NCBI GenBank assembly: GCA_015709495.1 | Contig: CP054189.1 | Coordinates: 1,364,001 to 1,428,000, forward strand | Direction: 5' to 3' | DNA from: Chthonomonadaceae bacterium | Lineage (GTDB): Bacteria; Armatimonadota; Fimbriimonadia; Fimbriimonadales; Fimbriimonadaceae | DNA: 64,000 nucleotides | In this document: one piece after another, positions 1-64,000 of the stretch | Position numbering within the stretch: the stretch's first letter is position 1 | How the letters are laid out: every line of letters begins with the position of its first letter | Notes under the pieces: model-generated | Databases searched by the model: none | What the model was told of the DNA's origin: nothing | The model's input: only the letters and a program-made list of their open reading frames with translations | Position numbers and translations under genes: made by a program

Positions 1-381
1 GAACAGCTCGATCTCGTCGACCTTGAAGTCGGCGACGACGATCACGCTCTTTTGCCAGTCGCTGTAGCTGGTTTCGACCCGCAGCACCTTCCCGTCGACC
101 CCGATGTAGGACTTGGTGATGCGGACTGTGGGGATCGCGGGCATCCCCTCTTTGGGGCTGAAAAATGAGTTCGAGGTGTAGAGCTTGCAGGGAACCCCGT
201 TCCATTGGGTGTCCTTGACCGTGGTGTCGATGTGCCCGATCCTGACCTCATCGAAGTAAACGGCGTCGTGCCACTTCTTGCGGTAGATGCCGTAAATCAG
301 GTTCGGCGAACCGAAGTGCCATAGCTCTTGCGCCGCTCCAAAAACGGGCAACGCAAGCAAGATCGCAAGCGCGAGTCTCAT
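1..381 (-). CDS. Secreted protein of unknown function, N-terminal part (cut by window edge)
   Basis: An open frame runs from an ATG at 381-379 to the window edge and gives the first 127 residues. The N-terminus (MRLALAILLALPVFGAAQE) is a clear Sec signal peptide: one Arg, a hydrophobic core and a small-residue cleavage site near GAA|Q. The mature part is polar and looks beta-rich, with one cysteine in VPCKLY. I do not recognise the family, and the rest of the gene lies outside the window. The gene reads in the same direction as argS, which starts on its far side, so it lies downstream of argS and may be co-transcribed with it. Confidence 0.7.
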   Translation of the reverse strand, partial: MRLALAILLALPVFGAAQELWHFGSPNLIYGIYRKKWHDAVYFDEVRIGHIDTTVKDTQWNGVPCKLYTSNSFFSPKEGMPAIPTVRITKSYIGVDGKVLRVETSYSDWQKSVIVVADFKVDEIELF

Positions 382-438
382 CGTTCTCCCTCAGTGATTC
401 TGTCGTTTCGAATCGCGTAACGGTTCGACGAAATGCCG

Positions 439-2664
439 TTACATGCGTTCGGGCGCTGAGATTCCGAGGAGGCCGAGGGTGGAGCGCAGCCCGATCGCGG
501 CGGCTTGGCAGAGCGCGAGGCGGGCCCTCGTGAGCGGAAGGTTTTCCGGTTGGAGCACCCGGCAGCTATCGTAGAAGGCGTGGTAAGCCCGCGCGAGCTC
601 GGTCGCATAGCTCGTCAGACGATGGACGCCGTAGTCCTCGGCGCATCGCCGCACCTCGAACGGCAGGTCGCAAACCTTCTTGATCAGGGCGAGCTCTTTC
701 GGCTCGGCGAGCAAGGCGGGGTCGAACGGGTCGTGGGGTCCGGGAGCGCCCAGGCCGGTTTCCTCGGCCTTTCGCAGCACCGAGCAGATGCGAGCGTGGG
801 CGTACTGTACGTAATAGACCGGGTTCTCGTCGGACTGCTTTTCGGCTAGGTCGAGGTCGAAGTCCATGTGGGTGTCGTGCGAGCGCATGAGATAGAAGAA
901 CCGAGCCACGTCCTTTCCAATTCGGAGTTGCTCGCTCTCCTTTGCAGCGGGAGCGGCGTTCTTGCCGATCTCCAGCATCAGGTCCTTGAGCGAGTAGATG
1001 TTGCCGTCCCGCTTGCGCATCGGCGCGGGCTTGCCGTCTTTGACGAAGCGCACGATCTGGAAGATGACGACTTCGAGTTTCTTCCTGGCTTCTTCGAGGG
1101 CAGCCAGACATGCGTCGCGCTCGGCGGGGTCGCGGTAGAGGAGCGCCTCGGACTCGGAAAGAGGTTGCGTCGCATCGCCTCCGGCCGCCTCTCCCTGCTC
1201 CTCCAGCAGAGCCGCCACGACCGCCCTCAGCCTTCCGATGTAGCCGTGGTGATCTGGGCCGAGGATGGTGAGGAGCTTGTCGGCCGGGGCCACACTACCT
1301 TTTTCGCCGGGCGCAGAGCCCCGGTTGAACTTGTCCTTATGATAGGCGACGTCGCTGGCGATGTAGGTCCAGCGGCCGTCCTTGCGCCGCAGGACGCGGT
1401 CCTTGTCGTCGGCGAACTTGGTGGAGCGGAGCCAGAGGGTTGCAATAGCCCCCTCGCCTTTTTCGCCGCCAGGCGAAGAGGGAGAGGGGGTTGGGGGTGA
1501 GGGTTCGAAGGACTCATTGGCCTGATCTGCATCCTCCTCTTCCACCGGCTGCTCGTTCCTCTTCACCTCGTCCGGCTCGCCCTTTTTCTTGATGACTTCG
1601 AGTTGGTAGGGTTCGGTGTCGGCCGCGCCCTTGGCGATGAGGGCGTCGATGCACTCCTCAACCTTGCCGGAGTCGTGGAGGAACTGCTCGGAGAACCAAG
1701 TGTCGAAGGTGACGTCGAAATCCTCGAGGTCATCTGCCTGCTCATAGAATGCTGCATTTCCTGCGAGGACCTGGATCGCCGCAATCTGCCCTTCGACGAT
1801 ATCTTCGTTGCGATTCCCGCATGCCTTCATGCGTGCAATTGGCCTAAGGGCAGACAAGAGCCGTTGAGTCTCATAGGTTATTCGGCTTTCCTCTGACACG
1901 ATATATGCCTTCTCCAAAACCGCTTTCATTTGAGTTAATCTGAATTCGAGTCTCCTAATGCTCGGTTCGGCTACCTCGATTTGATGCTTGACACGCTCTG
2001 ATATCTGAGCCACGTAGTCCCCTCGATATCCACCCTCGGGCAAAGGCCGGTCCAGCAGAATCGCCCGCACGCTCTCCGCAAATAACCTCATCTGCTCGCT
2101 GTTCGTGCCGTCGTTGATGTAGTACTCGCGGTGGACCCTGTGCCCTGCGGCTTCGAGAACGTTGCATAAGGTCGAGCCGAACGCCGCGCCGCGCCCCGAT
2201 CCCACGGTGATCGGGCCATTGGGGTTCACGGAGACGAACTCGACGTTCAGCCGAACCGGAGCCTCGGCCACCGACCTTGGGAGATCGTCCCCCTTTTCCA
2301 GTACTTCTTTCACGAACTTCGCGATCGCGGCGGACTTCAAGCGCAGGTTGAGAAAGCCCGGCCCGGCGACTTCTGCCGAATCCAGCAATTCACCCAGGGG
2401 AAGCTGCGCTGCGAGCCGGTCGGCGATCTCCCTCGGAGGGAGGCCCGCGGTCTTGGAGGCTGCGAGCGCGAACTGGCTCGAAAAGTCGCCGTGGGAGGCG
2501 TCTTTGGCGTCGGAAAGGGTTGGGGTCGGGTAGTCTCCCGGCGGCAGTTCGCCCGATGCGATCAGGCGCTCAACGGCCGCCCGCAGTTCAGACTCAAGGA
2601 AGTCGCGAATCAATGCCCTCCGAATGTACCCCGCCGACCGCGCCGAGAGAAGTTGGGAATGCAT
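439..2664 (-). CDS. argS: Arginyl-tRNA synthetase with two extra inserts
   Basis: This class I synthetase charges tRNA-Arg with arginine. The order is an N-terminal Add-1-like domain, a catalytic Rossmann fold and a C-terminal DALR anticodon-binding domain. The stretch LWLRSTKFADDKDRVL and the KMSKS-equivalent MRKRDGN (about residue 549) are diagnostic. The HIGH-equivalent reads TVGS (about residues 153-156) rather than the usual HVGH. At 741 residues it is about 150 longer than typical enzymes. A charged helical insert lies at about 220-305, and a low-complexity Glu/Pro/Ser insert at about 365-408 is partly encoded by a genomic repeat. The frame opens at ATG 2664; a TTG at 2613 (LIRDFLES...), preceded by GGAGG three bases upstream, fits the family N-terminus equally well. 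Confidence 0.93.
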   Translation of the reverse strand: MHSQLLSARSAGYIRRALIRDFLESELRAAVERLIASGELPPGDYPTPTLSDAKDASHGDFSSQFALAASKTAGLPPREIADRLAAQLPLGELLDSAEVAGPGFLNLRLKSAAIAKFVKEVLEKGDDLPRSVAEAPVRLNVEFVSVNPNGPITVGSGRGAAFGSTLCNVLEAAGHRVHREYYINDGTNSEQMRLFAESVRAILLDRPLPEGGYRGDYVAQISERVKHQIEVAEPSIRRLEFRLTQMKAVLEKAYIVSEESRITYETQRLLSALRPIARMKACGNRNEDIVEGQIAAIQVLAGNAAFYEQADDLEDFDVTFDTWFSEQFLHDSGKVEECIDALIAKGAADTEPYQLEVIKKKGEPDEVKRNEQPVEEEDADQANESFEPSPPTPSPSSPGGEKGEGAIATLWLRSTKFADDKDRVLRRKDGRWTYIASDVAYHKDKFNRGSAPGEKGSVAPADKLLTILGPDHHGYIGRLRAVVAALLEEQGEAAGGDATQPLSESEALLYRDPAERDACLAALEEARKKLEVVIFQIVRFVKDGKPAPMRKRDGNIYSLKDLMLEIGKNAAPAAKESEQLRIGKDVARFFYLMRSHDTHMDFDLDLAEKQSDENPVYYVQYAHARICSVLRKAEETGLGAPGPHDPFDPALLAEPKELALIKKVCDLPFEVRRCAEDYGVHRLTSYATELARAYHAFYDSCRVLQPENLPLTRARLALCQAAAIGLRSTLGLLGISAPERM
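1448..1503 (-). repeat. Dispersed C-rich/G-rich palindromic repeat inside argS
   Basis: On the minus strand this reads CCCTCACCCCC, then CCCCCTCTCCC, a short hairpin, and GGCGAGGGGGC. The same outer blocks begin and end the first part of each 107-bp unit at 56.7-58.5 kb. Here the copy keeps the argS frame and is translated as a Pro/Ser/Gly-rich segment (PSPPTPSPSSPGG) in a loop between conserved catalytic-domain blocks. It therefore appears to be a dispersed repeat tolerated as a protein insert. Confidence 0.7.
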
Positions 2665-2818
2665 CTGAACGATATGGAGCCCTCGACCCGTCGGAATTGT
2701 GCGGGATGCGCACTTATAGCGAACGAAATCAGCGCGGTTGGTCTACAATAGGGGGAGTCCCCCTGATTGCGGGCGGAATCGCAGAGCCATAGGTTCAGCT
2801 TAGGAGTTACGAAACAGA

Positions 2819-4600
2819 ATGGCGTTAAAGCGCGTCTCGATGGTCGACTTCTTGTTGGAGAAGGGGTACATCACCTCGGCCCAACTCGACGAAGCGAAGA
2901 AGGTTCAGCAGCAGACGAACGAACCGGACCTCGGAAAGGTCCTGGTTACTTTGGGCATGGTCGGCGAGCGCGCGGTGCTCGAAGGCAAAGCGGCCGAAAG
3001 CGGCTACCCGTTCGTCGACATCGACAACGTCCAGATCGAGTCGAACGCGATCAACGTCGTGCCCGAGCGCATCGTCAAACTTCACAGCGCCATCCCGGTT
3101 CGCAAGGAAGGCAATAACCTGTGGGTCGCGATGGCGAACATCTCGGACCTGCGAGCGCAGGACGACATCACGATGGCTTCGGGGTGCCGGGTGCATCCAG
3201 TGATGGCCGTTCCGGGCGCCATCGAGGACGCGATCAAGAAGTACTACTCCGGAACCGCCGGCAACGGCGACGCGGCGGCGGCGGAGACCGCCTTGCAGCA
3301 GGCCTCTCCGGCAGGGACGCCGAGCATCCATGGCGAGATTCGGGCGGCCATCGCGAGCGCCCAAGTCGCCAGAGGGCGCGAAGGCGAAGAAGAGGCGGCC
3401 GATGCGGACGCCGAGAAGATGGCCGAGCAAGCGCCGATCATCAAGCTCGCCAACGCCCTGATCCAACAAGCGATTTACGACAGAGCCAGCGACATCCACG
3501 TCGAGCCGCAGCATCGATCCGTGCGAGTCCGGTACCGCATCGACGGCGTCTTGATGGAGGCTATGATGGTTCCCAAGAGCCTGCAAGCGCCGCTCATCAG
3601 CCGCCTGAAAATCATGGCGGACATGAACATCGCCGAGCGCCGGATTCCCCAAGACGGCCGTATCGAGATTCGCCACCAGAACAAGGAGTACGACCTTCGC
3701 GTATCGAGCATCCCGACCCCGTTCGGCGAGAAGATCGTCATGCGTATTCTCGACAAGTCGAGCATCCTCATCGGACTTGGCAAGCTCGGCTTTACAGATG
3801 AGAACCAGGCGAAGATCGAAGAGCTCACCTCGCAGCCGAACGGCATGTTCCTCTCGACCGGTCCTACGGGTTCGGGAAAAACCACCACACAGTACTCAGT
3901 TTTGAACCGGCTCAACACGGTTGGCGTGAACGTCATTACGATTGAAGAGCCGATCGAGTACCAGCTCAACGGCATCGCCCAGGTCCAGGTGAACCGCAAA
4001 GCCGGCCTGACGTTCGCTACGGCACTGCGGTCGTTCCTTAGGCAAGACCCCGACATCATCATGGTCGGAGAAATGCGCGACCTGGAAACCGCCGAAATCG
4101 CCATCGAGGCGTCGCTGACGGGCCACCTTGTTCTTTCCACCCTGCACACGAACGACGCTCCTTCGGCCACGATTCGTATGGTCGATATGGGCGTCGAGCC
4201 GTACCTGATCGCAGCGACCGTCATCGGCGTTTTGGCCCAAAGGCTGGGCCGCCGGATCGACCAGAGCCACAAGGAGGCGTACGCGGTTCCGGCGATCGAC
4301 CTTCGCAGGTTCGGGTTCAACGTCACCGACCCCGAGGAAGAAGTCACCTTGTACCGCGGCGTTCCTCACGACGACAACCGGATGACCGGCTACCGGGGCC
4401 GTGTCGGTTTGCACGAGTTGCTGGTCGTGAACGATGAGGTCCGGGAACTCATCGTGCGCCGCGCTCCTTTGACCGACCTGAAAGAAGCCGGCAAAGCGAA
4501 CGGCATGAAGGAGTTGCGCGAAGACGGCCTCGTCAAGGTTCTAGCGGGCGTCACGGACCCTCAAGAAGTGATGCGCGTGGTCTTCACCGCTGGATTCTAG
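2819..4600 (+). CDS. pilB: Type IV pilus assembly ATPase PilB (GspE family)
   Basis: This cytoplasmic hexameric ATPase powers extension of type IV pili or pseudopili. Residues 1-160 form the GspE/PilB N-terminal domain (MVDFLLEKGYITSAQLDEA). The ATPase core carries Walker A GPTGSGKTT (about 350-358), Walker B IIMVGEMRD (about 413) and the His box STLHTND (about 440). The four cysteines of the usual PilB/GspE zinc site are all missing; the equivalent segment reads RRIDQSHKEAY...LYRGVPHDDNRMTGYRGR. Its 593 residues are normal for the family. It opens the pil locus, with pilT 51 bp downstream. AGGAG lies 12 bases before the ATG, a long spacing. Confidence 0.95.
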   Translation: MALKRVSMVDFLLEKGYITSAQLDEAKKVQQQTNEPDLGKVLVTLGMVGERAVLEGKAAESGYPFVDIDNVQIESNAINVVPERIVKLHSAIPVRKEGNNLWVAMANISDLRAQDDITMASGCRVHPVMAVPGAIEDAIKKYYSGTAGNGDAAAAETALQQASPAGTPSIHGEIRAAIASAQVARGREGEEEAADADAEKMAEQAPIIKLANALIQQAIYDRASDIHVEPQHRSVRVRYRIDGVLMEAMMVPKSLQAPLISRLKIMADMNIAERRIPQDGRIEIRHQNKEYDLRVSSIPTPFGEKIVMRILDKSSILIGLGKLGFTDENQAKIEELTSQPNGMFLSTGPTGSGKTTTQYSVLNRLNTVGVNVITIEEPIEYQLNGIAQVQVNRKAGLTFATALRSFLRQDPDIIMVGEMRDLETAEIAIEASLTGHLVLSTLHTNDAPSATIRMVDMGVEPYLIAATVIGVLAQRLGRRIDQSHKEAYAVPAIDLRRFGFNVTDPEEEVTLYRGVPHDDNRMTGYRGRVGLHELLVVNDEVRELIVRRAPLTDLKEAGKANGMKELREDGLVKVLAGVTDPQEVMRVVFTAGF

Positions 4601-4651
4601 AAAGCGTTGCAAAAAGAAGGAACGACCCCAGAAAGAGAATCGGACTGCAAG

Positions 4652-5845
4652 ATGAACGACAACACACCTATGTTTCAATTGACCGACGCGCAGGCGCCGG
4701 AACCGGTAGAGGCGGAGCAGAGCGGCTCGGGCCCGCTGTCCGTCGAGGACCTCCACGTCGACGATTTTCTCAACATCGTCGTCGATCGGAACGCCTCCGA
4801 CCTCCACATCAGCGCGAACTGCGAGCCGGTGATTCGCGAGGACGGAAAGCTCAAGAGGCTGAACTACCAGAGGTTCACGCCCCAGATCACCCAGCGGATG
4901 ATGTACGACATCCTCTCGGACGAGCACATCCACCGTTTTGAGACGACGCTCGAACTCGACTTCTCCTACGCCCTCCCTAAGCGCGCCCGGTTCCGCGTGA
5001 ACTGTTTTCGGGATCGAGGCTCGGTCGCCTCGGCCTTCCGCTTGATTCCGCAGAAGATCCCTACCGTCAAGGAGTTGAACCTTCCTCCGATCCTCGAAAA
5101 GTTGACCGAAAAGCCGCGCGGGCTGATCCTCGTCACGGGTCCCACCGGCCACGGAAAGTCGACGAGCCTTGCGGCGATGATCAACAAGATCAACGAGGAC
5201 CGCGCCGAGCACATCATCACGATCGAGGACCCGATCGAATACTTGCACGTGAACAAGCTGAGCGTGATCAATCAGCGCGAGTTGGGGCACGACACCAAGA
5301 GCTTCGCCAACGCCCTTCGGGCGGCCCTTCGCGAAGACCCGGACGTCATGCTCGTGGGTGAAATGCGCGACATGGAGACGATCCAGCTCGCGATCACGGC
5401 CGCTGAAACGGGCCACCTGGTGTTCGCGACCCTGCACACGAACACGGCCGCTGAATCGATCGACCGTATCATCGACGTGTTCCCCCCGGGGCAGCAGGAG
5501 CAGATTCGCATTCAGCTCGCCAACAATATTCAGGCAGTGGTTTCGCAACAGCTTCTTCCTAGGTCGGGCGCGCCGGGACGCGTCCCCGCGGTCGAGATCA
5601 TGATCGCGACTCCTGCGATTCGGAACCTCATTCGCGAGAACAAAACGCACCAGATTCCGTCCACCATTCAAACGAGCCACCAATACGGCATGATCTCGAT
5701 GGACCAGTGCCTTCGAGACCTTTATGGTAGAGGGTGGATCACGCTCGACCACGCGATGTCCCGCGCGGTCAACGTGGATGAACTGAAGAAGATGATTTCG
5801 ACACCGCAGACCGGAGGAGGAGGATCGCCCAGCCCTGGGCGGTAA
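4652..5845 (+). CDS. pilT: Twitching motility retraction ATPase PilT
   Basis: This cytoplasmic hexameric ATPase drives pilus retraction. It has the PilT N-terminal PAS-like region (LHVDDFLNIVVDRNASDLHIS), then the RecA-like core with Walker A GPTGHGKST (about 163-171), Walker B VMLVGEMRD (about 232) and the His box ATLHTNT (about 260). The Walker A has His where Ser is usual (GPTGSGKST). The frame is open back to a TTG at 4607, but ATG 4652 (MNDNTPMFQL) gives a normal 397-residue protein and is preferred. A Gly/Ser-rich tail ends the protein. The combination of pilB, pilT and pilC argues for true type IV pili rather than only type II secretion, which has no retraction ATPase. Confidence 0.94.
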   Translation: MNDNTPMFQLTDAQAPEPVEAEQSGSGPLSVEDLHVDDFLNIVVDRNASDLHISANCEPVIREDGKLKRLNYQRFTPQITQRMMYDILSDEHIHRFETTLELDFSYALPKRARFRVNCFRDRGSVASAFRLIPQKIPTVKELNLPPILEKLTEKPRGLILVTGPTGHGKSTSLAAMINKINEDRAEHIITIEDPIEYLHVNKLSVINQRELGHDTKSFANALRAALREDPDVMLVGEMRDMETIQLAITAAETGHLVFATLHTNTAAESIDRIIDVFPPGQQEQIRIQLANNIQAVVSQQLLPRSGAPGRVPAVEIMIATPAIRNLIRENKTHQIPSTIQTSHQYGMISMDQCLRDLYGRGWITLDHAMSRAVNVDELKKMISTPQTGGGGSPSPGR

Positions 5846-5875
5846 TTCTCGACCCCAGCACGTGAGGTAACCACC

Positions 5876-7102
5876 ATGCCCGTCTATACCTACACTTATC
5901 GAGATGCGAGCGGCGGAGTTCAAAAGGGAACCGCCGAAGCGGAAAGCGAAGAGGTCCTGAGGAAGCGTTTCGAAGAACAGGGATTCACCCTCACCGAAGT
6001 CACGATGATTCGGGCTCGGGGCACGAAGCCCAAGCGGTACGGAAAGGTCCGTCTCAACAACCTGTCGATCTTTTGTCGCCAGTTCTCGACGATGGTCGAC
6101 GCCGGCGTTTCGCTGGTCCGGTGCCTCGACGTGTTGTCGCAGCAGACCCAAGACCCCAAGCTGCGAAAGATCATCATGGACGTGGGCGAGCGAGTGGAGG
6201 GAGGCGAAAGCCTTTCTCGCGCGATGCAGCGCCACCCCCGAACCTTCTCCAACCTCTTCATCGGCCTGATCCGCGCCGGAGAGGTGGGTGGTGTTTTGGA
6301 AGAGTCGCTGCAACGGCTTTCGCACTTCTTGGAAAAGGACGTCGAACTCCGTCGCAAGGTCAAGTCGGCCCTGACGTATCCGGTCTTGGTGCTCGTCATG
6401 GCGACCGGCATCACGTTCTTTCTCGTGTATTGGTTCGTCCCTCAGTTCGCCAAGATCCTTGAGGACCTGGGGCTTTCCAAGGACAAGATTCCGGGCCCCA
6501 CTCAGTTCCTGATCGACCTGGCCCACAACCTCGAAAAGAACTGGTGGGTGTTCTTGCTGGTGATCGTCGGCATCATCGTCGCTTACAAGCTGTTCGTCAG
6601 TACGAGGTTCGGGCGCCGCATCGCCGACCGCGTGAAGCTCAAGATGCCCGTCTTCGGGAAGCTGCACCACAAGATTTGCCTCGCCCGGTTCAGCCGGACG
6701 CTTGGCACGCTGCTGACCTCGGGCGTTCCGATTCTGCAAGCTATGGAGACCACTTCGGGCGTCGTGGGCAACACGATCATGTCGGACGCCGTGATGGAAG
6801 CCCGGGCGCGAATCCGCGAAGGGGACCGAATTGGAGAGCCTCTGGAGACGAGCCGACTGTTCCCGCCGATGGTCGTTCACATGATCGGCGTCGGAGAGGA
6901 ATCGGGTTCGCTCGACTTCATGCTTCAGAAGATCGCCGACTTCTATGAATCGGAGATCGAGGCCACGCTCGCTTCGCTCACAGCCGCGCTCGAACCGATC
7001 ATGATCGTCATGATGGGCGTCATCGTCGGCTTCATCGTCATTTCGATGTTCCTTCCGTTCGCGTCGATCATTTCCGAGTTGACCGCGGGCGGCTCGTCGT
7101 AA
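5876..7102 (+). CDS. pilC: Type IV pilus inner-membrane platform protein PilC (GspF family)
   Basis: This polytopic inner-membrane protein links the PilB/PilT motors to the growing pilus. Two tandem T2SSF domains are visible: FCRQFSTMVDAGVSLVRCLD (about 65-85) and its counterpart CLARFSRTLGTLLTSGVPIL (about 268-287). Transmembrane stretches lie near 170-190, 222-243 and 375-400. Its 408 residues are normal. The ATG is preceded by GAGG at good spacing. It follows pilT by 30 bp and is surely co-transcribed. Confidence 0.95.
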   Translation: MPVYTYTYRDASGGVQKGTAEAESEEVLRKRFEEQGFTLTEVTMIRARGTKPKRYGKVRLNNLSIFCRQFSTMVDAGVSLVRCLDVLSQQTQDPKLRKIIMDVGERVEGGESLSRAMQRHPRTFSNLFIGLIRAGEVGGVLEESLQRLSHFLEKDVELRRKVKSALTYPVLVLVMATGITFFLVYWFVPQFAKILEDLGLSKDKIPGPTQFLIDLAHNLEKNWWVFLLVIVGIIVAYKLFVSTRFGRRIADRVKLKMPVFGKLHHKICLARFSRTLGTLLTSGVPILQAMETTSGVVGNTIMSDAVMEARARIREGDRIGEPLETSRLFPPMVVHMIGVGEESGSLDFMLQKIADFYESEIEATLASLTAALEPIMIVMMGVIVGFIVISMFLPFASIISELTAGGSS

Positions 7103-7204
7103 ACCGGGAATTGGGTAGGGGGCTCCGAGAGGAACCCTCTGCCTGATTCCTCGAAACAGGGCTTGCCTAGGGAACGGGCAAGGGGCAAGTAGGGAGGCGA
7201 AGGA

Positions 7205-8257
7205 GTGTTTCCTGAGTGGAGTTGGGTGCTGGGACTCGCGATCGGCGCGTCTTTCGGCAGCTTCCTCAACGTGGTCATCTATCGCCTGCCCCGACGCATC
7301 TCCCTCGCCAAACCCGCTCACAGCTTCTGCCCGAACTGCAAGACGGACCTCGGCGTTGCCGACCTCATTCCCCTTCTTAGTTGGCTCTTTTTGGGGGGGA
7401 AGTGCCGTCATTGCGGCGCAAAGATTCCGCCCCGGTACTTTCTCGTCGAACTCGTCAACGGCGGGCTGTACGCTTACATTTGGCACCTGTTCTTGGTGGC
7501 CGACTTCGATGTCGCTCGGGCGGCACTGGCGGCGGCCACCGCGTCGCTGCTCGTTGCGATGCTGTTCATCGACTGGGAGTTCTACATCATCCCGGACGAA
7601 CTCAACGCGCTGCTTTGGCTCGTGGGCGTCGCGTTCAATGCCTACCTCATCGCGGTGGGGCACGAGGCGGCGTTTCTTTGGGGAATACCTAGCAGCTTGG
7701 CGGGCTGGCTCGTGGGAACGGGAGTCATTTGGGGGATTAGCTTTCTGGGTCGGATTGCGTTTCAGAAGGACGCGATGGGACATGGCGACATCAAGATGGC
7801 CCGAGGGATCGGCGCGGTGCTGCTGCCGATCGGGGTGCTTCTGACTTGCGGCATCGCGGTGTTTCTGGGGGCCGTGTTGGGTGCGGTACAGGTGCTGGTG
7901 TGGAGGTTTTCGCCTGAGTCAGAACATCCAGAGGCTTCGTCCCGTCAAGAAACTGGAGAATCTACCGGCGAGGGATTGCAGTACGACGAGCCTGAATCGA
8001 TCGGCTCGTTGCTGCGGTGCGGGCTTGCGTACGCCGTATGCCTTGACATCGTGGGACTGTTCTTCCCCAAACTCTACATGAGGGTGTTTGGGGAGGACCC
8101 GTTCACGTCGGTGGAGGATGACGAGTTCGAGGTGGAAAGAACGATGATTCCGTTTGGTCCGTACCTCGCGGCGGGGGCAATCGCGGTACTGTTGTTCAAA
8201 CCCCAGGTAATGTCATGGATCGACGCCTATTCGCAATGGGCGTTCGGAGGGAGCTAG
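7205..8257 (+). CDS. pilD: Prepilin leader peptidase/N-methyltransferase
   Basis: This membrane aspartic protease cleaves prepilin leaders and methylates the new N-terminus. The zinc-binding tetracysteine motif of the methylase part is intact (C42/C45 and C67/C70). Catalytic aspartates are visible in FIDWEFYIIPDE (D123) and GHGDIK (D195); the usual motif is GxGDxK, so His takes the variable position. About eight membrane segments are present. A hydrophilic insert (about residues 235-265, rich in Glu/Ser) precedes the last membrane segments and makes the protein about 80-90 residues longer than typical. The start is GTG 7205, with GGGAGG seven bases upstream. Its substrates are probably the four prepilin-like proteins encoded next. 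Confidence 0.94.
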   Translation: MFPEWSWVLGLAIGASFGSFLNVVIYRLPRRISLAKPAHSFCPNCKTDLGVADLIPLLSWLFLGGKCRHCGAKIPPRYFLVELVNGGLYAYIWHLFLVADFDVARAALAAATASLLVAMLFIDWEFYIIPDELNALLWLVGVAFNAYLIAVGHEAAFLWGIPSSLAGWLVGTGVIWGISFLGRIAFQKDAMGHGDIKMARGIGAVLLPIGVLLTCGIAVFLGAVLGAVQVLVWRFSPESEHPEASSRQETGESTGEGLQYDEPESIGSLLRCGLAYAVCLDIVGLFFPKLYMRVFGEDPFTSVEDDEFEVERTMIPFGPYLAAGAIAVLLFKPQVMSWIDAYSQWAFGGS

Positions 8258-8295
8258 GCCACGGGAACAAGTGGGAAGTTAGGGGAGTCTGAGGG

Positions 8296-9186
8296 ATGTC
8301 TATGTTGAGAATAGGGAAACACCGTGCGCGCACGGGGGGCTTCACGCTTATCGAATTGCTCACCGTGATCGCGATCATCGCCATCCTTTCCGCGGTGCTG
8401 TTGCCCGTGTTTGCCCGCGCCAAGGACAACGCGTACCGGAGTTCGGACATCCAGCGGATGAACGAGATTCGGACGGCTTTGCAGCTCTATAAGGCGGACA
8501 ACGACGCCTATCCCCCTGCGCTTTTGGGGTACGCGACGCTGTACATGACGGGTCCTCAGACCGGCCAGGTCGTGCCGGCGACCCAATACAACGGCCACCT
8601 CTACTCACGCAGGATCCCTTCGCTGGACACCTTGCGGCCCAGCTACAACCGCGTGGACGCGAACTTGGTCACCAAGGCGGTTTGGCCCAATCAAGACCCT
8701 CGCCCGGTCGGGTCCGCTCCCATTTTGGACCTCGACGGTGACGGCGACATCGACAACAACGACGACTTCGCCGGAGCGCGGCAAGCGTTCGGGCCTCTCG
8801 ACACCGTTCTCGCGGAATCCCCGATCGCGGTCAGCCCTTGCGACGGCGGTTCTGCGTCCTTGGACGCCTGCTTCTACCAAATCAGCGGCTACGATGTGGC
8901 GCTGATCCCGGAGACGGGCAGCGGCCCGGCCCGGTTCGAAGTGCACTACGCGAGGTTCTGGACGAACTGGGGACTTTCGACGGGCCACGCGAACGACGAC
9001 CCGAGACAGCTCGGCTATCAGGACCCGCCCGACAATACGGTAATCACTTGGAACACCTACTTCCGGGAGTATTCGGGAGGGCAACCGGTTATCGGCCGAC
9101 GTGACATCGTGCTCTTCCTTGGCGGCGCGGCGCGGCCGTTCGACTCTCGCGCGCTCTACGAAAGATCGTGGCGCGTGCTTCCTTGA
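8296..9186 (+). CDS. Prepilin-like protein (FimT/GspG-type minor pilin)
   Basis: The N-terminus has a class III leader and hydrophobic helix: G15|F16-T-L-I-E20, then LLTVIAIIAILSAVLLPVF. Cleavage by PilD leaves Phe at +1 and Glu at +5. Residues after the helix (IQRMNEIRTALQLYKADNDAYPP) match the GspG/pilin helix and loop. The C-terminal domain is large (about 230 residues) and includes an aspartate-rich loop DLDGDGDIDNNDD resembling a calcium-binding EF-hand/dockerin loop, and two cysteines (CDGG...DACF). Start ATG 8296 or ATG 8302; GAGGG sits six bases before the second. It is the first of four prepilin-like genes. Confidence 0.88.
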   Translation: MSMLRIGKHRARTGGFTLIELLTVIAIIAILSAVLLPVFARAKDNAYRSSDIQRMNEIRTALQLYKADNDAYPPALLGYATLYMTGPQTGQVVPATQYNGHLYSRRIPSLDTLRPSYNRVDANLVTKAVWPNQDPRPVGSAPILDLDGDGDIDNNDDFAGARQAFGPLDTVLAESPIAVSPCDGGSASLDACFYQISGYDVALIPETGSGPARFEVHYARFWTNWGLSTGHANDDPRQLGYQDPPDNTVITWNTYFREYSGGQPVIGRRDIVLFLGGAARPFDSRALYERSWRVLP

Positions 9187-9206
9187 CCGAAGGGGTGGAA
9201 AGTCTC

Positions 9207-11189
9207 ATGAAACGGCCTACGACGCTCCGATCCGGTATGCACTCGTTCCGAAGGCGAGGGACCTCGCTGATCGAGTTGCTGGTCGTGATCGTGGTGCTGT
9301 TGATCGGCATTCTCGGGGTGGTGCAGACGTTCCCTCAAGGGTTTGGGATTTTGCAGACGACCCGCGCCTACACGATCATGACCGAGCTCGCTCGAAGTCA
9401 GAGCGACGCCTTGAAGGGCCGCGCCGAGCAGCTCCCCGAGATGATCCTCCCGACCAGTTACTCGTTCCTTGGGTCGTCGATCGTGAACATCACCGTCGAC
9501 GCGTCGCGTAGGCCCGGTGACCTCTACCCCGTGGCGGACGGCATCAACGCGAACGGAAGCCTGATCGTAGGGGGAGACTCGATGGGGTATTGGCCTTACG
9601 TTACGGGCGCGAACCTGCTGCGGCGGATCGTGAGCGAGGGTGGCCCGGTCCCGTCGCCCCGCAGCGTTGGGGGCTTTTTCGGCGGCCTGATGGTGCTGCA
9701 GTTCGCGCCGATCGTGTACAACGACGATCCAGCCTACCGGATTCTGTTGCAGGTGTACGGCAACGACATGGTCCGTCGGTGGGGTGATCCGGGGTTTGCC
9801 TCCGCCAGAGACTGGCAATACTATGTGGAGGACGCGGGCCAGTCGTTCGGCCAGATTCACCTGCCGACTCACCCCTCGAAGACGCGGGAATACCGGCTTC
9901 AGATGACCGCTTGGGTTTCGGTTTCCGGCAACTCTCAGCCTCGCGAGATCGTCGATGCGATCATCACGGTTCCGCCAGGTCCGCAGGGGTACACGTCGTT
10001 CCTGCTTTCGAGCTTTGTGGTCTTGGGAGCGGGCGAGAGTTACATCGGAGCGGAGTTCGGGTCGATCCGTGTGGCGCGGCTGTTCGACCGGTTGCCGGTG
10101 GGCGACGCTTTCACCCTGGACCCTTATGAATACAAGCTGCTGGACGCCAATTTGGGAGTACTGCTGTTCAACCCGGTCGGATACGACTATGAGGTCAGGT
10201 TTGGAAACCGGCGCGAGCCTCTGAAGGCGCGAGTCAATTACGACGTTTTCGACTGGCGCGTGATTCGCGACGAGTTCAGGATTCCCAATACCACGCCGTA
10301 CCAGGTGAAGCTGAAGCTCGGTGGGCTGAAGACCGCGGGCGACTATCAGGCCGACGACACGAGGTACCCGGGCCTCAACGTTCCGGTTCCGAGCATCAAC
10401 GGCTCGCCGCAAAACGTCGACGTGGTCCTTCTCGACGTGGAAACCGGTGGCGTGTTCCTTTTTGACCCCGCCAAACCTCGGGACCCGAGTCCGCCCGCAG
10501 GCACGGTGAACGACTATCTGGCGCTCGATCCCGCGCTGTGCTCGTATGCGGTCGATATGTCGCGCGGGTTCGTTTCGCTGATCGACTACGACCGTTCGAC
10601 TCCGGGCCTGCAACTGCGGCTCATGTTGCCCGGAGCAGTCTCTCCGGTGACGGTCAACGCGGAAGGCAGGCTGGTTCGGGCGCTGTACCAGGCGACCGGT
10701 GAGTGGGCGGTGCAGGTGCAAAAGGCGCCCGCGACGTTCCGCCAGACCTACGGGGGGCCGAACGTGGCCGAGTATTACGTAGGCGGCTCGAACTCGACGC
10801 TCGGCGGGCAGGTCACAAGGATCTATTTCCCCGTGATGGACACGGGCAAGAACGTGACGATCGGAGAGGTTTGGTACCGCGATTCGGGTGGAACCCTCCG
10901 GGCGCTGCACGACGAGAACTTCCGGATTCAAGACACCCCGGCTGACCCGATCGGTCCCTATGTAGACATCACGAGCGTCGACCCGAGCGCGGTCGGGTTC
11001 GATTGGACGAACGGCTACGCGGTGCGAAACGTGCAAGGGGCGTCGGTCGAAGTGCGGGTGCTTTGGAACCCCTCGGCGTTCAACCTCCGGGGGAACTCGG
11101 CGCAAGTGTATGAGAAGTTCATTTTGTGGACGCGGACCTGGCGACAGGCCAAGGTCGAGACCTTCCTGCAACGAGGAGTAGAGCAATGA
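9207..11189 (+). CDS. PilV-like minor pilin with large C-terminal domain
   Basis: The leader ends in RRRG18|T19-S-L-I-E23, followed by LLVVIVVLLIGILGVVQTF, which closely resembles PilV-type minor pilins in the tell-tale IGILGV core. Glu is kept at +5. The remaining 600 residues form an unrecognised, beta-rich exported region, far longer than ordinary PilV proteins (about 150-200 residues). ATG 9207 is chosen over an earlier in-frame ATG at 9168 because that one overlaps the previous gene and would add a useless N-terminal extension. The gene overlaps the next one by four bases (ATGA), so translation is coupled. Confidence 0.85.
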   Translation: MKRPTTLRSGMHSFRRRGTSLIELLVVIVVLLIGILGVVQTFPQGFGILQTTRAYTIMTELARSQSDALKGRAEQLPEMILPTSYSFLGSSIVNITVDASRRPGDLYPVADGINANGSLIVGGDSMGYWPYVTGANLLRRIVSEGGPVPSPRSVGGFFGGLMVLQFAPIVYNDDPAYRILLQVYGNDMVRRWGDPGFASARDWQYYVEDAGQSFGQIHLPTHPSKTREYRLQMTAWVSVSGNSQPREIVDAIITVPPGPQGYTSFLLSSFVVLGAGESYIGAEFGSIRVARLFDRLPVGDAFTLDPYEYKLLDANLGVLLFNPVGYDYEVRFGNRREPLKARVNYDVFDWRVIRDEFRIPNTTPYQVKLKLGGLKTAGDYQADDTRYPGLNVPVPSINGSPQNVDVVLLDVETGGVFLFDPAKPRDPSPPAGTVNDYLALDPALCSYAVDMSRGFVSLIDYDRSTPGLQLRLMLPGAVSPVTVNAEGRLVRALYQATGEWAVQVQKAPATFRQTYGGPNVAEYYVGGSNSTLGGQVTRIYFPVMDTGKNVTIGEVWYRDSGGTLRALHDENFRIQDTPADPIGPYVDITSVDPSAVGFDWTNGYAVRNVQGASVEVRVLWNPSAFNLRGNSAQVYEKFILWTRTWRQAKVETFLQRGVEQ

Positions 11190-13297
11190 GGAAAGGACGC
11201 TTCGCTCACCTCTCAGCGTTTACGCTGATCGAACTCCTCACGGTGATCGCGATCACCGGAGTTCTCTTGACCCTGGTGATCGTTCCGATCGTTCAGAGCT
11301 TCAACCTGACCCGTTCGGCGCAGGGCTTTGCCGACGCTCAGGACAAGGCGCGCCGGGTGGTCGAAAGGGTCTCCCGTGAGGTCGGCAATTCGGCAGGGAT
11401 TCGCGACAACTCGGGGATCAAGGGCGCGCTTGCGGTGCGGTTGCCGGGACAGAACGGCGCCGACACGATGCAGCTCCTGGAGTACCTGAAGATCGACATC
11501 ATCAAGCCCGCGGAGGGCGATCCGATTCGAGGCGCCGGTGGCGCGCTGATCAACCCGAACACCGGCCGAGCTGACCCCACACAGGTTGCATCGAAGGGAC
11601 AAGTCGTCCTGCCCGTGACTCCTGGCGACACGATCGCGCGTTATTTCGTGGGCCGCCGTGATCCGTTCCGGGGCTACACGAACCCCTATGACGGGCTGCT
11701 GATGCAGCAGTCTTCTGACCGGGACAACCTGTACGTGTTGTTTCGAGTCGAGTACCAGCCTTACGTTTGGGTGGGTGGGAGCTACGTTGCGAACGCCGAC
11801 CTGTTCTCGGTCGATACCGACGGCAACCCAATCCTCGACGATCCTTATTTTTGGGAGCCGGACCTTGGCTTGACCGGCGGGTTGCTGACGGGCAGGGCCC
11901 TCGCGGACAAACAAGCGCGGGTCAGGCGGTGGCTCGCTAAGGCCGCGATCGTCACGGAGGTCAGTCGGTACGACATGATCCAGCCACTTTATGACAAAGC
12001 CAGCCGCGGAGTGATTTACGACAACAACGTGCCCCGAATTCTGCCTCTGGCTCAGTTCCGGCCCACGGCAATCGGCAGCGAGCCTGCGGAGGGGATGGCG
12101 GCGGTGAGGCTTTCGGAAGAAAGCGACAATATGTCCGCGCTCGGACCCGACGTCGTCCGCACGGAGTACGGCCAATGGGGCAACGCTCTCGTCCGCGTAT
12201 GGCCCGCGGGTTGGGATCCTGGCAACGTCAATGCCAACCAATTCCTCATCGGCAGGTACGACGCGTCGATCAACGGCCGGTTTGGGGTCTTTCTTTTCGA
12301 TCCTGACGTCGACTCCGACGAGCGATCCGATGGCGTGCTGCTTTTCGACGCCTCGGTCTATTCTTGGATCGCAAGCACGGGGCAGCCCTATCCGTTCAGT
12401 CAGGGCCTGTCAGCGTTCAACCTGGGCCCGATCGCCGTTCGGGGGATGCTGATGGCGTTTGTTCCGGACCCCTCGACGGGCAAACTGACCGCAAGCTTCG
12501 ATACCGATGAGGTAGGAAACCCGAGCTTCCTTCCGCTGCCGCCGAACGGCAACTCGCCCGCCACATCGACGGGCATCGCCTACAGCCCGACCAACGATCC
12601 GGACACCAGCGGAGGCATCTCGGACGCAAGGTACGCCCCGAGCCACTCGAAGTACGAGATCAACGGGTCGTTCAACAAGATTTGGCGAGACCGGCCGGAC
12701 ATTCGGCCGAACGTTCATCGGTTCGTGGACCTTCGGGTTCGCCAGCAGGTCGATGGCACGCCGAGCCCGCTGAACCCCGACCCATCGATCGGCTTTGCGC
12801 GGGCGAGAATCGTGCCGGGAAGCGAAACGGTGATCGGTCCCGATCAACGCCCAGGACCCCATTACGGGCAAGCGATCCGGTATTCGCGAACCACTCGCGA
12901 GCCGGGGCCGAACCAGTACCGCATCAACTACGTGGACCAGGTCGAGCCGACCGACTATCGGCTGCTGGGTTTTTCGAACGCCGAGGTGAGCGCGTTCGAG
13001 GCTTTGAGCGGCGCTTATTCGGCAACGAACTTTCTATCCGCGTTCATTCAACCTCGCTTCCGAGAGGGGTACGTCCAGTTCTACTCCGACCCTAACGTCC
13101 CTCTGCCCCAAGGGAACATTCGAATCGGATATCGCTTCCAATTCACAGGAGCGGGGGACCGGTTTTCCGTGGATTACGATTCGAGGCAGTTGATCTCCGC
13201 CTTGATCACGATCCGCAATTACCCGCAGTCGAGTCTTCCGAACCCTCAGGGGATCACGGTTCAGGCGACAGCGGCCGTTCGCAATATTCTACGGTAA
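11186..13297 (+). CDS. PilW-like minor pilin with large C-terminal domain
   Basis: MRKGRFAHLS precedes A11|F12-T-L-I-E16-LLTVIAITGVLLTLVIV, a prepilin leader and helix of PilW/GspJ type. Position -1 is Ala, not the nearly invariant Gly, while Glu +5 is kept. The helix continues as IVQSFNLTRSAQGFADAQDKA, then a large domain of about 600 residues with no recognised family. ATG 11186 overlaps the preceding stop (ATGA) and follows GAGGAG. An in-frame upstream ATG at 11126 lies inside the previous gene and is rejected. Confidence 0.84.
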   Translation: MRKGRFAHLSAFTLIELLTVIAITGVLLTLVIVPIVQSFNLTRSAQGFADAQDKARRVVERVSREVGNSAGIRDNSGIKGALAVRLPGQNGADTMQLLEYLKIDIIKPAEGDPIRGAGGALINPNTGRADPTQVASKGQVVLPVTPGDTIARYFVGRRDPFRGYTNPYDGLLMQQSSDRDNLYVLFRVEYQPYVWVGGSYVANADLFSVDTDGNPILDDPYFWEPDLGLTGGLLTGRALADKQARVRRWLAKAAIVTEVSRYDMIQPLYDKASRGVIYDNNVPRILPLAQFRPTAIGSEPAEGMAAVRLSEESDNMSALGPDVVRTEYGQWGNALVRVWPAGWDPGNVNANQFLIGRYDASINGRFGVFLFDPDVDSDERSDGVLLFDASVYSWIASTGQPYPFSQGLSAFNLGPIAVRGMLMAFVPDPSTGKLTASFDTDEVGNPSFLPLPPNGNSPATSTGIAYSPTNDPDTSGGISDARYAPSHSKYEINGSFNKIWRDRPDIRPNVHRFVDLRVRQQVDGTPSPLNPDPSIGFARARIVPGSETVIGPDQRPGPHYGQAIRYSRTTREPGPNQYRINYVDQVEPTDYRLLGFSNAEVSAFEALSGAYSATNFLSAFIQPRFREGYVQFYSDPNVPLPQGNIRIGYRFQFTGAGDRFSVDYDSRQLISALITIRNYPQSSLPNPQGITVQATAAVRNILR

Positions 13298-13303
13298 CGA
13301 CCT

Positions 13304-16300
13304 ATGAGAGAAACGAATCCGATCCGACGACGTCGAACCCACGGCCAAACACTGGTCGCGGCGCTGTTCGTATTAGGCGTGCTCCTCATACTCGGCCTCG
13401 TCTTCGTGGGAATCATCAGTCAGAACGTGCGGCAAAGCGCAACGGCGAGGCAGCGTTCGGCGGCTTCGGACCTTGCAGAGGCCGGCGTCCGCTACGCTCA
13501 CTCCCAACTCGTGTATAGCGTGCAGGGCGCGGACTGGAGGCCAACCCCGACTCTGCCGCTCTCAGCGCGCGACCCCGATTACGATTACCTTCGTCCCGAC
13601 CCGGACGGCAACCCCGCCAACGGCGATCAAGGCGGTCCCGACCAATTGGGAGCGTACAGCCGGATCAATCAAGGCAACGGGCGGTTTCTGGTGCGTGTCA
13701 GGTTTGCGCCGAGCGACGCCGTACTGTTTTCCACCGCGCAACAGGGTCCGCTTCGCCAGCCTGGAAAGGCCCGAAACTACTTGATTCTCGAGTCTGTGGG
13801 ACGCATCGGTAGGGTGGTCGCCAACGACCCGACGACGCTTTTGGGATCGGAGCGGCAGGAAACCCGCAAGCTGATCGCGTTCGCCTCGATCGGGATCATC
13901 GAGAGCGCGGTGTTCATCACGAACAAGGACCGTGTGAGCCGCCCGGCCGAACTTGGCGTGCCTGAGCCGCTCGGGATCCGGTATGAGGGTGCCGACGTCA
14001 ATGTGCCGCTGCAACTCGGATCGAGCACGCCGATGTTCAACTTCGGCAACCCGCCCACACCCACCGCGGGTTCGGTCCTTTTCGGAGGCTCGCTTTATTC
14101 GAACACCGGCATCGTGCTGCACGGTTCGGTGAACGTGAACCTGAACGTTCCGCTGGGCGACGCATGGCATGTCAACGGGTCGCTGAGGGGCGCGGCCGCA
14201 AGCTCCCGGCTGAACGTGAATCGGACCGACTGGAACCCGACGCTAGGCCTTTGGCAGGTTTCGCCCTACTCGGTCGGCAATGCGACGACGCCCAGCCTCA
14301 ATAGCCTGAATCCGAGCTTCAGCACTCTAGGGGGCGTTCTGCGGGACGAAGTGCAAGCGATCGACGTGGACGGGTATTGGCGAAGCGTAGGTTACAAGGC
14401 GCCGCCGTCGCTTGAGATCGCCGACCCCGAGACGGGGCTCAACCGGTTTGAGTCGCTCACTCGGAACTCGGGCGTGGTGGGTCCTGGCGGCAACGCGGGC
14501 CGGTTTGGCCATGGGCGGGGCGTGTACGTGGACAACACCCAAGACCGGCAGATGCGTGAGGACGAGGAGGGCCGCGAGCGGGTCGGCAGTTCCGAGTCGC
14601 TCGTGTACGATTGGTTCAACCCCAACAACGGGCAAGCGGGTACGGGCTGGATCGGCCCGTATTACGTGCCCCGGGGCGCCACTTTGATCCTCAATTCGGA
14701 CGGTTTCAGTATCATCCGCGACCCCCGCGCGACGGGAAGGGAACGAACTTGGCGCGCGCCCGACGGGTCTGATACGGGCATCGGCTTCATCCGGTACCGC
14801 TTAGGATTGGTCAACGGGCAAGTATTCGTCATCAACACGTTCACTCCCGGAGTCAACATCAACTCTGCCAACCCGAATTTCTCGTTTGGGATGCCTTTCA
14901 ATGGCGTGCTGCTCTTTGAGGGCAATGTGAGGGTTCGGGGAACGATTCCCACGGACGCGCAACTCACCGTCGTTTCCAACGCCACGATCTACGTCGAGGG
15001 CAGCGTCACGAAGGGCGTCTTGCGAAACCACATCACCGACGCGACCGGGTTGCCGCCCGCGCCCACGAGGATCAACCGTCCGAGCCGCTCGATGCTCATG
15101 CTCGCCGCACGGGACTACGTCGCCGTCAACACCACGATGTTCTCGGGTCCCAGCCCGCTTCAGGCGCTCGATGAAGTGGATGAGTCGGGCAATCCGATCG
15201 CTTGGAACCCTCTCAGGATTCAAAGCGGCGGTGGGACGTTCACATTCCGAAACGACCTGGTTTGGGACCCGGATTCGGGACTCGGACCGGCCCTTCCGGA
15301 CTCCTGGGAGACGTTCGCTCAAGGGTACGCCGAGTTCAACGCGCCGGGTAGCCCTCTGAACTCTCGGTTGCTCCTGACCCATGCGACGGACGATGGACCT
15401 GCGCCCTACACCTTCCTTTCGCTCGATGTGAACTACGGCCTGCCGTCGTTCAACTATCTGTTCGAGATGGTTCCGCCCAACTCGGCCGCGCCGTTTTTCG
15501 CGCCGCAGCCCTACGGCCCGATCTACGGCCTCGGAGCCGAACTGTGGCAGAGGTATCCGAAGTTCGAGTCCAACGCGTTCCCTCTGCTCGACCCCACGGC
15601 GCTCGTTCCGGAGAGCAACGGGCTCCTCCTCAGGGCGAACGCGGCAGGCACTTATGGAGACTACAGGGTGATCGCAGGCGGATTGAGCGATTACACGATT
15701 CGCATGAACCAAGTCGGTTTTGGCGCGACGAACGATTATCTTCTGGCACGGACGGCAGTGCTCCCCGGCGACGTTCGGATCGAGGCGTCCCTGTTTGCAG
15801 AGAACGGATCGGTGGTGGTGATTCCCGGCAACTGGGTCAACCCGAACCCGAACGACTCGCGGGAGACCTTCGAGGCGAGGGTGACGGTGCTGCAGGGCGC
15901 GCCCTACAACCTGCCGTTGGACCAGGCGATCTTGACGGCGCAAGCGGAGCGCAGAGACAGCAACGGATCGGGGCCCGATATGCCGTTTTATGGCGAGCCG
16001 CTCGACATCCGGATCGTGATTCACGGCGCGGTCAGCCAAAACATGCCGCTGCCGATCAGCTACCAAGCGGAGTGGCTTCGCAAGTGGGGCTGGATCCCCC
16101 GCAACTTCAGCGCGAACTATCATGTTCCGGGCTCGGGAACTCAGGTCCTGATTCCGGAAAGGCACGTTCCGGCCGGATACGACATCGCGGGCGCGGACAG
16201 GTACGTGCCGAATCTCATCGTCACGTATGACGCCACTCTGGCGACGGCGAGCCTTGCGGGATTTGGCTCGGATTATCTTCGACGAGACCGATTCGGGAGG

Positions 16301-16369
16301 TCGCTGCCGCCGATGCCCGCGCTGCCGGTCGGCCCCAAACTGGCTTACTTTGGAGAGGTATTGAGGTGA
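13304..16369 (+). CDS. PilX-like minor pilin, 1021 residues
   Basis: The leader MRETNPIRRRRTHG14|Q is followed by TLVAALFVLGVLLILGLVFVG and then QNVRQSATARQRSAASDLAEAGVRYA. This pattern is typical of PilX/GspK minor pilins: no Glu at +5, and a conserved A-EAG-R helix. Ordinary PilX proteins are about 170-200 residues; this one carries about 950 extra residues, with many Asn/Gly-rich turns in the middle and beta-rich stretches (GSLYSNTGIVLHGSVNVNLN) that suggest a beta-helix-like fold. It starts six bases after the preceding stop and overlaps the next gene by GTGA. Confidence 0.82.
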   Translation: MRETNPIRRRRTHGQTLVAALFVLGVLLILGLVFVGIISQNVRQSATARQRSAASDLAEAGVRYAHSQLVYSVQGADWRPTPTLPLSARDPDYDYLRPDPDGNPANGDQGGPDQLGAYSRINQGNGRFLVRVRFAPSDAVLFSTAQQGPLRQPGKARNYLILESVGRIGRVVANDPTTLLGSERQETRKLIAFASIGIIESAVFITNKDRVSRPAELGVPEPLGIRYEGADVNVPLQLGSSTPMFNFGNPPTPTAGSVLFGGSLYSNTGIVLHGSVNVNLNVPLGDAWHVNGSLRGAAASSRLNVNRTDWNPTLGLWQVSPYSVGNATTPSLNSLNPSFSTLGGVLRDEVQAIDVDGYWRSVGYKAPPSLEIADPETGLNRFESLTRNSGVVGPGGNAGRFGHGRGVYVDNTQDRQMREDEEGRERVGSSESLVYDWFNPNNGQAGTGWIGPYYVPRGATLILNSDGFSIIRDPRATGRERTWRAPDGSDTGIGFIRYRLGLVNGQVFVINTFTPGVNINSANPNFSFGMPFNGVLLFEGNVRVRGTIPTDAQLTVVSNATIYVEGSVTKGVLRNHITDATGLPPAPTRINRPSRSMLMLAARDYVAVNTTMFSGPSPLQALDEVDESGNPIAWNPLRIQSGGGTFTFRNDLVWDPDSGLGPALPDSWETFAQGYAEFNAPGSPLNSRLLLTHATDDGPAPYTFLSLDVNYGLPSFNYLFEMVPPNSAAPFFAPQPYGPIYGLGAELWQRYPKFESNAFPLLDPTALVPESNGLLLRANAAGTYGDYRVIAGGLSDYTIRMNQVGFGATNDYLLARTAVLPGDVRIEASLFAENGSVVVIPGNWVNPNPNDSRETFEARVTVLQGAPYNLPLDQAILTAQAERRDSNGSGPDMPFYGEPLDIRIVIHGAVSQNMPLPISYQAEWLRKWGWIPRNFSANYHVPGSGTQVLIPERHVPAGYDIAGADRYVPNLIVTYDATLATASLAGFGSDYLRRDRFGRSLPPMPALPVGPKLAYFGEVLR

Positions 16370-19300
16370 AGCTCGAAAGATTCCTCGTAGGGTTGGTGGC
16401 CGCAGGTTCCCTGTTGGGGACCGCTTCGGCTCAGCAGAACTACGCGCAACGCCGCGTCAACATCAACGCGGGCGTGGTTTTGATCGCCAGCCAGCAGATT
16501 TCGGGCTTTCAGGCGAACTACGCGCCTTACGTTTGGTTCAACCTCGACTCGAACCGCAACATGAAGCCGCCGGGCTGGAGCTTCTCGAATCCGCTCGCAC
16601 CCTCGGTCGTCACCGCTGAGATACTGTCCCGGTGGGTCGCTCAGAACACCGCGCGGGGAAGTGCGATCGTTCCGACGCTGGGCGCGCCGCTGACCAAGAA
16701 GGATGCCGCCTATTGGGAGATCCAACTCGACAGCATCGGCGACGAGCAGCTCGATTCGATGGACGCGCTTTGCCTTCCCGTGCGGGGCGTGATGTCGCTC
16801 AATCCGACCGAGCGGGAGCGTCTGCGCAAATTCATGGAGCATGGCGGGTTGCTTTGGCTCGACCTTTCGCCGACTTCGGTGGTGGACCTCATCAACGGCG
16901 CGCCGCTTCCCTTCACGCTGAACACGGCCAACCTTGGCTCGCCGTTCGCCTATAACTTGAGCCACCCGTTGCTCTCGTTCCCGGCAACGATTTCAGGCGA
17001 GAACCTCGTGGCCGTCCAGGCGACGGGCGCTTTGGGCCTCGCGGGGATCGATTTGGCGTCAATCGGCCTGGGGGACATCAAGCAGGCGCAGCAGACGACC
17101 GAGTTCGACTACCTCCACCTGCTCCCCGTCGCGTCAGACGAGTTTGGGCCCTATGTTTCGGTGGGGCGAGTCGGCGACGGCTACCTTGTGGTGACCACGC
17201 GGTCGGTCGCCACGACGCTCAACCGCACGCACAGGCTCCTCAGCAACCAGTTTGCGACTGGCTACGTCCCGAACGACCTGTCCGTGGCCGAGACGCCGGT
17301 CTTCGATCGGACCGCCGACGCTGCGGCCAAGTTCGTCGCGAACATGGTGCACCTGACTTCGGGCTATTCTCAGATTTCTCGCGGGAGCCGTAAGACGGGG
17401 GGCGGACCGATCGATCTCGGCGCGCCTCTGTTGCAGAAGTTCGATGCCGCGTTTCCGTTGACGCAAGCGGTCGCCGAAAGCCGGCCGGTCGCGGTGTACA
17501 AGGGACTCGTGATCGTGTCTTCGGGCGATGTGATCCGCGCCTACGACGCGAACCCCGTGAGGGACCTGAACGGGGACGGTAATTCGGACGATGGGGTGGT
17601 CGATTACCTTTTGGGCTCGCCTTATGATCTGGTTTGGTCGAGCACCAACCTGCCCGGACCCGTCTCGCCCCCGACCTGCGCCGACGTTCCCGGAGCCGTC
17701 GCTGAGAACCAAGTGGCGGTCGTGGACGCGAGCGGCCGACTCCTCATCTTCGACGCTTTTCCTGCCGCTCCATCGATGGGCATGGCGCCCGTGGCTACTG
17801 TGGCGCCTCCTTCCGGGTTCTCCGCAGGCGGGCCTCCCCTCGCGCCGACCTATCACGACGGGCTCTACTTGGTGGGTGACCAGGCGACGGTCGGAGTCAA
17901 CACCGTGGGGCGAGTCTGGGTAGCCGATGCGTTTACGGCGACGATCGTCTCGACGAGCGCGGACTGGGCCGTCGGTGGGGCCGGCGTCTCGAACATCCCG
18001 CCTCTGACCGGGAGCCCGACCGTCGGTTACATCCCGATCCTCGACAATTCAGGCGGGGTCGATCGCACGGTGTACGTCCCGACGAAAGGGACGGGGTTCG
18101 CCGGGCCGGCCGTCAACGCCGGAATCACCAGCATTTGGCTCGGCGTGAAGGGCGAAAAACCGAGTTCCTGGTCGCGGGTCGGCAACCAACTCGTGGTGGT
18201 GACGCGGGCCTCGCTTCAAGGGCTCCGCATTTACGTGCCTTCCGGACCCAGCCACCTTGGCGTGAAACTGTCGATCATCGACGGAAGCGGCAATCCGCTC
18301 GACGCAGCGGCGATGAACGACCTGCTTTCGGGAACGCTGACGGAGGCCGGCGGCATTCTCAACTTCGGACTCAAGGGCTCGGCCGTGCTGCCTGTGGGGA
18401 TGTCGATTCGACTTGACTACACGCTCGACTGGGGCACGGGCATCCCGGCAATCCAAGGCCAGATCATCCGCGGGCAGTTGTTCTTGCCCGACGACAACAA
18501 CCATCGCCGCGTGATCCTCGACAACATCGCGTTGTCGCCGCAAGGGACGATCCACGTCGTCGCGGCTGATCCGACCAATACCTCGGACCCGAACGGGCAC
18601 GACGGGGGGACGTACTACGCGTTCAAAGAGGACGGCAGAGGCTCGTTCCGAATGATCAATCGGTTCGACCTGTATCCCCAGCACGAGATCGCGCTCAACC
18701 AGGCGGCAGCGGTGACCTATGCGGAGACGATCGGCGATACAGACCCGGTCGAAAACCTGATCCCGTTCCCGGCGACCAAGCTCGCCGGACTGCGGTTCAA
18801 GGGCGGCCCGGCCGTTCATGGCGGGTTCGTTTATGTCACAGCGCGCGCCGTGAAGAGCATTTTCATTCCCTGCACGGTGCTTATGGCCTTCCAGGCCGAA
18901 CCCGAGACGCCCGAGATTCTCGTCGAGCCGATCAATGGGTCGTTCTCGCTCGTTCAGCCCGACCTCGCTCGAAGCCCTCGAAAGAACCGCCCCAGCACGA
19001 TGAGCGTGTTGCAAAGCAACCAGTTCACGTATGAAGCCTCCAACCGGACGGGCAAGGCGAGGATTCGGATCGACAACTTGATGCCGATGAATCGCGGCGC
19101 GATCGTCAACGCGTTGAGCCGCAGCCAACCCGTGATCATTCGGCGATCCGGCCAGCCGGACCTCCTCGTCGAACCCGGGCTTACGGCGAGCACTTGGAGC
19201 CCGCTCTCGTGGTACATCGTGTTTCACGGCTATGAGAACGACAGTCCGTCGCTGGTGACCGGCAACACCGTGTTCTTTGCGGGAGACAGCAGACTTCCGA

Positions 19301-21003
19301 GTATCTTGGCGGGCGATCCGTTCCCGTGGGCGCCGAGGGGACTCTTGGTGGGGATGGACGCTTTGATTAGCCCCAACGATCCGTTCCTTCGTCCGGATGT
19401 GGATACGAGATCGGGCCGGGAGCGTAATCGGCCGTGGCAGCTTCAACTCTGGCAAATCCAGACTTCACCCAGCTTCGTGGCGAACCCCGACATCCGCTGG
19501 CCGCAAACTAGCGGAGCGCAGTCGTTCGACGATTGGCGGGTTCGGCTATTCCAAACCGTTCTTGGCAACTCGCAGCATGCGTACGGGGTCGTCGGCGGTG
19601 ACGGCGCGCTATTCAGCTGGAGCGAACTGGGGATTTGGGGCTATACGCGGGCCGACTTCCTGGTGGCCGACGACGGCAGACTCGCGAAATTCGACTCCAG
19701 CGGCAACCCCCTTTGGAATGCGGACGCGACCCTGCTTACCGGAAACGCCCTCGATAGCGGCGCAGCGGGCAACATCAGGCCCCTCGTGCGGCCGACCCGG
19801 GCCTACTCGGTGAACGCGCGCGAAATGATGGTGGTCGATACCGGCGCGGATCGAATCGTGCATCTCGACATTTCAGGCCGGGAATTGCGAAGCCTCGAAG
19901 GGTTCCGGCTCGACCCAAGCTACGTCCCCGACGGGTACGAAGCCAACGAGACGCTCAAATTGCGGCAGCCTCGCGACGTGTTCGTGTATTCGACTTATGT
20001 GGCGAGCCCGCCGCTCCTTTCGAATCCCCGACCCCTCGAGTTTTGGGTGCGCTACCTCATCGCTGATGCCGGCAACCAGCGCCTGATCGAAATCATCGAC
20101 CGCTACGAAGTGGACCCTGTCACCCGTCAGATTTGGGGTGTGGTGGTCGATGGGACCGGGGAGCGAGCGCTGGGCATTCTCAATTGGCACAGCCCGTCAC
20201 AGTTCTCCGGAAAGGAATACAACTACGTCGCCGTCGATTCGATCTATGCTGCGCGGACCGGTACTCCGGAGAGGTTCTATGCGGCTGCGGTCGGCGGACG
20301 GCTTCCGACGAACATCGACTCCGGGCTGGACCAGCCAACGACTCTGGGGACTCGGGAATCGGCCAGCGGCAACGGCGGCATCGTTCTGTTCAACGATAGC
20401 GGACAGGTGATCGAGGTCATCAACGAAGTCGATGTACCGCAGATCGGTCCCAACGTGTTCTATGACCCCGTTTCGGGCTCCTTCAACTCGGCGACGATCC
20501 CCACCAAGCGGCAAAAGGTCGGCCAGATTCGGTCGTTGACCATGCGGAACGTGGTCGACGCCACCCTGGGGCCGACCCTCGCCCTCGTCTACACGGAAGC
20601 GAGCGGGGTGTATGAGATCGTTCGGTCGAGCGCCGCTCCCAACGCGCCGTGGGTGGTGCGGTGGATGCTGCCGAGGGAGGCCTACAAGTACATGAGGAGA
20701 GTTGGGACTTCGCCCACAGCTTCGAACCCGCTCGACCTTCATGCGACGTATGCCCGCCGACTGGACTCCGGCGACGTTTTGATCGTCAACGGTTATCAGG
20801 GCCGGACCTTGGGCGGCCAAGTGTTCCAGGGCGAGGTGATCCAGGTCAACGGCGACGTGGATACGACCAACAACAACGCGATTTCGGGGTTTGGGTTCTT
20901 GAAGACCAACCTCGGCTTCAATTCGATCAGCGTTCAGTTCGAGCTCCCGCCGATCCAAGGCGCTCGGGGGCTCGTGATTCCCGTTTTTGCAGATAGGCGA
21001 TAG
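16366..21003 (+). CDS. Giant secreted protein 1 of the pilus locus (possible PilY1-like role)
   Basis: A GTG start overlaps the stop of the PilX-like gene. The N-terminus MKLERFLVGLVAAGSLLGTA followed by SAQQ is a Sec signal peptide. Residues about 30-180 (ending RKFMEHGGLLWLDLS) resemble the glutamine-amidotransferase-like fold of DUF4159-type proteins; this is a weak resemblance. The following 1300 residues are beta-rich, with propeller-like phrases such as YKGLVIVSSGDVIRAYDAN and LIADAGNQRLIEIIDRYEVD, the second NHL-like. There is no membrane anchor or C-terminal sorting signal. Its place directly after PilV/W/X-like genes matches that of PilY1, a propeller protein at pilus tips. That role is inferred from context and fold-like features only. 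Confidence 0.75.
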   Translation: MKLERFLVGLVAAGSLLGTASAQQNYAQRRVNINAGVVLIASQQISGFQANYAPYVWFNLDSNRNMKPPGWSFSNPLAPSVVTAEILSRWVAQNTARGSAIVPTLGAPLTKKDAAYWEIQLDSIGDEQLDSMDALCLPVRGVMSLNPTERERLRKFMEHGGLLWLDLSPTSVVDLINGAPLPFTLNTANLGSPFAYNLSHPLLSFPATISGENLVAVQATGALGLAGIDLASIGLGDIKQAQQTTEFDYLHLLPVASDEFGPYVSVGRVGDGYLVVTTRSVATTLNRTHRLLSNQFATGYVPNDLSVAETPVFDRTADAAAKFVANMVHLTSGYSQISRGSRKTGGGPIDLGAPLLQKFDAAFPLTQAVAESRPVAVYKGLVIVSSGDVIRAYDANPVRDLNGDGNSDDGVVDYLLGSPYDLVWSSTNLPGPVSPPTCADVPGAVAENQVAVVDASGRLLIFDAFPAAPSMGMAPVATVAPPSGFSAGGPPLAPTYHDGLYLVGDQATVGVNTVGRVWVADAFTATIVSTSADWAVGGAGVSNIPPLTGSPTVGYIPILDNSGGVDRTVYVPTKGTGFAGPAVNAGITSIWLGVKGEKPSSWSRVGNQLVVVTRASLQGLRIYVPSGPSHLGVKLSIIDGSGNPLDAAAMNDLLSGTLTEAGGILNFGLKGSAVLPVGMSIRLDYTLDWGTGIPAIQGQIIRGQLFLPDDNNHRRVILDNIALSPQGTIHVVAADPTNTSDPNGHDGGTYYAFKEDGRGSFRMINRFDLYPQHEIALNQAAAVTYAETIGDTDPVENLIPFPATKLAGLRFKGGPAVHGGFVYVTARAVKSIFIPCTVLMAFQAEPETPEILVEPINGSFSLVQPDLARSPRKNRPSTMSVLQSNQFTYEASNRTGKARIRIDNLMPMNRGAIVNALSRSQPVIIRRSGQPDLLVEPGLTASTWSPLSWYIVFHGYENDSPSLVTGNTVFFAGDSRLPSILAGDPFPWAPRGLLVGMDALISPNDPFLRPDVDTRSGRERNRPWQLQLWQIQTSPSFVANPDIRWPQTSGAQSFDDWRVRLFQTVLGNSQHAYGVVGGDGALFSWSELGIWGYTRADFLVADDGRLAKFDSSGNPLWNADATLLTGNALDSGAAGNIRPLVRPTRAYSVNAREMMVVDTGADRIVHLDISGRELRSLEGFRLDPSYVPDGYEANETLKLRQPRDVFVYSTYVASPPLLSNPRPLEFWVRYLIADAGNQRLIEIIDRYEVDPVTRQIWGVVVDGTGERALGILNWHSPSQFSGKEYNYVAVDSIYAARTGTPERFYAAAVGGRLPTNIDSGLDQPTTLGTRESASGNGGIVLFNDSGQVIEVINEVDVPQIGPNVFYDPVSGSFNSATIPTKRQKVGQIRSLTMRNVVDATLGPTLALVYTEASGVYEIVRSSAAPNAPWVVRWMLPREAYKYMRRVGTSPTASNPLDLHATYARRLDSGDVLIVNGYQGRTLGGQVFQGEVIQVNGDVDTTNNNAISGFGFLKTNLGFNSISVQFELPPIQGARGLVIPVFADRR

Positions 21004-21005
21004 AC

Positions 21006-24000
21006 ATGAGAGGCGTTTTGCTCAAGAGTTCGGAATCTACGCGGTGGTGGCTCGCGGCGGCGGTGATGGCTGTTTCGATGTGGGCCGCGCCGCCCGCGTC
21101 GTCGCAGGACTTCCCGACTTTTGGAGGCCAGAACTCGCGCGTGGGTTCGAATCCGGCTCCTTCGACCAATGGGCCTGGACGGTCGTTTCTCAGGTGGTGG
21201 CGGCCCAACGCCCTCGACACCGTTGGAAGTTCGATCATCGTCGATAACACTCAGGCCGGGTCGGTGAGTTCGACCGGGACGTGGTCGAGCCCCACGAGCC
21301 TTTTCGACGAGGCGTTCAACGCGTATGTCATCAACCCGAACGCGAACATCTTGATCGAGCCTTCGTACATGTATGCTCGGACGACGGCCTCGGCGCTTAA
21401 CGAAGAGCCCACCGTTGCTGAAACGCCCGCGGACAAGCGCACCTGGACCTGGACTCTGGACCCTGCCGACGGCATCGAGCGCAATTACGCCGTGTACGTT
21501 TGGCTTCCCATCGGCCCCACAATCGAAGGTGGGAGCACGCTCTACACTCAAAGGTATTGGGTGTATGAGGTGTTCTATGGCAATGGCCAGCGGCACCTCG
21601 AGGTGCTCGACTCCTACGCAGCAGGGACCGGCTGGGTGCGGGTCGGCAACGGCGGCTTTGCGACGAATCAACTCTTTTCCTATAACGGCGTCGATGCGAT
21701 TCGGGTGGTGTTGCACAACACGGTGCCTCGCGACGGGTTTGGGAACCTGACCGACTTTGCAGGATCGACGCTCGTTTATGCGGACGCTGCGATGGCGATT
21801 CCGGACTTTGGAAGCTACAGCGCGACGCCGATCGTCAGCGAGTTTGGGCCCGGGGGGCCGCTCAACACCCACGTGGTCGCCGCCTTGAACCGCTACGAAC
21901 TCGCTTTGCGGGACGGCGAGCCGACTACGGTCACTCGGGGAGAGGTCCTCTCGCTCGAATACGATTCCATCAGCGGCGCCAATAACACCCGTTGGCGGTT
22001 TTCGCCCGTGGAGTCTTCTTCGGAACTGAACTTCGTTCAAGACAACACCTCCGCCGGAGTCAGCGCTGCGGTGAACTGGACGGCGCAGATTCTGCCGGCC
22101 GGGTTCAGGGGGATCGACTACCTTTCCGCCGACATCACCAACAACGCGCTCACCGCGACCGACGTGAGATATGCGCCGACCCTCGACGACGGCGACTACG
22201 AGGTCTGGGTTTGGCTGCAGGGCAGCTCGGCAGGGACCCTTTTTGGACAGTCGGTTCAGGTCGAAGTGCATGAAGGCGGGACGGTCTCGACGTTCACCGT
22301 TAATCAGGATGCGGGCGGCGGCTGGGTCCGCGTTGGCTCGCGCCGGTTCCTGCATCGTGACGAGGCTTCCGGGGATGCGCTCGAAGTGCGGATCACGAAC
22401 TACAGCCCCTTGCTGGGCGACTTGGGAAGGAAGGCGTATGCCGACGCCGTCAGGTTCATCGGAGCCGCGGAAACGGCGATCACTTCGACTCCGGTTCAAG
22501 TCAACGCTTTGGTTCGGCTCGATCCTGGCGCGCCTGTCTCGACCTCGGTGACCCTGGTGGCCGCCGAAAACGGCCGCATCTACTGCTTGGATAGCGCCGG
22601 AAACGGCGACGGCACTACGCGGGTGATTTGGACTTACCCGAGCACACCCGATCCCGACGACTCGAATTGGTCGGACCCGAACCATGTGGCGGGCGAGGAC
22701 GGGAGCGGGCCGATCGCTCAGATGCCGATAGGGTTCGACCTTTCCTCGGCGCTCATCGAGCGGATCGATGGAGAGGACTTCCTCTTCATCGCCACCCGAA
22801 ACGGCCGCGTGTACTGCATCGAGATGGCGGGCCGTGGAGACATGGACTTCTCGCGAGAGGTTCCCGGTACGACCCGTAGAGTCTGGAGTTGGCCGGATGA
22901 CTACCCCGGTACGAGGCGCGACGGCGTGGGTCCGATCAATGGATCGATCGCTTTTGCGACGACTTCGGACGGCCCGACGCTTTTCGTTCCGACCACACAG
23001 GGCAGGCTGTACGCGATCGACGCGGAAGGAACGCCCGCCACCAAAACGACCTCGGTTCGGTGGCAATACCCCGACGCGTCCCAACCGGGTATCGGCTCGA
23101 TGACGGGAACGCCGGTCGTGGCTTTCGGCAACGTGTATATCGGAACGCTGGTTGGCGGCGACGATCGAGGCCACTTCATGGCGTTCGACATCGACAATGG
23201 CAACCTCGAATGGGACTTCGACGGCACGGCTTCGTGGGGAACCGCATTCGTCCCCGCTGACGACTTTGGAAGCGGCGCTTGCGCGATTCCTTCCACCGAA
23301 ATGACCGGTATGCCCGATACGGTGGTGGTGTCCAACGCGAACCGCTGGATCACCGCGTTCGACGCCGCGACGGGAGCTGAGCTTTGGACGACCGATGAGT
23401 TGGGTTCCGACGTAACGGGCAGCCTGAGCTTCACGCCGATGACGGTTTACGACAACTTCGGCGTGCTGTTTAGTAGGCCGTGCGTGATCGTTCCGACTTC
23501 GGACGGCCGAGTGGCTTCGCTGTTCGCGGAAACCGCGGAAACCAACGCGTTCGGTGGCACCAACCGACTCGCTTGGGGCTTCGACACTTCAGCGAAGAAC
23601 CTGACGGCTTCCGTCTCGATCGGCCGCAATTGGATGTACGCCGCCGATACTTCGGGCTACATCTATGCGTTCAACGACTCCGCGAGCGGCGCGATTTCGC
23701 CCGGAAATCCGCCGGGAGCCGAGGTCGTGGTGCCGAACGACCCGATCGGCGCGGTGTTCCGCGATGCCGAACTGAAGTTCATCACGAAAGACACCTATAA
23801 CGCTCTCCGCTTCCCAGACGACGATCCGAACCAGCTCACGTTCGCGCAGGCCGACGACCCCTCGCGTCATCTGCCCGATGGGAAGGCGTATGAGTGGGGC
23901 CAGACGATCTACTTGATGCTCTACAAGTTCCCGTACGAATTGGCATCGAACCCGGGGGGCGCTCCGCCTCAAGTGGAGTTCCGCTTCAGTTCCGAAGGGG

Positions 24001-27000
24001 CCTCGTTCCGCAACCTCACCGTTACCTCAAAGAGATTCCGAGGCTCTGCGCCGAGCGACCCGGAAAGCGCCTACGCCGTGATCTCGTTCACGATTCAAGG
24101 CTCTGGGTCTACGGCGATCCCGCCGGGGAACGGGGTCGTGACGGCTGCGGTGAGCGCTCAGTTCAATGCCGGCGATCCGGTGCAAAGCGTGGCTCTCGAC
24201 CCTACCAAGGTGCGAAGGACCTTCGTCGTGTCGAACCCGCTTTCGGTCGTGGTCGCGTTCGAGCCTGACGGAACGCCGAGCCTCAACTACCAGATCGGCT
24301 ACACGACGGTGGCCGATGACCCTGAGGCCGTGGTCAATGGCTCGCCGGATATCGGAGCGACTCTGAAGCGCGAGGACCGGTTGCTGGCTTCGGCAGGGCT
24401 GGTGTCTCATGGCCAGCAAGGCAACAAGATCATCGCCGTCGTCGACCGCAGCTTGATGACGCTGATTCGGGGCCCGAACCGGGGGCTCGACCAAGTACGC
24501 GTCGATCGGGGCGACCTCACATGGCAGGGCGGCCTGGCGGCGGTTCGCAAGCCGATCAACCCGCTGGCCTACCCGAACTTCGAGGACCTCCCGACGCAGT
24601 TCCCGAACGTGAGCCTCGACTATCCCGACATCGAGAACCGCAGACTCGAAGTGACGAAGGATAAGTTCGGAATCGCTGAAAACCCGATTTATAGTTCGGT
24701 GAGTCTGAACCCGCCGACCAACGTCAACGAATCGACGCCCGAAACGAGGTTGTTGCAGTATACGCGAGTGGACCTCGACTACAACGTACCGAGGTTCCAG
24801 CCCGCGAACCTGTGGACGGTCCTGAACTCGGTGGGAGACTCCGAGCCGGGCGGGTACTACGGCCGGTTGGAGGTCTTCGTCGATACCAGCGGCAACGGCA
24901 ACCTCGACCGACGGGGCCGCCGAGAAGCCTATCGGTCGATTCGAACCGGAGTTTCGGTGCCGGCTGACGAGAAGATCGTGGTCGAAACCCCCGTGGTGGA
25001 TTTGGGATCGCTGGCGCATGGCACTGGGTTCGCGACGGGCGGAAGCCCCTATCCGTGGAACCAGCCGGGTTCTCCGTTCACTCCGTGGACCGGGCCGTAC
25101 GATCAGGTGTTCAAGCCGTTCGTGGTTCGCAACGAAGGGAACGTTAACCTGCTGAACCTGCGGCTCGCGAAGTCCTACCAGATTGGAGCGAACCCGCGAC
25201 AGCCTTGGGGAGTTTCGGCGCCAGCCAACCACGAGAGGAGTTGGCTCGATACGGAATGGAACCTCTGGAGCGACATCGATTCGACCTTTGCGTTGAACGC
25301 GCTCGACGGCTCGAACAACGTACTGCTGCAAAAGGCGAGGGTAGGGGACCGGTCCGCAACCGAATTGACGACCAACCCGATCCGTCGGACCAACGCGAAC
25401 CTCGGGGTCGCTCAAAGCACCCTTCTGGCTTCGCCGACGCCTGCCCCTCCGCGAGTGGGAGTTTCGATCCCAATTGGTTCCCCTGTGGGCGCCTATTCCT
25501 CGATCCTGAGAGTCATCGAAGACTCCGTCGGCCAAGACGAGACGCTTCAGTACACGGTTTTGCCGGGGAACGTTCTTCAGAACGCCGAGGCTCAGTCCGA
25601 CCCGACGCTAACGCTTCGGTTCAACGTTAGAGAATCGCGGCTGACGAACACGTACACCCAACTGACTTCGCCCATGGTCCACGACCTTGTGGCGGGGGGC
25701 GAGACCTTCCTGCACCAGAACGCTCAGCCCACGGGCATGAGGGATCTGAACGGGACGCTCACCTTCGCGTACACGTCGACGATGGACGCGTTCAATTCGG
25801 CGCAGCCTCTGACGGCGAGCCTGAACGACCAGTGGCGGATCTACATTGCGACCCTGAATGGGGTTAGCCCCACCTCTGGGCAGCAGATTGGGACGGGCTA
25901 TTTGCCCGACCTCAACGCGTTCTCGCCGGACGGGGTTCGCTACTTCCGACAAGAGGTCGGCCCCTTCCCGACGCAGTCCCCGACCACGCTGTTTGCGCTG
26001 CCTGCGGGCGAAACGGCCGTCGCAGGGACCGAGAAATACGGCAATCCGAGCTTCCCGCTCCTGGGAACGGTCAATCCGTTCAGCGGAGCGATCCATCCTT
26101 CGACGTTCCTTGCCTTCACAGGGGAAACGCAGGTTCAAACGCCCAGCGGCCGCAGGGGAGAGTCTCGCGTGTTCGTCACCTCGGTTCAGGTGGATCCGAA
26201 CGGCGCGATCAACATTCTTGAACCCGGCTTCGTTGCCATCGCAGACACGGGAGCTAAGGGCCGGCCCGCGCTCGTGCAAACTGGGAACGACACCGGCACC
26301 GCGTTTTATGCCGCCGGCGGCGTGGGTCAAACCCGAATCTATTGGGTTTCGTTCCAGAACACGGGCGGTGCGAACTACAACCGCACACAGGCGAACGCGT
26401 TGAACACGGGTACAGGGTTTGAATACGTGCATTCACCGTCCGTTCACGCGCGCACCTATCGCGGAGTCAGCGCCAGCGGCATCGACCCCGGCGACAGGCT
26501 GTTCGAGCTCACCTTTATCGGCAAGCTCCGGGGACGGCCGCAATCGGAGGTGTTTTACGGCAGGATGGTCGGCACAGGAACCTACGGCGGACCCTCGACG
26601 AACGGACTGAGGTACTTGCCCCCGATCACGAACGAACTGCTCGAAGCTTCGGGCGAGCGGGGCGTCTATCGAACGGCCGGAGTCTCTTGGAACACGGGTG
26701 CGACGGTTCAACTGCAGCAGTTGCTGAACGGAAACCTCACGAACCTCGAAGTCGCCAACACGAAGACCGTGGACCGCGAAACCGGGATCATCTCGTTCAC
26801 CACTACACTCGGCGGGAAGGCGTACCTCGACCCGAACATGGGCACGGTTCGCTTCAGCGGCGTTGCGCCCTCGAATTCGGCGCAGTTGTTCCTCAGCTAC
26901 ACGGCGCGGTTCATCAGAGTGAGCGCGGGCGTTGGCGCGGCGCACTTCACGCCGACGATGCTGTTCGATGATCGGATGATCGGCGAATTCAGTTACTGGG

Positions 27001-27587
27001 CGAGGCCCGACAACAGCCCGCTCGTCCCGGCCAACGCTTCGAGCCTGCCGGACGATCCGGTTCGGTCGGCCCGAATGGTGTTCTCGTACGGCAGGTCGGC
27101 TGCGGGTTCAGGTCAGGCCGCGAGGCCGTACTTGAGGACTCTGCGGCTCGGCGTTCAACTCCCGAGGCCGATTCACACCCAAGCGAACGGGGGAATCACC
27201 GCTTTGACCTCGACGGGCCAGGCGTCGTTCTACCAGATCGACCCTGCGAACGGCAGATTGTACTACACAGCGGACGACGAGGGTCGGACGGTGACGATCA
27301 CCTACACTGGCGTCGACGAAACCACAGGCGCGCCGATCCCCGGAATCCAAGTGACGGTTCCGATCGGGGTCGTCTCAGAGACCGGCGAAGCTCCCGTGCG
27401 AATCGAGCAGGCGATCAACGAGTCGCAGCCGTTCCTGTTCGTCGATCCGTTCGACAATCCTCTCGCGTCGCTACGGCGTCCGGGACTCATTTGGTTCTTG
27501 TGGACGAGCACGCGCGCGGGAACTCCCGACATATTCTTCCAGGCGATTGCGCCCCGGTTCACGCCTTCTCCTGTGGGTCGAAGCTGA
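21006..27587 (+). CDS. Giant secreted protein 2: two golvesin-like domains plus PQQ-type beta-propeller
   Basis: This 2193-residue protein starts two bases after the previous stop. Its signal peptide is unusually late (SESTRWWLAAAVMAVSMWA then APPASSQ). Residues about 75-260 and 345-490 are two copies of a domain opening with (V)DNTxAG and TGTW/NWT and containing YxVxVWL, as in golvesin C-terminal-like carbohydrate-binding modules. Residues about 505-900 show repeated PQQ propeller blades (NGRIYCLD, NGRVYCIE, QGRLYAID, AATGAELW, SGYIYAFN). The rest is beta-rich and unrecognised. No anchor is visible. It probably acts outside the cell with giant protein 1 and the large minor pilins, possibly as an adhesin; the function is inferred. 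Confidence 0.78.
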   Translation: MRGVLLKSSESTRWWLAAAVMAVSMWAAPPASSQDFPTFGGQNSRVGSNPAPSTNGPGRSFLRWWRPNALDTVGSSIIVDNTQAGSVSSTGTWSSPTSLFDEAFNAYVINPNANILIEPSYMYARTTASALNEEPTVAETPADKRTWTWTLDPADGIERNYAVYVWLPIGPTIEGGSTLYTQRYWVYEVFYGNGQRHLEVLDSYAAGTGWVRVGNGGFATNQLFSYNGVDAIRVVLHNTVPRDGFGNLTDFAGSTLVYADAAMAIPDFGSYSATPIVSEFGPGGPLNTHVVAALNRYELALRDGEPTTVTRGEVLSLEYDSISGANNTRWRFSPVESSSELNFVQDNTSAGVSAAVNWTAQILPAGFRGIDYLSADITNNALTATDVRYAPTLDDGDYEVWVWLQGSSAGTLFGQSVQVEVHEGGTVSTFTVNQDAGGGWVRVGSRRFLHRDEASGDALEVRITNYSPLLGDLGRKAYADAVRFIGAAETAITSTPVQVNALVRLDPGAPVSTSVTLVAAENGRIYCLDSAGNGDGTTRVIWTYPSTPDPDDSNWSDPNHVAGEDGSGPIAQMPIGFDLSSALIERIDGEDFLFIATRNGRVYCIEMAGRGDMDFSREVPGTTRRVWSWPDDYPGTRRDGVGPINGSIAFATTSDGPTLFVPTTQGRLYAIDAEGTPATKTTSVRWQYPDASQPGIGSMTGTPVVAFGNVYIGTLVGGDDRGHFMAFDIDNGNLEWDFDGTASWGTAFVPADDFGSGACAIPSTEMTGMPDTVVVSNANRWITAFDAATGAELWTTDELGSDVTGSLSFTPMTVYDNFGVLFSRPCVIVPTSDGRVASLFAETAETNAFGGTNRLAWGFDTSAKNLTASVSIGRNWMYAADTSGYIYAFNDSASGAISPGNPPGAEVVVPNDPIGAVFRDAELKFITKDTYNALRFPDDDPNQLTFAQADDPSRHLPDGKAYEWGQTIYLMLYKFPYELASNPGGAPPQVEFRFSSEGASFRNLTVTSKRFRGSAPSDPESAYAVISFTIQGSGSTAIPPGNGVVTAAVSAQFNAGDPVQSVALDPTKVRRTFVVSNPLSVVVAFEPDGTPSLNYQIGYTTVADDPEAVVNGSPDIGATLKREDRLLASAGLVSHGQQGNKIIAVVDRSLMTLIRGPNRGLDQVRVDRGDLTWQGGLAAVRKPINPLAYPNFEDLPTQFPNVSLDYPDIENRRLEVTKDKFGIAENPIYSSVSLNPPTNVNESTPETRLLQYTRVDLDYNVPRFQPANLWTVLNSVGDSEPGGYYGRLEVFVDTSGNGNLDRRGRREAYRSIRTGVSVPADEKIVVETPVVDLGSLAHGTGFATGGSPYPWNQPGSPFTPWTGPYDQVFKPFVVRNEGNVNLLNLRLAKSYQIGANPRQPWGVSAPANHERSWLDTEWNLWSDIDSTFALNALDGSNNVLLQKARVGDRSATELTTNPIRRTNANLGVAQSTLLASPTPAPPRVGVSIPIGSPVGAYSSILRVIEDSVGQDETLQYTVLPGNVLQNAEAQSDPTLTLRFNVRESRLTNTYTQLTSPMVHDLVAGGETFLHQNAQPTGMRDLNGTLTFAYTSTMDAFNSAQPLTASLNDQWRIYIATLNGVSPTSGQQIGTGYLPDLNAFSPDGVRYFRQEVGPFPTQSPTTLFALPAGETAVAGTEKYGNPSFPLLGTVNPFSGAIHPSTFLAFTGETQVQTPSGRRGESRVFVTSVQVDPNGAINILEPGFVAIADTGAKGRPALVQTGNDTGTAFYAAGGVGQTRIYWVSFQNTGGANYNRTQANALNTGTGFEYVHSPSVHARTYRGVSASGIDPGDRLFELTFIGKLRGRPQSEVFYGRMVGTGTYGGPSTNGLRYLPPITNELLEASGERGVYRTAGVSWNTGATVQLQQLLNGNLTNLEVANTKTVDRETGIISFTTTLGGKAYLDPNMGTVRFSGVAPSNSAQLFLSYTARFIRVSAGVGAAHFTPTMLFDDRMIGEFSYWARPDNSPLVPANASSLPDDPVRSARMVFSYGRSAAGSGQAARPYLRTLRLGVQLPRPIHTQANGGITALTSTGQASFYQIDPANGRLYYTADDEGRTVTITYTGVDETTGAPIPGIQVTVPIGVVSETGEAPVRIEQAINESQPFLFVDPFDNPLASLRRPGLIWFLWTSTRAGTPDIFFQAIAPRFTPSPVGRS

Positions 27588-27705
27588 TCGCGAAAACGGA
27601 GATTTGGGTTCAAAATCGAGGTTTGCGCTTCGATTGTGGGCTTGCCGCGAACAACATGGGCGTCGGCAACCGTCTTTGGAAGTGGATTGGAGGCGTCTGG
27701 TTCGG

Positions 27706-27735
27706 TTGACATGCCCGGAGGGCGGGTGATAAGAT
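27706..27735 (+). promoter_or_regulatory. Sigma-70-type promoter for pilMNOPQ
   Basis: A perfect -35 TTGACA (27706-27711) is followed after 18 bases by TAAGAT (27730-27735). It sits in the only sizeable gap within the pil locus (27588-27770), directly before pilM, so the alignment and secretin genes probably have their own transcription start. Confidence 0.7.
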
Positions 27736-27770
27736 AGCCTTGCTAAGCCAGGGAAGCGGGATTCTTACTT

Positions 27771-28940
27771 ATGGCCAAGAAGCTGAATAGCGTGGTCGGA
27801 ATCGACATCGGAAGTCGTTCCATCAAAGTCGCTGAAATACGGAGTCAAGGGCGCGACGTGGTCGTTACGGCGCTGGGGATCGTCGATACGCCGGAGGGCG
27901 CGGTCGATCATACGGGCATTTACAACAGCGACGCTGTTGCGAATGCGCTCAAGCAGGCCCTGTCGTCGAGCGGCGTAAGCGTGGGTCAAGCGGTTGCGAC
28001 GATCGCTGGGCAGGCCTCCGTGTTGGTCCGGACGCTCGAGGTTCCCAAAATGAACCCGAACGAACTCCGCGAGCACATGCAGTGGGAGATCAACCGGAAC
28101 ATTCCGTTTTCCGAGAGCACGGTCGTGAGCGATTACCGTGTGGTCGACGAGGGCGCTGAGGGCGCTCAGAATATGGACGTGGTGATGGCGATCAGCCCCC
28201 AGTCCGCGATCGAGACCCTCATGGCTTGTGTCAAGAAGGCCGGCAAGCAACTGTTCGCGATCGACGTCGAGCCGCTCGGCCTCGCAAGGTCGGTCTTCAC
28301 CAGTTACGGCGACGAATTCGACAACCAGACGGTTTGCCTGGTAGACATCGGGCACAAGACGACTTCGATCAACATTTATCGCAACGGCAAGCTGCTGATG
28401 CCGAGGCAGGTTCCTCTGGGCGGCGAACTCCTCACGAAGTCGATCGCCGATGGCCTAGGCGTGAGCGGCCCCGAAGCCGAGGAGATCAAACGCAATCAGG
28501 CCGACGCGTCGCAGGTCTCCGCCGGAGGGGCGGCGACCCAGCAGTTCACCGCCTACAATCCGTTTGCGGAAGCTGGCGAAGGCGGAGCGCCCGAAACGAG
28601 CGCGGAATCGGCAGCGCCGGTGCCCGCTGCGGATGCCAATCGAGCCAACGCATTCATCGTCGACGGTCTGTCGGAGCTTGCCGAAGAGGCGCGGCGTTCG
28701 ATCGAGTATTTCCGGAGCAAAGGCGGCGAAGTGGAGCGGATCGTGCTCTGTGGCGGCGGCGCGGGATTGCGCGGTCTGAACACGTACCTCAGCAACGCCT
28801 TGGGCTTGCCGTGTGACATTTTCGACCCGACTCGGCGTCTTCAGATTAACGCAAAGAAAGCATCTGAGGAGTTCGTTGCCGGACACAAACAGGAGTTCGC
28901 GGTGGCGGTCGGTAACGGCCTACACATCATGTTCGATTAG
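27771..28940 (+). CDS. pilM: Type IV pilus alignment protein PilM (actin-like)
   Basis: This cytoplasmic actin/FtsA-fold ATPase binds the PilN N-terminus and couples motor and alignment complexes. The phosphate-1 loop VVGIDIGSRSIKVAEI (about 8-23) and the phosphate-2 segment VCLVDIGHKTTSINIY (about 187-202) are clear. FRSKGGEVERIVLCGGGAGLRGLN is the adenosine-binding end. A low-complexity Ala/Glu/Pro insert lies at about 255-290. The 389 residues are slightly above normal. It is followed by pilN after nine bases. Confidence 0.94.
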   Translation: MAKKLNSVVGIDIGSRSIKVAEIRSQGRDVVVTALGIVDTPEGAVDHTGIYNSDAVANALKQALSSSGVSVGQAVATIAGQASVLVRTLEVPKMNPNELREHMQWEINRNIPFSESTVVSDYRVVDEGAEGAQNMDVVMAISPQSAIETLMACVKKAGKQLFAIDVEPLGLARSVFTSYGDEFDNQTVCLVDIGHKTTSINIYRNGKLLMPRQVPLGGELLTKSIADGLGVSGPEAEEIKRNQADASQVSAGGAATQQFTAYNPFAEAGEGGAPETSAESAAPVPAADANRANAFIVDGLSELAEEARRSIEYFRSKGGEVERIVLCGGGAGLRGLNTYLSNALGLPCDIFDPTRRLQINAKKASEEFVAGHKQEFAVAVGNGLHIMFD

Positions 28941-28949
28941 GAATGGCGG

Positions 28950-29810
28950 ATGAAGCTCAACCTACTACCGACCCACGTATCAAAGGAAGCAGGCGCGAAG
29001 ACGGCCTGGGTGTTCTCGCTCCTCATTGCGGCTGCATCGATCGGCGCTGCGGTGTTCCTGCAGGTGAGTTCTCGTCAGCAGCTTTCCGAATCCATCGAGG
29101 CCGCTCGGCAGAACGAGGGGACCGCGGCGCAGGCGCTGAGGCTCTCGCAAGAAGCGGACGCCATCATCGCCCAGGCTCGCGGCATTATCATCAATATCGA
29201 CCTTGCCGACGCCATGATGGCCCACAACAACACGTATCCGGACCTCTATGACGAAGTTCGACGGTACGTGCCCAGTTTCTTCCGCACGACCTCTCTCTCG
29301 GCGAGCCCCAGCGGCGCTGACACCTGCGTGGTGACGATGACAGGCGTCATTCGGACTTATCAGGACTACGCCAACTTGATGCTGGCATTGATGAGGATTC
29401 CCGGAGCTCAATCGGTGTCCCGGGACGGGTATCAGATCATCGATCCCGTGGTGCCTTCGCTGAATGAAACCGACCAGACTGGCCGCCCGATTCGGCCCGG
29501 AGAATCGAACATCCCCGACGATCCGACCGCTCGGCTCAACTACTTGATGTCGCAGGGCGGGACGACCGGATTTTCGGGCGTCGGCGGGTTTGGGAGCGAC
29601 AGCATCGCCGCCCGAGGAGCGATGCCCGATTGGTCTGAGATCACCGTGTCTGTGGTCTTACAGCGGAACCTTCAGACTCCCGATCCCCGAGCCACCATAG
29701 CCGGTGCGCAGGGCGGTGGGGGAGGTGGCACCGCGCCAGGCGGTGGAATTCCCGGTCCCACTCCCGCAGGCGGAGGCGGCGGTGGCGGCCCGAGCGTTTT
29801 GATGGAATAG
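28950..29810 (+). CDS. pilN: Type IV pilus alignment protein PilN
   Basis: The N-terminal MKLNLLP motif, which in PilN docks into PilM, is followed by one membrane helix (WVFSLLIAAASIGAAVFL) and a coiled-coil segment (SSRQQLSESIEAARQNEGT). A ferredoxin-like periplasmic domain follows (SADTCVVTMTGVIRTYQDYANLMLALMRIPG). The C-terminus is a Gly/Pro-rich tail of about 40 residues that is not usual in PilN. AGGA lies seven bases before the ATG. Confidence 0.85.
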   Translation: MKLNLLPTHVSKEAGAKTAWVFSLLIAAASIGAAVFLQVSSRQQLSESIEAARQNEGTAAQALRLSQEADAIIAQARGIIINIDLADAMMAHNNTYPDLYDEVRRYVPSFFRTTSLSASPSGADTCVVTMTGVIRTYQDYANLMLALMRIPGAQSVSRDGYQIIDPVVPSLNETDQTGRPIRPGESNIPDDPTARLNYLMSQGGTTGFSGVGGFGSDSIAARGAMPDWSEITVSVVLQRNLQTPDPRATIAGAQGGGGGGTAPGGGIPGPTPAGGGGGGGPSVLME

Positions 29811-29826
29811 CAGGAAGGTCAACTCT

Positions 29827-30597
29827 ATGTCGAAACTCAGCCCCGTTACCATCCTGTCGTTTGGAATCGCCATTGCGATCGTGGCGCTCTCGTATGGGTA
29901 CTTCTATGAGTGGTCGCCCAACATGCTGGCCAAGTCCTATTGGGATGCTCACAAGGAAAAGGTGGACGCCGAAGCGAACAAGCTCAGCCGTGCCCAGAAG
30001 CGAAAGGAAGACGCGATCCAGATGGTGCAAGACAAGGCGGATCAATGGAAGGCCGTGGTGGCGCGCCATACACCGCCCCCTTCGGTCTCCCAAGGCGGGA
30101 TCAACCTTGCGGTCAACGCATGGCAGCTCACCGTAGACACGTATGCCTTTCGGAACAGCGTGCAAAGGCAACTCAACGCTCAGATCAAGCGGGGCGGTGT
30201 GACCGTCGTCGCCGGTCCTACGGTTCCAGATCCGGGTCCGCAGGCGAGTTCGCTTGTCGCCAACTACTTCAATATGCCGCCGTTCCAATACCCGGTGGTG
30301 ATTTACGATTTCGGGTCGGTAACGGTGCGAGGGAACTACTCGCAGATCATGAACCACGTTCGGTCATGGTCGTCAATGCCGAACTTCCTGGCGGTGGCCG
30401 ATGGGCTTCAGCTCACGGGAACGTCGCCGAACCTGACGGCAACTTACAGTCTTACGGTGGTCGGATACATCCGGGCGAAGGAGACGTTCCCGCCCGTTCC
30501 GGAAGGCGCGAGCGCCGGTGGCGGTCCGGGCGCGCCCGGTGGAGTGGGAGGGCCGCCTTCGGGAGGCTCGCGACAAGGCCCGATGCAAGGCTTTTGA
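29827..30597 (+). CDS. pilO: Type IV pilus alignment protein, PilO-like
   Basis: A short cytoplasmic start (MSKLSP) precedes one membrane helix (VTILSFGIAIAIVALSYGY), then a coiled coil rich in Lys/Glu (about 40-80), then a globular periplasmic domain in which SVTVRGNYSQIMNHVRSWSS (about 160-180) resembles the PilO/GspM ferredoxin fold. The C-terminus is Gly/Pro-rich. The position between pilN and a PilP-like lipoprotein supports the assignment, as direct similarity is weak. Confidence 0.78.
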   Translation: MSKLSPVTILSFGIAIAIVALSYGYFYEWSPNMLAKSYWDAHKEKVDAEANKLSRAQKRKEDAIQMVQDKADQWKAVVARHTPPPSVSQGGINLAVNAWQLTVDTYAFRNSVQRQLNAQIKRGGVTVVAGPTVPDPGPQASSLVANYFNMPPFQYPVVIYDFGSVTVRGNYSQIMNHVRSWSSMPNFLAVADGLQLTGTSPNLTATYSLTVVGYIRAKETFPPVPEGASAGGGPGAPGGVGGPPSGGSRQGPMQGF

Positions 30598-30612
30598 CGA
30601 GACAGGCCTAGA

Positions 30613-31371
30613 ATGAAGAGAGTGGGTCGAATGTTGGAACTGAATCGAAGCAGAATCGAATTGAGCGTGCTCGCGCCGGTGGTCCTGATGGGGCTGCTTG
30701 CGGGTTGTACGCCGCCGCCGGATCAAGACGCGCTGGCCAACCCAGCGCCCGCACCGAGTGGAGACGCGCCGGCCACCTCGACGGACTTCTCTCCCGACGT
30801 CGACGCCGGGGTGCCAATCGATGCCGCTCCCATGGACCCGGGCAAGCTGTCGCAACTGATCGCAAGCCGTGGGTTCAGCGCTCGGACCGATCCCTTCGCC
30901 TTGTTCCCTGCGGAAAATCAGTTTGAGAGCTTGCAGCGAGCGGAGCGCCTGCTGCAGGAGACGGGCGGATGGGCGCTGGAGGTCTCACCGCCTGTGGAGA
31001 CTTTCGAAGAAGAGGCCTATGAGGCTCAGCCCTATCGTCGGCTGTCGGGCGTGATGGTGGGTGACACCGTGCAGGCCATCATCGTCATGGAGACTGGAAA
31101 GTTTTATACCGTCAGACCGGGAATGCAGATTCCCAACAGCGAGTGGACGGTCGTTTCCATCGATCAGGAGAAGGCGATTCTGCGAAGGCCCGGCAATCGC
31201 AAGCCGAACCAGATCGTCGTCAGACTCGAATCTCCCCCTGCTGGCATGGCGACAGGTGGGCAGCAACCTCAAGGTGGCGGTGTCGCCGCGCCGGGCACGG
31301 AAGGACCCGGCTCGATTGGGGCGCCCAACGCGCCGGGAGGCTCGGGCGGAGCTTCTGGGGCCATAGGATAA
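30613..31371 (+). CDS. PilP-like lipoprotein of the pilus alignment complex
   Basis: The N-terminus ends in a lipobox LLAGC (about residues 30-34), so the protein should be lipid-anchored. A disordered Pro/Ala/Asp linker is followed by a beta domain (YRRLSGVMVGDTVQAIIVME and GKFYTVRPGMQIPNSEWTVV) with the pattern of PilP/GspC homology regions, which bind the secretin. The tail is Gly/Pro-rich. The position after pilN/pilO and before the secretin supports this role. An in-frame GTG at 30622 follows TAGAAT by seven bases and could be an alternative, leaderless start. Confidence 0.75.
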   Translation: MKRVGRMLELNRSRIELSVLAPVVLMGLLAGCTPPPDQDALANPAPAPSGDAPATSTDFSPDVDAGVPIDAAPMDPGKLSQLIASRGFSARTDPFALFPAENQFESLQRAERLLQETGGWALEVSPPVETFEEEAYEAQPYRRLSGVMVGDTVQAIIVMETGKFYTVRPGMQIPNSEWTVVSIDQEKAILRRPGNRKPNQIVVRLESPPAGMATGGQQPQGGGVAAPGTEGPGSIGAPNAPGGSGGASGAIG

Positions 31372-31463
31372 GGGCCGCGAACCTAGACTTGAAAAAATAC
31401 GTTCCATAATGAACAGAGGTAACGAAACACGACTTGAAACTTCAGAATGTTCGGAGGCAAAAC

Positions 31464-32228
31464 ATGAGCAAACTCATCCGATTCTTAGCTAGCGCAGGGC
31501 TTGCCGTAGGCATCCTCGCCCTCGCGCCCGTCAACGTAATGGCACAGGGCGATCCGGGCCAGACGATCATCGAATCGTTCGAACTTGAGCAGGCCGACGC
31601 AAGGGAAGCCATCAAGATGCTGTTCCGGCACGTGAACGTGTCCTATAGCGTCGCACCGGAAGTCCAAGGAACCGTTACCTTGAGTCTCAAGCGAATGCCG
31701 TTCGAGACGGTTCTTCGCAACATTCTGAACCAGATTGATGCCACGTACCGCATCGAGGGCGGCGTCTACCAAATCATCAAGCGAGAGCCCCCGGTAACGT
31801 CCGGCGGCGGCCAGGAGACCTTGCCGGAGACTCCCGCAGCGTCTCTGCCCGTTCGGCGACTCAAGATTCGGTCCGCGGACCCCCTGTTCATCATGCTGAT
31901 GCTCCAGGGCAGCCAGTCGACGAGCACCTGGCCGGAAATGAGCACCGTGTTTAACACGGGTGGCGGCCGTTTCGGCGGCGGCGGCGGCTTCGGCGGCGGT
32001 AGCGGCGGCTTCGGTAGCGGCGGTTTCGGCGGCGGTGGCTTTGGCGGCGGTGGCTTCGGCGGTGGCGGCTTCGGCGGCGGTAGCGGCGGCTTCGGCGGCT
32101 TCGGCGGCTTCGGCGGTGGCGGCTTCGGCGGAAGTGGCGGATTTGGCGGCGGCGGCTTCGGCGGCGGCTTCGGCGGCGGCGGCGGTTTTGGAGGCGGCGG
32201 TGGTCGCGGTGGTGGCGGTCGCTTCTAA
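31464..32228 (+). CDS. Short STN-domain protein with glycine-rich tail (secretin-like, no pore domain)
   Basis: A Sec signal peptide (cleavage after VMA|QGD) is followed by a secretin/TonB short N-terminal (STN) domain: SFELEQADAREAIKMLF and the beta repeats that follow, about residues 32-105. A linker follows and then a C-terminal tail of about 85 residues built almost only of GGFGGG-type repeats. No N1/N2 or secretin pore domain is present, although the STN closely resembles that of pilQ, the next gene. The frame is open from TTG 31434, but ATG 31464 has GGAGG six bases upstream. It may assist secretin assembly or bind peptidoglycan; the function is inferred. Confidence 0.82.
   Translation: MSKLIRFLASAGLAVGILALAPVNVMAQGDPGQTIIESFELEQADAREAIKMLFRHVNVSYSVAPEVQGTVTLSLKRMPFETVLRNILNQIDATYRIEGGVYQIIKREPPVTSGGGQETLPETPAASLPVRRLKIRSADPLFIMLMLQGSQSTSTWPEMSTVFNTGGGRFGGGGGFGGGSGGFGSGGFGGGGFGGGGFGGGGFGGGSGGFGGFGGFGGGGFGGSGGFGGGGFGGGFGGGGGFGGGGGRGGGGRF
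31960..32222 (+). repeat. Glycine/phenylalanine codon microsatellite (GGC-TTC repeats)
   Basis: Imperfect tandem repeats of ggcggcttcggcggt-type units encode the Gly-Phe-rich tail of the STN protein. Such a tract is prone to length change by slippage. Confidence 0.85.
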
Positions 32229-32279
32229 GGCTGCAAGCTGGGGCATCGCCAAAGGTTGTCTATGGAGGGTATGGAGAAA

Positions 32280-33935
32280 ATGCGTATTCGCTTAGGTCGG
32301 ATTGGGCTGATCGGCGTCGCCGGAATGGCGCTCGCCGTCAGCTCCTGGGCACAGTTGTTGTCGGAACTTCGAGTCGACCTCGAACTGAAGGACGCCGATA
32401 TGCTCGCTGCGACTCGGATGCTGACTCAGCAAACGGGCTTGCAGTTCGTGATCATGCCGAGCACAGAGCCGATGCGAAAGCTCAATCTGAAGCTTCGCCA
32501 GGTGTCTGTGGACGATGCGATCGCCTACATTTGCCAAAACGCAGGCGCGAGCTATCGCAAGGATCACAACGGCGTGTATATCATCAGTTTTGGCCCGGAG
32601 CCAGAGACGACCAAGACGGATACGGCCGCGCCCCCCAAGGTGGACGTGCCCAAGATCGTCAAGAAGGTCAAGCTGCTGAAGGCGAACGCCAAGGACGTCT
32701 ACAGCCAGCTTTACGGAAACGTGCCGGACATGAACGACGGGTTCCGGGAGCTTGCGCGGTTCAACAACCTCGTGAACCCTCACGTCTTGAAGGACCTGAG
32801 CAAGCAGCCGATCCTCAATGGCGGGTCGGGCAACTACCAGCCCGTGAGCTCGCAGGCGCTGCCCAACAACTTTTCGGAGTCCGGCAACGACATCCTCTTG
32901 CCAGGTGAAGGCTCCGGCCAGATCGGTGGGATCGGCGGCGGTCCCGGCGGCGGTCGTGGCGGGCTTGGCCAAGGTGGCGGCGGCCTCGGACAGGGCGGCG
33001 GTGGCTTCGGACAGGGCGGCGGCGGCTTCGGTCAAGGTGGCGGTGGTTTTGGCCAAGGCGGCGGCAGCGTCAACTTGCAGGGTGGCGAAGGTCTCGTCGG
33101 CGATTCGATCGACTTCATCAGCTACGACCCGAACGACAATAGCATCATCGTGCGAGGCTCAGAAGAGGACATCGCTCGGCTTCAAGCCTACATCAGTATG
33201 TTCGACGTTGCGCCCAAGCAAGTCATCATCAAGGTCGAGTTCATCACGACGAGTTCGAGCTTGAGCAAGTCGCTCGGCTTCGACTGGTTGTATGAACGGG
33301 GAACGGTGTTCACCGGCGTCCGGCCAGGATCGTTCGCTCGAGCGGGCGACCCCGTGTTCCTCAACTACGCCACAGGCGCGGTGACGACTCGAATGAGGGC
33401 GCTCCTGCAGGAAGGTTACGGAAAGGTCGTTCAGGCGCCGGTCATCCGAACGCTGAACAACCAGCCCGCCTCCGTTCTGCAAAACGTCTCGACCACCCTC
33501 TTCATCAACCAGGTGGTCAGCGTAGGCAACGGCCAAGTCATCATCGCTCCGCAAGCCTTCCAGTTGACGATCACCACCGGACTTACGGTGGCGCCTCGTA
33601 TCAACGAAGACGGCTATGTGACGGTGTTCTTGAACGTGCCCGTGCAGGACTTTGGCCAGCTAAGGCGAAGCCCGGACGGTTCCGAAATCCCCGACGTGCT
33701 TTCTCAGATCATCAGCGTGGTCGCTCGCGTCAAGAGCGGGGAAACCATCGCGCTGGGCGGCATGGTCCGCAAGCAGGACGCCGGTAGCCAGGCAAGGTTC
33801 CCGATCCTCGGGGATCTGCCGATCATCGGCCAGTTCTTCCGGTCGAGCAACCGAGATCGGAACAACACCGAGTTGCTGATCTTTGTTACGCCGACGATCG
33901 TGACGGACGACGCCTCGGGCGGACTCGGGCCGTAG
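32280..33935 (+). CDS. pilQ: Type IV pilus secretin PilQ (GspD family)
   Basis: This is the outer-membrane pore for the pilus. A signal peptide (about 1-24, ending SSWA|Q) is followed by an STN domain (LRVDLELKDADMLAATRML), then an N1-type domain split by a Gly/Gln-rich insert (about 215-275, repeats of GGGFGQ) and closed by SIIVRGSEEDIARLQAYIS. The secretin pore domain follows, with the hallmark FPILGDLPIIGQFFRSSN and ELLIFVTPTIV near the end. An ATG at 32271 and a TTG at 32256 are alternatives; ATG 32280 is preferred because GGAGGG lies ten bases upstream and it begins a normal signal peptide. It closes the pil locus and is followed by a strong hairpin. Confidence 0.94.
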   Translation: MRIRLGRIGLIGVAGMALAVSSWAQLLSELRVDLELKDADMLAATRMLTQQTGLQFVIMPSTEPMRKLNLKLRQVSVDDAIAYICQNAGASYRKDHNGVYIISFGPEPETTKTDTAAPPKVDVPKIVKKVKLLKANAKDVYSQLYGNVPDMNDGFRELARFNNLVNPHVLKDLSKQPILNGGSGNYQPVSSQALPNNFSESGNDILLPGEGSGQIGGIGGGPGGGRGGLGQGGGGLGQGGGGFGQGGGGFGQGGGGFGQGGGSVNLQGGEGLVGDSIDFISYDPNDNSIIVRGSEEDIARLQAYISMFDVAPKQVIIKVEFITTSSSLSKSLGFDWLYERGTVFTGVRPGSFARAGDPVFLNYATGAVTTRMRALLQEGYGKVVQAPVIRTLNNQPASVLQNVSTTLFINQVVSVGNGQVIIAPQAFQLTITTGLTVAPRINEDGYVTVFLNVPVQDFGQLRRSPDGSEIPDVLSQIISVVARVKSGETIALGGMVRKQDAGSQARFPILGDLPIIGQFFRSSNRDRNNTELLIFVTPTIVTDDASGGLGP

Positions 33936-33956
33936 AAACCCTTCGCGAATACGTAG

Positions 33957-33991
33957 GTTCGGCGGCAGGCAATCGTTGCCTGCCGCCGAAC
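33957..33991 (+). terminator. Perfect 16-bp hairpin after pilQ
   Basis: GTTCGGCGGCAGGCAA (33957-33972) pairs perfectly with TTGCCTGCCGCCGAAC (33976-33991) across a 3-base loop. There is no T-run, so it may act as a transcript end or mRNA-stabilising hairpin rather than a classical intrinsic terminator. It sits between pilQ and aroK. Confidence 0.7.
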
Positions 33992-34003
33992 GTCTTCATA
34001 CTC

Positions 34004-34528
34004 ATGGACCGCTGCTGGATTCTCCTCGGGATGATGGGCTCCGGGAAGACGACGGTCGGCCAGATGCTCGCTCGAAAAGCGGATCGGCTGTTCTGGGATA
34101 CGGACTCCCTGCTTCAGGCAAGGCTGGGGAGGCCGGTGAGCCAACTCTTCCACGTCTACGGTGAGGAAGCGTTCCGATCGCACGAGACGGCCCTTCTCGC
34201 CAGCTTGGAGCCGGCAGCGGCAGTGCTTTCGACGGGGGGAGGCATCGTCGTTCGAGCGGAAAACTGGCAGCATCTGCGCCGCTTGGGCCACACGGTGTAT
34301 GTCCGCGTTGCGCCCGAAGTCCTCAAGTTAAGGCTGAAGCGAAGCAAGAGGCGGCGGCCGCTCCTCTGGCGGGAGGACTGGCAGGAACGGATCGACGAGA
34401 TCCTTGCGGAACGGCGCGAACTCTATGAACAGGCCGATGCGGCCGTCGATATCGGCGATGAGGGGCACGACGAAGTGGTCGAGGCGCTCCATCGAGCGTT
34501 CTTGAGCCTCGCGGGGAGGGTGGATTGA
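34004..34528 (+). CDS. aroK: Shikimate kinase
   Basis: It phosphorylates shikimate with ATP in the aromatic amino acid pathway. The P-loop is LLGMMGSGKTTVG (about 7-19), DTD (33-35) binds magnesium and shikimate, and STGGGIV (about 77-83) is the substrate-binding GGG motif. RRPLL is the lid arginine region. Its 174 residues are typical. The ATG stands 13 bases after the pilQ-side hairpin without a clear ribosome-binding site. Its end overlaps aroB by four bases. Confidence 0.95.
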   Translation: MDRCWILLGMMGSGKTTVGQMLARKADRLFWDTDSLLQARLGRPVSQLFHVYGEEAFRSHETALLASLEPAAAVLSTGGGIVVRAENWQHLRRLGHTVYVRVAPEVLKLRLKRSKRRRPLLWREDWQERIDEILAERRELYEQADAAVDIGDEGHDEVVEALHRAFLSLAGRVD

Positions 34529-35574
34529 TCGTCGTTCAGCATCGAGCGGGCCAGTATCCGATCGAGTTCCTTGAACTCGCCGAAGTCCGACGGAGATTAG
34601 GCCAAGGCCACTTTGGGGTCACCGATGAAAATGTCGCCCGTCACTGGGGAGGCGCAATCGGAGATCTACTGCCCACGCTCGTTCTGCCGCCCGGGGAGCC
34701 GACGAAATCTTTCGCCATGCTGGAGCGGGTGGCTCGGTGGTTGGCGCAATCCGGCGCAACGCGGCGTTCGAAGGTCGTGGCCTTTGGCGGGGGGGTTATC
34801 GGCGACCTCGCGGGGCTTGCTGCCGCAACGTATATGCGCGGCGTCGAGTTGATTCAAGTGCCCACCACGCTGCTCGCGCAAGTCGATTCGTCGGTTGGCG
34901 GGAAGGTGGGAATCGACTTGCCGGAGGGAAAGAACCTCGTGGGCGCTTTCCATGCCCCGACGGCGGTCTGGATTCCGCTCGAAGTTCTCTCGACGCTTCC
35001 CAAACGCGAGTTTATCAACGGAGCCGCTGAGGTTTGGAAGTACGCCTTTGCGGTCGACTCGGCGCTGCTGTCGTCGTTGGAGTCGCATCCCATAGTGCCG
35101 GAATCACCGAAGCTGAAGGAAGTTCTCGCTCGGTGCATCGACCTCAAACGGCAGATCGTCGAGCAAGACGAGAGGGACGAGCGGGGGATTCGGGCGGTCC
35201 TGAACTTCGGACACACGATCGGCCATGCCTTGGAGCGAGCGTCCAACTATGAATCTCTTCTCCACGGAGAGGCGATCGCAATCGGGATGGCGGTCGAGGC
35301 GCGAATCGGCGAGGAACTCGAATTGAGCCCCACCGGGATCGCGGACCAGATTGATCGCGGGCTTGCCGCCCAGGGGCTTCCCGTACGCTCAGAGCTTCTC
35401 GAAGACGGCAAGTCCGTGATCGAGGCGATGCGCACCGACAAGAAAGCGGAGGAGGGAAGGCTGGCCTTTAGTCTCCTTACGGGTCTGGGCGCGTGTAAAC
35501 TCGTTACGGACGTGCCCGAAAAGGTCATCCTACGGGCCATCGAGCGAACATGTCGAACCTCCGTACGGGACTGA
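34525..35574 (+). CDS. aroB: 3-Dehydroquinate synthase
   Basis: This NAD-dependent, metal-dependent enzyme converts DAHP to 3-dehydroquinate, two pathway steps before the aroK substrate. The NAD-binding GGGVIGDLAGLAAATYMRG and QVPTTLLAQVDSSVGGKVG blocks are intact, as are the metal-site histidines in FGHTIGHALE and LHGEAIAIGM. Length 349 is normal. A TTG start overlaps the aroK stop (TTGA), so the pair is translationally coupled. Confidence 0.96.
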   Translation: MIVVQHRAGQYPIEFLELAEVRRRLGQGHFGVTDENVARHWGGAIGDLLPTLVLPPGEPTKSFAMLERVARWLAQSGATRRSKVVAFGGGVIGDLAGLAAATYMRGVELIQVPTTLLAQVDSSVGGKVGIDLPEGKNLVGAFHAPTAVWIPLEVLSTLPKREFINGAAEVWKYAFAVDSALLSSLESHPIVPESPKLKEVLARCIDLKRQIVEQDERDERGIRAVLNFGHTIGHALERASNYESLLHGEAIAIGMAVEARIGEELELSPTGIADQIDRGLAAQGLPVRSELLEDGKSVIEAMRTDKKAEEGRLAFSLLTGLGACKLVTDVPEKVILRAIERTCRTSVRD

Positions 35575-35765
35575 TCGCCCTCACAACCCTGCTCCTGGGC
35601 GCGGGGTATGCCGCGAGTCAGCGGGCCTTCTTCAGTGGCGAGGCGAGCCAGTGGGCCGAACGGGTCGATTCGCCCCCCGTGAAAGCGCTGGCGGGAGCGC
35701 TGTTCGTCACAGCTTTGTTGTTGATGGTCGTGCGCGACAAAGGAGATAGCAGCGAGAAGCCGTGA
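35550..35765 (+). CDS. Small two-helix membrane protein
   Basis: A 71-residue protein with two hydrophobic segments (LIALTTLLLGAGYAA and ALAGALFVTALLLMVV) and charged ends. It overlaps the last 25 bases of aroB and its own stop overlaps the following kinase-like gene, so it is placed within an unbroken overlap chain. No family is recognised. Being squeezed between overlapping genes supports that it is real. Confidence 0.65.
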   Translation: MSNLRTGLIALTTLLLGAGYAASQRAFFSGEASQWAERVDSPPVKALAGALFVTALLLMVVRDKGDSSEKP

Positions 35766-37501
35766 TTGGCAGGGCGCTTCGGATCCGATACGACGTAGTC
35801 CAACTCATCGGCGATGGGCCGGTGTTCAGGTCGTATGTTGCCCGCGACCGGGTTCAGGGCCGCGAGGTTTGCATCCGTGAATTCAAGCCGCCTTTTGACA
35901 AGGAACCCGAGTTCGTCGATGCGGTCCGCAAGTGCGTGGATTCGCTGGGCGACGTGAAGCACCCCAGCGTAGAGCGCTTGCTGGAGGTGGACGAGGACGA
36001 AGGCACGCCATTTATCGTCGGGGAACTTTCGGCAGGTTCCTCCCTCGCCGAGCGAATCCGGCGGCTCGCCCCATTCTCGGTGTCGGTCGCGGTCTCAACG
36101 GCTGTGTCGATCTGTGAGGGTTTGGCCGCGCTGCACGACGCCGGGATCGTCCACGGAGACGTTGGCGAGCCTAACATCTGGGTCTCAACGACCGGCGAGG
36201 CGCGGCTGCAACTCGCGGGGCTGTGGCAGGCTTACTCGGCGAGCCAGACGGCAGGAGGCGTGGTGTTGCCCGCAATGGCGCCCTACTTGGCTCCCGAAGT
36301 CAGCCAAGGAGCCATGCCGAGCCCGTCCTCCGACGTTTACGGAGTCGGCGCGATCCTGTTCCACCTCTTGACGGGGCGCATGCCGTATCACGCCGAACAC
36401 CCCGTAGCGCTGGCGATGAAGCATATTTCGGAGCCCATTCCCAGCACCCGATCCATCAACCCTTCAGTGCCGGTTGCGCTCGATCGCGTGGTCCAAAGAG
36501 CCCTTGCCAAGAACCCCGAAGAGCGATACCAGACTGCGGCGGGCCTCTTGAGCGACCTGCGGATGATTCGAGACGCTCTGCGATTCGGGAGAAAACCGGC
36601 CACCTCAGATTCCCCCCGGCACGACGAGAAGCCGACACAAGTGGCCCCGGCGATGTCGGCTGCGCGTCGTCCCCGCTCGAAGCCCGACGAAAAGGAGTGG
36701 GAGGAGTCAGAACCGAGGGACGTCCCGACGTGGCTTGTGATGGCGATGGTGTTTCTCGGAAGCCTCGTCGTGTTCATGTTGGCCGGGTGGCTGTTCTTCA
36801 ACCTCAGCCGTCCGAGGGCGATCGTGGTTCCCGATGTGACTCGCCTGACCCTTCGAGAAGCCCAGGACCGGCTGCAATCAGCTCAGTTGCGGGTTCGCGT
36901 CGCTCGGAGGGAGTCGAATGAGGAGGTTCCGGCGGATACGGTGCTGGAAAGCGAGCCGCCGGCGGGCGCAAAGGTGTATGAAGGTAACACGGTGCAACTC
37001 GTGGTGAGCGCGGGGAGTCGGTTTGTGGATGTGCCTGATCTCAGGGGCAGAACGCTCGACAGCGCGCGCGAGCTGCTCGACACGATTGGGCTGAAGCTCG
37101 ACGAAAGGATCGAAGAGCAGCGGGATCGGGAAATGGAGCCCGGCACCATCCTCGCCCAAGCGCCCCCTCCACGCCAAAGGGCCGAGCGGGGGACGGCGGT
37201 GCGCGTGACGGTGGCGTCCGATCGCTCGACTTCGACTTCAGCGGAAGCGAACAAGCGCTACCTCTTTACCATCCGCATTCGCCTTCGCGACATTGAGAGT
37301 TCGGTAATGCTTCGGGTGGATCTGGCCGACTCTCGGGGAACTCGGACCGTCTATGAGAACGAGCACAGTCCGGAGGAGTTGGTGGAGATCACGGCCGAAG
37401 GGCAGGGCCCTCAGGCTACCTTCTCGATCTACTACGACAACGAACTCGTCAAGCAGGTGACCAAGGACTCTGCCGAACCTGACACTGGAGAAGAAACATG
37501 A
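35762..37501 (+). CDS. PASTA-domain Ser/Thr kinase-like protein, catalytic motifs degenerate (pseudokinase)
   Basis: The layout is that of PknB/Stk1 kinases: a cytoplasmic kinase-like domain (about 10-270), a linker, one membrane helix (about 325-347), two extracellular PASTA repeats (about 357-420, VVPDVTRLTLREAQDRL; 421-488, DVPDLRGRTLDSARELL) and a beta-rich C-terminal extension. PASTA repeats sense muropeptides or lipid II. Key catalytic positions are lost: VAIK reads VCIR (R39), the Gly loop is GDGPVF, HRD reads HGD (131-133) with Asn138 kept, and the DFG position reads AGL (about 152). APE and the C-lobe are conserved. I infer a pseudokinase with a scaffold or sensor role. A GTG start overlaps the upstream stop. 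Confidence 0.88.
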   Translation: MIGRALRIRYDVVQLIGDGPVFRSYVARDRVQGREVCIREFKPPFDKEPEFVDAVRKCVDSLGDVKHPSVERLLEVDEDEGTPFIVGELSAGSSLAERIRRLAPFSVSVAVSTAVSICEGLAALHDAGIVHGDVGEPNIWVSTTGEARLQLAGLWQAYSASQTAGGVVLPAMAPYLAPEVSQGAMPSPSSDVYGVGAILFHLLTGRMPYHAEHPVALAMKHISEPIPSTRSINPSVPVALDRVVQRALAKNPEERYQTAAGLLSDLRMIRDALRFGRKPATSDSPRHDEKPTQVAPAMSAARRPRSKPDEKEWEESEPRDVPTWLVMAMVFLGSLVVFMLAGWLFFNLSRPRAIVVPDVTRLTLREAQDRLQSAQLRVRVARRESNEEVPADTVLESEPPAGAKVYEGNTVQLVVSAGSRFVDVPDLRGRTLDSARELLDTIGLKLDERIEEQRDREMEPGTILAQAPPPRQRAERGTAVRVTVASDRSTSTSAEANKRYLFTIRIRLRDIESSVMLRVDLADSRGTRTVYENEHSPEELVEITAEGQGPQATFSIYYDNELVKQVTKDSAEPDTGEET

Positions 37502-38142
37502 AATGCGAGCTCGCCCCGTCGATTCTCTCGTGCGATCCAGGGCGATATCGCGAGGCCGTTGCCGAGCTCCTTGCCGCTGGCGTCGAGCGAGTTCATTTCG
37601 ACGTGATGGACGGACAATTCGTTCCTCCGATCACCTTTGGAGCGGGGTTGGTTCGTAGTCTGAGGGACCTCGGCGACGCGGTGTTTGAGGCGCACCTCAT
37701 GACGCTCACACCCGAATCCCACTTTGACGCGTTCCTCGAAGCCGGGTGCCAGTCGATCATCTTTCATCAGGAAGCCACTCCCCACGCGCACCGGCTGTGT
37801 CAGCGGCTCCGAGAGCGAGGGATTCGCGCTGGGGTCGCGCTGAACCCTTCGACCCCCGTCGACGCGGTATTGGAGGTGGCCGATGTGCTCGACCTCGCCT
37901 TGGTCATGACGGTCAATCCGGGATGGGGAGGCCAAGAGTTTCTTCGGGCGTGCCTGAGAAAAGTCGAGACGATTCGGCGAGAGTGCCCGGACCTCGACAT
38001 CGAAGTGGACGGCGGGATCGATCCTCTCACCTTGGGGCTTGCCAAAGCCGCTGGGGCGAACGTGTTCGTTGCGGGGAGCTTCTTGGCGAGTTGCCCCACT
38101 TTGACTTCAGGGGTCGAGCAGTTGAGGGCGGAATGCGACTGA
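37498..38142 (+). CDS. rpe: Ribulose-phosphate 3-epimerase
   Basis: It interconverts ribulose 5-phosphate and xylulose 5-phosphate in the pentose phosphate pathway. The TIM-barrel landmarks are present: APSILSCD at the start, HFDVMDGQFVPPITFG (metal His and Asp), HLM, TVNPGWGGQEF and EVDGGI near the end. Its 214 residues are typical. The ATG overlaps the stop of the PASTA protein. Confidence 0.95.
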   Translation: MKCELAPSILSCDPGRYREAVAELLAAGVERVHFDVMDGQFVPPITFGAGLVRSLRDLGDAVFEAHLMTLTPESHFDAFLEAGCQSIIFHQEATPHAHRLCQRLRERGIRAGVALNPSTPVDAVLEVADVLDLALVMTVNPGWGGQEFLRACLRKVETIRRECPDLDIEVDGGIDPLTLGLAKAAGANVFVAGSFLASCPTLTSGVEQLRAECD

Positions 38143-38423
38143 AGATCGCCACCACGACGTTCTTCTTGACCGGAATGGCGCTTCTGGCGCTTTGGCCGTG
38201 GCTGGTTGGGCCACGCCCCCCGGAAGGCGCTCCAAGGCCCGAATTGGCGAAGTACGCGCGTCGAATGTCGCTCTACGTGGTGGGAACGCTGACGAGTCTC
38301 ACTCTGGCGGCGATCTGCGCGCTGCTGATCGTGAGGAAGGTGAGGCTGGAGTTCCGCGACCGCTCGCGCGAGAACTTCGAGGAGTTGATCGAGAGCACCC
38401 TTCGGGACCATGGCCGTAAGTGA
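38133..38423 (+). CDS. Small two-helix membrane protein
   Basis: This 96-residue frame begins at ATG 38133, ten bases before the rpe stop, and ends inside the start of ribD. Two membrane segments (TTFFLTGMALLALWPWLV and SLYVVGTLTSLTLAAICALL) are followed by a positively charged, then acidic tail. A longer in-frame extension reaching back through rpe has no support. The overlap at both ends makes translation coupling with rpe and ribD likely. No family is recognised. Confidence 0.65.
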   Translation: MRLKIATTTFFLTGMALLALWPWLVGPRPPEGAPRPELAKYARRMSLYVVGTLTSLTLAAICALLIVRKVRLEFRDRSRENFEELIESTLRDHGRK

Positions 38424-39471
38424 CCCGATCCGTTGGATGCGCCAAGCGATTCGCCTTTCGAAGCGGGGATTCCCTGCGCCGAACCCTCGCGTCGGGTGCG
38501 TGATTGTTCGGGAAGGGGCGATCGTGGGCAAGGGATACCACCCCTATGCGGGCGCGCCGCACGCTGAGGTGATGGCCCTCACACAAGCCGGAGAGTCCGC
38601 CCGGGACGCCGATGTGTTCGTCACTTTGGAGCCGTGCAATCACGTTGGACGGACCCCACCGTGCGCGGATGCGCTGATTCGAGCGGGGGTTCGAAGCGTG
38701 GCCATCGCCCTTCGCGATCCCAACCCGAGGGTCGAGGGCGGAGGAGCGGAGCGCCTGAAGGAAGCGGGGATCGAAGTGTCCGTCGGGCTCTGCGAGGACG
38801 AGGCCAAGGCGGCGAACTGGGTCTTCCACGAAGCGATGTTCCGCAATCGCCCCGTAGTCGTACTCAAGGCCGCGATGGGTTTGGATGGCAGGGTGGCGCT
38901 CCCTTCGGGCCAGAGTCAGTGGATCACCAGCGCGGAGTCCCGGCTCGCAGGGCAAAGGCTTCGGGCGGAGTTGGGCGCGGTGCTTGTGGGAAGGGGGACG
39001 GTCGCAACTGACGACCCTTCGCTCACGGCACGGATCCGCGGGGTGGTGAATTCTCCCGTCCGGATCGTTCTCGATCCAGAGGCCAGGCTCCAAGGTTCCG
39101 AAAGGGTTTTCGGCCCGGGAGCGGAGACGCTGTGGTGCGTTGCGGCCGAGCGGGCGACGGAGGCTCAGTTCCCCGTTCGAATGGGGGCGGACGGAGTCGA
39201 TTTGGAGGCGCTGCTCACCCAACTCGGGAGTCGAGGGGTATTGGGAGTTCTCGTGGAAGGCGGGCCTCGGACAATTACCGGCTTTTTGCGTTCGGGCGTC
39301 GTGGACTGGATCGTCCTCTTTATCGCCCCGAAGCTGCTCGGAGCGGGTAAGACGTGGGTCGAGGACCTTGGTTTTCAGACTCTCGATGCCGTGCTTGCGG
39401 TCTCTGATGTGAGCGTTCAGAAGCTGGGCTCGGATTTGATGGTGATGGCGCGGGTCCCACGCCCGTTGTAA
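38410..39471 (+). CDS. ribD: Bifunctional riboflavin biosynthesis deaminase/reductase RibD
   Basis: It carries out two riboflavin steps: deamination of the pyrimidine and reduction of the ribosyl side chain with NADPH. The N-terminal deaminase domain has the zinc site HAEVMAL and PCNHVGRTPPC (about 50-90). The C-terminal RibD_C domain starts at KAAMGLDGRVAL (about 155) and includes VEGGPRTITGF (about 285). Length 353 is normal. It overlaps the preceding small gene by 14 bases. No other rib gene is nearby. Confidence 0.95.
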   Translation: MAVSDPIRWMRQAIRLSKRGFPAPNPRVGCVIVREGAIVGKGYHPYAGAPHAEVMALTQAGESARDADVFVTLEPCNHVGRTPPCADALIRAGVRSVAIALRDPNPRVEGGGAERLKEAGIEVSVGLCEDEAKAANWVFHEAMFRNRPVVVLKAAMGLDGRVALPSGQSQWITSAESRLAGQRLRAELGAVLVGRGTVATDDPSLTARIRGVVNSPVRIVLDPEARLQGSERVFGPGAETLWCVAAERATEAQFPVRMGADGVDLEALLTQLGSRGVLGVLVEGGPRTITGFLRSGVVDWIVLFIAPKLLGAGKTWVEDLGFQTLDAVLAVSDVSVQKLGSDLMVMARVPRPL

Positions 39472-39527
39472 CGGCTGCTTGGGTTCAAACGTTAGTGCTT
39501 TTGCGCGACGCGCAAGGAGAAAGAACG

Positions 39528-40652
39528 ATGCAACGGATGGGATTCTTGAGAACGATGGCGCTCGCCGGCGTAGGCTTGGTTTTCGCCGGTTTGGCGGTTG
39601 CGGATCGGTCGATCGAAGTGAAATCGGGTTGGGTGGTGCCGGTTCGATTCGACTCCGATCTTTCGATCAAGAGCCGCCAAGGGCAGCGCGTTTATGCAAT
39701 CGTCGAAGACTCGCGAGACCTCCCGAAAGGCTCTCAACTCGAAGGCGAGGTCGTCCGGGTTCAACCCGAGCGGGACGGCCGCCCTGGGTTCGTCGACGTG
39801 CGATTCCAAACGATTTGGTTTCCCGATGGCTCCCGGCACAAGATCGACGCCGTGCCCGTTTCGCTCCGCTCCGACAGGATCACCAAGGACCGCGACGGGA
39901 GGATGGTGTTCAAGCAATCCAAGCCTAAGTCCGAAAGGACGGTTTTTGGCGCGATTCTCGGAGGAGCGCTGCTGGGATCGCTCTTAGACAAGCCGTTCGA
40001 GGGCGCATTCCTTGGGACCCTCGCTGGGATTCTGATCGCTGAAGGCGAACGAAGCGCGTCCGAGGTCCTCGTTCGGAAGGGCGACGCTTACGGAATGCTG
40101 TTTCAACGCGACTTCAAGGCGAAGTTCGACGACCGATACGACCCTCGGGACAACCGGTACGACCCTCGCGGCAATCGCAATGATCCACGGGGCGATCGGT
40201 ACGACCCTCGCGACGATCGGTATGATCCACGGGGCGACCGCTACGACCCTCGCGGCGATCAGTATGATCCCCGCGGGGACCGCTATGACCCCCGGAACGG
40301 CGGAGAGAGAACGCCAATTCAGCTCCTCATCGACAACCGAGCGGTGAGCTTCCCACAGGGCCAACAGGCCTACGACGACAGGGGAGCGATCATGGTGCCC
40401 ATTCAGCCTCTGCAGAAGCAACTGGGATTCTCCGTGCAGTGGGTTCGCGACAGCCGCCGCGCCTATATCGAGACCGACGACGCCATTCTAGTGGTTGAAC
40501 AAGATCAGGCGGATTGTCGTCTCAATGGTAAGCGCGAACGAATGGCACGGCCCGCAGTCTTCCGCGACGACGTGATCTACGTGCCACTGGAGACGCTGAA
40601 AGGACTTACGGACCGGAACCTACGAATCGAGGGCACGTTTACGAAACAATAG
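39528..40652 (+). CDS. Secreted protein with heptapeptide repeats and copper-amine-oxidase-N-like domain
   Basis: A Sec signal peptide (MALAGVGLVFAGLAVA|DRS) precedes a beta domain with glycine-zipper-like hydrophobic stretch (FGAILGGALLGSLLDKPFEGAFLGTLAG, split about 142-170) that could insert in a membrane. Residues 203-258 are eight tandem copies of a heptapeptide with consensus RYDPRGD. The C-terminal 100 residues (VPIQPLQKQLGFSVQWVRDS) resemble the copper amine oxidase N-terminal domain, common in exported proteins. ATG 39528 is chosen over an earlier GTG because AAGGAGA lies seven bases upstream. A strong terminator follows. The function is unknown. Confidence 0.82.
   Translation: MQRMGFLRTMALAGVGLVFAGLAVADRSIEVKSGWVVPVRFDSDLSIKSRQGQRVYAIVEDSRDLPKGSQLEGEVVRVQPERDGRPGFVDVRFQTIWFPDGSRHKIDAVPVSLRSDRITKDRDGRMVFKQSKPKSERTVFGAILGGALLGSLLDKPFEGAFLGTLAGILIAEGERSASEVLVRKGDAYGMLFQRDFKAKFDDRYDPRDNRYDPRGNRNDPRGDRYDPRDDRYDPRGDRYDPRGDQYDPRGDRYDPRNGGERTPIQLLIDNRAVSFPQGQQAYDDRGAIMVPIQPLQKQLGFSVQWVRDSRRAYIETDDAILVVEQDQADCRLNGKRERMARPAVFRDDVIYVPLETLKGLTDRNLRIEGTFTKQ
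40134..40301 (+). repeat. Eight in-frame 21-bp tandem repeats (RYDPRGD)
   Basis: Eight 21-base units encode RYDPRDN, RYDPRGN, RNDPRGD, RYDPRDD, RYDPRGD, RYDPRGD, QYDPRGD and RYDPRNG. Each copy keeps alternating basic and acidic residues around Tyr-Asp-Pro. Codon usage varies between copies, so they are not freshly duplicated. Confidence 0.92.
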
Positions 40653-40691
40653 ACGTTGAAAGAATTAGACAGCTTCTTCCTCCCTCCCCCA

Positions 40692-40728
40692 AGCCCCGTC
40701 TCTCGCCCTCAGAGCGGGGCTCTTTTTT
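40692..40728 (+). terminator. Intrinsic terminator after the heptapeptide-repeat gene
   Basis: AGCCCCG (40692-40698) and CTCT pair with AGAG and CGGGGCT (40715-40721), followed by six T residues (40723-40728). It lies between the plus-strand repeat protein and the convergent pdxT end. Confidence 0.85.
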
Positions 40729-40734
40729 GCCCGT

Positions 40735-41307
40735 TTATAGCTTCAGAAACCACTCGTGAAGGACCGTCGAGTCGGTCAGCTCGGGGTGGAAACTGGTCCC
40801 GATCCGGTTTCCTTCTCGCACGGCGACCACCTGCCCTTCGACTTCGGCGAGAATCTCGACGCCCGGTCCTGGCTCAGTGGCGACCGGCGCCCGGATGAAA
40901 ACGCCCGTAACGGGCTCGTCGAACCCTTTGAACTGCACCGGAGCCTCGAAGCTGTGGACCTGCGCCCCGAACGCGTTTCGAACGACGGCGATATCGAGAA
41001 CGCCGAGGGTGTACTGCTCGCGCTCGCACACCTCTCGCGCCATCAGGATCATGCCCATGCAGGTTCCCCAGAGCGGCATTCCTCCCCGGGCGCGCTCCTT
41101 GAGGGCGTCTCCCAGTCCGAACCGTTGCATCAGGAGCCCGGTCGTGGTGCTCTCGCCGCCGGGGATGATCGCGCGGCCGACCCCTTCGAGGTCATCGGCG
41201 GTCCGAAGAAGGGAGATTTGCGAGGGGGCGATTCCGGCTCGTTGCAGCGACTCGACGTGCTTCTGGAAGTCGCCTTGGATGGCGACAACGCCCACTCTCG
41301 ACGGCAT
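40735..41307 (-). CDS. pdxT: Pyridoxal 5'-phosphate synthase glutaminase subunit
   Basis: This glutaminase supplies ammonia to PdxS in the deoxyxylulose-independent vitamin B6 route. VGVVAIQGDFQKHVESL opens the protein, IIPGGESTTTGLLMQR is the family signature, GTCMGM holds the catalytic Cys (about 81) and HPEL the catalytic His/Glu (about 172-174). Length 190 is normal. pdxS is not in the window. A TAGACT hexamer ends six bases before the ATG, suggesting a leaderless transcript. Confidence 0.95.
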   Translation of the reverse strand: MPSRVGVVAIQGDFQKHVESLQRAGIAPSQISLLRTADDLEGVGRAIIPGGESTTTGLLMQRFGLGDALKERARGGMPLWGTCMGMILMAREVCEREQYTLGVLDIAVVRNAFGAQVHSFEAPVQFKGFDEPVTGVFIRAPVATEPGPGVEILAEVEGQVVAVREGNRIGTSFHPELTDSTVLHEWFLKL

Positions 41308-41313
41308 GTCGCG

Positions 41314-41319
41314 AGTCTA
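41314..41319 (-). promoter_or_regulatory. -10 box for leaderless pdxT
   Basis: TAGACT on the minus strand, then six bases, then the pdxT ATG. At this spacing the transcript would begin at or next to the start codon. Confidence 0.6.
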
Positions 41320-41345
41320 CCTGGGCGCTTGGGGGCCGGCCTGAG

Positions 41346-41351
41346 TACACT
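41346..41351 (+). promoter_or_regulatory. -10 box for leaderless arginase gene
   Basis: TACACT, six bases, then the GTG of the arginase gene. No Shine-Dalgarno-like sequence lies between. It is divergent from the pdxT -10 box only 26 bases away. Confidence 0.6.
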
Positions 41352-41357
41352 CTGCCC

Positions 41358-42308
41358 GTGATCGACTTGATTGGTGCGCCGTTCGACCTCGGAGGGCAGC
41401 GACTCGGAAGCAGGATGGGTCCGGCTGCCGCGCGCCTTGCAGGGCTGGCCGAAACGTTGAGATCTCTCGGTTGTGCCGTGAAGGACCGGGGCGACCTGAC
41501 TCAACCCCAAGCCGAACCCGGCGCGATGGGGCGAAAAGTGTATCCAAGCGCCTACGTCGCCCTCAAAGAGGTTCGGTCCTCGGTCGAAGACAGCCTCGCG
41601 GTCGACTCCGTGCCGTTGGTGATCGGCGGAGACCACACTGTGAGCATCGGCAGCGTGGGAGCAGCCCTTTCGAAGTACGGAACCGACCTCGCCGTCTTGT
41701 GGGTGGACGCTCATTCGGACCTGAACACCCCCGGCACTTCGGATTCGGGCAACATTCACGGAATGCCCGTCGCCGCGCTGATGGGGTTGGAATCGGGAGT
41801 CGACGGCGAGCAAGAGATTCTCTGGCGGAGGATCATGGCGGAAGTGGTGGGGGCCGAGAAGCTGGGCCCTGGGCGGGCGGCGTGGCTGGGGTTGAGGGAG
41901 GTCGATGGGCCGGAGCAAGAACAGCTCGCGCAGATGCCGGGATGCTTCACCAGCACGATGTACGACCTCGACCGGAACGGCCTTGTGTCCGAGATCGACC
42001 GGCTCGACGCGTGGATTCGGGAATCAGGGGCGAGCCAGTTATGGATTAGCTTCGACGTGGACGTTCTCGACCCGATCCTCGCTCCGGGAACGGGAACCGC
42101 GGTTCGGGGTGGGCTCACCTATCGCGAAATGCACCTCATGGGCGAGATGCTGAGCGAAACCATGCGCGCGCCGGGGTGCCCGTACCGGCTTGCGGGCCTC
42201 GACCTCGTCGAAATCAACCCACTCTTCGACAGGGGCAACGAGACCGCTAAGACCGCCGTCGAATGGATCGCTTCCATCTTCGGGAAGACCATTCTGGGCA
42301 AGCGGTAG
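41358..42308 (+). CDS. Arginase family ureohydrolase
   Basis: It most likely hydrolyses arginine to ornithine and urea. The binuclear manganese site is complete: GGDHTVSIG (about 90-98), DAHSDLNTP (about 117-125) and SFDVDVLDP (about 231-239), plus GLDLVEINP near the end. SGNIHGMPVAAL is the arginase-type loop (agmatinases and formimidoylglutamases differ here), so arginase is preferred. Length 316 is typical. The start is GTG 41358, with a -10 box six bases upstream. Its stop overlaps the -10 box of the next gene. Confidence 0.9.
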   Translation: MIDLIGAPFDLGGQRLGSRMGPAAARLAGLAETLRSLGCAVKDRGDLTQPQAEPGAMGRKVYPSAYVALKEVRSSVEDSLAVDSVPLVIGGDHTVSIGSVGAALSKYGTDLAVLWVDAHSDLNTPGTSDSGNIHGMPVAALMGLESGVDGEQEILWRRIMAEVVGAEKLGPGRAAWLGLREVDGPEQEQLAQMPGCFTSTMYDLDRNGLVSEIDRLDAWIRESGASQLWISFDVDVLDPILAPGTGTAVRGGLTYREMHLMGEMLSETMRAPGCPYRLAGLDLVEINPLFDRGNETAKTAVEWIASIFGKTILGKR

Positions 42309-42311
42309 ACT
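42306..42311 (+). promoter_or_regulatory. -10 box for leaderless kdsD
   Basis: TAGACT includes the arginase stop codon TAG and is followed after seven bases by the ATG of kdsD. kdsD may thus be transcribed separately from arginase. Confidence 0.5.
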
Positions 42312-42318
42312 CGACCTT

Positions 42319-43281
42319 ATGATTCTCCGGCTGCTGAGCGACGCGCTTCGGCATGAGTCCGCAGCCATCGAGTGGCTGGCGGCTCACTTGGACGAGTCCC
42401 ATGAGGAGGCCGTTCGGTGGATTCTCGGCTGTCGGGGGCGAATCGTCACGTGCGGCGTAGGGAAGTCGGGGCACATCGCCCGAAAGGCCGCCGGAACGTT
42501 GGCGAGTACAGGCACCCCTAGCCTGTTTCTCCACGCCGCCGAAGCGCTTCATGGGGATTTGGGGATGATCACCGCCGACGATATCGTGTTGATGGTCTCT
42601 CACAGCGGGGAAACCGACGAGCTCGTTCGGCTGTTCCCTTCCATCGCCGCAATCGGGGCGAGGACGGTCTTGATCACAGGCCGCAAAGAGAGCAGCGCCG
42701 GACGCCTCGCAGATCTGGTTTTGGAGACGGGCGTTCGAGAAGAAGCCTGCCCCAATAACCTCGCGCCGACGACCAGTACGACGGTGATGCTCGCCCTATG
42801 CGACGCGTTGGCGCTTGCCGCGATGAGCGAGCGGAAGTTCACCGCCGACGATTTCGCGAAGTTCCATCCCAGCGGGGCGTTGGGCAAACGGCTGCTGCTG
42901 CGGGTGCGAGATGTCATGCGTTCGGGGGCCGACGTACCCTTGCTGGCCGAGGAAACCGCCCTCAAGGACGTTCTGAGGGCGATCACGAAGGCGGGGGCAG
43001 GGGCGGCATGTGTGACCGACCCCGAAGGGCGGCTGCTTGGACTCATCACCGATGGCGACTTGCGGCGGCGTCTGCTGGACTCGCCGTCGCCGTTCACCGA
43101 TCCTGCGAGCGCGATCATGACCCGAAACCCGTTTCATCTCGGGCCGGACCTCTTGGCGATCGAGGCGCTGGAGTTCTTCCAAAACCTCCCGAAAAAGGTG
43201 GGCGAAATCCCGGTGGTCAAAAACGAAAAGGTCCTCGGACTGATCGTCCTCAAGGACCTTCTGCGTTCGGGAATCGTTTGA
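42319..43281 (+). CDS. kdsD: Arabinose-5-phosphate isomerase (KdsD/KpsF family)
   Basis: This sugar isomerase converts ribulose 5-phosphate to arabinose 5-phosphate, the precursor of Kdo in lipopolysaccharide. An N-terminal SIS domain (CGVGKSGHIARKAAGTLASTGTP split over about 45-70, and SHSGETDEL about 95-103) is followed by two CBS domains (VRDVMRSGADVPLL, about 196-209; SAIMTRNPFHL, about 270). HPSGALGKRL joins the parts. ATG 42319 gives 320 residues, as in the family; a longer frame back into arginase is spurious. Its presence suggests a Gram-negative outer membrane with Kdo. Confidence 0.93.
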   Translation: MILRLLSDALRHESAAIEWLAAHLDESHEEAVRWILGCRGRIVTCGVGKSGHIARKAAGTLASTGTPSLFLHAAEALHGDLGMITADDIVLMVSHSGETDELVRLFPSIAAIGARTVLITGRKESSAGRLADLVLETGVREEACPNNLAPTTSTTVMLALCDALALAAMSERKFTADDFAKFHPSGALGKRLLLRVRDVMRSGADVPLLAEETALKDVLRAITKAGAGAACVTDPEGRLLGLITDGDLRRRLLDSPSPFTDPASAIMTRNPFHLGPDLLAIEALEFFQNLPKKVGEIPVVKNEKVLGLIVLKDLLRSGIV

Positions 43282-43288
43282 CTTCGGT

Positions 43289-43786
43289 TTAGCTCGATTC
43301 GGGCGTGGCCTCTTCCGCTACGGCCGGCGTCGGCGCTTCAGCGGGCGCCTCGGCTGGAGCCTGGACTGGAACCTGGACTGGGGCCTCGACAGGAGCTTCC
43401 GCGGCCTGAACGGGCGGCTCAGGCCTTCGACCTCCCGATCGCTGCCGAGGGCCTCCCCTCGCCATCTCTCGCCGATCGGCGGAGAACTCGGTGACCACGT
43501 ACGGCAGGAGCGCAAGCTCGCGCGCTCTTCGAACCGCCCTTGCGACCATGCGCTGCTCCTTTGCGGTCGTCCCCGTCTGACGGCTCGGCAGCATCTTGCC
43601 ACGGTCATTGACGTAGCGTCGAAGGATGTTGAGGTCCTTGTAGTCGACGGAGTAAATCTTGTTGATGGTCAGGTAGCTGACCTTTCTTCTGCGTCTGCCG
43701 CGAGGCTTGGACTCGCGATCTGCGCCGAAGTCCTTATCCTTCATGGAGGACTCAGGGGCCGAGGGGGTCGGTGTGGTTTCGCTCAT
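43289..43786 (-). CDS. rpsR: Ribosomal protein bS18 with long N- and C-terminal extensions
   Basis: The core (about residues 31-98: RRRRKVSYLTINKIYSVDYK then DLNILRRYVNDRGKMLPSRQ and ELALLPYVV) is bS18 of the small subunit. Zinc-type bS18 proteins carry CxxC near VCRFC; here that place reads SYLT, so this is the cysteine-free form. Core bS18 is about 70-90 residues, but this protein has 165: a 30-residue charged N-terminal extension and a 65-residue C-terminal tail made of Ala/Pro/Glu/Val repeats (APAEAPAEAP). It stands alone and not in the common rpsF-ssb-rpsR operon. Confidence 0.9.
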   Translation of the reverse strand: MSETTPTPSAPESSMKDKDFGADRESKPRGRRRRKVSYLTINKIYSVDYKDLNILRRYVNDRGKMLPSRQTGTTAKEQRMVARAVRRARELALLPYVVTEFSADRREMARGGPRQRSGGRRPEPPVQAAEAPVEAPVQVPVQAPAEAPAEAPTPAVAEEATPESS

Positions 43787-44238
43787 TCGAAGTCGTTTCC
43801 CAAAGAGTGCGGTGAACGGTAATTATGGCACATCAATGCGGAGTCCGTGCGCCGAATCCTGAGTTCAACGCAGGATCGATCCAAGCAAGATCACGCGCGT
43901 AATAGGACAAGGTTTGCGCGGGCGCAGGGCATCCCTGGTAGGAAAGCGGAATCGAAGGGTGGGGCCGGTAGGGAATGAGTCCTTTGTCGGACGCAGACCG
44001 AGAGGTCGCACCGACGCCGTGAGGAAGACCGTAGCCACCAATCCTCCACACCCTCCAGCCCCTGGGGCCGGCCCCGCCAGCCGGCCCTCTGCCTTTTATT
44101 CTCGGTAGAAATCGACCTCGAAACGAGTCGTGGGCAAGCTCCGAACTTGTTCGCCGATTGTGCCCGCGAGCGCCGCCGCTTCTGGATGTTTGGGAAAACA
44201 AGTTAGCAACTCATTTTCTGCAATTCCGATGCAAAATG
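43787..44238. other. Intergenic stretch with no intact gene; possible decayed coding remnant
   Basis: I see no complete gene here. On the minus strand, about 44250 down to 44107, one frame ends in a natural-looking C-terminus (LPTTRFEVDFYRE then stop) but has no start codon with a ribosome-binding site. A different minus-strand frame covers 43833-44201 but has atypical composition. A GC-rich inverted segment (GGGGCCGGCCCC around 44062) could form a hairpin. The stretch may hold gene debris or an unrecognised RNA. Confidence 0.35.
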
Positions 44239-44247
44239 TGATACAAT
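44239..44247 (+). promoter_or_regulatory. Extended -10 promoter upstream of the Cys-containing FN3-like protein gene
   Basis: TGaTACAAT (extended -10 TGn plus TACAAT, 5 of 6 to consensus) lies in a locally AT-rich stretch 64 bases before ATG 44311. No good -35 is visible, as expected for extended -10 promoters. Confidence 0.55.
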
Positions 44248-44310
44248 GAAACTCACTTCGGCTGTGCGCCCTGTGGCGTGAAGTCGCATCGGAAAAAGGA
44301 GGACCTTCCC

Positions 44311-45261
44311 ATGCCCTTTCGTAGCCTAGGCTCGGCCTTGCCCACCCTGCACCATTTCACCGAGCACTGGACGCAAGTGGAGGCTGAATCCCCTGGGATG
44401 ACGGTGCGCGGGGTGGACCTTGCAACTTGGGAGCAGGCGTTCGGGACGTTGCGCGCCCTTTATGAGGACGCGATCCACAAGGACAGCCACTGGCAGATTG
44501 CCATTGGGGACCGCGATGTTCGGCGCGAGGCCATGCGCGAGCACTTGAGGCTCTTCCGAAGTGAGTTTCCTACCAAGGCGAAGAAGACGCCGCTTTGGCA
44601 ACTCGTGCCCAAGCTCCCCAGAGCCTACGCCCAGCAACCCGAGATTCTCACCGCGCTGAGGGATTGCGCGAGGGTCTGGAACGTCTACAACCAGCATTCG
44701 ACCGGGCCCAACACGTCGGCTAAGCCCCTCGTGCTGTCGGACGGAACGACGCTGGAGAGGTTTTGTCAGGGTTTCTCAAACCTCCGCAACGCGTATCAGA
44801 ATGTGCTCGAAGCCGAGCGGAGGGCCATGGGCGCGCGGGAGTCGCGGGATAGGATGCTGCTTCGCGCGGCGGAGTACATGCGCTATTACGACAAAGCGGT
44901 CGTCGTTCACTTGGGACCGGACCATCCGCTCAACGCATCGATCCCTGAACTGTGCCCGCCCGATTGTGAGCTTCCGTGCCCCGAACTCGAATGCGCGTGG
45001 GATGAGGAGGCCGACAAGGCAAAGCTGACTTGGACGTACGATGGCGAAGAGATCGACCACTTCGAATTGCGCTATCACGCCGGGCCGCGCTATGCGGCCG
45101 CCGGTGAACATTCGTGTCAGAAGATCGACCCCGGCCTTCGCGAGTTTCACACTCGGTTCTGTTTGCTGGCGACCGGAAGCATCGCCCTTTACAAACTCTA
45201 TGCAGTCGCCAAGGACGGAAGGGAGAGCGCAAGCCATTCGGTCCGCGTCATTCGGCCCTAA
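44311..45261 (+). CDS. Protein of unknown function with C-terminal FN3-like domain
   Basis: A 316-residue protein with no signal peptide. Residues 1-210 are helical and charged, with many Trp/Arg/Glu (RNAYQNVLEAERRAMGARES). A short Cys-rich joint (CPPDCELPCPELEC, about 218-231) leads to a beta domain of about 85 residues (AKLTWTYDGEEIDHFELRYH) resembling a fibronectin type III fold. AAGGAGG lies eight bases before ATG 44311, which decides the start. No family is recognised. The Cys-rich joint could bind metal. Confidence 0.75.
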   Translation: MPFRSLGSALPTLHHFTEHWTQVEAESPGMTVRGVDLATWEQAFGTLRALYEDAIHKDSHWQIAIGDRDVRREAMREHLRLFRSEFPTKAKKTPLWQLVPKLPRAYAQQPEILTALRDCARVWNVYNQHSTGPNTSAKPLVLSDGTTLERFCQGFSNLRNAYQNVLEAERRAMGARESRDRMLLRAAEYMRYYDKAVVVHLGPDHPLNASIPELCPPDCELPCPELECAWDEEADKAKLTWTYDGEEIDHFELRYHAGPRYAAAGEHSCQKIDPGLREFHTRFCLLATGSIALYKLYAVAKDGRESASHSVRVIRP

Positions 45262-45279
45262 CCGGCCCTGCCGGCGAAC

Positions 45280-45285
45280 TATACT
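45280..45285 (+). promoter_or_regulatory. -10 box for leaderless DUF1579-like gene
   Basis: TATACT, six bases, then ATG 45292; no ribosome-binding site lies between. Confidence 0.6.
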
Positions 45286-45291
45286 GCGGGA

Positions 45292-45798
45292 ATGGGAAGC
45301 TGGCTCGTGTTCATTGTCGTTGGCGCTTTGGGGTTTCAGGTTTCGCAAGGCAAGCCCGAGGGCATGAAGGCGCTGGAGTTCTTGTTGGGCCACTGGACGT
45401 CGCAGGAAAGGGTGACGCCGCCCTCCGGCGAGCCGTTTGAGTTCACCCTTCAGGGCGAGAACAAGTGGATTCTGGGCGGGGCGGCGCTTCAGATCGACGA
45501 GTCTTTCGAGCCGGCGGGGCAGCCTCGGCAGTACAACCACATCGTAGTCCTTTTTGACGCGCGTGGCAAGAACTACCGGATGTATTGGTTCACGCAGAAC
45601 CGCTCGCAGCCGATCGACTTCGAAGGGCAATGGCAGGGTGAAAAGCTGGTGTTTCAGACCCTCGAAGGGAGCCCCGGAACGCCGCTGCGGATCACCTATG
45701 AGCCCAAGTCCGCAGGCGCTTACGACGCCACGCTCGAGGTGAAGGTCGGCGAGGAGTTCCGGGTCCGAACCCTCGCCCATTACACCAAGAAGTCATGA
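45292..45798 (+). CDS. DUF1579-like secreted protein
   Basis: A 168-residue protein with a short hydrophobic N-terminus (WLVFIVVGALGFQVSQG) likely to be a signal peptide. MKALEFLLGHWTSQER and the alternating beta strands with a conserved W (KWILGGAALQIDESF, FEGQWQGEKLVFQTLEG) resemble the DUF1579 lipocalin-like beta-barrel family. The ligand is unknown. The stop overlaps the end of the convergent acetyltransferase gene by six bases. Confidence 0.7.
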   Translation: MGSWLVFIVVGALGFQVSQGKPEGMKALEFLLGHWTSQERVTPPSGEPFEFTLQGENKWILGGAALQIDESFEPAGQPRQYNHIVVLFDARGKNYRMYWFTQNRSQPIDFEGQWQGEKLVFQTLEGSPGTPLRITYEPKSAGAYDATLEVKVGEEFRVRTLAHYTKKS

Positions 45799-46338
45799 CT
45801 CTCGAAGAAACGCCTCGCGGGTGAGACAGGTAAGGATTTCGTCGCGGTAGGCGCCGCGCTTCCAAAACCGCTGGGGAATGCGCCCGATCTCGACATAGCC
45901 GACGGCAAGCTGCATCCGAAGCGAGCGTTCGTTGCCGTCGAGGACGGAGGACATGAGGAGCCTCAATCCGAGCACATCGAACGCGTACTGCGCGCGCGTC
46001 CTGGTGGCGTCGGTTCCCAGCCCCTTGCCCCAATGATCCTTCGAGCCGATGATCGTTCCCGTCATCGCCGTGCCGTGCCGAAAGTCGATCCTGTGAATGC
46101 CGGAGAACCCGATGTGCTCACCTTCAAGGCTCTCGATGGCGAAAGCGACTTCTCTTTCGTCGCCGCCCATCACGCGGTCGAAGAACTTCTCTTCCGCTAG
46201 GCGCGTGAGCGGGAAGTCTCCGATCAGAACCCACTCGGTGACCTCCGGGTCGTTGAGCCAAACGAGGGCGTTGTCGAGGTGGCGCTCCTTGTCGAGCGGC
46301 ACGAGCCGAGTCTTCGATCCTTCCCATCCGTATGCCAT
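45793..46338 (-). CDS. GNAT-family N-acetyltransferase (RimJ/RimL type)
   Basis: It transfers acetyl from acetyl-CoA to an amine, probably a protein N-terminus or small molecule. The start TRLVPLDKERHLDNALVWLN and EVAFAIESLEGEHIGFSGIH are typical of the RimJ/RimL branch. GSKDHWGKGLGTDATRTRAQ is the acetyl-CoA pyrophosphate loop, with the Q/RxxGxG pattern as HWGKGLGT. RLLMSSVLDGNERSLRMQLAVGY follows as in the family. Length 181 is normal. The substrate is unknown. Confidence 0.9.
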   Translation of the reverse strand: MAYGWEGSKTRLVPLDKERHLDNALVWLNDPEVTEWVLIGDFPLTRLAEEKFFDRVMGGDEREVAFAIESLEGEHIGFSGIHRIDFRHGTAMTGTIIGSKDHWGKGLGTDATRTRAQYAFDVLGLRLLMSSVLDGNERSLRMQLAVGYVEIGRIPQRFWKRGAYRDEILTCLTREAFLRES

Positions 46339-46606
46339 GTGGTCTTCCCGTTCGTTGGGAGTGTGGAAGTATGAAACGGTCGAAGTAATAAGGAGGTTGC
46401 AGCTTGCCCAGCTTTCTTGGGTTGCACCGCCCGGGCAAGCTCCTGCTCTTGCCGCTCCAAGATCGAGCCCTTAAGTTCTCATCTACGAATGGAACATACC
46501 TTTGCACCCAGTAAAATTACCAGATTCGCCCCCCCGCCGGGAAAAATCACGGAACTGGCGGATTCGTCCTGTACAATGCTTCTGACGGTAGCGTGAGGGA
46601 ATCTAA

Positions 46607-47197
46607 GTGAACGATTCTGTTCGCGAACGGGAACTCCAGGCATCACTTCGGAAGAAGGGACCATTAGTTCAGTGGATTGAGCGTTTGGTATTGGTCGCCG
46701 CCTTCTCCGCCGGAATGTTGGGAGTAATCTGGGCAATCGCGGTTAGTGCAGAGTCGCTCCAGGCGCGTGCGAACCGCAGCCTGATACCCCAATGGGATGA
46801 GTCAAGGGACCCTGCGTTGGGTTTCAGCATCGCACATTCCATAGGTCCCATCGAGAACTTCGCGGCAGAGGAAAGCACGGACGACACGATTCTACTATCC
46901 TACCTTGGGGGGTGTGGTGGCTGCTCGCTCCAGCATCCGGCGTTCGAAGAAGATCGAATGCAGCGTTTTCGTGGTGTCGTTTGCGTTATTCAATACGAAG
47001 GGCAACACATCCCAAGCATGATCTCGGCACTCGATACCAAAGTGCGCGTCGTTGTCGATAAGGACGGCGCGATTGGTCGGATGCTAAACTCCACCGACCA
47101 TACGCGGTTATTTGCCGTCGATACCGCTTGGAAGTTGGTCGAGAAACAACGCATGTCGGAGGCTGGATTCGAGTTTGTCCGGAGGATCATTCGATGA
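46607..47197 (+). CDS. Membrane-anchored thioredoxin-like protein with CGGC motif
   Basis: An N-terminal charged segment, one membrane helix (RLVLVAAFSAGMLGVIWAIAV, about 27-47), and a thioredoxin-like domain outside the membrane in which ILLSYLGGCGGCS (C103-G-G-C106) takes the place of the redox CxxC. Later segments (VRVVVDKDGAIGRML, TRLFAVDTAWKLVEKQ) resemble the beta-strands of TlpA/peroxiredoxin-like folds. GTG start with GAGGG upstream; TACAAT lies 29 bases before it. The gene overlaps the next prepilin-like gene by four bases. Local base composition looks less GC-rich than the flanks. A disulfide-handling role is inferred. Confidence 0.7.
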   Translation: MNDSVRERELQASLRKKGPLVQWIERLVLVAAFSAGMLGVIWAIAVSAESLQARANRSLIPQWDESRDPALGFSIAHSIGPIENFAAEESTDDTILLSYLGGCGGCSLQHPAFEEDRMQRFRGVVCVIQYEGQHIPSMISALDTKVRVVVDKDGAIGRMLNSTDHTRLFAVDTAWKLVEKQRMSEAGFEFVRRIIR

Positions 47198-47748
47198 ACC
47201 GGCACGCATTCTCTCTGGTCGAAGTGCTCGTGTGCCTTGCGATCGCTGTCGTACTGGTGGCCATCTTGGTTCCCGTACTGAGCTCCGCGAAGAAGGCCTC
47301 GCACGAATCGGTGTGTGCTTCGAACCTCAAGCAATTGCATCTGACGATCGCCCTGTACCAAGAGCAGTATGGCGGTTCAAGCGGAGTGGGCAACCTTTAC
47401 GAAATGGGATTGCCGACGCTACCGCTTCAAAAGAGCCTGAAGTACACCGCCGGGCTGGGGCGCTGCGACGGGCAGGGCAGTCCTGTTCGATCGCCTACAG
47501 GTTTTGCCTACTTCTACGTCCCGTCCCCGCCGAACGCAATGTCAGGCTTGGTGAAGTGGGCCGACTATGTTGCGGCCGAAGGCGAGAACGCCGTGCTGAT
47601 CATGGACCTGAACCACAACGAGATACGGGCAACATCGTTGATCTTGGCGGAGGGACTGACGAAGAAGGGCATGGCTGTCTTACTCAGCGGCCAATTAGTG
47701 AGGAAGAACAAGAAGGGAAATCCTTGGAAGTTTGACTGGTGGAAGTGA
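47194..47748 (+). CDS. Prepilin-like protein of the disulfide cluster
   Basis: MNRHA5|F6-S-L-V-E10 followed by VLVCLAIAVVLVAILVPVL is a prepilin leader and helix, with Ala rather than Gly at -1 and Glu at +5. After the helix SSAKKASHESVCASNLKQLHLTIALYQ matches the type II pseudopilin/DUF1559-like pattern. The globular part has two cysteines. ATG 47194 overlaps the previous stop (ATGA); an earlier in-frame ATG at 47128 lies inside the previous gene and is rejected. It should be processed by PilD and may be assembled by the pil machinery. Confidence 0.8.
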   Translation: MNRHAFSLVEVLVCLAIAVVLVAILVPVLSSAKKASHESVCASNLKQLHLTIALYQEQYGGSSGVGNLYEMGLPTLPLQKSLKYTAGLGRCDGQGSPVRSPTGFAYFYVPSPPNAMSGLVKWADYVAAEGENAVLIMDLNHNEIRATSLILAEGLTKKGMAVLLSGQLVRKNKKGNPWKFDWWK

Positions 47749-47776
47749 ATCTAAGGACCCTAGGTAGGAGGAAATC

Positions 47777-48061
47777 ATGAACCAGAGCGTCAAGTGGATC
47801 GCGTGCTTGGTCATCGGACTATGCACAACTGCTGCAAACGTTTACTCGTACAACTGCATGGGAATACCCCCTGATTGTACGCCAGGCGGGTACTTCAATC
47901 CGTACTTCTTTTGCGAAGGTATATCCAATCCTCAGAAGTGCTGCCAGAAAGTGGCCTACCTCGTGGATTGTGAAGACAGCGAGGAGTGGAGCGTAGAAGT
48001 TGATGCCATGGAATATGAAGGACGCATTTGCGCTGGAGACGGATTCTGTCACGTTGAGTAG
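47777..48061 (+). CDS. Small exported cysteine-rich protein (eight mature cysteines)
   Basis: A 94-residue protein. The first 24 residues (MNQSVKWIACLVIGLCTTAA then NVYS) form a signal peptide. The mature part of about 70 residues contains eight cysteines, including a CC pair (55-56), an even number that suits four disulfides, and is otherwise acidic and aromatic-rich (PYFF, EDSEEW). AGGAGG lies just upstream of the ATG. The gene follows the thioredoxin-like and prepilin-like genes. It resembles small disulfide-stapled peptides, but no family is recognised. Confidence 0.72.
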   Translation: MNQSVKWIACLVIGLCTTAANVYSYNCMGIPPDCTPGGYFNPYFFCEGISNPQKCCQKVAYLVDCEDSEEWSVEVDAMEYEGRICAGDGFCHVE

Positions 48062-48076
48062 GATTCTGGCTGGTGG

Positions 48077-48733
48077 ATGAGGACGATGACAAGCAAGTCC
48101 TTGAGAAAGGCCTGGATCATAGTTCTTGGCGCGGGTGCGGTTCTTGGAGTCGTATACATCTCCTACAACCTCCTCAAGCCGCGAACCCTGGCCGACGACG
48201 CCGCCGATTTCTATTATGCCGCGCTGCGGGGCGATGCTGGGGCACTGCTCCCGCTGGTTTCCAGCCGGGAACGAGAGGTCGTCGGATGGAGCGAGCCGAG
48301 GCTGCGGGTGGTGCTGCAAAAGCTGGTGCAACCCCGTCTTCGGCGCCTTGATTTGGTTGGTGGCTCCGCCCGCAGACGGGTTAATCACCCGGTACACCCC
48401 ATCCAAGGCGCCTGCGACGTTCAGGTACGGACGCCTGACGGTCGGGAGACCACGTGGACCACTCTCGCTGAGTTAGAAGACGACGGAAAAGGACATTGCA
48501 GGGTAACGAGCCTCCTAATGAACGTGTGGCAACTCGATTATTTCGCCCGACACCCTGATGCCGGAGTAGACACCAGCGCCTTCAAGCGCGCGATCGTCGA
48601 AGGGTACAGCCAGGACCAGGAGGTCTTGCGGTCCGTCGGATTCCATACCCACGTTCCTCAACTGGAGTCGGAGGAGTGCGAGGCATGGGAGACAATGGTC
48701 ACTAGGTACAAGGCGAAGCTCGCCGGTCGATAG
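48077..48733 (+). CDS. Membrane-anchored protein of unknown function in the disulfide cluster
   Basis: One N-terminal membrane helix (AWIIVLGAGAVLGVVYISY, about 12-30), then an exported domain of about 185 residues opening with DDAADFYYAALRGDAGALLPLVS, a pattern like NTF2/SnoaL-type or DUF4878-type domains in which a secreted alpha+beta cone senses or binds. Three cysteines occur in the mature part. Start ATG 48077 or ATG 48086. It follows the Cys-rich protein by 15 bases and probably ends the operon. Confidence 0.65.
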   Translation: MRTMTSKSLRKAWIIVLGAGAVLGVVYISYNLLKPRTLADDAADFYYAALRGDAGALLPLVSSREREVVGWSEPRLRVVLQKLVQPRLRRLDLVGGSARRRVNHPVHPIQGACDVQVRTPDGRETTWTTLAELEDDGKGHCRVTSLLMNVWQLDYFARHPDAGVDTSAFKRAIVEGYSQDQEVLRSVGFHTHVPQLESEECEAWETMVTRYKAKLAGR

Positions 48734-48927
48734 CGCGACAAGCTCCGCAGGCGACGGTCGGGGCACAATATGACGGCTGAAAACGATGTCGGCCCCCTCA
48801 GGCACGCCCATCAGGGTGCTTACCTAATTCGGCCCTCGAACCCGGGGACTCCCTTCGTTCGACCACCGGCTATGGTTATGCGTCCTTTCCGGGGACATTC
48901 TCAGCAAGCACCTATTTGAGGTACCCC

Positions 48928-51093
48928 CTACTCCCTCAACGCCCGTTCGGCGGCGCGGCGGATCAGGCCCCGACGGTCCTCGATGTTCAGCGCCCTCTGG
49001 AAGACCTCCTTGTTGCCTTCCTTATCCCATGCCGCAAGCGCGCTCAGGGCGTTCGTCACCACTCGGATCGGCGCCTCGGAAGTAACGAGCGACCGGAGTT
49101 CGAGGGTCGTTGCGGCGGTGGCGGGCAATCTGCCCAGCGCCCGAACGGCTTCGGCCCGGCGGTCGAAATTGGGGTGCTTGAGTTGTTCCGTCCAGAAGCC
49201 CCTCAGTTCCTCGCGGTTCAGGTTGACCAGCGGCCCCACGTTCCTGAGCGCAGGATGGAGCCCGAAGTCTTCCCGAAGAGACTCCGTCACCACGCTGAGC
49301 CCGTCCTGAGTCGGCGAACGCACGAGGTGGTTCATCGCCGCCTCTCGGTCGGTCGCATTGGGGGCGAGCCGCAGCGCCAGCATGGCTTGCTCCGGAGTCC
49401 AGTGGTGGTTCGGGATTTCCCTGAGGAAATCGTGGAACGGATCGAGGAGCACGAACAACGGCCGAGACGGCAGGTCGAATTCAAACGACTCCTCGGCTTG
49501 GGTGATGGGGATGGGGAAGAGCTCGAAAGGCGAACGGCTGAGACCGTCTCGGACCACCATGAGCTTCATGGGGAGATCATAAAGGGGAGTTCCGTCGGAG
49601 GTGTCTTGGGTTTGTTTGACGGCGACCTTCAGCTTGCCGCCTTCATAGCTCCATGTGTAGTCGAGGACGGGGTGACCCGGCTTGTCGATCCATTGCTCCC
49701 AGAAGCGCTCCAGGTTGATGCCTGAGGACTCCGTGAGAGCGCGCCGGAGTTGGAAGCTCTCGACGGGGGTATGGCGGTGCTGGGTGAGATAGAGGTTCAG
49801 GCCCGCAAAAAACGGCTCGTCTCCCAGAAGCCGTCTGAGAGTGTGGAGGACGCTGCCTCCCTTGGGGTAAGCGTGCGAGTCGAACACGACCTCCGGGTTG
49901 GCGTAGAGCTTCGTGGAGAGAGGCCTCTTATATCTCCGGGACTCGGCGAAGTAGCCCCGCATCATCCCCTCGACCTCGTGATCGTAGTCGTCCTTACCCC
50001 GCGCGTGCTCGAAGTACAGGGCTTGCATAAAGGTCGCGAAGCTCTCGTTGAGCCAGATGTCGCCCCAATGCTTGCAGCTCACAAGGTCTCCGAACCACTG
50101 GTGCGCGAGTTCGTGGGCGTTCAGGCCCGACATGTTGAGAAAGCCGTCTCGTTCTTCGGTGAGCGCGCCTTCGCCGAGGGTGGTCGAGGAGACGTTCTCC
50201 ATTCCGCCGCCGAAGTCGAACATCGCGTTCTGCGCGTACTTCGGCCAGGGGTACTTGACTCCCAATCTGCTTGAGAAGAAGGTGAGCATATCCTTCGTGT
50301 CGCCAAACGAACTCGAAATGTACTTGCCCTGGCCCTTGGGAACTACGTACCAAAGGTCGATATCTTGCCAGCGGTCCTTTTGAATGTCAAAGGGACCGCC
50401 GACGAGGCTGATGAGGTAGGTGGCGTGAGGCTGCGTCATCTCCCACACGAAGGTCTTCCGCTTGCCGCCCGCGTTCGGGGTGGCCGATTTCAGGACCCCG
50501 TTCCCCACCACGTCCCAGGTGGCATCGACGGTGGTTCGGGTCTCGCTCGTGGCGAAGTCGTTGGGGTAGTCCCAAGTGGGCGCCCATTCGCTGTTGTAGG
50601 CGGTTTCGCCCTGAGTCCAGAAACCGACTCGGACCGGGTCTTCGACGCCCTGTCTGGGCTGAATCCAATGCCAACCGCCTCCAGCGCCAAAGCTCTGCCC
50701 TCGGCTGTTTTGCGACTTGTAGCCGACGTCGATGGAAACAGGCTTGCCACGGGTGAGCTTTCCGGTCTTGATACGGAGTTCGCGCTCGACTCTGGCGAAG
50801 TCCGCGGGCGAGCCGTTGACTTTGACTCCAGTGATTTCGAGCGATTCGCCCGCGTGGAGGGTCACCGTGTCGGCCCCAGTTCGCAGCGCGATGAACGTGT
50901 TGGTCGTCTTCCCGACGATCGTGCGATTCGGGTAGTCGACGTCGATGTCGATGCGGACGTGCTGGAGGTCGGCGACTCGATCGGGCGCGTAATGCAGCTT
51001 TGCGGCCGGGGGCTGAAACGGGTTTTGCCGCTGGGCTGGGAGGATCGCTACGAGCGACACTACGACGAGAAGGCTGGCAAAAGGCTTCTTCAC
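48928..51093 (-). CDS. Secreted M1-family zinc aminopeptidase
   Basis: It probably removes N-terminal residues from peptides outside the cytoplasm. A signal peptide (about 1-20) precedes an N-terminal beta-saddle domain, a catalytic domain with the substrate motif GGMEN (about 298-302) and zinc motif HELAHQWFGD then NESFA (H326, H330 and the distal Glu), and a C-terminal helical HEAT-like region (RAEAVRALGRLPATAATTLE). The start is GTG 51093. Length 721 is normal for M1 proteins with a helical end. A tRNA-Gly gene lies just upstream on the other strand. Confidence 0.93.
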   Translation of the reverse strand: MKKPFASLLVVVSLVAILPAQRQNPFQPPAAKLHYAPDRVADLQHVRIDIDVDYPNRTIVGKTTNTFIALRTGADTVTLHAGESLEITGVKVNGSPADFARVERELRIKTGKLTRGKPVSIDVGYKSQNSRGQSFGAGGGWHWIQPRQGVEDPVRVGFWTQGETAYNSEWAPTWDYPNDFATSETRTTVDATWDVVGNGVLKSATPNAGGKRKTFVWEMTQPHATYLISLVGGPFDIQKDRWQDIDLWYVVPKGQGKYISSSFGDTKDMLTFFSSRLGVKYPWPKYAQNAMFDFGGGMENVSSTTLGEGALTEERDGFLNMSGLNAHELAHQWFGDLVSCKHWGDIWLNESFATFMQALYFEHARGKDDYDHEVEGMMRGYFAESRRYKRPLSTKLYANPEVVFDSHAYPKGGSVLHTLRRLLGDEPFFAGLNLYLTQHRHTPVESFQLRRALTESSGINLERFWEQWIDKPGHPVLDYTWSYEGGKLKVAVKQTQDTSDGTPLYDLPMKLMVVRDGLSRSPFELFPIPITQAEESFEFDLPSRPLFVLLDPFHDFLREIPNHHWTPEQAMLALRLAPNATDREAAMNHLVRSPTQDGLSVVTESLREDFGLHPALRNVGPLVNLNREELRGFWTEQLKHPNFDRRAEAVRALGRLPATAATTLELRSLVTSEAPIRVVTNALSALAAWDKEGNKEVFQRALNIEDRRGLIRRAAERALRE

Positions 51094-51221
51094 AACTTCG
51101 ACGCTACCCCAACCAGGCCCCGATTCGAGGCGTCCTATCGGCAGCGAGGGACCAATTTCCCCAGTTCGGGTTCAAGATCGCCCACTCGGGCGCCCGTTTC
51201 AGGTATGAATGGAAGCACCGA

Positions 51222-51295
51222 GCGGGCGTAGCTTAATGGTAAAGCTCCAGCCTTCCAAGCTGGCCACGTGAGTTCGATTCTCATCGCCCGCTCCA
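51222..51295 (+). tRNA. tRNA-Gly (anticodon TCC)
   Basis: The 7-bp acceptor stem GCGGGCG/CGCCCGC is perfect. The anticodon arm CCAGC-CTTCCAA-GCTGG (51247-51263) places anticodon TCC at 51254-51256. The T loop GTTCGATTC is present, and the 3' end CCA (51293-51295) is encoded. It reads GGA and probably other glycine codons. Confidence 0.97.
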
Positions 51296-51314
51296 AACTT
51301 TCCCCAAGGCTCCC

Positions 51315-52841
51315 CTAGCTTTCGATCAGGTCGTTTACGACGAAGCCATGGACGTCGGTCAATCGGAAGTCCCGCCCCTGATAAAGGTAGGTGAGCCGCT
51401 GGTGGTCGACGCCCAGCAGGCGTAGGATCGTTGCGTTCAGGTCGTGGATATGGACCGCGCCGGGCGTTAGGTGGTCGGGCGTTGGATCGATCGGGTTGCC
51501 GTCGGCGTCGACAATGTTGTAGCTGAAATCGTCGGTGTGCCCATACACCGTTCCGGGTCTTGCGCCGCCACCTGCCATCCACATCGTGAAGCATCTCGGG
51601 TGGTGGTCCCTGCCGTAGTTCTCCTTGGAGAGCGGTCCTTGGCAGTAGATCGTGCGCCCAAACTCCCCGCCCCAGACGACCAGCGTTTCTTCGAGCAGGC
51701 CCCGTGCTTTGAGGTCCAAAATGAGCGCCGCACAGGCTTGGTCGATGTCCTTGCACTGAAGCGGAAGGTCGCCTCCGATGTCGCCGTGCTGATCCCACCC
51801 GCGATGGAAGATCTGGATGCACCGAACCCCGCGCTCCACAAGCCGCCTTGCCAAGAGGCAGTTCGCGGCGAAGGTCCCCGGTTTTTGGGAGTCTGAGCCG
51901 TAGAGTTCATAGACGGACTCAGGCTCGTTGGACGTGTCCATCAGATCTGGCACGCTCGTTTGCAGCCGAAACGCCATCTCGTATTGCGCGATTCGCGCCG
52001 CGATTTCGGGGTCGCCGAAGTGCTGAAGTTGAAGTTGGTTGAGCGCCGCAAGGCCATCGAGCATTTTCCTTCTGCTAACCGATTCGATCCCCTCGGGGTC
52101 CTTGAGGAACAGCACCGGGTCGCCTTGACTCCGCAACGAAACCCCCTGGTGCTGACTCGGCAAGAACCCGCTTCCCCAGAGCCTACTGTAGAGGGCTTGC
52201 GCGTCTCGCTTGGCGCTCCAGCTCGAGTGCAAGACAAGGTACGCAGGAAGGTCCTCGCTGAGGCTACCGAGCCCGTAGCTAAGCCACGCCCCCAAGCTGG
52301 GCCTGCCGGGAAGCTGGCTGCCGGTTTGGATGTACGTGATGGCCGGGTCGTGATTGATCGCCTCGGTGTACATCGACCGAATCACGCACAGTTCCTTTAC
52401 GACCTTGGCGGTATGCGGCAGAAGCTCGCTCACCCAGATGCCGTCCCCGCCGTTGTCGTACTTTGTGAACTGATACTTGGAGGGCGCGATCGGGAACCGC
52501 TGTTGGCCGCTCGTCATGGTCGTGAGCCGCTGTCCCCGGCGTACGTCCTCGGGGAAGTCGGCGTCGAACCTCTCCGACATGGCGGGCTTGTAGTCCCACA
52601 TATCGATCTGGCTCGGGCCTCCGTTCATGGTGAGGACGATCACGTGCTTGGCCTTAGGGGCGAAGTGGGGCAGTCCCGGCCTGCCGGTTCCTTGCGGGCT
52701 CTTTGGGTCTTGCAGGGGTAGGAAGGCCGGGCTTTCCGCTTTGAGGAGCGATGCCAGCGCCACGGTGCCGACTCCGAGGGTCGCGCGCCCGAAGAGCTGG
52801 CGTCGGGTTAGGAGAAGTTCGTGTTCGCGAATGGGGTCCAA
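51315..52841 (-). CDS. DUF1501 protein (Tat-exported, sulfatase-like fold)
   Basis: The N-terminus [13 protein letters not shown] (about 11-23) is a Tat twin-arginine signal, typical of this Planctomycete-associated family. The rest follows DUF1501: [20 protein letters not shown] (about 66-85), a sulfatase/phosphatase-like core ([38 protein letters not shown]) and [17 protein letters not shown]. The biochemical role is unknown; in related bacteria the gene is paired with DUF1549/DUF1553 proteins, as here. TTG start at 52841 with GAGG upstream; it follows its partner's stop by about ten bases. Confidence 0.9.
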
Positions 52842-52851
52842 GGTTTCCTCT

Positions 52852-55800
52852 TCAGTGTTGGGTCAGGGTCTCGTCGAGGTTCAGGATCAGGCTGCACACC
52901 ATCGTCCATGCGAGGTGCTCGGCTGGGTCGAGAGCCGCATCCCGGGGGGACTCGCCGACGAGCAGCGCTTGGGCGGCCTGATCGGGCCGCGGACGGTAGA
53001 TGTCTCTTTGTTGCCGCAGGGCTTCGAGGATCAGGCGTTCTTCTGCCGAAGTAGGCGTGCGCGAGGTTGCCGCTCGGAACGCGAGCCTGGCCCGCTGGTC
53101 GTCGGGCAGCCCGGTCTTAAGTACGCGCTCCGCCATTACCCTGGCAGCCTCGAAGAATTGCGGATCGTTCATCACGGCAAGGGCTTGGAGCGGCGTATTG
53201 GTGCGGGAACGTTGCACCGCGCAAGCCTCGCGCATCGGCGCATCAAAGAGGAGCAGCGTTGCTGGAGGGGAGGTTCGCTTCCAAAAGAGGTACAGGCTTC
53301 TGCGGTAAAGCGCTTCGCCCCGGTCTTGGACGTACTTGGCGGTGTCGCTAATCGGGTAGGAAATCGCCTCCCAGATACCCGAAGGCTGGTAGGTCTTATC
53401 CCCTCGCCCACCTTGCCGCTCGACCAGCAAGCCCGACAGGTAAAGGGCCTGGTCGCGGATCACCTCAGCATCGAGCCGGAATCGCGGTCCACGAGCGAGC
53501 CACCGGTTCTCTGGGTCCGCGCGGCGTTGGGCCGAATCGACGGCTGACGACTGCCGAAAGGTCGCGCTGGTGACGATCAGCCGGTGCAGTTCCTTGAGAC
53601 TCCATCCGCGATCCATGAACTGAACCGCCAAGAAGTCGAGAAGCTCAGGGTGAGTGGGGAACTCTCCTCGGCTTCCGAAGTCCTCGGGGGAGCGCACGAT
53701 TCCTGCGCCGAAGTGTTGCTGCCAAACTCGATTGACCGTTACTCGTGCGGCAAGTGGGTTGGATCGCGACACGAGCCAACGAGCCAGCCCCAACCTGTCC
53801 TTCGGAAACGCCTCCGGCAGCTCGCCCAGTACGGTGGGAATCCCCCGTTCGACCTGCTCGGCCTTGAGGTTATATTCCCCCCGCTTGAGAACATAGGCCG
53901 GCCGAGGGGTCGGGAGTTCCTTGGCGATGTAGGTCAGGGGTATGGCTTGGAAGAGCGCGGTTCGTTCGTTCAGGGTGGCGCGGTACCCGGACGCGAGGGA
54001 GGATTCGGGTCCGAGTTCGAGGTACAGGGCTTGGGCCCGGCGGTAATCCTCCGGCGTGGGTGAGGGGGCGTTGAGCCGTTCGCGGACGGAGGCGATTCGC
54101 TTGAGTTCAGGGCTGCCAAAGGTCACTGAAAACGCGTCAGGGCCGCCCGCGTTGACGATCTTGACGAGAATCGCGTTCGCGCCCTTCCGCAGTTGGAGCG
54201 CCACTTTGTCCTGGTCGGGAGTGAGCGAGCGCAGGACCTTGTTGTCGTGGATCAGCTTCCCGTTCACCCATACCTTCAGGGCGTCGTCGCTGCCCAATTG
54301 GAGGGTGAACTCGGTGTCCTCGGCGACTTCGAGCGTCGAGCGCAGGTATGCAGCCGCGTTTTCCCTTCCGACGACCGCGGTCGCGGTGGATTCCTTGACT
54401 TCGAGCTTACGCCACGTCTGGCCCGGAGGCGCGGTCGCGTTTTCTGGGCCGAATTCGGTAGCGAACGCCTCATCGAAGGAAGGGGACGCAAACGGGCCGA
54501 GGACTTCCCACGCGCCGACGGTTGGGAGGGCGCGATACTCGCTCGCCAGCCACCCAACGGCTTCGGGAAGCGGGACCGCGCGCTCCGCTTGGCGCAACTT
54601 CGTGTCAAGGGCGCTCAGCGCCTTTTCCTGCTCCGGCGTGGGTGCCTTCATGGTGGGTTCGTGGAGCTTCAAATTGCCATCGAGCGGCGCCTCGGCGGTC
54701 GAATTGAAGAACGCGAACATCCGGTAGTAGTCCCGAATCGAAATCGGGTCGTACTTGTGGTCGTGGCACTTCGAGCAGGCCATCGTCATACCGAGCCACA
54801 CCGTTGCCGTCGTGTCGACTCGGTCGAAGGTGTTCTTCACCAAGAACTCCTCCTCGATCACTCCGCCTTCGGTGGTGGTGGGGTGCATGCGGATGTAACC
54901 TGAGGCGATCCGTTGCTCCGTGGTCGGGGAGGGCAGCAGGTCCCCGGCCAGTTGCCACAGCGTCATCTGGTCGAACCGAAGGTCCTGATTGAACGCGCGC
55001 ACTACCCAATCGCGATAAGGAAAAACCTCGCGCTCGTTGTCGATATGGAGGCCGTGAGTGTCCGCATAGCGAACGGCGTCGAGCCAATACCGGGCCTGAT
55101 GGACTCCGTATCTAGGGCTAGCGAGCAAACGGTCGACGGCTCGGTCGTAAGCGTCGGGCCGGGTGTCGGCGAGGAATGCGTCGAGTTCCTCAAGGGTCGG
55201 AGGGAGGCCGGTCAGCGTCAACGAGGCTCTTCGGAGCAAGGTCGCCTTGTCGGCTTCGGGTTCCGGCCGGAATCCCTGCTTCTCGATCTGGGATAGGACG
55301 AACCGGTCGATGCCGTTTCGGACCCACGAGACGTCGATGACCTTGGGGAGCGGCGGTTGCTTCGGAGGAATGTACGCCCAGTGTTGTTCGAATCGGCCGC
55401 CGGATTCGATCCAACGCCGAATCAACTCCTTTTCCCGGTCGCTGAGGGGTTCGACAGGGAAACTGGGGGGCGGCATCCTTAGCTGCGGCAGTTCTGGGTT
55501 GATACGGAGCCAGATGGCCGATTCCTCCGGCTTGCCCGGGCTCAGGGCCTGGTACCCGCCGCGGTCGCCCGTCGCCCCTTCGAAGGTGTCGAGCCGTAGG
55601 TTCCCCGTCGCTTCGAGTTGAGGCTGCCCCTCCTTATGGCAGGGCCAGCACGACCTCGCCAGGATGGGGCGGATGTCTCTATCAAAGTCGAGCCGTCCGT
55701 CGGGCGTAAGCCGAGGGTCCGCGACTTCCCACCCTGGGGAGACGCTCCAATACGCCCCCAGCATCGCCGGCAGGCAACTCGCGAGCCACAACCAACCTCG

Positions 55801-55854
55801 AATCGAGCGATCCACTGCGTCGTTCCTCGTTCCCCCGCACCTGCGGAAGCTCAT
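52852..55854 (-). CDS. Planctomycete-type cytochrome C/DUF1549/DUF1553 protein
   Basis: This exported protein of about 1000 residues has a signal/anchor near the N-terminus ([16 protein letters not shown]), a PSCyt1 cytochrome-like motif [10 protein letters not shown] (about 66-75) with CxxCH for heme, then DUF1549 ([11 protein letters not shown] and a second CxxCH in [11 protein letters not shown], about 356), an inserted PA14/galactose-binding-like beta region ([18 protein letters not shown], about 530) and DUF1553 at the end ([30 protein letters not shown]-like block). ATG 55854 has TATACT only four bases upstream. It forms an operon with the DUF1501 gene, its usual partner. The function is unknown. 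Confidence 0.9.
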
Positions 55855-56005
55855 CCATAGTATACGAAACTGTAGCGTCAGCAGAAGAAAAAAACGAGCG
55901 CAGTTTCGCGCGAACGGGGCTTTCAGTCGAGGAGGAATGGGTTTTCAGCTCCGCCCAGAGTTGGTAGAATGAAGACGGCTCCCCTCCGGGGTCCTTAGAG
56001 AACGA

Positions 56006-56080
56006 GCGGGCGTAGCTCAGTGGTAGAGCATCTGCTTCCCAAGCAGAGGGTCGCGGGTTCGAGTCCCGTTGCCCGCTCCA
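56006..56080 (+). tRNA. tRNA-Gly (anticodon CCC)
   Basis: Acceptor stem GCGGGCG pairs with TGCCCGC (one G-T pair). The anticodon arm TCTGC-TTCCCAA-GCAGA puts CCC at 56038-56040. The T arm GGGTTCGAGTCCC is perfect and CCA is encoded (56078-56080). It reads GGG. Its body is close in sequence to the other tRNA-Gly 4.8 kb away. Confidence 0.97.
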
Positions 56081-56659
56081 GCTTCTTTTTGTGCCCCTAC
56101 CGGACACATGGGTTACGGAACGTTGCGGAGGCCAAGGTGTCTATCGGTTTCCTAACCCTCCCTATGGCGACTGCACAAACGGCACGACTTTTCGCCCGTC
56201 TCGGGCATCCTGTCGAGCCACCCGTCGCCTCGCATGATGGTTTGCTGTGGAGCAGTTTCGGGTCCGCAAAGCCCCAGCGGGGCGGTATGTCTCTAGCTCT
56301 TGCACAGGTCGCCACCTCCTCGAGCTCCGTAGGAGCGACATGTTGAGAGCGTGCGGCTTGTCCTTACGCTGCCGGGTGGCATGGTTGAGCGCTCCGGCGC
56401 TTCACCCTGGAGACATCTTACTCAATCCTCTCGAACGGGGCTTGGGGGAATTCGTTGTGGGTTTTGGCTTTAGACATGGCGCTCCTACGGAGCTAGGGAG
56501 GAATCGGTCATGGGCTGTTCGCTATAGACTTGACGCTCCTACGGAGCTAGGGAAGCCGCGGCGAGGGCGCAGATTCCACTGACGGCTGACAAGGTCTGGA
56601 ATGGCTGCGCGTTCTTGAATGCAGATGTGGCCTTCGAGTCGGAGGCGGGCACTCGGAGT
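56081..56659. other. Gene-free stretch between tRNA-Gly and the repeat array
   Basis: No supported gene; short frames here lack starts and family features. It contains three copies of a 15-bp palindrome (described separately) and otherwise unremarkable sequence. Confidence 0.6.
56323..56548. repeat. Three copies of a GCTCCTACGGAGC palindromic repeat
   Basis: CGCTCCTACGGAGCT occurs at 56480-56494 and 56534-56548, both followed by AGGGA, and in inverse orientation at 56323-56337. Each is an imperfect palindrome around TACG/CGTA. This looks like a small dispersed repeat of REP type rather than coding DNA. Confidence 0.75.
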
Positions 56660-56796
56660 CCCTCACCCCCTGGCCCCCTCTCCCCCGGAGGGGCGAGGGG
56701 GAGATTCCTTCGTTTTCTCGGTCTGCTCTGCGAGGCAGACCGGGGCACCCGGCACCCGGAAAGAACCCTGAAATGCGGCGAAATTGTTGGACACCT

Positions 56797-57682
56797 TCAT
56801 CGCGCCTCCTTTGTTGGGCGAGATTCGAATTGGTCGGGGCTCATGTACTCAAGGCTTGAGTGCATGCGCTGTTGGTTGTAGATTGCATCGATGAAATGCT
56901 CCAGCGATGCTTGGGCTTCGAGGAAGGACGCATAGCGGTTGCGGTCGACTTCTTCGAGCTTCACGGTCCGAAAGAAGCTTTCCATGTGGGCATTGTCGCG
57001 CGGTTTTCCGGGAGCGGAGAAGCTGGTTTTGCCGCCTGCGTCGCGGATGAGCCTCATGTATCCGGAGGCGGTGTAGGTCGAGCCTTGGTCGGAGTGGTGA
57101 ATCCAGCCGAGGTTCGGTTTGCGGGTTTGCAGAGCCTTCAAGAGGCAATCGCGCACCAGGGCTTCGTCGTTTCGGCGCGAGAGGTGCCAGGCCACCGCTT
57201 TGCGCGAATACAGGTCCATGAGGGCGGCCAGGTAGAGCGGCCCCGAGTCGGTGCGCACCCGCGTGGTGTCGGCGACCCAGATCTGGTTGGGGCCGAGGCG
57301 CTGGGCCCTTGAGCAGGTTGCCTGCCCGGCGATCCCGAGCGCCCGGCCGGGTCACCCCGCGGCTGCGCGGCCTTCGCGCCATCAGCCCGTGCTCGCGCAT
57401 GAGCTTGCGAACTGCATACTCGCTGACCGCAACGCCCTCGAGCTGAAGCGCGCGCCGAACCCGGCGGTAGCCGTAACCCAGGAACAAGACCACCAGCCTC
57501 TCGATCGCCAACAGCAACTCGGGACGCGATTTCTGCCTCTGCGGAGCGTACACCAGAGAGCGAGATATGCCCACCAATTGGGACATGCGGTGAACCGAAA
57601 GGGACGGAAACTCCGGGCGAAGAGCGCGAATCATGGCTGCCTTTTCTCCCGGAGTTCCTCCCCTTTTTAGTGCGGCCTTCAA
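56797..57682 (-). pseudogene. IS3-family transposase OrfB, frameshifted
   Basis: The N-terminal half (VLKAALKRGG, SLSVHRMSQLVGISRSLVYA, GYGYRRVRRALQ) is followed by the integrase core with the full DDE triad in another frame: WVADTTRV, WIHHSDQGSTY and HMESFF. The frame changes near 57301-57315 (between NLLK and AQRLGPNQIW), as if one base were lost. Without a sequencing error the transposase is inactive. The C-terminal end is intact (YNQQRMHSSLEYMSPDQF). Confidence 0.85.
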
Positions 57683-57939
57683 AACTCGATCTCTAAAGCC
57701 TGACGACCCACGAGCGCTTCCAGCTCCTTCGTACGGTCCAGCACCATCCCCGAACCCGAACGCCCGGAATTCGGAAACGCATCCGAACCCAAGACCTTGA
57801 ACTGGTCCACCCAACGATCCAGCATCCCCGGAGACAAACCATGCTCCCGGCACACCTGAGCCTTTGACCGCAAGCCAGAAACGATCTCCTGGCATATGCC
57901 TAACTTGAACTCACGACTGAAACTACGGCGAGACACCAT
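57679..57939 (-). CDS. IS3-family transposase OrfA
   Basis: A helix-turn-helix protein of about 86 residues: SFSREFKLGICQEIVSGLRS and QVCREHGLSPGMLDRWVDQF form the Tra8/HTH motif, followed by a leucine-zipper-like end (ELEALVGRQALEIEF). It binds the IS ends. The stop overlaps orfB in the -1 frame (TTTTGA), the usual arrangement for programmed frameshifting in this family. The start is ATG 57939; an upstream in-frame ATG lies in the terminal inverted repeat. Confidence 0.9.
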   Translation of the reverse strand: MVSRRSFSREFKLGICQEIVSGLRSKAQVCREHGLSPGMLDRWVDQFKVLGSDAFPNSGRSGSGMVLDRTKELEALVGRQALEIEF

Positions 57940-58646
57940 CCTATTTTCTCCTGACAGAACAAGTAGGTGTCCACAAATTTCGCCGCAGGGCACCCCTCAC
58001 CCCCTGGCCCCCTCTCCCCCGGAGGGGCGAGGGGGAGGTTCCTTCATTGTCCCGGTCGGCTCTGCGAGTCAGACCGGGCCACCCGGCGCGCGGAAAGAAC
58101 CCCTCACCCCCTGGCCCCCTCTCCCCCGGAGGGGCGAGGGGGGATTTCCTTCATTCTCCCGGTCTGCTCTGCGAGGCAGACCGGGCCACCCGGCGCGCGG
58201 AAAGAACCCCTCACCCCCTGGCCCCCTCTCCCCCGGAGGGGCGAGGGGGGATTTCCTTCATTGTCCCGGTCGGCTCTGCGAGTCAGACCGGGGCACCCGG
58301 CACTCGGAAAGAGCCCCTCACCCCTGGCCCCTCTCCCCGGAGGGGCGAGGGGATTTCCTTCATTGTCCCGGTCGGCTCTGCGAGTCAGACCGGGGCACCC
58401 GGCACCCGGAATCCCTCACCCCCTGGCCCCCTCTCCCCCGGAGGGGCGAGGGGGAGGTTCCTTCATTGTCCCGGTCGGCACTTCGAGTCAGACCGGGGCA
58501 CCCGCGGTTCGTCTTCCCGGAGCGTTCTGTGCACGATCGAAGCGAGATGCCTCCAGCGCGCTTCTTGGCGGAGACCCACACGCATACTTTTGGTATGATT
58601 CTGGGGACTCGGCAGTAATGCCTTATGGAGAACAACGTAGAGTTCG

Positions 58647-58904
58647 ATGCACGTAAAGATCGAAGACTGGGAGAATGGTTGGTCCGGAATCAGCGTCGGT
58701 CTCGACCCCGACGAGATCGATCACTTCATCGAGCTTCTGAAAATGATCAAAGACGACCCCGATCAACATTTCCATATCTCCAGCGACTACGAAGGAACCG
58801 GAGGCGTTGGAGATATCGAAATTTCAATTAGAAGCGAGAGCGAGGAACACAATATGGATTTCTCGGGTCCCGCCTTGGCGCCTGGGGAGAGCATCGACAT
58901 TTGA
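58647..58904 (+). CDS. Small acidic protein of unknown function
   Basis: An 85-residue protein, strongly acidic, with no signal peptide. A helix-loop start (IEDWENGWSGISVGLDPDEI, then DHFIELLKMIKDDPDQHF) is followed by beta strands (HFHISSDYEGTGGVGDIEIS). The compact acidic shape recalls immunity proteins of toxin systems, but no toxin gene is adjacent and this is only a guess. It stands alone between the repeat array and the acetyltransferase gene. Confidence 0.6.
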   Translation: MHVKIEDWENGWSGISVGLDPDEIDHFIELLKMIKDDPDQHFHISSDYEGTGGVGDIEISIRSESEEHNMDFSGPALAPGESIDI

Positions 58905-59031
58905 GGCATAACACGTCACTCATGCCGACGCCCGGGGCAGCGCTTCGAGGCATTGGGTAAAGGCATCTTTCGTTCCTTGCGCCGAAGGACCCGGAACGCG
59001 CCCTTCGACCGCAAAACTCAGCCAACCCGAC

Positions 59032-59037
59032 TATAAT
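59032..59037 (+). promoter_or_regulatory. -10 box for leaderless CelD-type acetyltransferase
   Basis: A perfect TATAAT, six bases, then GTG 59044. Confidence 0.65.
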
Positions 59038-59043
59038 GCCAAC

Positions 59044-60129
59044 GTGCTGAGGACGAAAGTCGAAACCGACCCTCGATGGGCGGATCGAACCGAGCAGCCT
59101 TGGAAGGAGCTTCAATCGACGGCCCTTTCGGCTACGCCGTTCCAAACCTGGGAGTGGCAATCCACGTGGTTCCTGCACTTCCACGGAAGGCAACGCCCCC
59201 ATGTCTGGACGGCTTACGAGGGAGGCGACCTCGTGGCCCTGATGCCTTTCGTGCTCACTCGCGCGCCTTGGCGAGTCCTCAAGCCGATGGGCGCCGGATG
59301 CTCCGACTATCTCGAACCGCTGGTCCGGCCCGGATATGAGAATCAGGCGAGCCAGGCGCTCGTCGAGTACCTCAGCGACCCTGCCACCGCCGACCTGATC
59401 GACCTGCATCAACTGAGAGAGAGCTGCCCGCTGGTCCCCGACCTTCCGTCCGGCGGTGATCGCCCCAGCTTATTGGCTCCGCAGGCGACCTGCCTCAAAC
59501 TCAATCTCCCCCCTACTTTCGAGGCGTACGCGCGCGGCCTCAGCAAGAGTCTGCGGTATGACGTCAAGCGACTGGAGCGGATGGCCGAAGGGCGAGTCGA
59601 GGTCGTTTTGGCGGACCCACAGAGCGCGGAAGCGATGTTCCTTGAGTTCCTTTCGCACCATCAGGCGAGATGGAAGCGGCGGGGACTTCCGGGCGCGTTC
59701 GTCGGCAAGCGCAGGAAGAGTTTTCATCGGGAATGGGTCGTCCGCGCGGCCGAGGCAGGGATGCTGCGATTGGCGGGATTGCGGGTGGACGGAAACCCCG
59801 CGGGCGCCCTTTATGCGATGGTATGGGGGAAATCCTGTTATTTTTACCAGTCCGGTTTCAGTCCTGAGTTCAAATCGCTGTCGCCGGGGACCCTGCTCGT
59901 CGCGGACGCGATTCGGCGCTCGATCGACGAGGGGCTCGAGGTTTTCGACTTCCTGAGGGGCGACGAGCCCTATAAGAGAAGGTGGAAACCTCAGAACGTC
60001 GAAAAGAACTTGCGCTACCTTTCGGCAGCCCCGACCCTACCGGGCCGCCTGGCGCTTGCAGCGAGCGGGACCGGGTTCAAACTCGAAGGCCGACTTCGAG
60101 CGCGGTTCGAGGGTCGCGGGCTCGTCTGA
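59044..60129 (+). CDS. CelD/BcsL-type GNAT acetyltransferase (Acetyltransf_6)
   Basis: A 361-residue protein of two GNAT-like halves as in BcsL/FemAB-related enzymes. TPFQTWEWQSTWFLHFHGRQ (about 33-52) is typical of the N-terminal half; SKSLRYDVKRLERMAEG (about 172-188) and LAGLRVDGNPAGALYAMVWG then CYFYQSGFSPEF are the core of Acetyltransf_6, and LEVFDFLRGDEPYKRRW ends it. Such proteins act on exopolysaccharide or cell-wall precursors. The next gene is a glycosyltransferase, which fits this context. The substrate is unknown. Confidence 0.88.
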   Translation: MLRTKVETDPRWADRTEQPWKELQSTALSATPFQTWEWQSTWFLHFHGRQRPHVWTAYEGGDLVALMPFVLTRAPWRVLKPMGAGCSDYLEPLVRPGYENQASQALVEYLSDPATADLIDLHQLRESCPLVPDLPSGGDRPSLLAPQATCLKLNLPPTFEAYARGLSKSLRYDVKRLERMAEGRVEVVLADPQSAEAMFLEFLSHHQARWKRRGLPGAFVGKRRKSFHREWVVRAAEAGMLRLAGLRVDGNPAGALYAMVWGKSCYFYQSGFSPEFKSLSPGTLLVADAIRRSIDEGLEVFDFLRGDEPYKRRWKPQNVEKNLRYLSAAPTLPGRLALAASGTGFKLEGRLRARFEGRGLV

Positions 60130-60188
60130 GTGGGTCTTTCGGGGCACTTGCGGCAACGCGGTGCTGTCTTGTAAGGTTAGAACGTTCG

Positions 60189-60923
60189 ATGGTCGCAGTC
60201 ATCATTCCGGCTTTCAATGAAGGGGCTCGCATTCGAGCCGTGTTGGAAGCCGTCCACGGCTCGTCGCTTCCCGATGAGATCATCGTCGTGAACGACGCGA
60301 GCACGGACAACACGTCTGCGGTTGCGAAGTCGGTCGAAGGGGTTCGAGTGATCGAACTGCCCCGCAACGCGGGAAAGGGCGGGGCGATGGCGGCCGGCGT
60401 CGAGGCCACTCAGGCTGACGTGCTGCTGTTTATCGACGCCGACTTGCAGGGCGTCCGGCCGGAGCATATCGACGCGATTCTCAAACCCGTGCTCAACCGC
60501 CGATGCGAAATGTGCATCGGCGTGTTTCGAGGAGGCAAATTCTGGAGCACCAGCGCCCATCGCGTCGCGCCCTACATCAGCGGCCAGCGGGCGATGAGAC
60601 GCTCGCTGTTTCTCTCGATTCCCCACATCGGCGAGCTTCGCATGGGGATCGAGGTCGCGCTCAACGCGGCCGCCAAACGCTCCAACTCCCGTGTGGCACG
60701 AGTTGTGCTAAGGGGAGTCAGTAACACGCACAAAGAGCGGAAGATGGGAATCGTGCGAGGCGCTGCCGCCAGGGCCAAGATGTGGGCTGAAATCGGCAGA
60801 GCCGTCGTGCGGGTCCGCCGAAAAAAAAAACGCGCGGTGGCGTCGGACGTAACATGCTCACAGCGATCTTGGTCGGTCTTTCGATCGGGTGCGCTTCGAA
60901 CCCGAAGTCGCCCGCGGCGATAG
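60189..60923 (+). CDS. Family 2 glycosyltransferase, probable frameshift at poly-A tract
   Basis: A GT-A fold: VAVIIPAFNEGARIRAVLEA (about 2-21), IIVVNDASTDNT (about 34-45), RNAGKGGAMAAG (about 59-70) and the nucleotide-binding DAD in LFIDADLQG (about 80-88). It makes a polysaccharide or polyprenyl-linked sugar. The core is followed by a basic tail encoded by a run of ten A (60821-60830). As read, the frame runs 70 bases into the next gene; one fewer A would stop it at TAA 60850, just before the next ATG. A longer open frame upstream to 59982 lies inside the previous gene and is rejected. Confidence 0.82.
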   Translation: MVAVIIPAFNEGARIRAVLEAVHGSSLPDEIIVVNDASTDNTSAVAKSVEGVRVIELPRNAGKGGAMAAGVEATQADVLLFIDADLQGVRPEHIDAILKPVLNRRCEMCIGVFRGGKFWSTSAHRVAPYISGQRAMRRSLFLSIPHIGELRMGIEVALNAAAKRSNSRVARVVLRGVSNTHKERKMGIVRGAAARAKMWAEIGRAVVRVRRKKKRAVASDVTCSQRSWSVFRSGALRTRSRPRR

Positions 60924-62017
60924 CGGAACTCGGCGTTAGCCTGCAAGAGGCACCCGCGGAGTCGAAGCGCGTCCTCGTCGTCATCAACAAGAAGAGCGAC
61001 GAGAGCCGGCTCATCGGCGAGTACTACATTTACCGCCGCAAGATCCCCCAGAGCAATGTCCTCCTTCTCGACCTGCCGGTTACCGACAACATCGAATGGA
61101 ACCCGTACCTGGATCTCCTTGAATCGAGGGTGGAGAAGAAGATCGGGGGGCTCTCGCACCGCATCGACTTCATCGTCCTGTGCAAGGGCGTACCGATCCG
61201 CCTCCGGAGCGATGGGGGCTATTCGGTCGACGGGCACTTGGCGGCGATGAACCTCGACTTTGAGCCGATCGCCAAGCCCGAACCCGAGCAGATCAAGCGG
61301 TGCCTCAACCCATACTTCAACAAAGCGGAGCCGTTTTCCAGCGCGAAGTACGGTTTCTATCTCGTCACGCGGCTCGACGGGTACACGGTCGATCACGTCA
61401 AGCGCCTCATCGATCAATCGGTCAACGGGCGCCCGAATCAGGGACCTTTCCTGCTCGACCAGGACCCTACGAAGACCGAGGGCGGCTACAAAATGATGCA
61501 CGACTCCCTCGTTCGGGCGGCGAAGGTTCTGCAGCAGAAGGGCTTTGAAGTCAATTCCGACGAGACCCCGGTTTTCGTGGGGAGTAGCTGGCCCGTTGCG
61601 GGCTATGCGAGTTGGGGGAGCAACGACAAGAAGTTCAACGCGGACGTCTATCGCGGCTTGAGGTTCTTGCCCGGAGCGATCGCCGAGACGTTCGTTTCGA
61701 CCAGCGCTCGGACGTTTCAAGTCGTTTCGAGCGGCCAAAGCGTGATCTCAGACTTGGTCGCGGGCGGCGTGACAGGGGTCAAGGGGTACGTCAGCGAACC
61801 CTACACGTTCGCGCTGGCCTACCCGGACATCCTTTTTGACCGCTACACGGGTGGGTTCAACCTTGCCGAGAGTTTTTACATGGCTTCGATGGTGCTGAAG
61901 TGGAAAGACATCGTGGTCGGCGACCCGCTCTGCAGCCCGTATTCGAAGAAGTCCTCGGGCGCTAGCTCTCTCGGCGAAGGAGAACCAAGAGAAAGGGAGC
62001 CCCTAGGAGCGCGGTGA
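60854..62017 (+). CDS. TIGR03790-type lipoprotein
   Basis: A probable lipoprotein (lipobox LSIGC, about 9-13) of 387 residues. It shows the TIGR03790 pattern: RVLVVINKKSDESRLIGEYY (about 39-58), VLCKGVPIRLRSDGG (about 111-125), GSSWPVAGYASWGSNDKKF (about 243-261), GLRFLPGAIAETFVSTSARTF (shortened here) and GVTGVKGYVSEPY (about 310-322), then LFDRYTGGFNLAESFYMAS. The function of the family is unknown. Its last 56 bases overlap the convergent permease gene. Confidence 0.85.
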   Translation: MLTAILVGLSIGCASNPKSPAAIAELGVSLQEAPAESKRVLVVINKKSDESRLIGEYYIYRRKIPQSNVLLLDLPVTDNIEWNPYLDLLESRVEKKIGGLSHRIDFIVLCKGVPIRLRSDGGYSVDGHLAAMNLDFEPIAKPEPEQIKRCLNPYFNKAEPFSSAKYGFYLVTRLDGYTVDHVKRLIDQSVNGRPNQGPFLLDQDPTKTEGGYKMMHDSLVRAAKVLQQKGFEVNSDETPVFVGSSWPVAGYASWGSNDKKFNADVYRGLRFLPGAIAETFVSTSARTFQVVSSGQSVISDLVAGGVTGVKGYVSEPYTFALAYPDILFDRYTGGFNLAESFYMASMVLKWKDIVVGDPLCSPYSKKSSGASSLGEGEPREREPLGAR

Positions 62018-62999
62018 CGACTCCAACCGGTACTTCGCCTCCCGGCAGGCCCCATTGAGCCACCACATCGGCGCAGAGCAATAGGGACATCCCGATCAGA
62101 GCTGATCCGGCCAGCGAGCGCCGCCAGTCCACGCCCACCACGCGCCGGGCGATGTGCGGAGCGACCAGCCCCAAGAAACCGATGATCCCAACGGAGCCCA
62201 CGCAAACCGCCGTCATCGCCGTGCCCGTGACCAACACGGTCGGTTTGAGCTTGCGGGTATCGACGCCGAGGCGCTGGGCCGTGTGTTCGCCGAGAGAAAG
62301 CGCGTTCAGCCTCTTCGATTGAAGGAGCAAGAGCGCGCCTCCAACCAGAAGCGCGACGGCCATGGCGTAGATCTTCGGCCAATACATCGGAGTCGCCGAT
62401 CCGAGCAGCCACCGGAGCACCTGATTGGCGTCGAGCCCACCCGCCATCAACAGCAGCGCGAGCACCGCCGATAGCATCGCGCCGACCACCACCCCTGAGA
62501 GGAGGAGCGTCTGCACGTCCACCGCTCCTTTGCGGGTCGCGAGGGAAAACACCAGGCCGAGCGAGAGCATCCCGCAGACGAATGAGGCCGCCAACAGCCC
62601 CAAGCCCGCCGCCATGCCCGCAAAGCCCAAAAGGATCGCAAGCGCGCCGCCCACCGCCGACCCCGATGACACCCCCACGATGAACGGGTCAGCAAGAGGG
62701 TTGCGGAAGAGCGATTGAAACGCCGAGCCCACCACCCCCAACAAGCCTCCTGCCAACAAACACCCGAGCGCGCGCGGCAGTCGGATGAGCCAGATGATGT
62801 CGTTGCCGATCGTGGTGTCGGGTGCGCGGCCCCGAAATAACTCCGAAACCACCTCCCACGGCGTCAGGCGAAGTCCGAGTCCTCCCGAGGAACTGCCGAG
62901 GCCCAGGTGCAATACGAAAGCGACGCCTACGAGCGCAAGAAGCAACGCGAGCGTGCCGAAAAGGCTGGGGGATCGGTCCGTAGCTCGAAGCGCCACCAC
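61962..62999 (-). CDS. FecCD/BtuC-family ABC transporter permease
   Basis: A polytopic inner-membrane permease for iron-siderophore, heme or cobalamin import. Hallmarks are RLPRALGCLLAGGLLGVVGSAFQSL (split, about 92-116), RNPLADPFIVGVSSGSAVG (about 118-136) and the late FLGLVAPHIARRVVGVDWRR block (about 273-292) that docks the ATPase. About ten membrane segments are present. The partner ATPase and binding protein are not in the window. The start is GTG 62999, with TATAAT seven bases upstream. Confidence 0.92.
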   Translation of the reverse strand: MVALRATDRSPSLFGTLALLLALVGVAFVLHLGLGSSSGGLGLRLTPWEVVSELFRGRAPDTTIGNDIIWLIRLPRALGCLLAGGLLGVVGSAFQSLFRNPLADPFIVGVSSGSAVGGALAILLGFAGMAAGLGLLAASFVCGMLSLGLVFSLATRKGAVDVQTLLLSGVVVGAMLSAVLALLLMAGGLDANQVLRWLLGSATPMYWPKIYAMAVALLVGGALLLLQSKRLNALSLGEHTAQRLGVDTRKLKPTVLVTGTAMTAVCVGSVGIIGFLGLVAPHIARRVVGVDWRRSLAGSALIGMSLLLCADVVAQWGLPGGEVPVGVVTALLGAPFLLVLLRRES

Positions 63000-63006
63000 A
63001 GGGGGG

Positions 63007-63012
63007 ATTATA
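63007..63012 (-). promoter_or_regulatory. -10 box for leaderless permease gene
   Basis: TATAAT on the minus strand, seven bases, then the GTG of the permease. It faces away from the aminotransferase -10 box. Confidence 0.65.
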
Positions 63013-63020
63013 GCCCTCGG

Positions 63021-63026
63021 TATACT
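63021..63026 (+). promoter_or_regulatory. -10 box for leaderless aminotransferase gene
   Basis: TATACT, six bases, then GTG 63033. Together with the box at 63007-63012 it makes a divergent pair with only 33 bases between the two start codons. Confidence 0.65.
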
Positions 63027-63032
63027 CAGCGG

Positions 63033-64000
63033 GTGAAGTCGGTGAACCTATCGAGCCGAGCTTCCCAGATTGCGCCTTCACCGACTCTGGCGGTGGCTGC
63101 GCGGGCCCGCGAACTCAAAGCCCAAGGGATCGACGTGATCAGTCTGGCCGCTGGGGAACCGGATTTTGCCACGCCTGCCCCTGTCTGTGAGGCGGCGATC
63201 GCGGCGCTCAAGTCCGGGTACACGAAGTACACCCCAACCGCGGGCATCGGCGAACTCCGGGCGGCGATCGCGGAGAAGCTCCAACGCGACAACGGCGTGC
63301 CCTCGTCGCCGGGCCAAGTCGTGGTTTCGTGCGGGGCGAAACAAGCGGTCTTCGGCGCCCTGTTCTCGCTCCTCGACCCCGGGGACGAGGTGATCCTCTT
63401 TGCTCCCTACTGGCCGACGTACACCGAGCAGATTCGGCTTGCGGGCGGGATTCCGAGGGTGGTTCGGTGCTCCAGCGAAGCGGGGTTTCTGCCCGACCTC
63501 GACGTGGTATCCGAAGCGGTCAATGCCCGAACGAAAGCGATCCTGCTCAATTCGCCCTGCAACCCGACCGGCGCCGTCTTTCCTCGGCAGACCCTCGAAC
63601 GAATCGCGCTCCTTTCAGAGCAGCACGGCCTTTGGATCATCTCGGACGAGATCTATGAAAAGCTTTACTTCGGCGAGCGGCCGCTAAGCCCGGCGTCGTT
63701 GGGTGAGCAGGTCGCTGGGCGGACCGTCACCATCGGCGGGTGCAGCAAGTCGTATTCGATGACTGGATGGAGGATCGGATACTCTTCGAGCCCGCCCGCG
63801 GTCGCCCAAGCGATATGCGCTTTGCAGGATCAGGTGAACGGCAACGCGACGAGCTTCGCGCAGTACGGCGCGTTGGCGGCCCTCAACCTCCCGGAGGACG
63901 ATGTCGCCCTGATGCGCGAGGAGTTCCGCGTGAGGAGAGACTTCGCCCTCCTCGAAGTGGCCACGATCGACGGGATGTCGTGTCATCCTCCGAGCGGTGC
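63033..64000 (+). CDS. Class I pyridoxal-phosphate aminotransferase (aspartate aminotransferase-like), cut by window edge
   Basis: The first 322 residues are present. IDVISLAAGEPDFATP (about 34-49) and YTPTAGIGELRAAIAEK (about 66-82) are typical of the AspC/AspB Ib subgroup. NSPCNPTGAVF, IISDEIYEKLYF and SKSYSMTGWRIGY (Schiff-base Lys about 239) complete the PLP site. It probably transaminates aspartate or prephenate. The start is GTG 63033 and the gene continues beyond the window. Confidence 0.92.
   Translation, partial: MKSVNLSSRASQIAPSPTLAVAARARELKAQGIDVISLAAGEPDFATPAPVCEAAIAALKSGYTKYTPTAGIGELRAAIAEKLQRDNGVPSSPGQVVVSCGAKQAVFGALFSLLDPGDEVILFAPYWPTYTEQIRLAGGIPRVVRCSSEAGFLPDLDVVSEAVNARTKAILLNSPCNPTGAVFPRQTLERIALLSEQHGLWIISDEIYEKLYFGERPLSPASLGEQVAGRTVTIGGCSKSYSMTGWRIGYSSSPPAVAQAICALQDQVNGNATSFAQYGALAALNLPEDDVALMREEFRVRRDFALLEVATIDGMSCHPPSG

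Follow-up and report, generated by a model that had tools for sequence, protein, structure and literature searches.

Within the pilus operon of a Chthonomonadaceae bacterium (Armatimonadota) lie six genes whose products reach 1021 residues for a presumptive minor pilin and 2193 for a secreted protein, which raises the question of what kind of structure such a set would build. Here, we address this question in a window of 64,000 nucleotides (the whole stretch of DNA analysed), which is part of a single-contig 2.9-Mb genome. The operon comprises pilB, pilT, pilC and pilD, the six genes (P1–P6), pilM, three genes occupying the places of pilN/O/P, a gene with an STN domain, a secretin gene, aroK and aroB (table 1). 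A preliminary description had likened the six to fimT-pilVWX-pilY1 with oversized members, and this likeness stands: six open reading frames (ORFs), real in place and size, lie inside pilBTCD...pilMNOPQ in the order GspG/FimT-like (P1), PilV-like (P2), PilW-like (P3), PilX/GspK-like (P4), giant 1 (P5) and giant 2 (P6). The refined lengths are given in table 1; likely start codons shorten two of the frames, the PilV-like one beginning at 9207 (660 rather than 673 residues) and the PilW-like one at 11186 (703 rather than 723). By their coordinates, P2 and P3 share 4 bp (ATGA), P4 and P5 share 4 bp (GTGA) and P5 and P6 are spaced by 2 bp, and for this reason P1–P6 are read as one translationally coupled unit. 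A gap of 183 bp separates P6 from pilM, and no promoter-like site was found around the P1 start in 7000–9400.

Table 1. Components of the pilus operon in the window, features predicted within P1, P4, P5 and P6, and the type II secretion (T2SS) pilin set of the same genome.
Feature	Position	Strand	Evidence
PilB extension ATPase	2819..4600	+	T2SSE and MshEN
PilT-type ATPase	4607..5845	+	T2SSE, position
PilC platform protein	5876..7102	+	T2SSF x2
PilD prepilin peptidase	7205..8257	+	A24_N_bact and Peptidase_A24
P1, GspG/FimT-like prepilin, 296 aa	8296..9186	+	N_methyl E 2.2e-6; GspG profile match under the cut-off, E 1.6e-11
P1 EF-hand-like loop DLDGDGDID, aa 145-153	8728..8754	+	relaxed motif in only 7/19 orthologues
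P2, PilV-like prepilin, large C-terminal part, 660 aa	9207..11189	+	TIGR02523 PilV in 19/19 orthologues
P3, PilW-like prepilin, large C-terminal part, 703 aa	11186..13297	+	prepilin N-terminus in 19/19 orthologues
P4, giant minor pilin (PilX/GspK-like), 1021 aa, modelled fold resembling ComZ	13304..16369	+	AF2 model, ComZ match
P4 pilin helix, 57 residues, aa 15-71	13346..13516	+	secondary structure of model
P4 inserted jelly-roll, CBM35/36/6-like fold, aa 614-823	15143..15772	+	VIA-align Z 8-9.1
P5, giant 1, secreted protein with two modelled propellers, 1545 aa	16366..21003	+	signal peptide of Sec type, judged by eye
P5 N-terminal DUF4159-like stretch, aa 125-166	16738..16863	+	weak in the window copy (E 0.022)
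P5 first propeller with inserts, aa 330-1097, BamB/YxaL-like	17353..19656	+	AF2, VIA-align
P5 predicted calcium loop DLNGDGNSD, aa 400-408	17563..17589	+	exact PilY1 motif 1, Dx[DN]xDGxxD
P5 second propeller, aa 1094-1529, NHL-like	19645..20952	+	VIA Z 21.5 SOQ1 NHL, 20.2 PAL
P6, giant 2, secreted, 2193 aa	21006..27587	+	matches in 57/61 genomes
P6 Golvesin_C domain, aa 344-484	22035..22457	+	E 1.4e-10
P6 propeller blades of PQQ/BamB type, strongest at aa 649-741	22950..23228	+	PQQ_2 E 8.7e-12
PilM	27771..28940	+	PilM_2 E 1.3e-49
Three genes in PilN, PilO, PilP positions	28950..31371	+	position; no Pfam match
STN-domain protein and PilQ-type secretin	31434..33935	+	STN; Secretin E 1e-33
Canonical T2SS pseudopilin set	L173 8001-13876 (G000:C1:208-214 kb)		

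Several other features of the window may be recorded here. Secretin function may be split, as a separate Gly-rich STN-domain protein is encoded ahead of the secretin (31434–33935), an arrangement kept across the family. Long antisense ORFs of 676 and 1080 residues run over the pil genes on the minus strand (9156–11186 and 4541–7783) and are likely spurious high-GC frames. At 51315–55854, also on the minus strand, lies a pair of genes, DUF1501 and PSCyt1/PSCyt2/PSD1, of a type common in Planctomycetes.

The first four products have the marks of pilins, in that a prepilin N-terminus or a pilin helix is present in P1, in the families of P2 and P3, and in the model of P4. The N-terminal motif is clear in P1 and weaker in P2 and P3 of the window taken alone, with N_methyl detected in 14 of 19 P2 orthologues and 18 of 19 of P3. 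No class-specific minor-pilin profile exceeds its curated cut-off in the window copies: GspG in P1 and TIGR02523 PilV in P2 remain below it, and there is no GspK match in P4. Since these window matches are below the cut-offs and cover the N-terminal part only, the class names follow gene order and N-terminal type. The large C-terminal parts of P2 and P3 gave no family match; the only segments matched were the N-termini of pilin type and, in P2, a weak stretch resembling cadherin.

P4 has no N_methyl match, yet it starts in the manner of GspK and PilX (GQTLVAALFVLGVLL, no Glu5), families in which Glu5 is presumably missing as well. An AlphaFold2 model built from 55 sequences (pLDDT 88.3, pTM 0.89) places a beta-rich body after the pilin helix. 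The top VIA-align match of this model is ComZ (6qvi_B; Z 11.2, rmsd 4.3, 260 residues spanning 193–1014), above the next matches at 9.1, and P4 is accordingly predicted to be a GspK-like pilin domain with a beta-solenoid. Foldseek alone gave no significant match for the model, and a PDB sequence search with P4 found no relative; among 20 P4 orthologues, the GspK profile matches five and Verru_Chthon A three. The preliminary description would have been refuted by a structural model lacking pilin-type packing, whereas the pilin helix and ComZ-like fold of the model uphold a pilin-type architecture for the PilX-like giant. ComZ is a GspK-like tip pilin of Thermus with an inserted beta-solenoid, which binds DNA and acts in competence (PMC6561018). 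Compared with ComZ of Thermus thermophilus (PDB 6QVI), P4 shares the GspK-type pilin and the large beta-solenoid body, but reaches roughly double the length, carries an additional CBM35-like jelly roll and precedes propeller giants. This predicted jelly roll may represent a sugar-binding-like part of CBM35 type, a match that is only suggestive since Z values of this size are common.

Giant 1 combines modelled propellers with one short PilY1-type motif. The window copy of P5 gave no Pfam match at E 0.01; among 20 orthologues DUF4159 was detected in 16 (best E 9.3e-7) and NHL in four, and a PDB sequence search returned weak NHL-type matches only. An AF2 model covering residues 330–1529 (pLDDT 85.7, pTM 0.80) contains two propellers, of which the first gave VIA matches at Z about 20–23.5, including YxaL and the designed Scone (23.5), BamB (about 22) and Rv3035; PilY1 (3HX6) was absent among the listed structural matches of P5. 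A search for the PilY1 calcium site, which the preliminary description had proposed, identified D400-L-N-G-D-G-N-S-D408 in giant 1 as an exact match at the sequence level to calcium motif 1 of PilY1, Dx(D/N)xDGxxD (PMC13190605, PMC8833165). In shuffled versions of P5, the strict motif would be expected 0.005 times per protein. The predicted loop sits between modelled propeller strands 389–394 and 421–426, and D400, D408, D409, G410 and D413 are invariant across 20 orthologues. Within the class, 19 of 20 orthologues carry a relaxed form of the motif; outside it, five of nine homologues do, and in the other four the motif was not found.

In giant 2, the matches to golvesin and to PQQ-type propeller blades are significant. 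Golvesin_C is found in 14 of 20 P6 orthologues, and the P6 copy is the only one found in the genome; PQQ_2 is found in 19 of 20, with designed Cake propellers and BamB as PDB matches, and the C-terminal ~1,200 residues gave no family match. P5 and P6 share only a weak propeller stretch and are therefore not simple duplicates. Of the parts formerly ascribed to the giants, the propellers and golvesin are real, while a sugar-binding-like part is suggested only in P4 (CBM35-type, Z about 9). The idea of an enzymatic assembly gained no support, as no catalytic family was found. Neither is membership of the PilY1 family borne out for the giants: PF05567 gave no match to P5 or P6 at E≤1 in the window, nor at 0.01 in 20 orthologues of each. 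No PF05567 match was obtained across 61 phylum genomes either, and the control genomes were equally without one, so PilY1 may still occur elsewhere in these genomes. P5 does lie next to pilV/W/X-type minor pilins. Because the family profile failed, our claim is limited to P5, and perhaps P6, working like PilY1.

The arrangement is conserved well beyond this genome. Among 20 related regions of the order, every sufficiently long one has the six genes in the same order, and the flanking pil genes and aroK-aroB are also the same where the contig reaches and matches are detectable. Nine genomes of other Armatimonadota families, outside the class, have the module in this order, with exceptions for P6 in two: one has P6 split over two ORFs (G165), and in the other a 2399-aa protein without a match occupies its place (G146). 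In a further genome outside the class (G094), P2 was left unresolved by the simple ORF caller. This recurrence, in regions of the order and in nine genomes of other families, means that the order is not due to chance; it is kept across the order and in other Armatimonadota classes, as the preliminary description had asked of relatives. Matches to the P5 profile occur in 161 of 201 phylum genomes, to P4 in 108 of 113 class genomes and to P6 in 57 of the 61 searched (own genome counted). A single-sequence P6 scan of named genomes gave no match. The search with the P4 alignment yielded 74 loci, and the named carriers all belong to Fimbriimonadales/Armatimonadota, the exceptions being generic entries named 'bacterium' and a single contig that carries an archaeal MAG label; the host accordingly falls in Fimbriimonadaceae or a close group. 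Giants lying away from pilus genes in relatives would have refuted the preliminary description. In 32 class genomes with both matches on one contig the P4–P5 gap is −1 to 32 bp, and from this close spacing and the conserved order it follows that giant 1 was not seen apart from pilin genes.

Two 1.5-Mb reduced genomes of the same family depart from this pattern. In one (G029), neither P5 nor P6 has a match anywhere, and shortened P1–P4 (279, 318, 538 and 685 aa) are kept in the middle of a 187-kb contig (C19, about 88–95 kb; L163/L164); the other (G227) has no P5 match anywhere and a matching short P4. As both retain pilins without giants, the giants are dispensable there, which is consistent with their being an exposed, dispensable part of the complex. 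Methyltransferase-like and FliD-like genes come after the shortened P1–P4 in G029.

Only at the pilus locus is the set enlarged as a whole. The 2.9-Mb genome (G000) encodes 38 N_methyl prepilins, most of them scattered, together with a separate T2SS pseudopilin set of normal size (GspG 145, H 205, I 143, J 248 and K 422 aa) and a third, smaller pilV/W/X-like set (242, 214 and 635 aa; L174 9277–12505); both are smaller than the set described here, and the existence of the former makes the giant set pilus-specific. The locus does not fit a T2SS pseudopilus, as it has pilT-type and pilM genes and the T2SS set is elsewhere in the genome. An isolated prepilin-like gene (47128–47748; 206-aa ORF, N_methyl E 5e-6) lies in the window beside a redoxin-like gene.

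Comparison with known systems highlights both similarities and differences. The module shares with the FimU/PilV/PilW/PilX-PilY1 tip of type IVa pili its gene order and minor pilin classes, a Sec-secreted propeller protein adjoining a pilX-type gene, and PilY1 calcium motif 1; here, however, the minor pilins are several times larger and there are two giants instead of one. The giants differ from PilY1 in lacking a PF05567 match and in having a double propeller and a golvesin domain, and a DUF4159-like N-terminal domain is found where some PilY1 proteins carry vWA. As in modular pilins, a functional module is grafted onto a pilin module (PMC8179133), but here the enlargement affects P2, P3 and P4 alike, and at 1021 residues P4 exceeds the 860 of the most extreme multi-domain case in that survey. 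The Verru_Chthon cassette (NCBIfam TIGR02596, TIGR02598, TIGR02599 and TIGR02600), on which our literature search found no paper, shows weak likeness: its C and D profiles match 17–19 of 19 P3 orthologues, one P2 orthologue matches B and three P4 orthologues match A. These matches are weak and of N-terminal type, with P3 of the window scoring 29 and 20.8 bits where the cut-offs are 70 and 256.5, and the other window copies unmatched.

Taken together, the order of the genes, the classes of minor pilin, the propeller, the calcium loop and the tight linkage favour one reading above the others: the six genes probably encode the tip or priming complex of the Armatimonadota type IV pilus, analogous to PilVWX-PilY1 and built from giant modular parts. 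The adjacent PilD would process P1–P4 as minor (pseudo)pilins of the GspG/FimT, PilV/GspI, PilW/GspJ and PilX/GspK types, and P4, as a ComZ-like pilin with a beta-solenoid-type body and inserted jelly roll, would cap the filament. P5 and P6 would use the Sec route and bind to this cap, taking the role of PilY1; after its DUF4159-like N-terminal domain, P5 would supply a PQQ-like propeller that bears a PilY1-type calcium loop, as well as a second propeller, and P6 would supply golvesin and PQQ-propeller modules. The complex would start pilus assembly, be pushed through the secretin and present surface- or polysaccharide-binding faces. The analysis demonstrates the gene order with its conservation, the domains, model folds for P4 and for most of P5, and the calcium motif; complex formation, tip location, calcium dependence and adhesion are what we infer, and attachment to surfaces or polysaccharide is the most likely function of the tip. 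Fimbriimonas ginsengisoli is non-motile and has fimbriae and many pseudopilins, and its pili have been suggested to serve attachment (PMC4072686). Counted against the tip model are the lack of a PF05567 match, the calcium motif not found in four of nine P5 homologues outside the class, the reduced genomes without giants and the bulk of the proteins relative to passage through the secretin.

Other readings share much of this evidence. The ComZ match of P4, to a DNA-binding competence tip pilin (PMC6561018), and the presence of ComEC in 40 of 41 genomes make DNA capture the main rival: P4 would be a ComZ-type DNA receptor, with giants that help to capture or channel DNA. We consider a tip devoted mainly to DNA uptake unlikely; ComEC is nearly universal here, occurs in most control genomes too and so does not discriminate, and the CBM-like and golvesin modules would point to polysaccharide or matrix rather than DNA. 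It is very unlikely that the locus builds a pseudopilus for protein secretion with P5 and P6 as cargo rather than tip parts. P1 does resemble GspG, some P4 orthologues match GspK profiles, and P5 and P6 are secreted and modular; yet the genome has its own canonical T2SS pseudopilins, the locus carries PilT, PilM and PilQ-type genes, and a single fixed copy of each giant beside the pilins across the phylum is unlike cargo.

A further question is how the giants relate to PilY1 itself. That P5 and P6 are true, highly diverged family members seems rather doubtful: gene position, Sec signal, an N-terminal domain followed by a PQQ-like propeller, and a loop flanked by two propeller strands that matches calcium motif 1 exactly all argue for it, but PF05567 finds no match in 20 orthologues of each giant even with the threshold at E 0.01, and both PQQ-like propellers and DxDxDG loops are widespread and can evolve independently. 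Nearly an even chance may be given to a phylum-specific tip machine with its own PilY1 substitute, in which two giants unrelated to PF05567 would sit on a ComZ-fold pilin and the calcium loop would be convergent. The module was not found described in the literature searched, which left most subscription papers outside, so an earlier description is possible.

The familiar pilin-plus-PilY1 tip thus seems to have a giant, previously undescribed counterpart. If the tip reading is true, the pilus tip of an entire phylum is assembled from six large, co-conserved proteins, about 6,400 encoded residues in total, and the fold of the DNA-receptor pilin ComZ would be tied to a PilY1-type arrangement. Since two genome-reduced relatives keep the pilins without either giant, they offer a natural test of which parts are essential. 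The minor-pilin/PilY1 tip would then be a general design that tolerates replacement or enlargement of its parts.

Follow-up and report, generated by a model that had tools for sequence, protein, structure and literature searches.

The locus described here lies in a window of 64 kb, which is the whole stretch of DNA analyzed and part of a 2.9-Mb genome represented by a single contig. Four ORFs follow one another on its forward strand with an overlap or short gaps between them, as a preliminary description of the sequence had reported, and their products are referred to below as T, P, C, and M (Table 1). The T and P genes overlap by 4 bp (ATGA), C and M are separated by 15 bp, and C begins behind a good Shine-Dalgarno site (TAGGAGG). 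An idea that C is strongly expressed was dropped, since across 67 cassettes of this kind C does not exceed P; scans for promoters and terminators gave matches at chance level. The lower GC content that had been noted at the locus is real, with values of 0.50–0.61 over most of 46.4–48.2 kb (per-kb values 0.55 and 0.57), compared with some 0.62 in the surrounding DNA. Elsewhere in the window, a GC-rich unit of 107 bp is repeated in tandem (57992–58504; 4.9 copies, 91% matches) and yields long spurious ORFs, and an ORF on the reverse strand (56849–57895) appears by eye to be IS3-type transposase-like in its first half and out of frame in its second, as if frameshifted.

Table 1. Features of the 64-kb window
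Feature	Position	Strand	Details
T: TlpA-like thiol-disulfide oxidoreductase, membrane-anchored	46607..47197	+	GTG start, 196 aa
P: prepilin, dedicated subfamily	47194..47748	+	184 aa, type III signal peptide
C: small exported protein	47777..48061	+	94 aa, signal peptide, eight mature Cys
M: membrane-anchored protein	48077..48733	+	218 aa, N-terminal transmembrane helix, predicted NTF2-like domain, C-terminal helices
Type IV pilus assembly ATPase, second T2SSE-family ATPase (PilT-like), T2SSF platform protein, prepilin peptidase	2819..8257	+	
PilM, putative PilN/PilO/PilP, secretin genes	27771..33935	+	Pfam PilM_2, STN, Secretin
Divergence island, probable recombination tract holding the cassette	46340..48600	.	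G000 versus G062

The first gene encodes T, whose N terminus includes a membrane segment and whose residues 103–106 read CGGC. The match of T to Pfam Redoxin (E 1.4e-4, 22.1 bits) falls under the gathering cut-off of 26.6, and a profile of the T family (A8) compared with PDB chains reaches ResA, StoA, CcmG, and DsbE with E values down to 5.5e-6. The membrane anchor, the CxxC, and the thioredoxin-like profile match are common to T and the TlpA-like oxidoreductases (ResA, StoA, CcmG/DsbE), from which T differs in its sub-cut-off Redoxin score, its CxSCS-type active site, and its occurrence here always in the cassette context. The CGGC by which the protein was initially characterized is present in the window but is not the motif of the family, where CxxC is the invariant element, kept in nearly all members and usually set within [G/S/P]-x-C-x-[S/T/G]-C-[S/A/T]. 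TlpA-like proteins are usually reductants, ResA, CcmG, and StoA mostly so, and T may therefore break disulfides rather than make them.

The second product, P, matches Pfam N_methyl above its cut-off (E 6.6e-6, 25.9 bits versus 21.2) and carries a Glu at residue 10 that is nearly invariant in the family, a hydrophobic helix, and a characteristic YR-D--GDG-YG---MGLP region. A loose regular expression recognizes the prepilin signature in the products of 98 of 102 cassette P genes; the P-like proteins of loci L183 and L267 possess the globular region of P and no recognizable prepilin cleavage signature. When three genomes were searched with the P profile, they gave 36, about 105, and 36 prepilin matches. 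In G007 (5.2 Mb, one contig), whose own P had been left out of the profile, a single protein among the roughly 105 matched over its full length (141.8 bits), namely the cassette P, while the others scored at most 92 bits and mostly aligned only with the first 60–100 residues. The same division into full-length and partial matches is seen in G000 and G031, members of both of which were in the profile. As judged from these sequence comparisons, the cassette P is a separate, dedicated prepilin subfamily: it shares the N-terminal methylation motif and hydrophobic helix with the type IV prepilins and PulG-like pseudopilins of Armatimonadota, whereas its globular part sets it apart from them as a subfamily found with the cassette. 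The prepilin repertoire of G007 is in itself very large, on a scale similar to the 79 pseudopilin genes given for Fimbriimonas ginsengisoli, a cultured relative, in a passage of its genome paper (PMC4072686).

The third product, C, has a mature part that spans about residues 25–94 and contains the eight cysteines counted in the preliminary description (27, 34, 46, 55, 56, 65, 85, and 91), Cys 10 and 16 lying within the signal peptide. Among 44 members of the family, six cysteine columns are kept in 43–44, one in 39, and a CC pair in 25; 8 or 10 mature cysteines are common and single ORFs hold up to 17. This conserved cysteine scaffold, together with the signal peptide, leads us to predict disulfides. 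The mature protein is acidic, with a net charge of about −10 in the window and a family median of −3 (range −10 to +1). Searches of C against Pfam and NCBIfam gave no match, and its profile found none among PDB sequences at E up to 1. An AlphaFold2 model computed from 44 sequences is all-beta, with pLDDT of about 90–97 in the mature part, and on this basis C is predicted to adopt an all-beta, disulfide-rich fold. The structure prediction that had been proposed for this 94-residue protein thus yielded a clear model, for which Foldseek and VIA searches returned no convincing structural relative, a result that is not proof of a new fold; those searches found no known adhesin fold either, and C has no anchor or sorting signal. 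Superposition on laterosporulin aligns 47 of 49 residues with Z 3.0–3.1 and rmsd 3.0, values tied with those of unrelated entries. Like laterosporulin and the defensin-like class IId bacteriocins, C is small, beta-rich, and disulfide-stapled according to the model, the structural overlap being weak and not above background; unlike them it is acidic rather than cationic, has a signal peptide, is larger, and contains more cysteines.

The fourth product, M, has no match to a Pfam family, the NTF2-like families included. Its AlphaFold2 model has a pLDDT of 93.6, and residues 34–158 align with several NTF2-like entries at Foldseek probabilities of 0.99–1.00, with E at best 3.3e-3. The best VIA Z is a modest 6.2 (to 3k7c), and the NTF2-like domain of PBP2a is among the best fold matches. 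As the Z values are modest, the predicted fold of M is called NTF2-like with reserve. The likeness to NTF2-like/SnoaL proteins, including MecA_N of PBP2a, lies in this predicted fold, and MecA_N also follows a membrane anchor; M differs from these proteins in having no sequence family match, extra C-terminal helices, and no attached enzyme.

T-P-C-M is a conserved four-gene cassette across Armatimonadota. Searches with single proteins recovered a complete set only in the nearest genome, G062, which was the sole match of C; elsewhere, weak matches to T and M adjoined one another, at loci that repeatedly display the same gene order with very different sequences. An alignment of 15 M proteins (A1), used as a profile, matched 60 of the 113 genomes in the order, spread over 31 of 47 genera; the largest number of matches in one genome was nine. 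Across the phylum, the profile matched 80 of 291 genomes. The nine in G031 reflect several divergent copies within one genome. About 120 M regions were retrieved and scanned with profiles made separately for T, P, and M. For 115 M genes the locus reaches 2 kb or more upstream; P was found upstream of 100 of these, T of 74, P and C together of 77, and all of T, P, and C of 66. The 4-bp overlap of T with P is the commonest arrangement across cassettes and is what translational coupling would lead one to expect. As a control, M genes were checked for an adjoining small, cysteine-rich ORF with a hydrophobic N terminus: 75 of 133 have one directly before them on the same strand and three have one on the other strand, compared with four of 598 background ORFs that have one beside them.

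The reverse search leads to the same neighborhood. The C profile (A5), searched independently, matched in 44 of 113 genomes of the order, mostly at known M loci. Of its matches away from the known M loci, 12 were retrieved, and in eight of these (L256, L257, L258, L260, L261, L263, L265, and L267) a P-profile gene lies directly upstream of C, several also having T or a weak M match. One of them, L256, holds a P-C-M set in G063, a genome of the same genus in which the cassette is absent from the site studied here. At L262 (4290–6519, forward strand), two C-like ORFs separated by about 2 kb flank a weak P-like ORF, and M gave no match; these are perhaps the same parts ordered differently.

There are variants of this common arrangement. 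About one in three M loci yielded no C, P and M adjoin without C between them in L118, L123, and L125, and several P-M pairs have no space for an intervening gene, so that C is either not obligatory beside every P-M pair or located elsewhere. T is found 3′ of M in L134. M occurs in tandem, with four copies in L132 and two each in L117 and L187, and as an apparent orphan, away from any cassette or without P or T, in L094, L098, L112, L127, and others. The L132 array (3353–6970, reverse strand) consists of P, C, and then the four M genes, an expansion local to M alone. Neither a fifth recurring gene family nor a conserved flanking gene was found in the cassette loci, the flanks differing among genomes; since no other family recurs beside the cassettes, the unit is four genes.

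Outside this set of genomes, a search of genome contigs with the prepilin alignment A6 returned six loci, those with informative titles all from Armatimonadota, and a genome-contig search with P0004 returned nothing. Plasmids searched with C and phages searched with M gave no match, and PHROGs and PADLOC gave none of meaning. The preliminary description had proposed one undescribed system, and had named as grounds for giving up the idea an order that does not recur or a small protein that proves to be of a known, unrelated family. Neither occurred: the order recurs in dozens of Armatimonadota genomes, and C and M have no Pfam or NCBIfam family.

Pilus machinery does occur in the same window, as had been proposed, comprising ATPases, a platform protein, a prepilin peptidase, PilM, and a secretin, 13–44 kb from the cassette. 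The genes of the first cluster were called from Pfam T2SSE, MshEN, T2SSF, and Peptidase_A24, and in the second PilN, PilO, and PilP were assigned by position alone. The cassette prepilin could use this type IV pilus machinery; no pilus assembly genes recur beside other cassettes. The secretin is apparently split into two ORFs (31434–33935), the first encoding a short protein that combines an STN domain with a long tail rich in Gly and Phe, and the second the secretin proper with a Gly-rich insert. Between prepilins and PilM, the pilus locus also encodes two secreted proteins of very large size, 1545 and 2193 aa (16366–27587).

Comparison of the near-identical genomes G000 and G062 provides clues into the recent history of the cassette. 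Flanking DNA is 92.5–100% identical per 200 bp, whereas identity within the cassette falls to 58–84%, with sharp borders, and pS is 0.54–0.82 in T, P, C, and M compared with 0.04–0.12 in the neighboring genes. The last 68 codons of M encode identical protein and have low pS, which places one border of the island inside M. The simplest reading of these sequences is that the cassette was probably replaced by a diverged allele via recombination. Along with the low GC and the lack of a conserved flanking gene, this sharp island agrees with the earlier suggestion of a transferred cassette. Against the near relative, pN in the cassette ORFs (0.07–0.26) is far under pS (0.54–0.82), so that they are under purifying selection. 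Protein identity between the two alleles is 93% for mature C, 85% for P, 80% for M, and 56% for T; C is the most constrained, which argues against a fast toxin arms race here. Distances were also compared across 60 full cassettes. The best correlation, between M and P (rho 0.37), was reached by none of 500 permutations; P-T and M-T gave 0.20, and C-M and C-T about 0.14. The correlated M-P, P-T, and M-T distances indicate that these parts travel together. For C and P rho was 0.005, with noisy C alignments and 16 of the 60 loci sharing nearest neighbors.

The reading we favor, to which we give somewhat less than an even chance, is that P uses the type IV pilus machinery to export or display C, while T handles the disulfides and M acts in the envelope. 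C would leave the cytoplasm through its Sec-type signal peptide and fold in the envelope, where T, held in the inner membrane by its anchor and with the CxxC facing outward, would make, shuffle, or break the disulfides of C. The role of P would be that of a dedicated minor pilin. The host's general type IV pilus machinery, whose genes lie elsewhere, would process and assemble P, and P would bind C and carry it out of the cell or display it at the filament tip. On the periplasmic side, M, as an inner-membrane-anchored NTF2-like protein, might retain C or P or pass them on. In this scheme we infer every physical interaction, the redox direction, export itself, and the role of M. Its support comes from the recurring T-P-C-M order, the frequent overlap of T and P, the dedicated P, the placement of a TlpA-like CxxC protein beside a cysteine-rich one, the correlated M-P, P-T, and M-T distances, and the presence of pilus machinery. 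Counting against it are the L183 and L267 P-like proteins, which without a prepilin signature would not suit a filament subunit, the missing C at about a third of M loci, the reductant role usual for TlpA-like proteins, and the nil correlation of C and P distances.

The closest precedent comes from passenger export by type IV pili. TcpF is exported by the toxin-coregulated pilus, and its N terminus is bound by the minor pilin TcpB (PMC9565799). In both TcpB-TcpF of Vibrio cholerae and CofB-CofJ of ETEC, a soluble protein exported by Sec is encoded together with a minor pilin, which is its proposed carrier (PMC9565799). The cassette likewise places a pilin with the prepilin signature next to a signal-peptide protein without it, and a functional likeness to passenger export of the TcpF type is plausible. 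There are differences as well. The TcpB-TcpF and CofB-CofJ pairs each belong to the operon of a single dedicated pilus, whereas the cassette contains none of the assembly genes and would depend on a general machine; C has no sequence match to solved proteins, and thus none to solved passengers of the TcpF or CofJ kind; T and M have no counterpart in those systems; and the cassettes occur in several copies per genome.

Other readings of the same genes must be weighed against pilus-mediated export or display. An inter-bacterial weapon, in which C is a disulfide-rich toxin or bacteriocin, M its immunity protein, T a folding factor, and P the route of release, would account for the tandem and orphan M genes, as immunity genes often occur in this way, for the exchange of the cassette between close strains, and for the several divergent copies per genome (nine M in G031). 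The alignment of the C model with 47 of 49 laterosporulin residues points in the same direction but stands at the level of unrelated entries, and PADLOC gave no match of note. Mature C is, moreover, acidic, unlike cationic pore-forming peptides, and at a pS of 0.82 it remains 93% identical, with divergence instead in T and the N-terminal half of M, the reverse of what an arms race would leave. We regard a weapon as unlikely, and assign a similarly low probability to C being a surface adhesin or attachment protein, a permanent component of the tip or coat of a P-built pilus that is not released and whose variants set adhesion specificity. The pili of F. ginsengisoli, with 79 pseudopilin genes, are thought to serve attachment, according to a passage of its genome paper (PMC4072686); the many divergent C sequences on one cysteine scaffold and the replacement of the cassette by recombination, typical of surface antigens, would also suit an adhesin. 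Against this, C lacks an anchor and a sorting signal, the searches recovered no known adhesin fold for it, and by sequence alone an adhesin is hardly separable from export and display.

Still less probable, in our estimation, is a redox or cofactor module, with T as its reductant, C as a metal- or cofactor-binding or cross-linked protein resembling the small subunits of quinoprotein amine dehydrogenases, and P and M placing C. The nearest solved relatives of T are mostly reductants (ResA, CcmG, StoA) and C is very rich in cysteine, with up to 17 per ORF, but the cassette has no recurring neighbor of the enzyme-subunit, haem, or radical-SAM kind, and the fold of mature C is predicted confidently without a ligand. 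Finally, the four genes might be unrelated and adjoin one another by chance or for purely historical reasons, a notion that draws on the variable flanks and on the loci without T or C. It is contradicted by the recurrence and we reject it as exceedingly improbable: C-like ORFs lie beside 75 of 133 M genes versus four of 598 background genes, each gene had its own independently built profile, matches to C obtained independently lead back to P, T, or M, and the distances are correlated.

T and P are proteins of known kinds; C, M, and the four-gene combination are new. Open-access papers yielded no description of such a cassette, nor did they yield a joint report of a dedicated pilin with a multiply disulfide-bonded secreted protein that has a thiol oxidoreductase of its own, and the passages searched in the F. 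ginsengisoli genome paper, which records 79 pseudopilin genes, make no mention of such cassettes (PMC4072686). C and M constitute two families that are in no family library tested and are spread through a little-studied phylum. The cassette may represent a new route of exporting or displaying small disulfide-bonded proteins. A broader possibility, which we consider doubtful at present, is a modular pilus cargo system in which interchangeable cassettes are served by one general type IV pilus machine and many cargoes are exported, each cassette supplying its own adaptor pilin, a disulfide-stapled cargo, a cargo-specific thiol oxidoreductase, and an NTF2-like envelope adaptor. If true, such a system would help explain the roughly 100 prepilin genes in some of these genomes. 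Cassettes that were adaptor-plus-cargo units for a shared pilus would offer a testable reason for part of these large prepilin repertoires, and would constitute a natural library in which one disulfide scaffold carries highly varied sequence.
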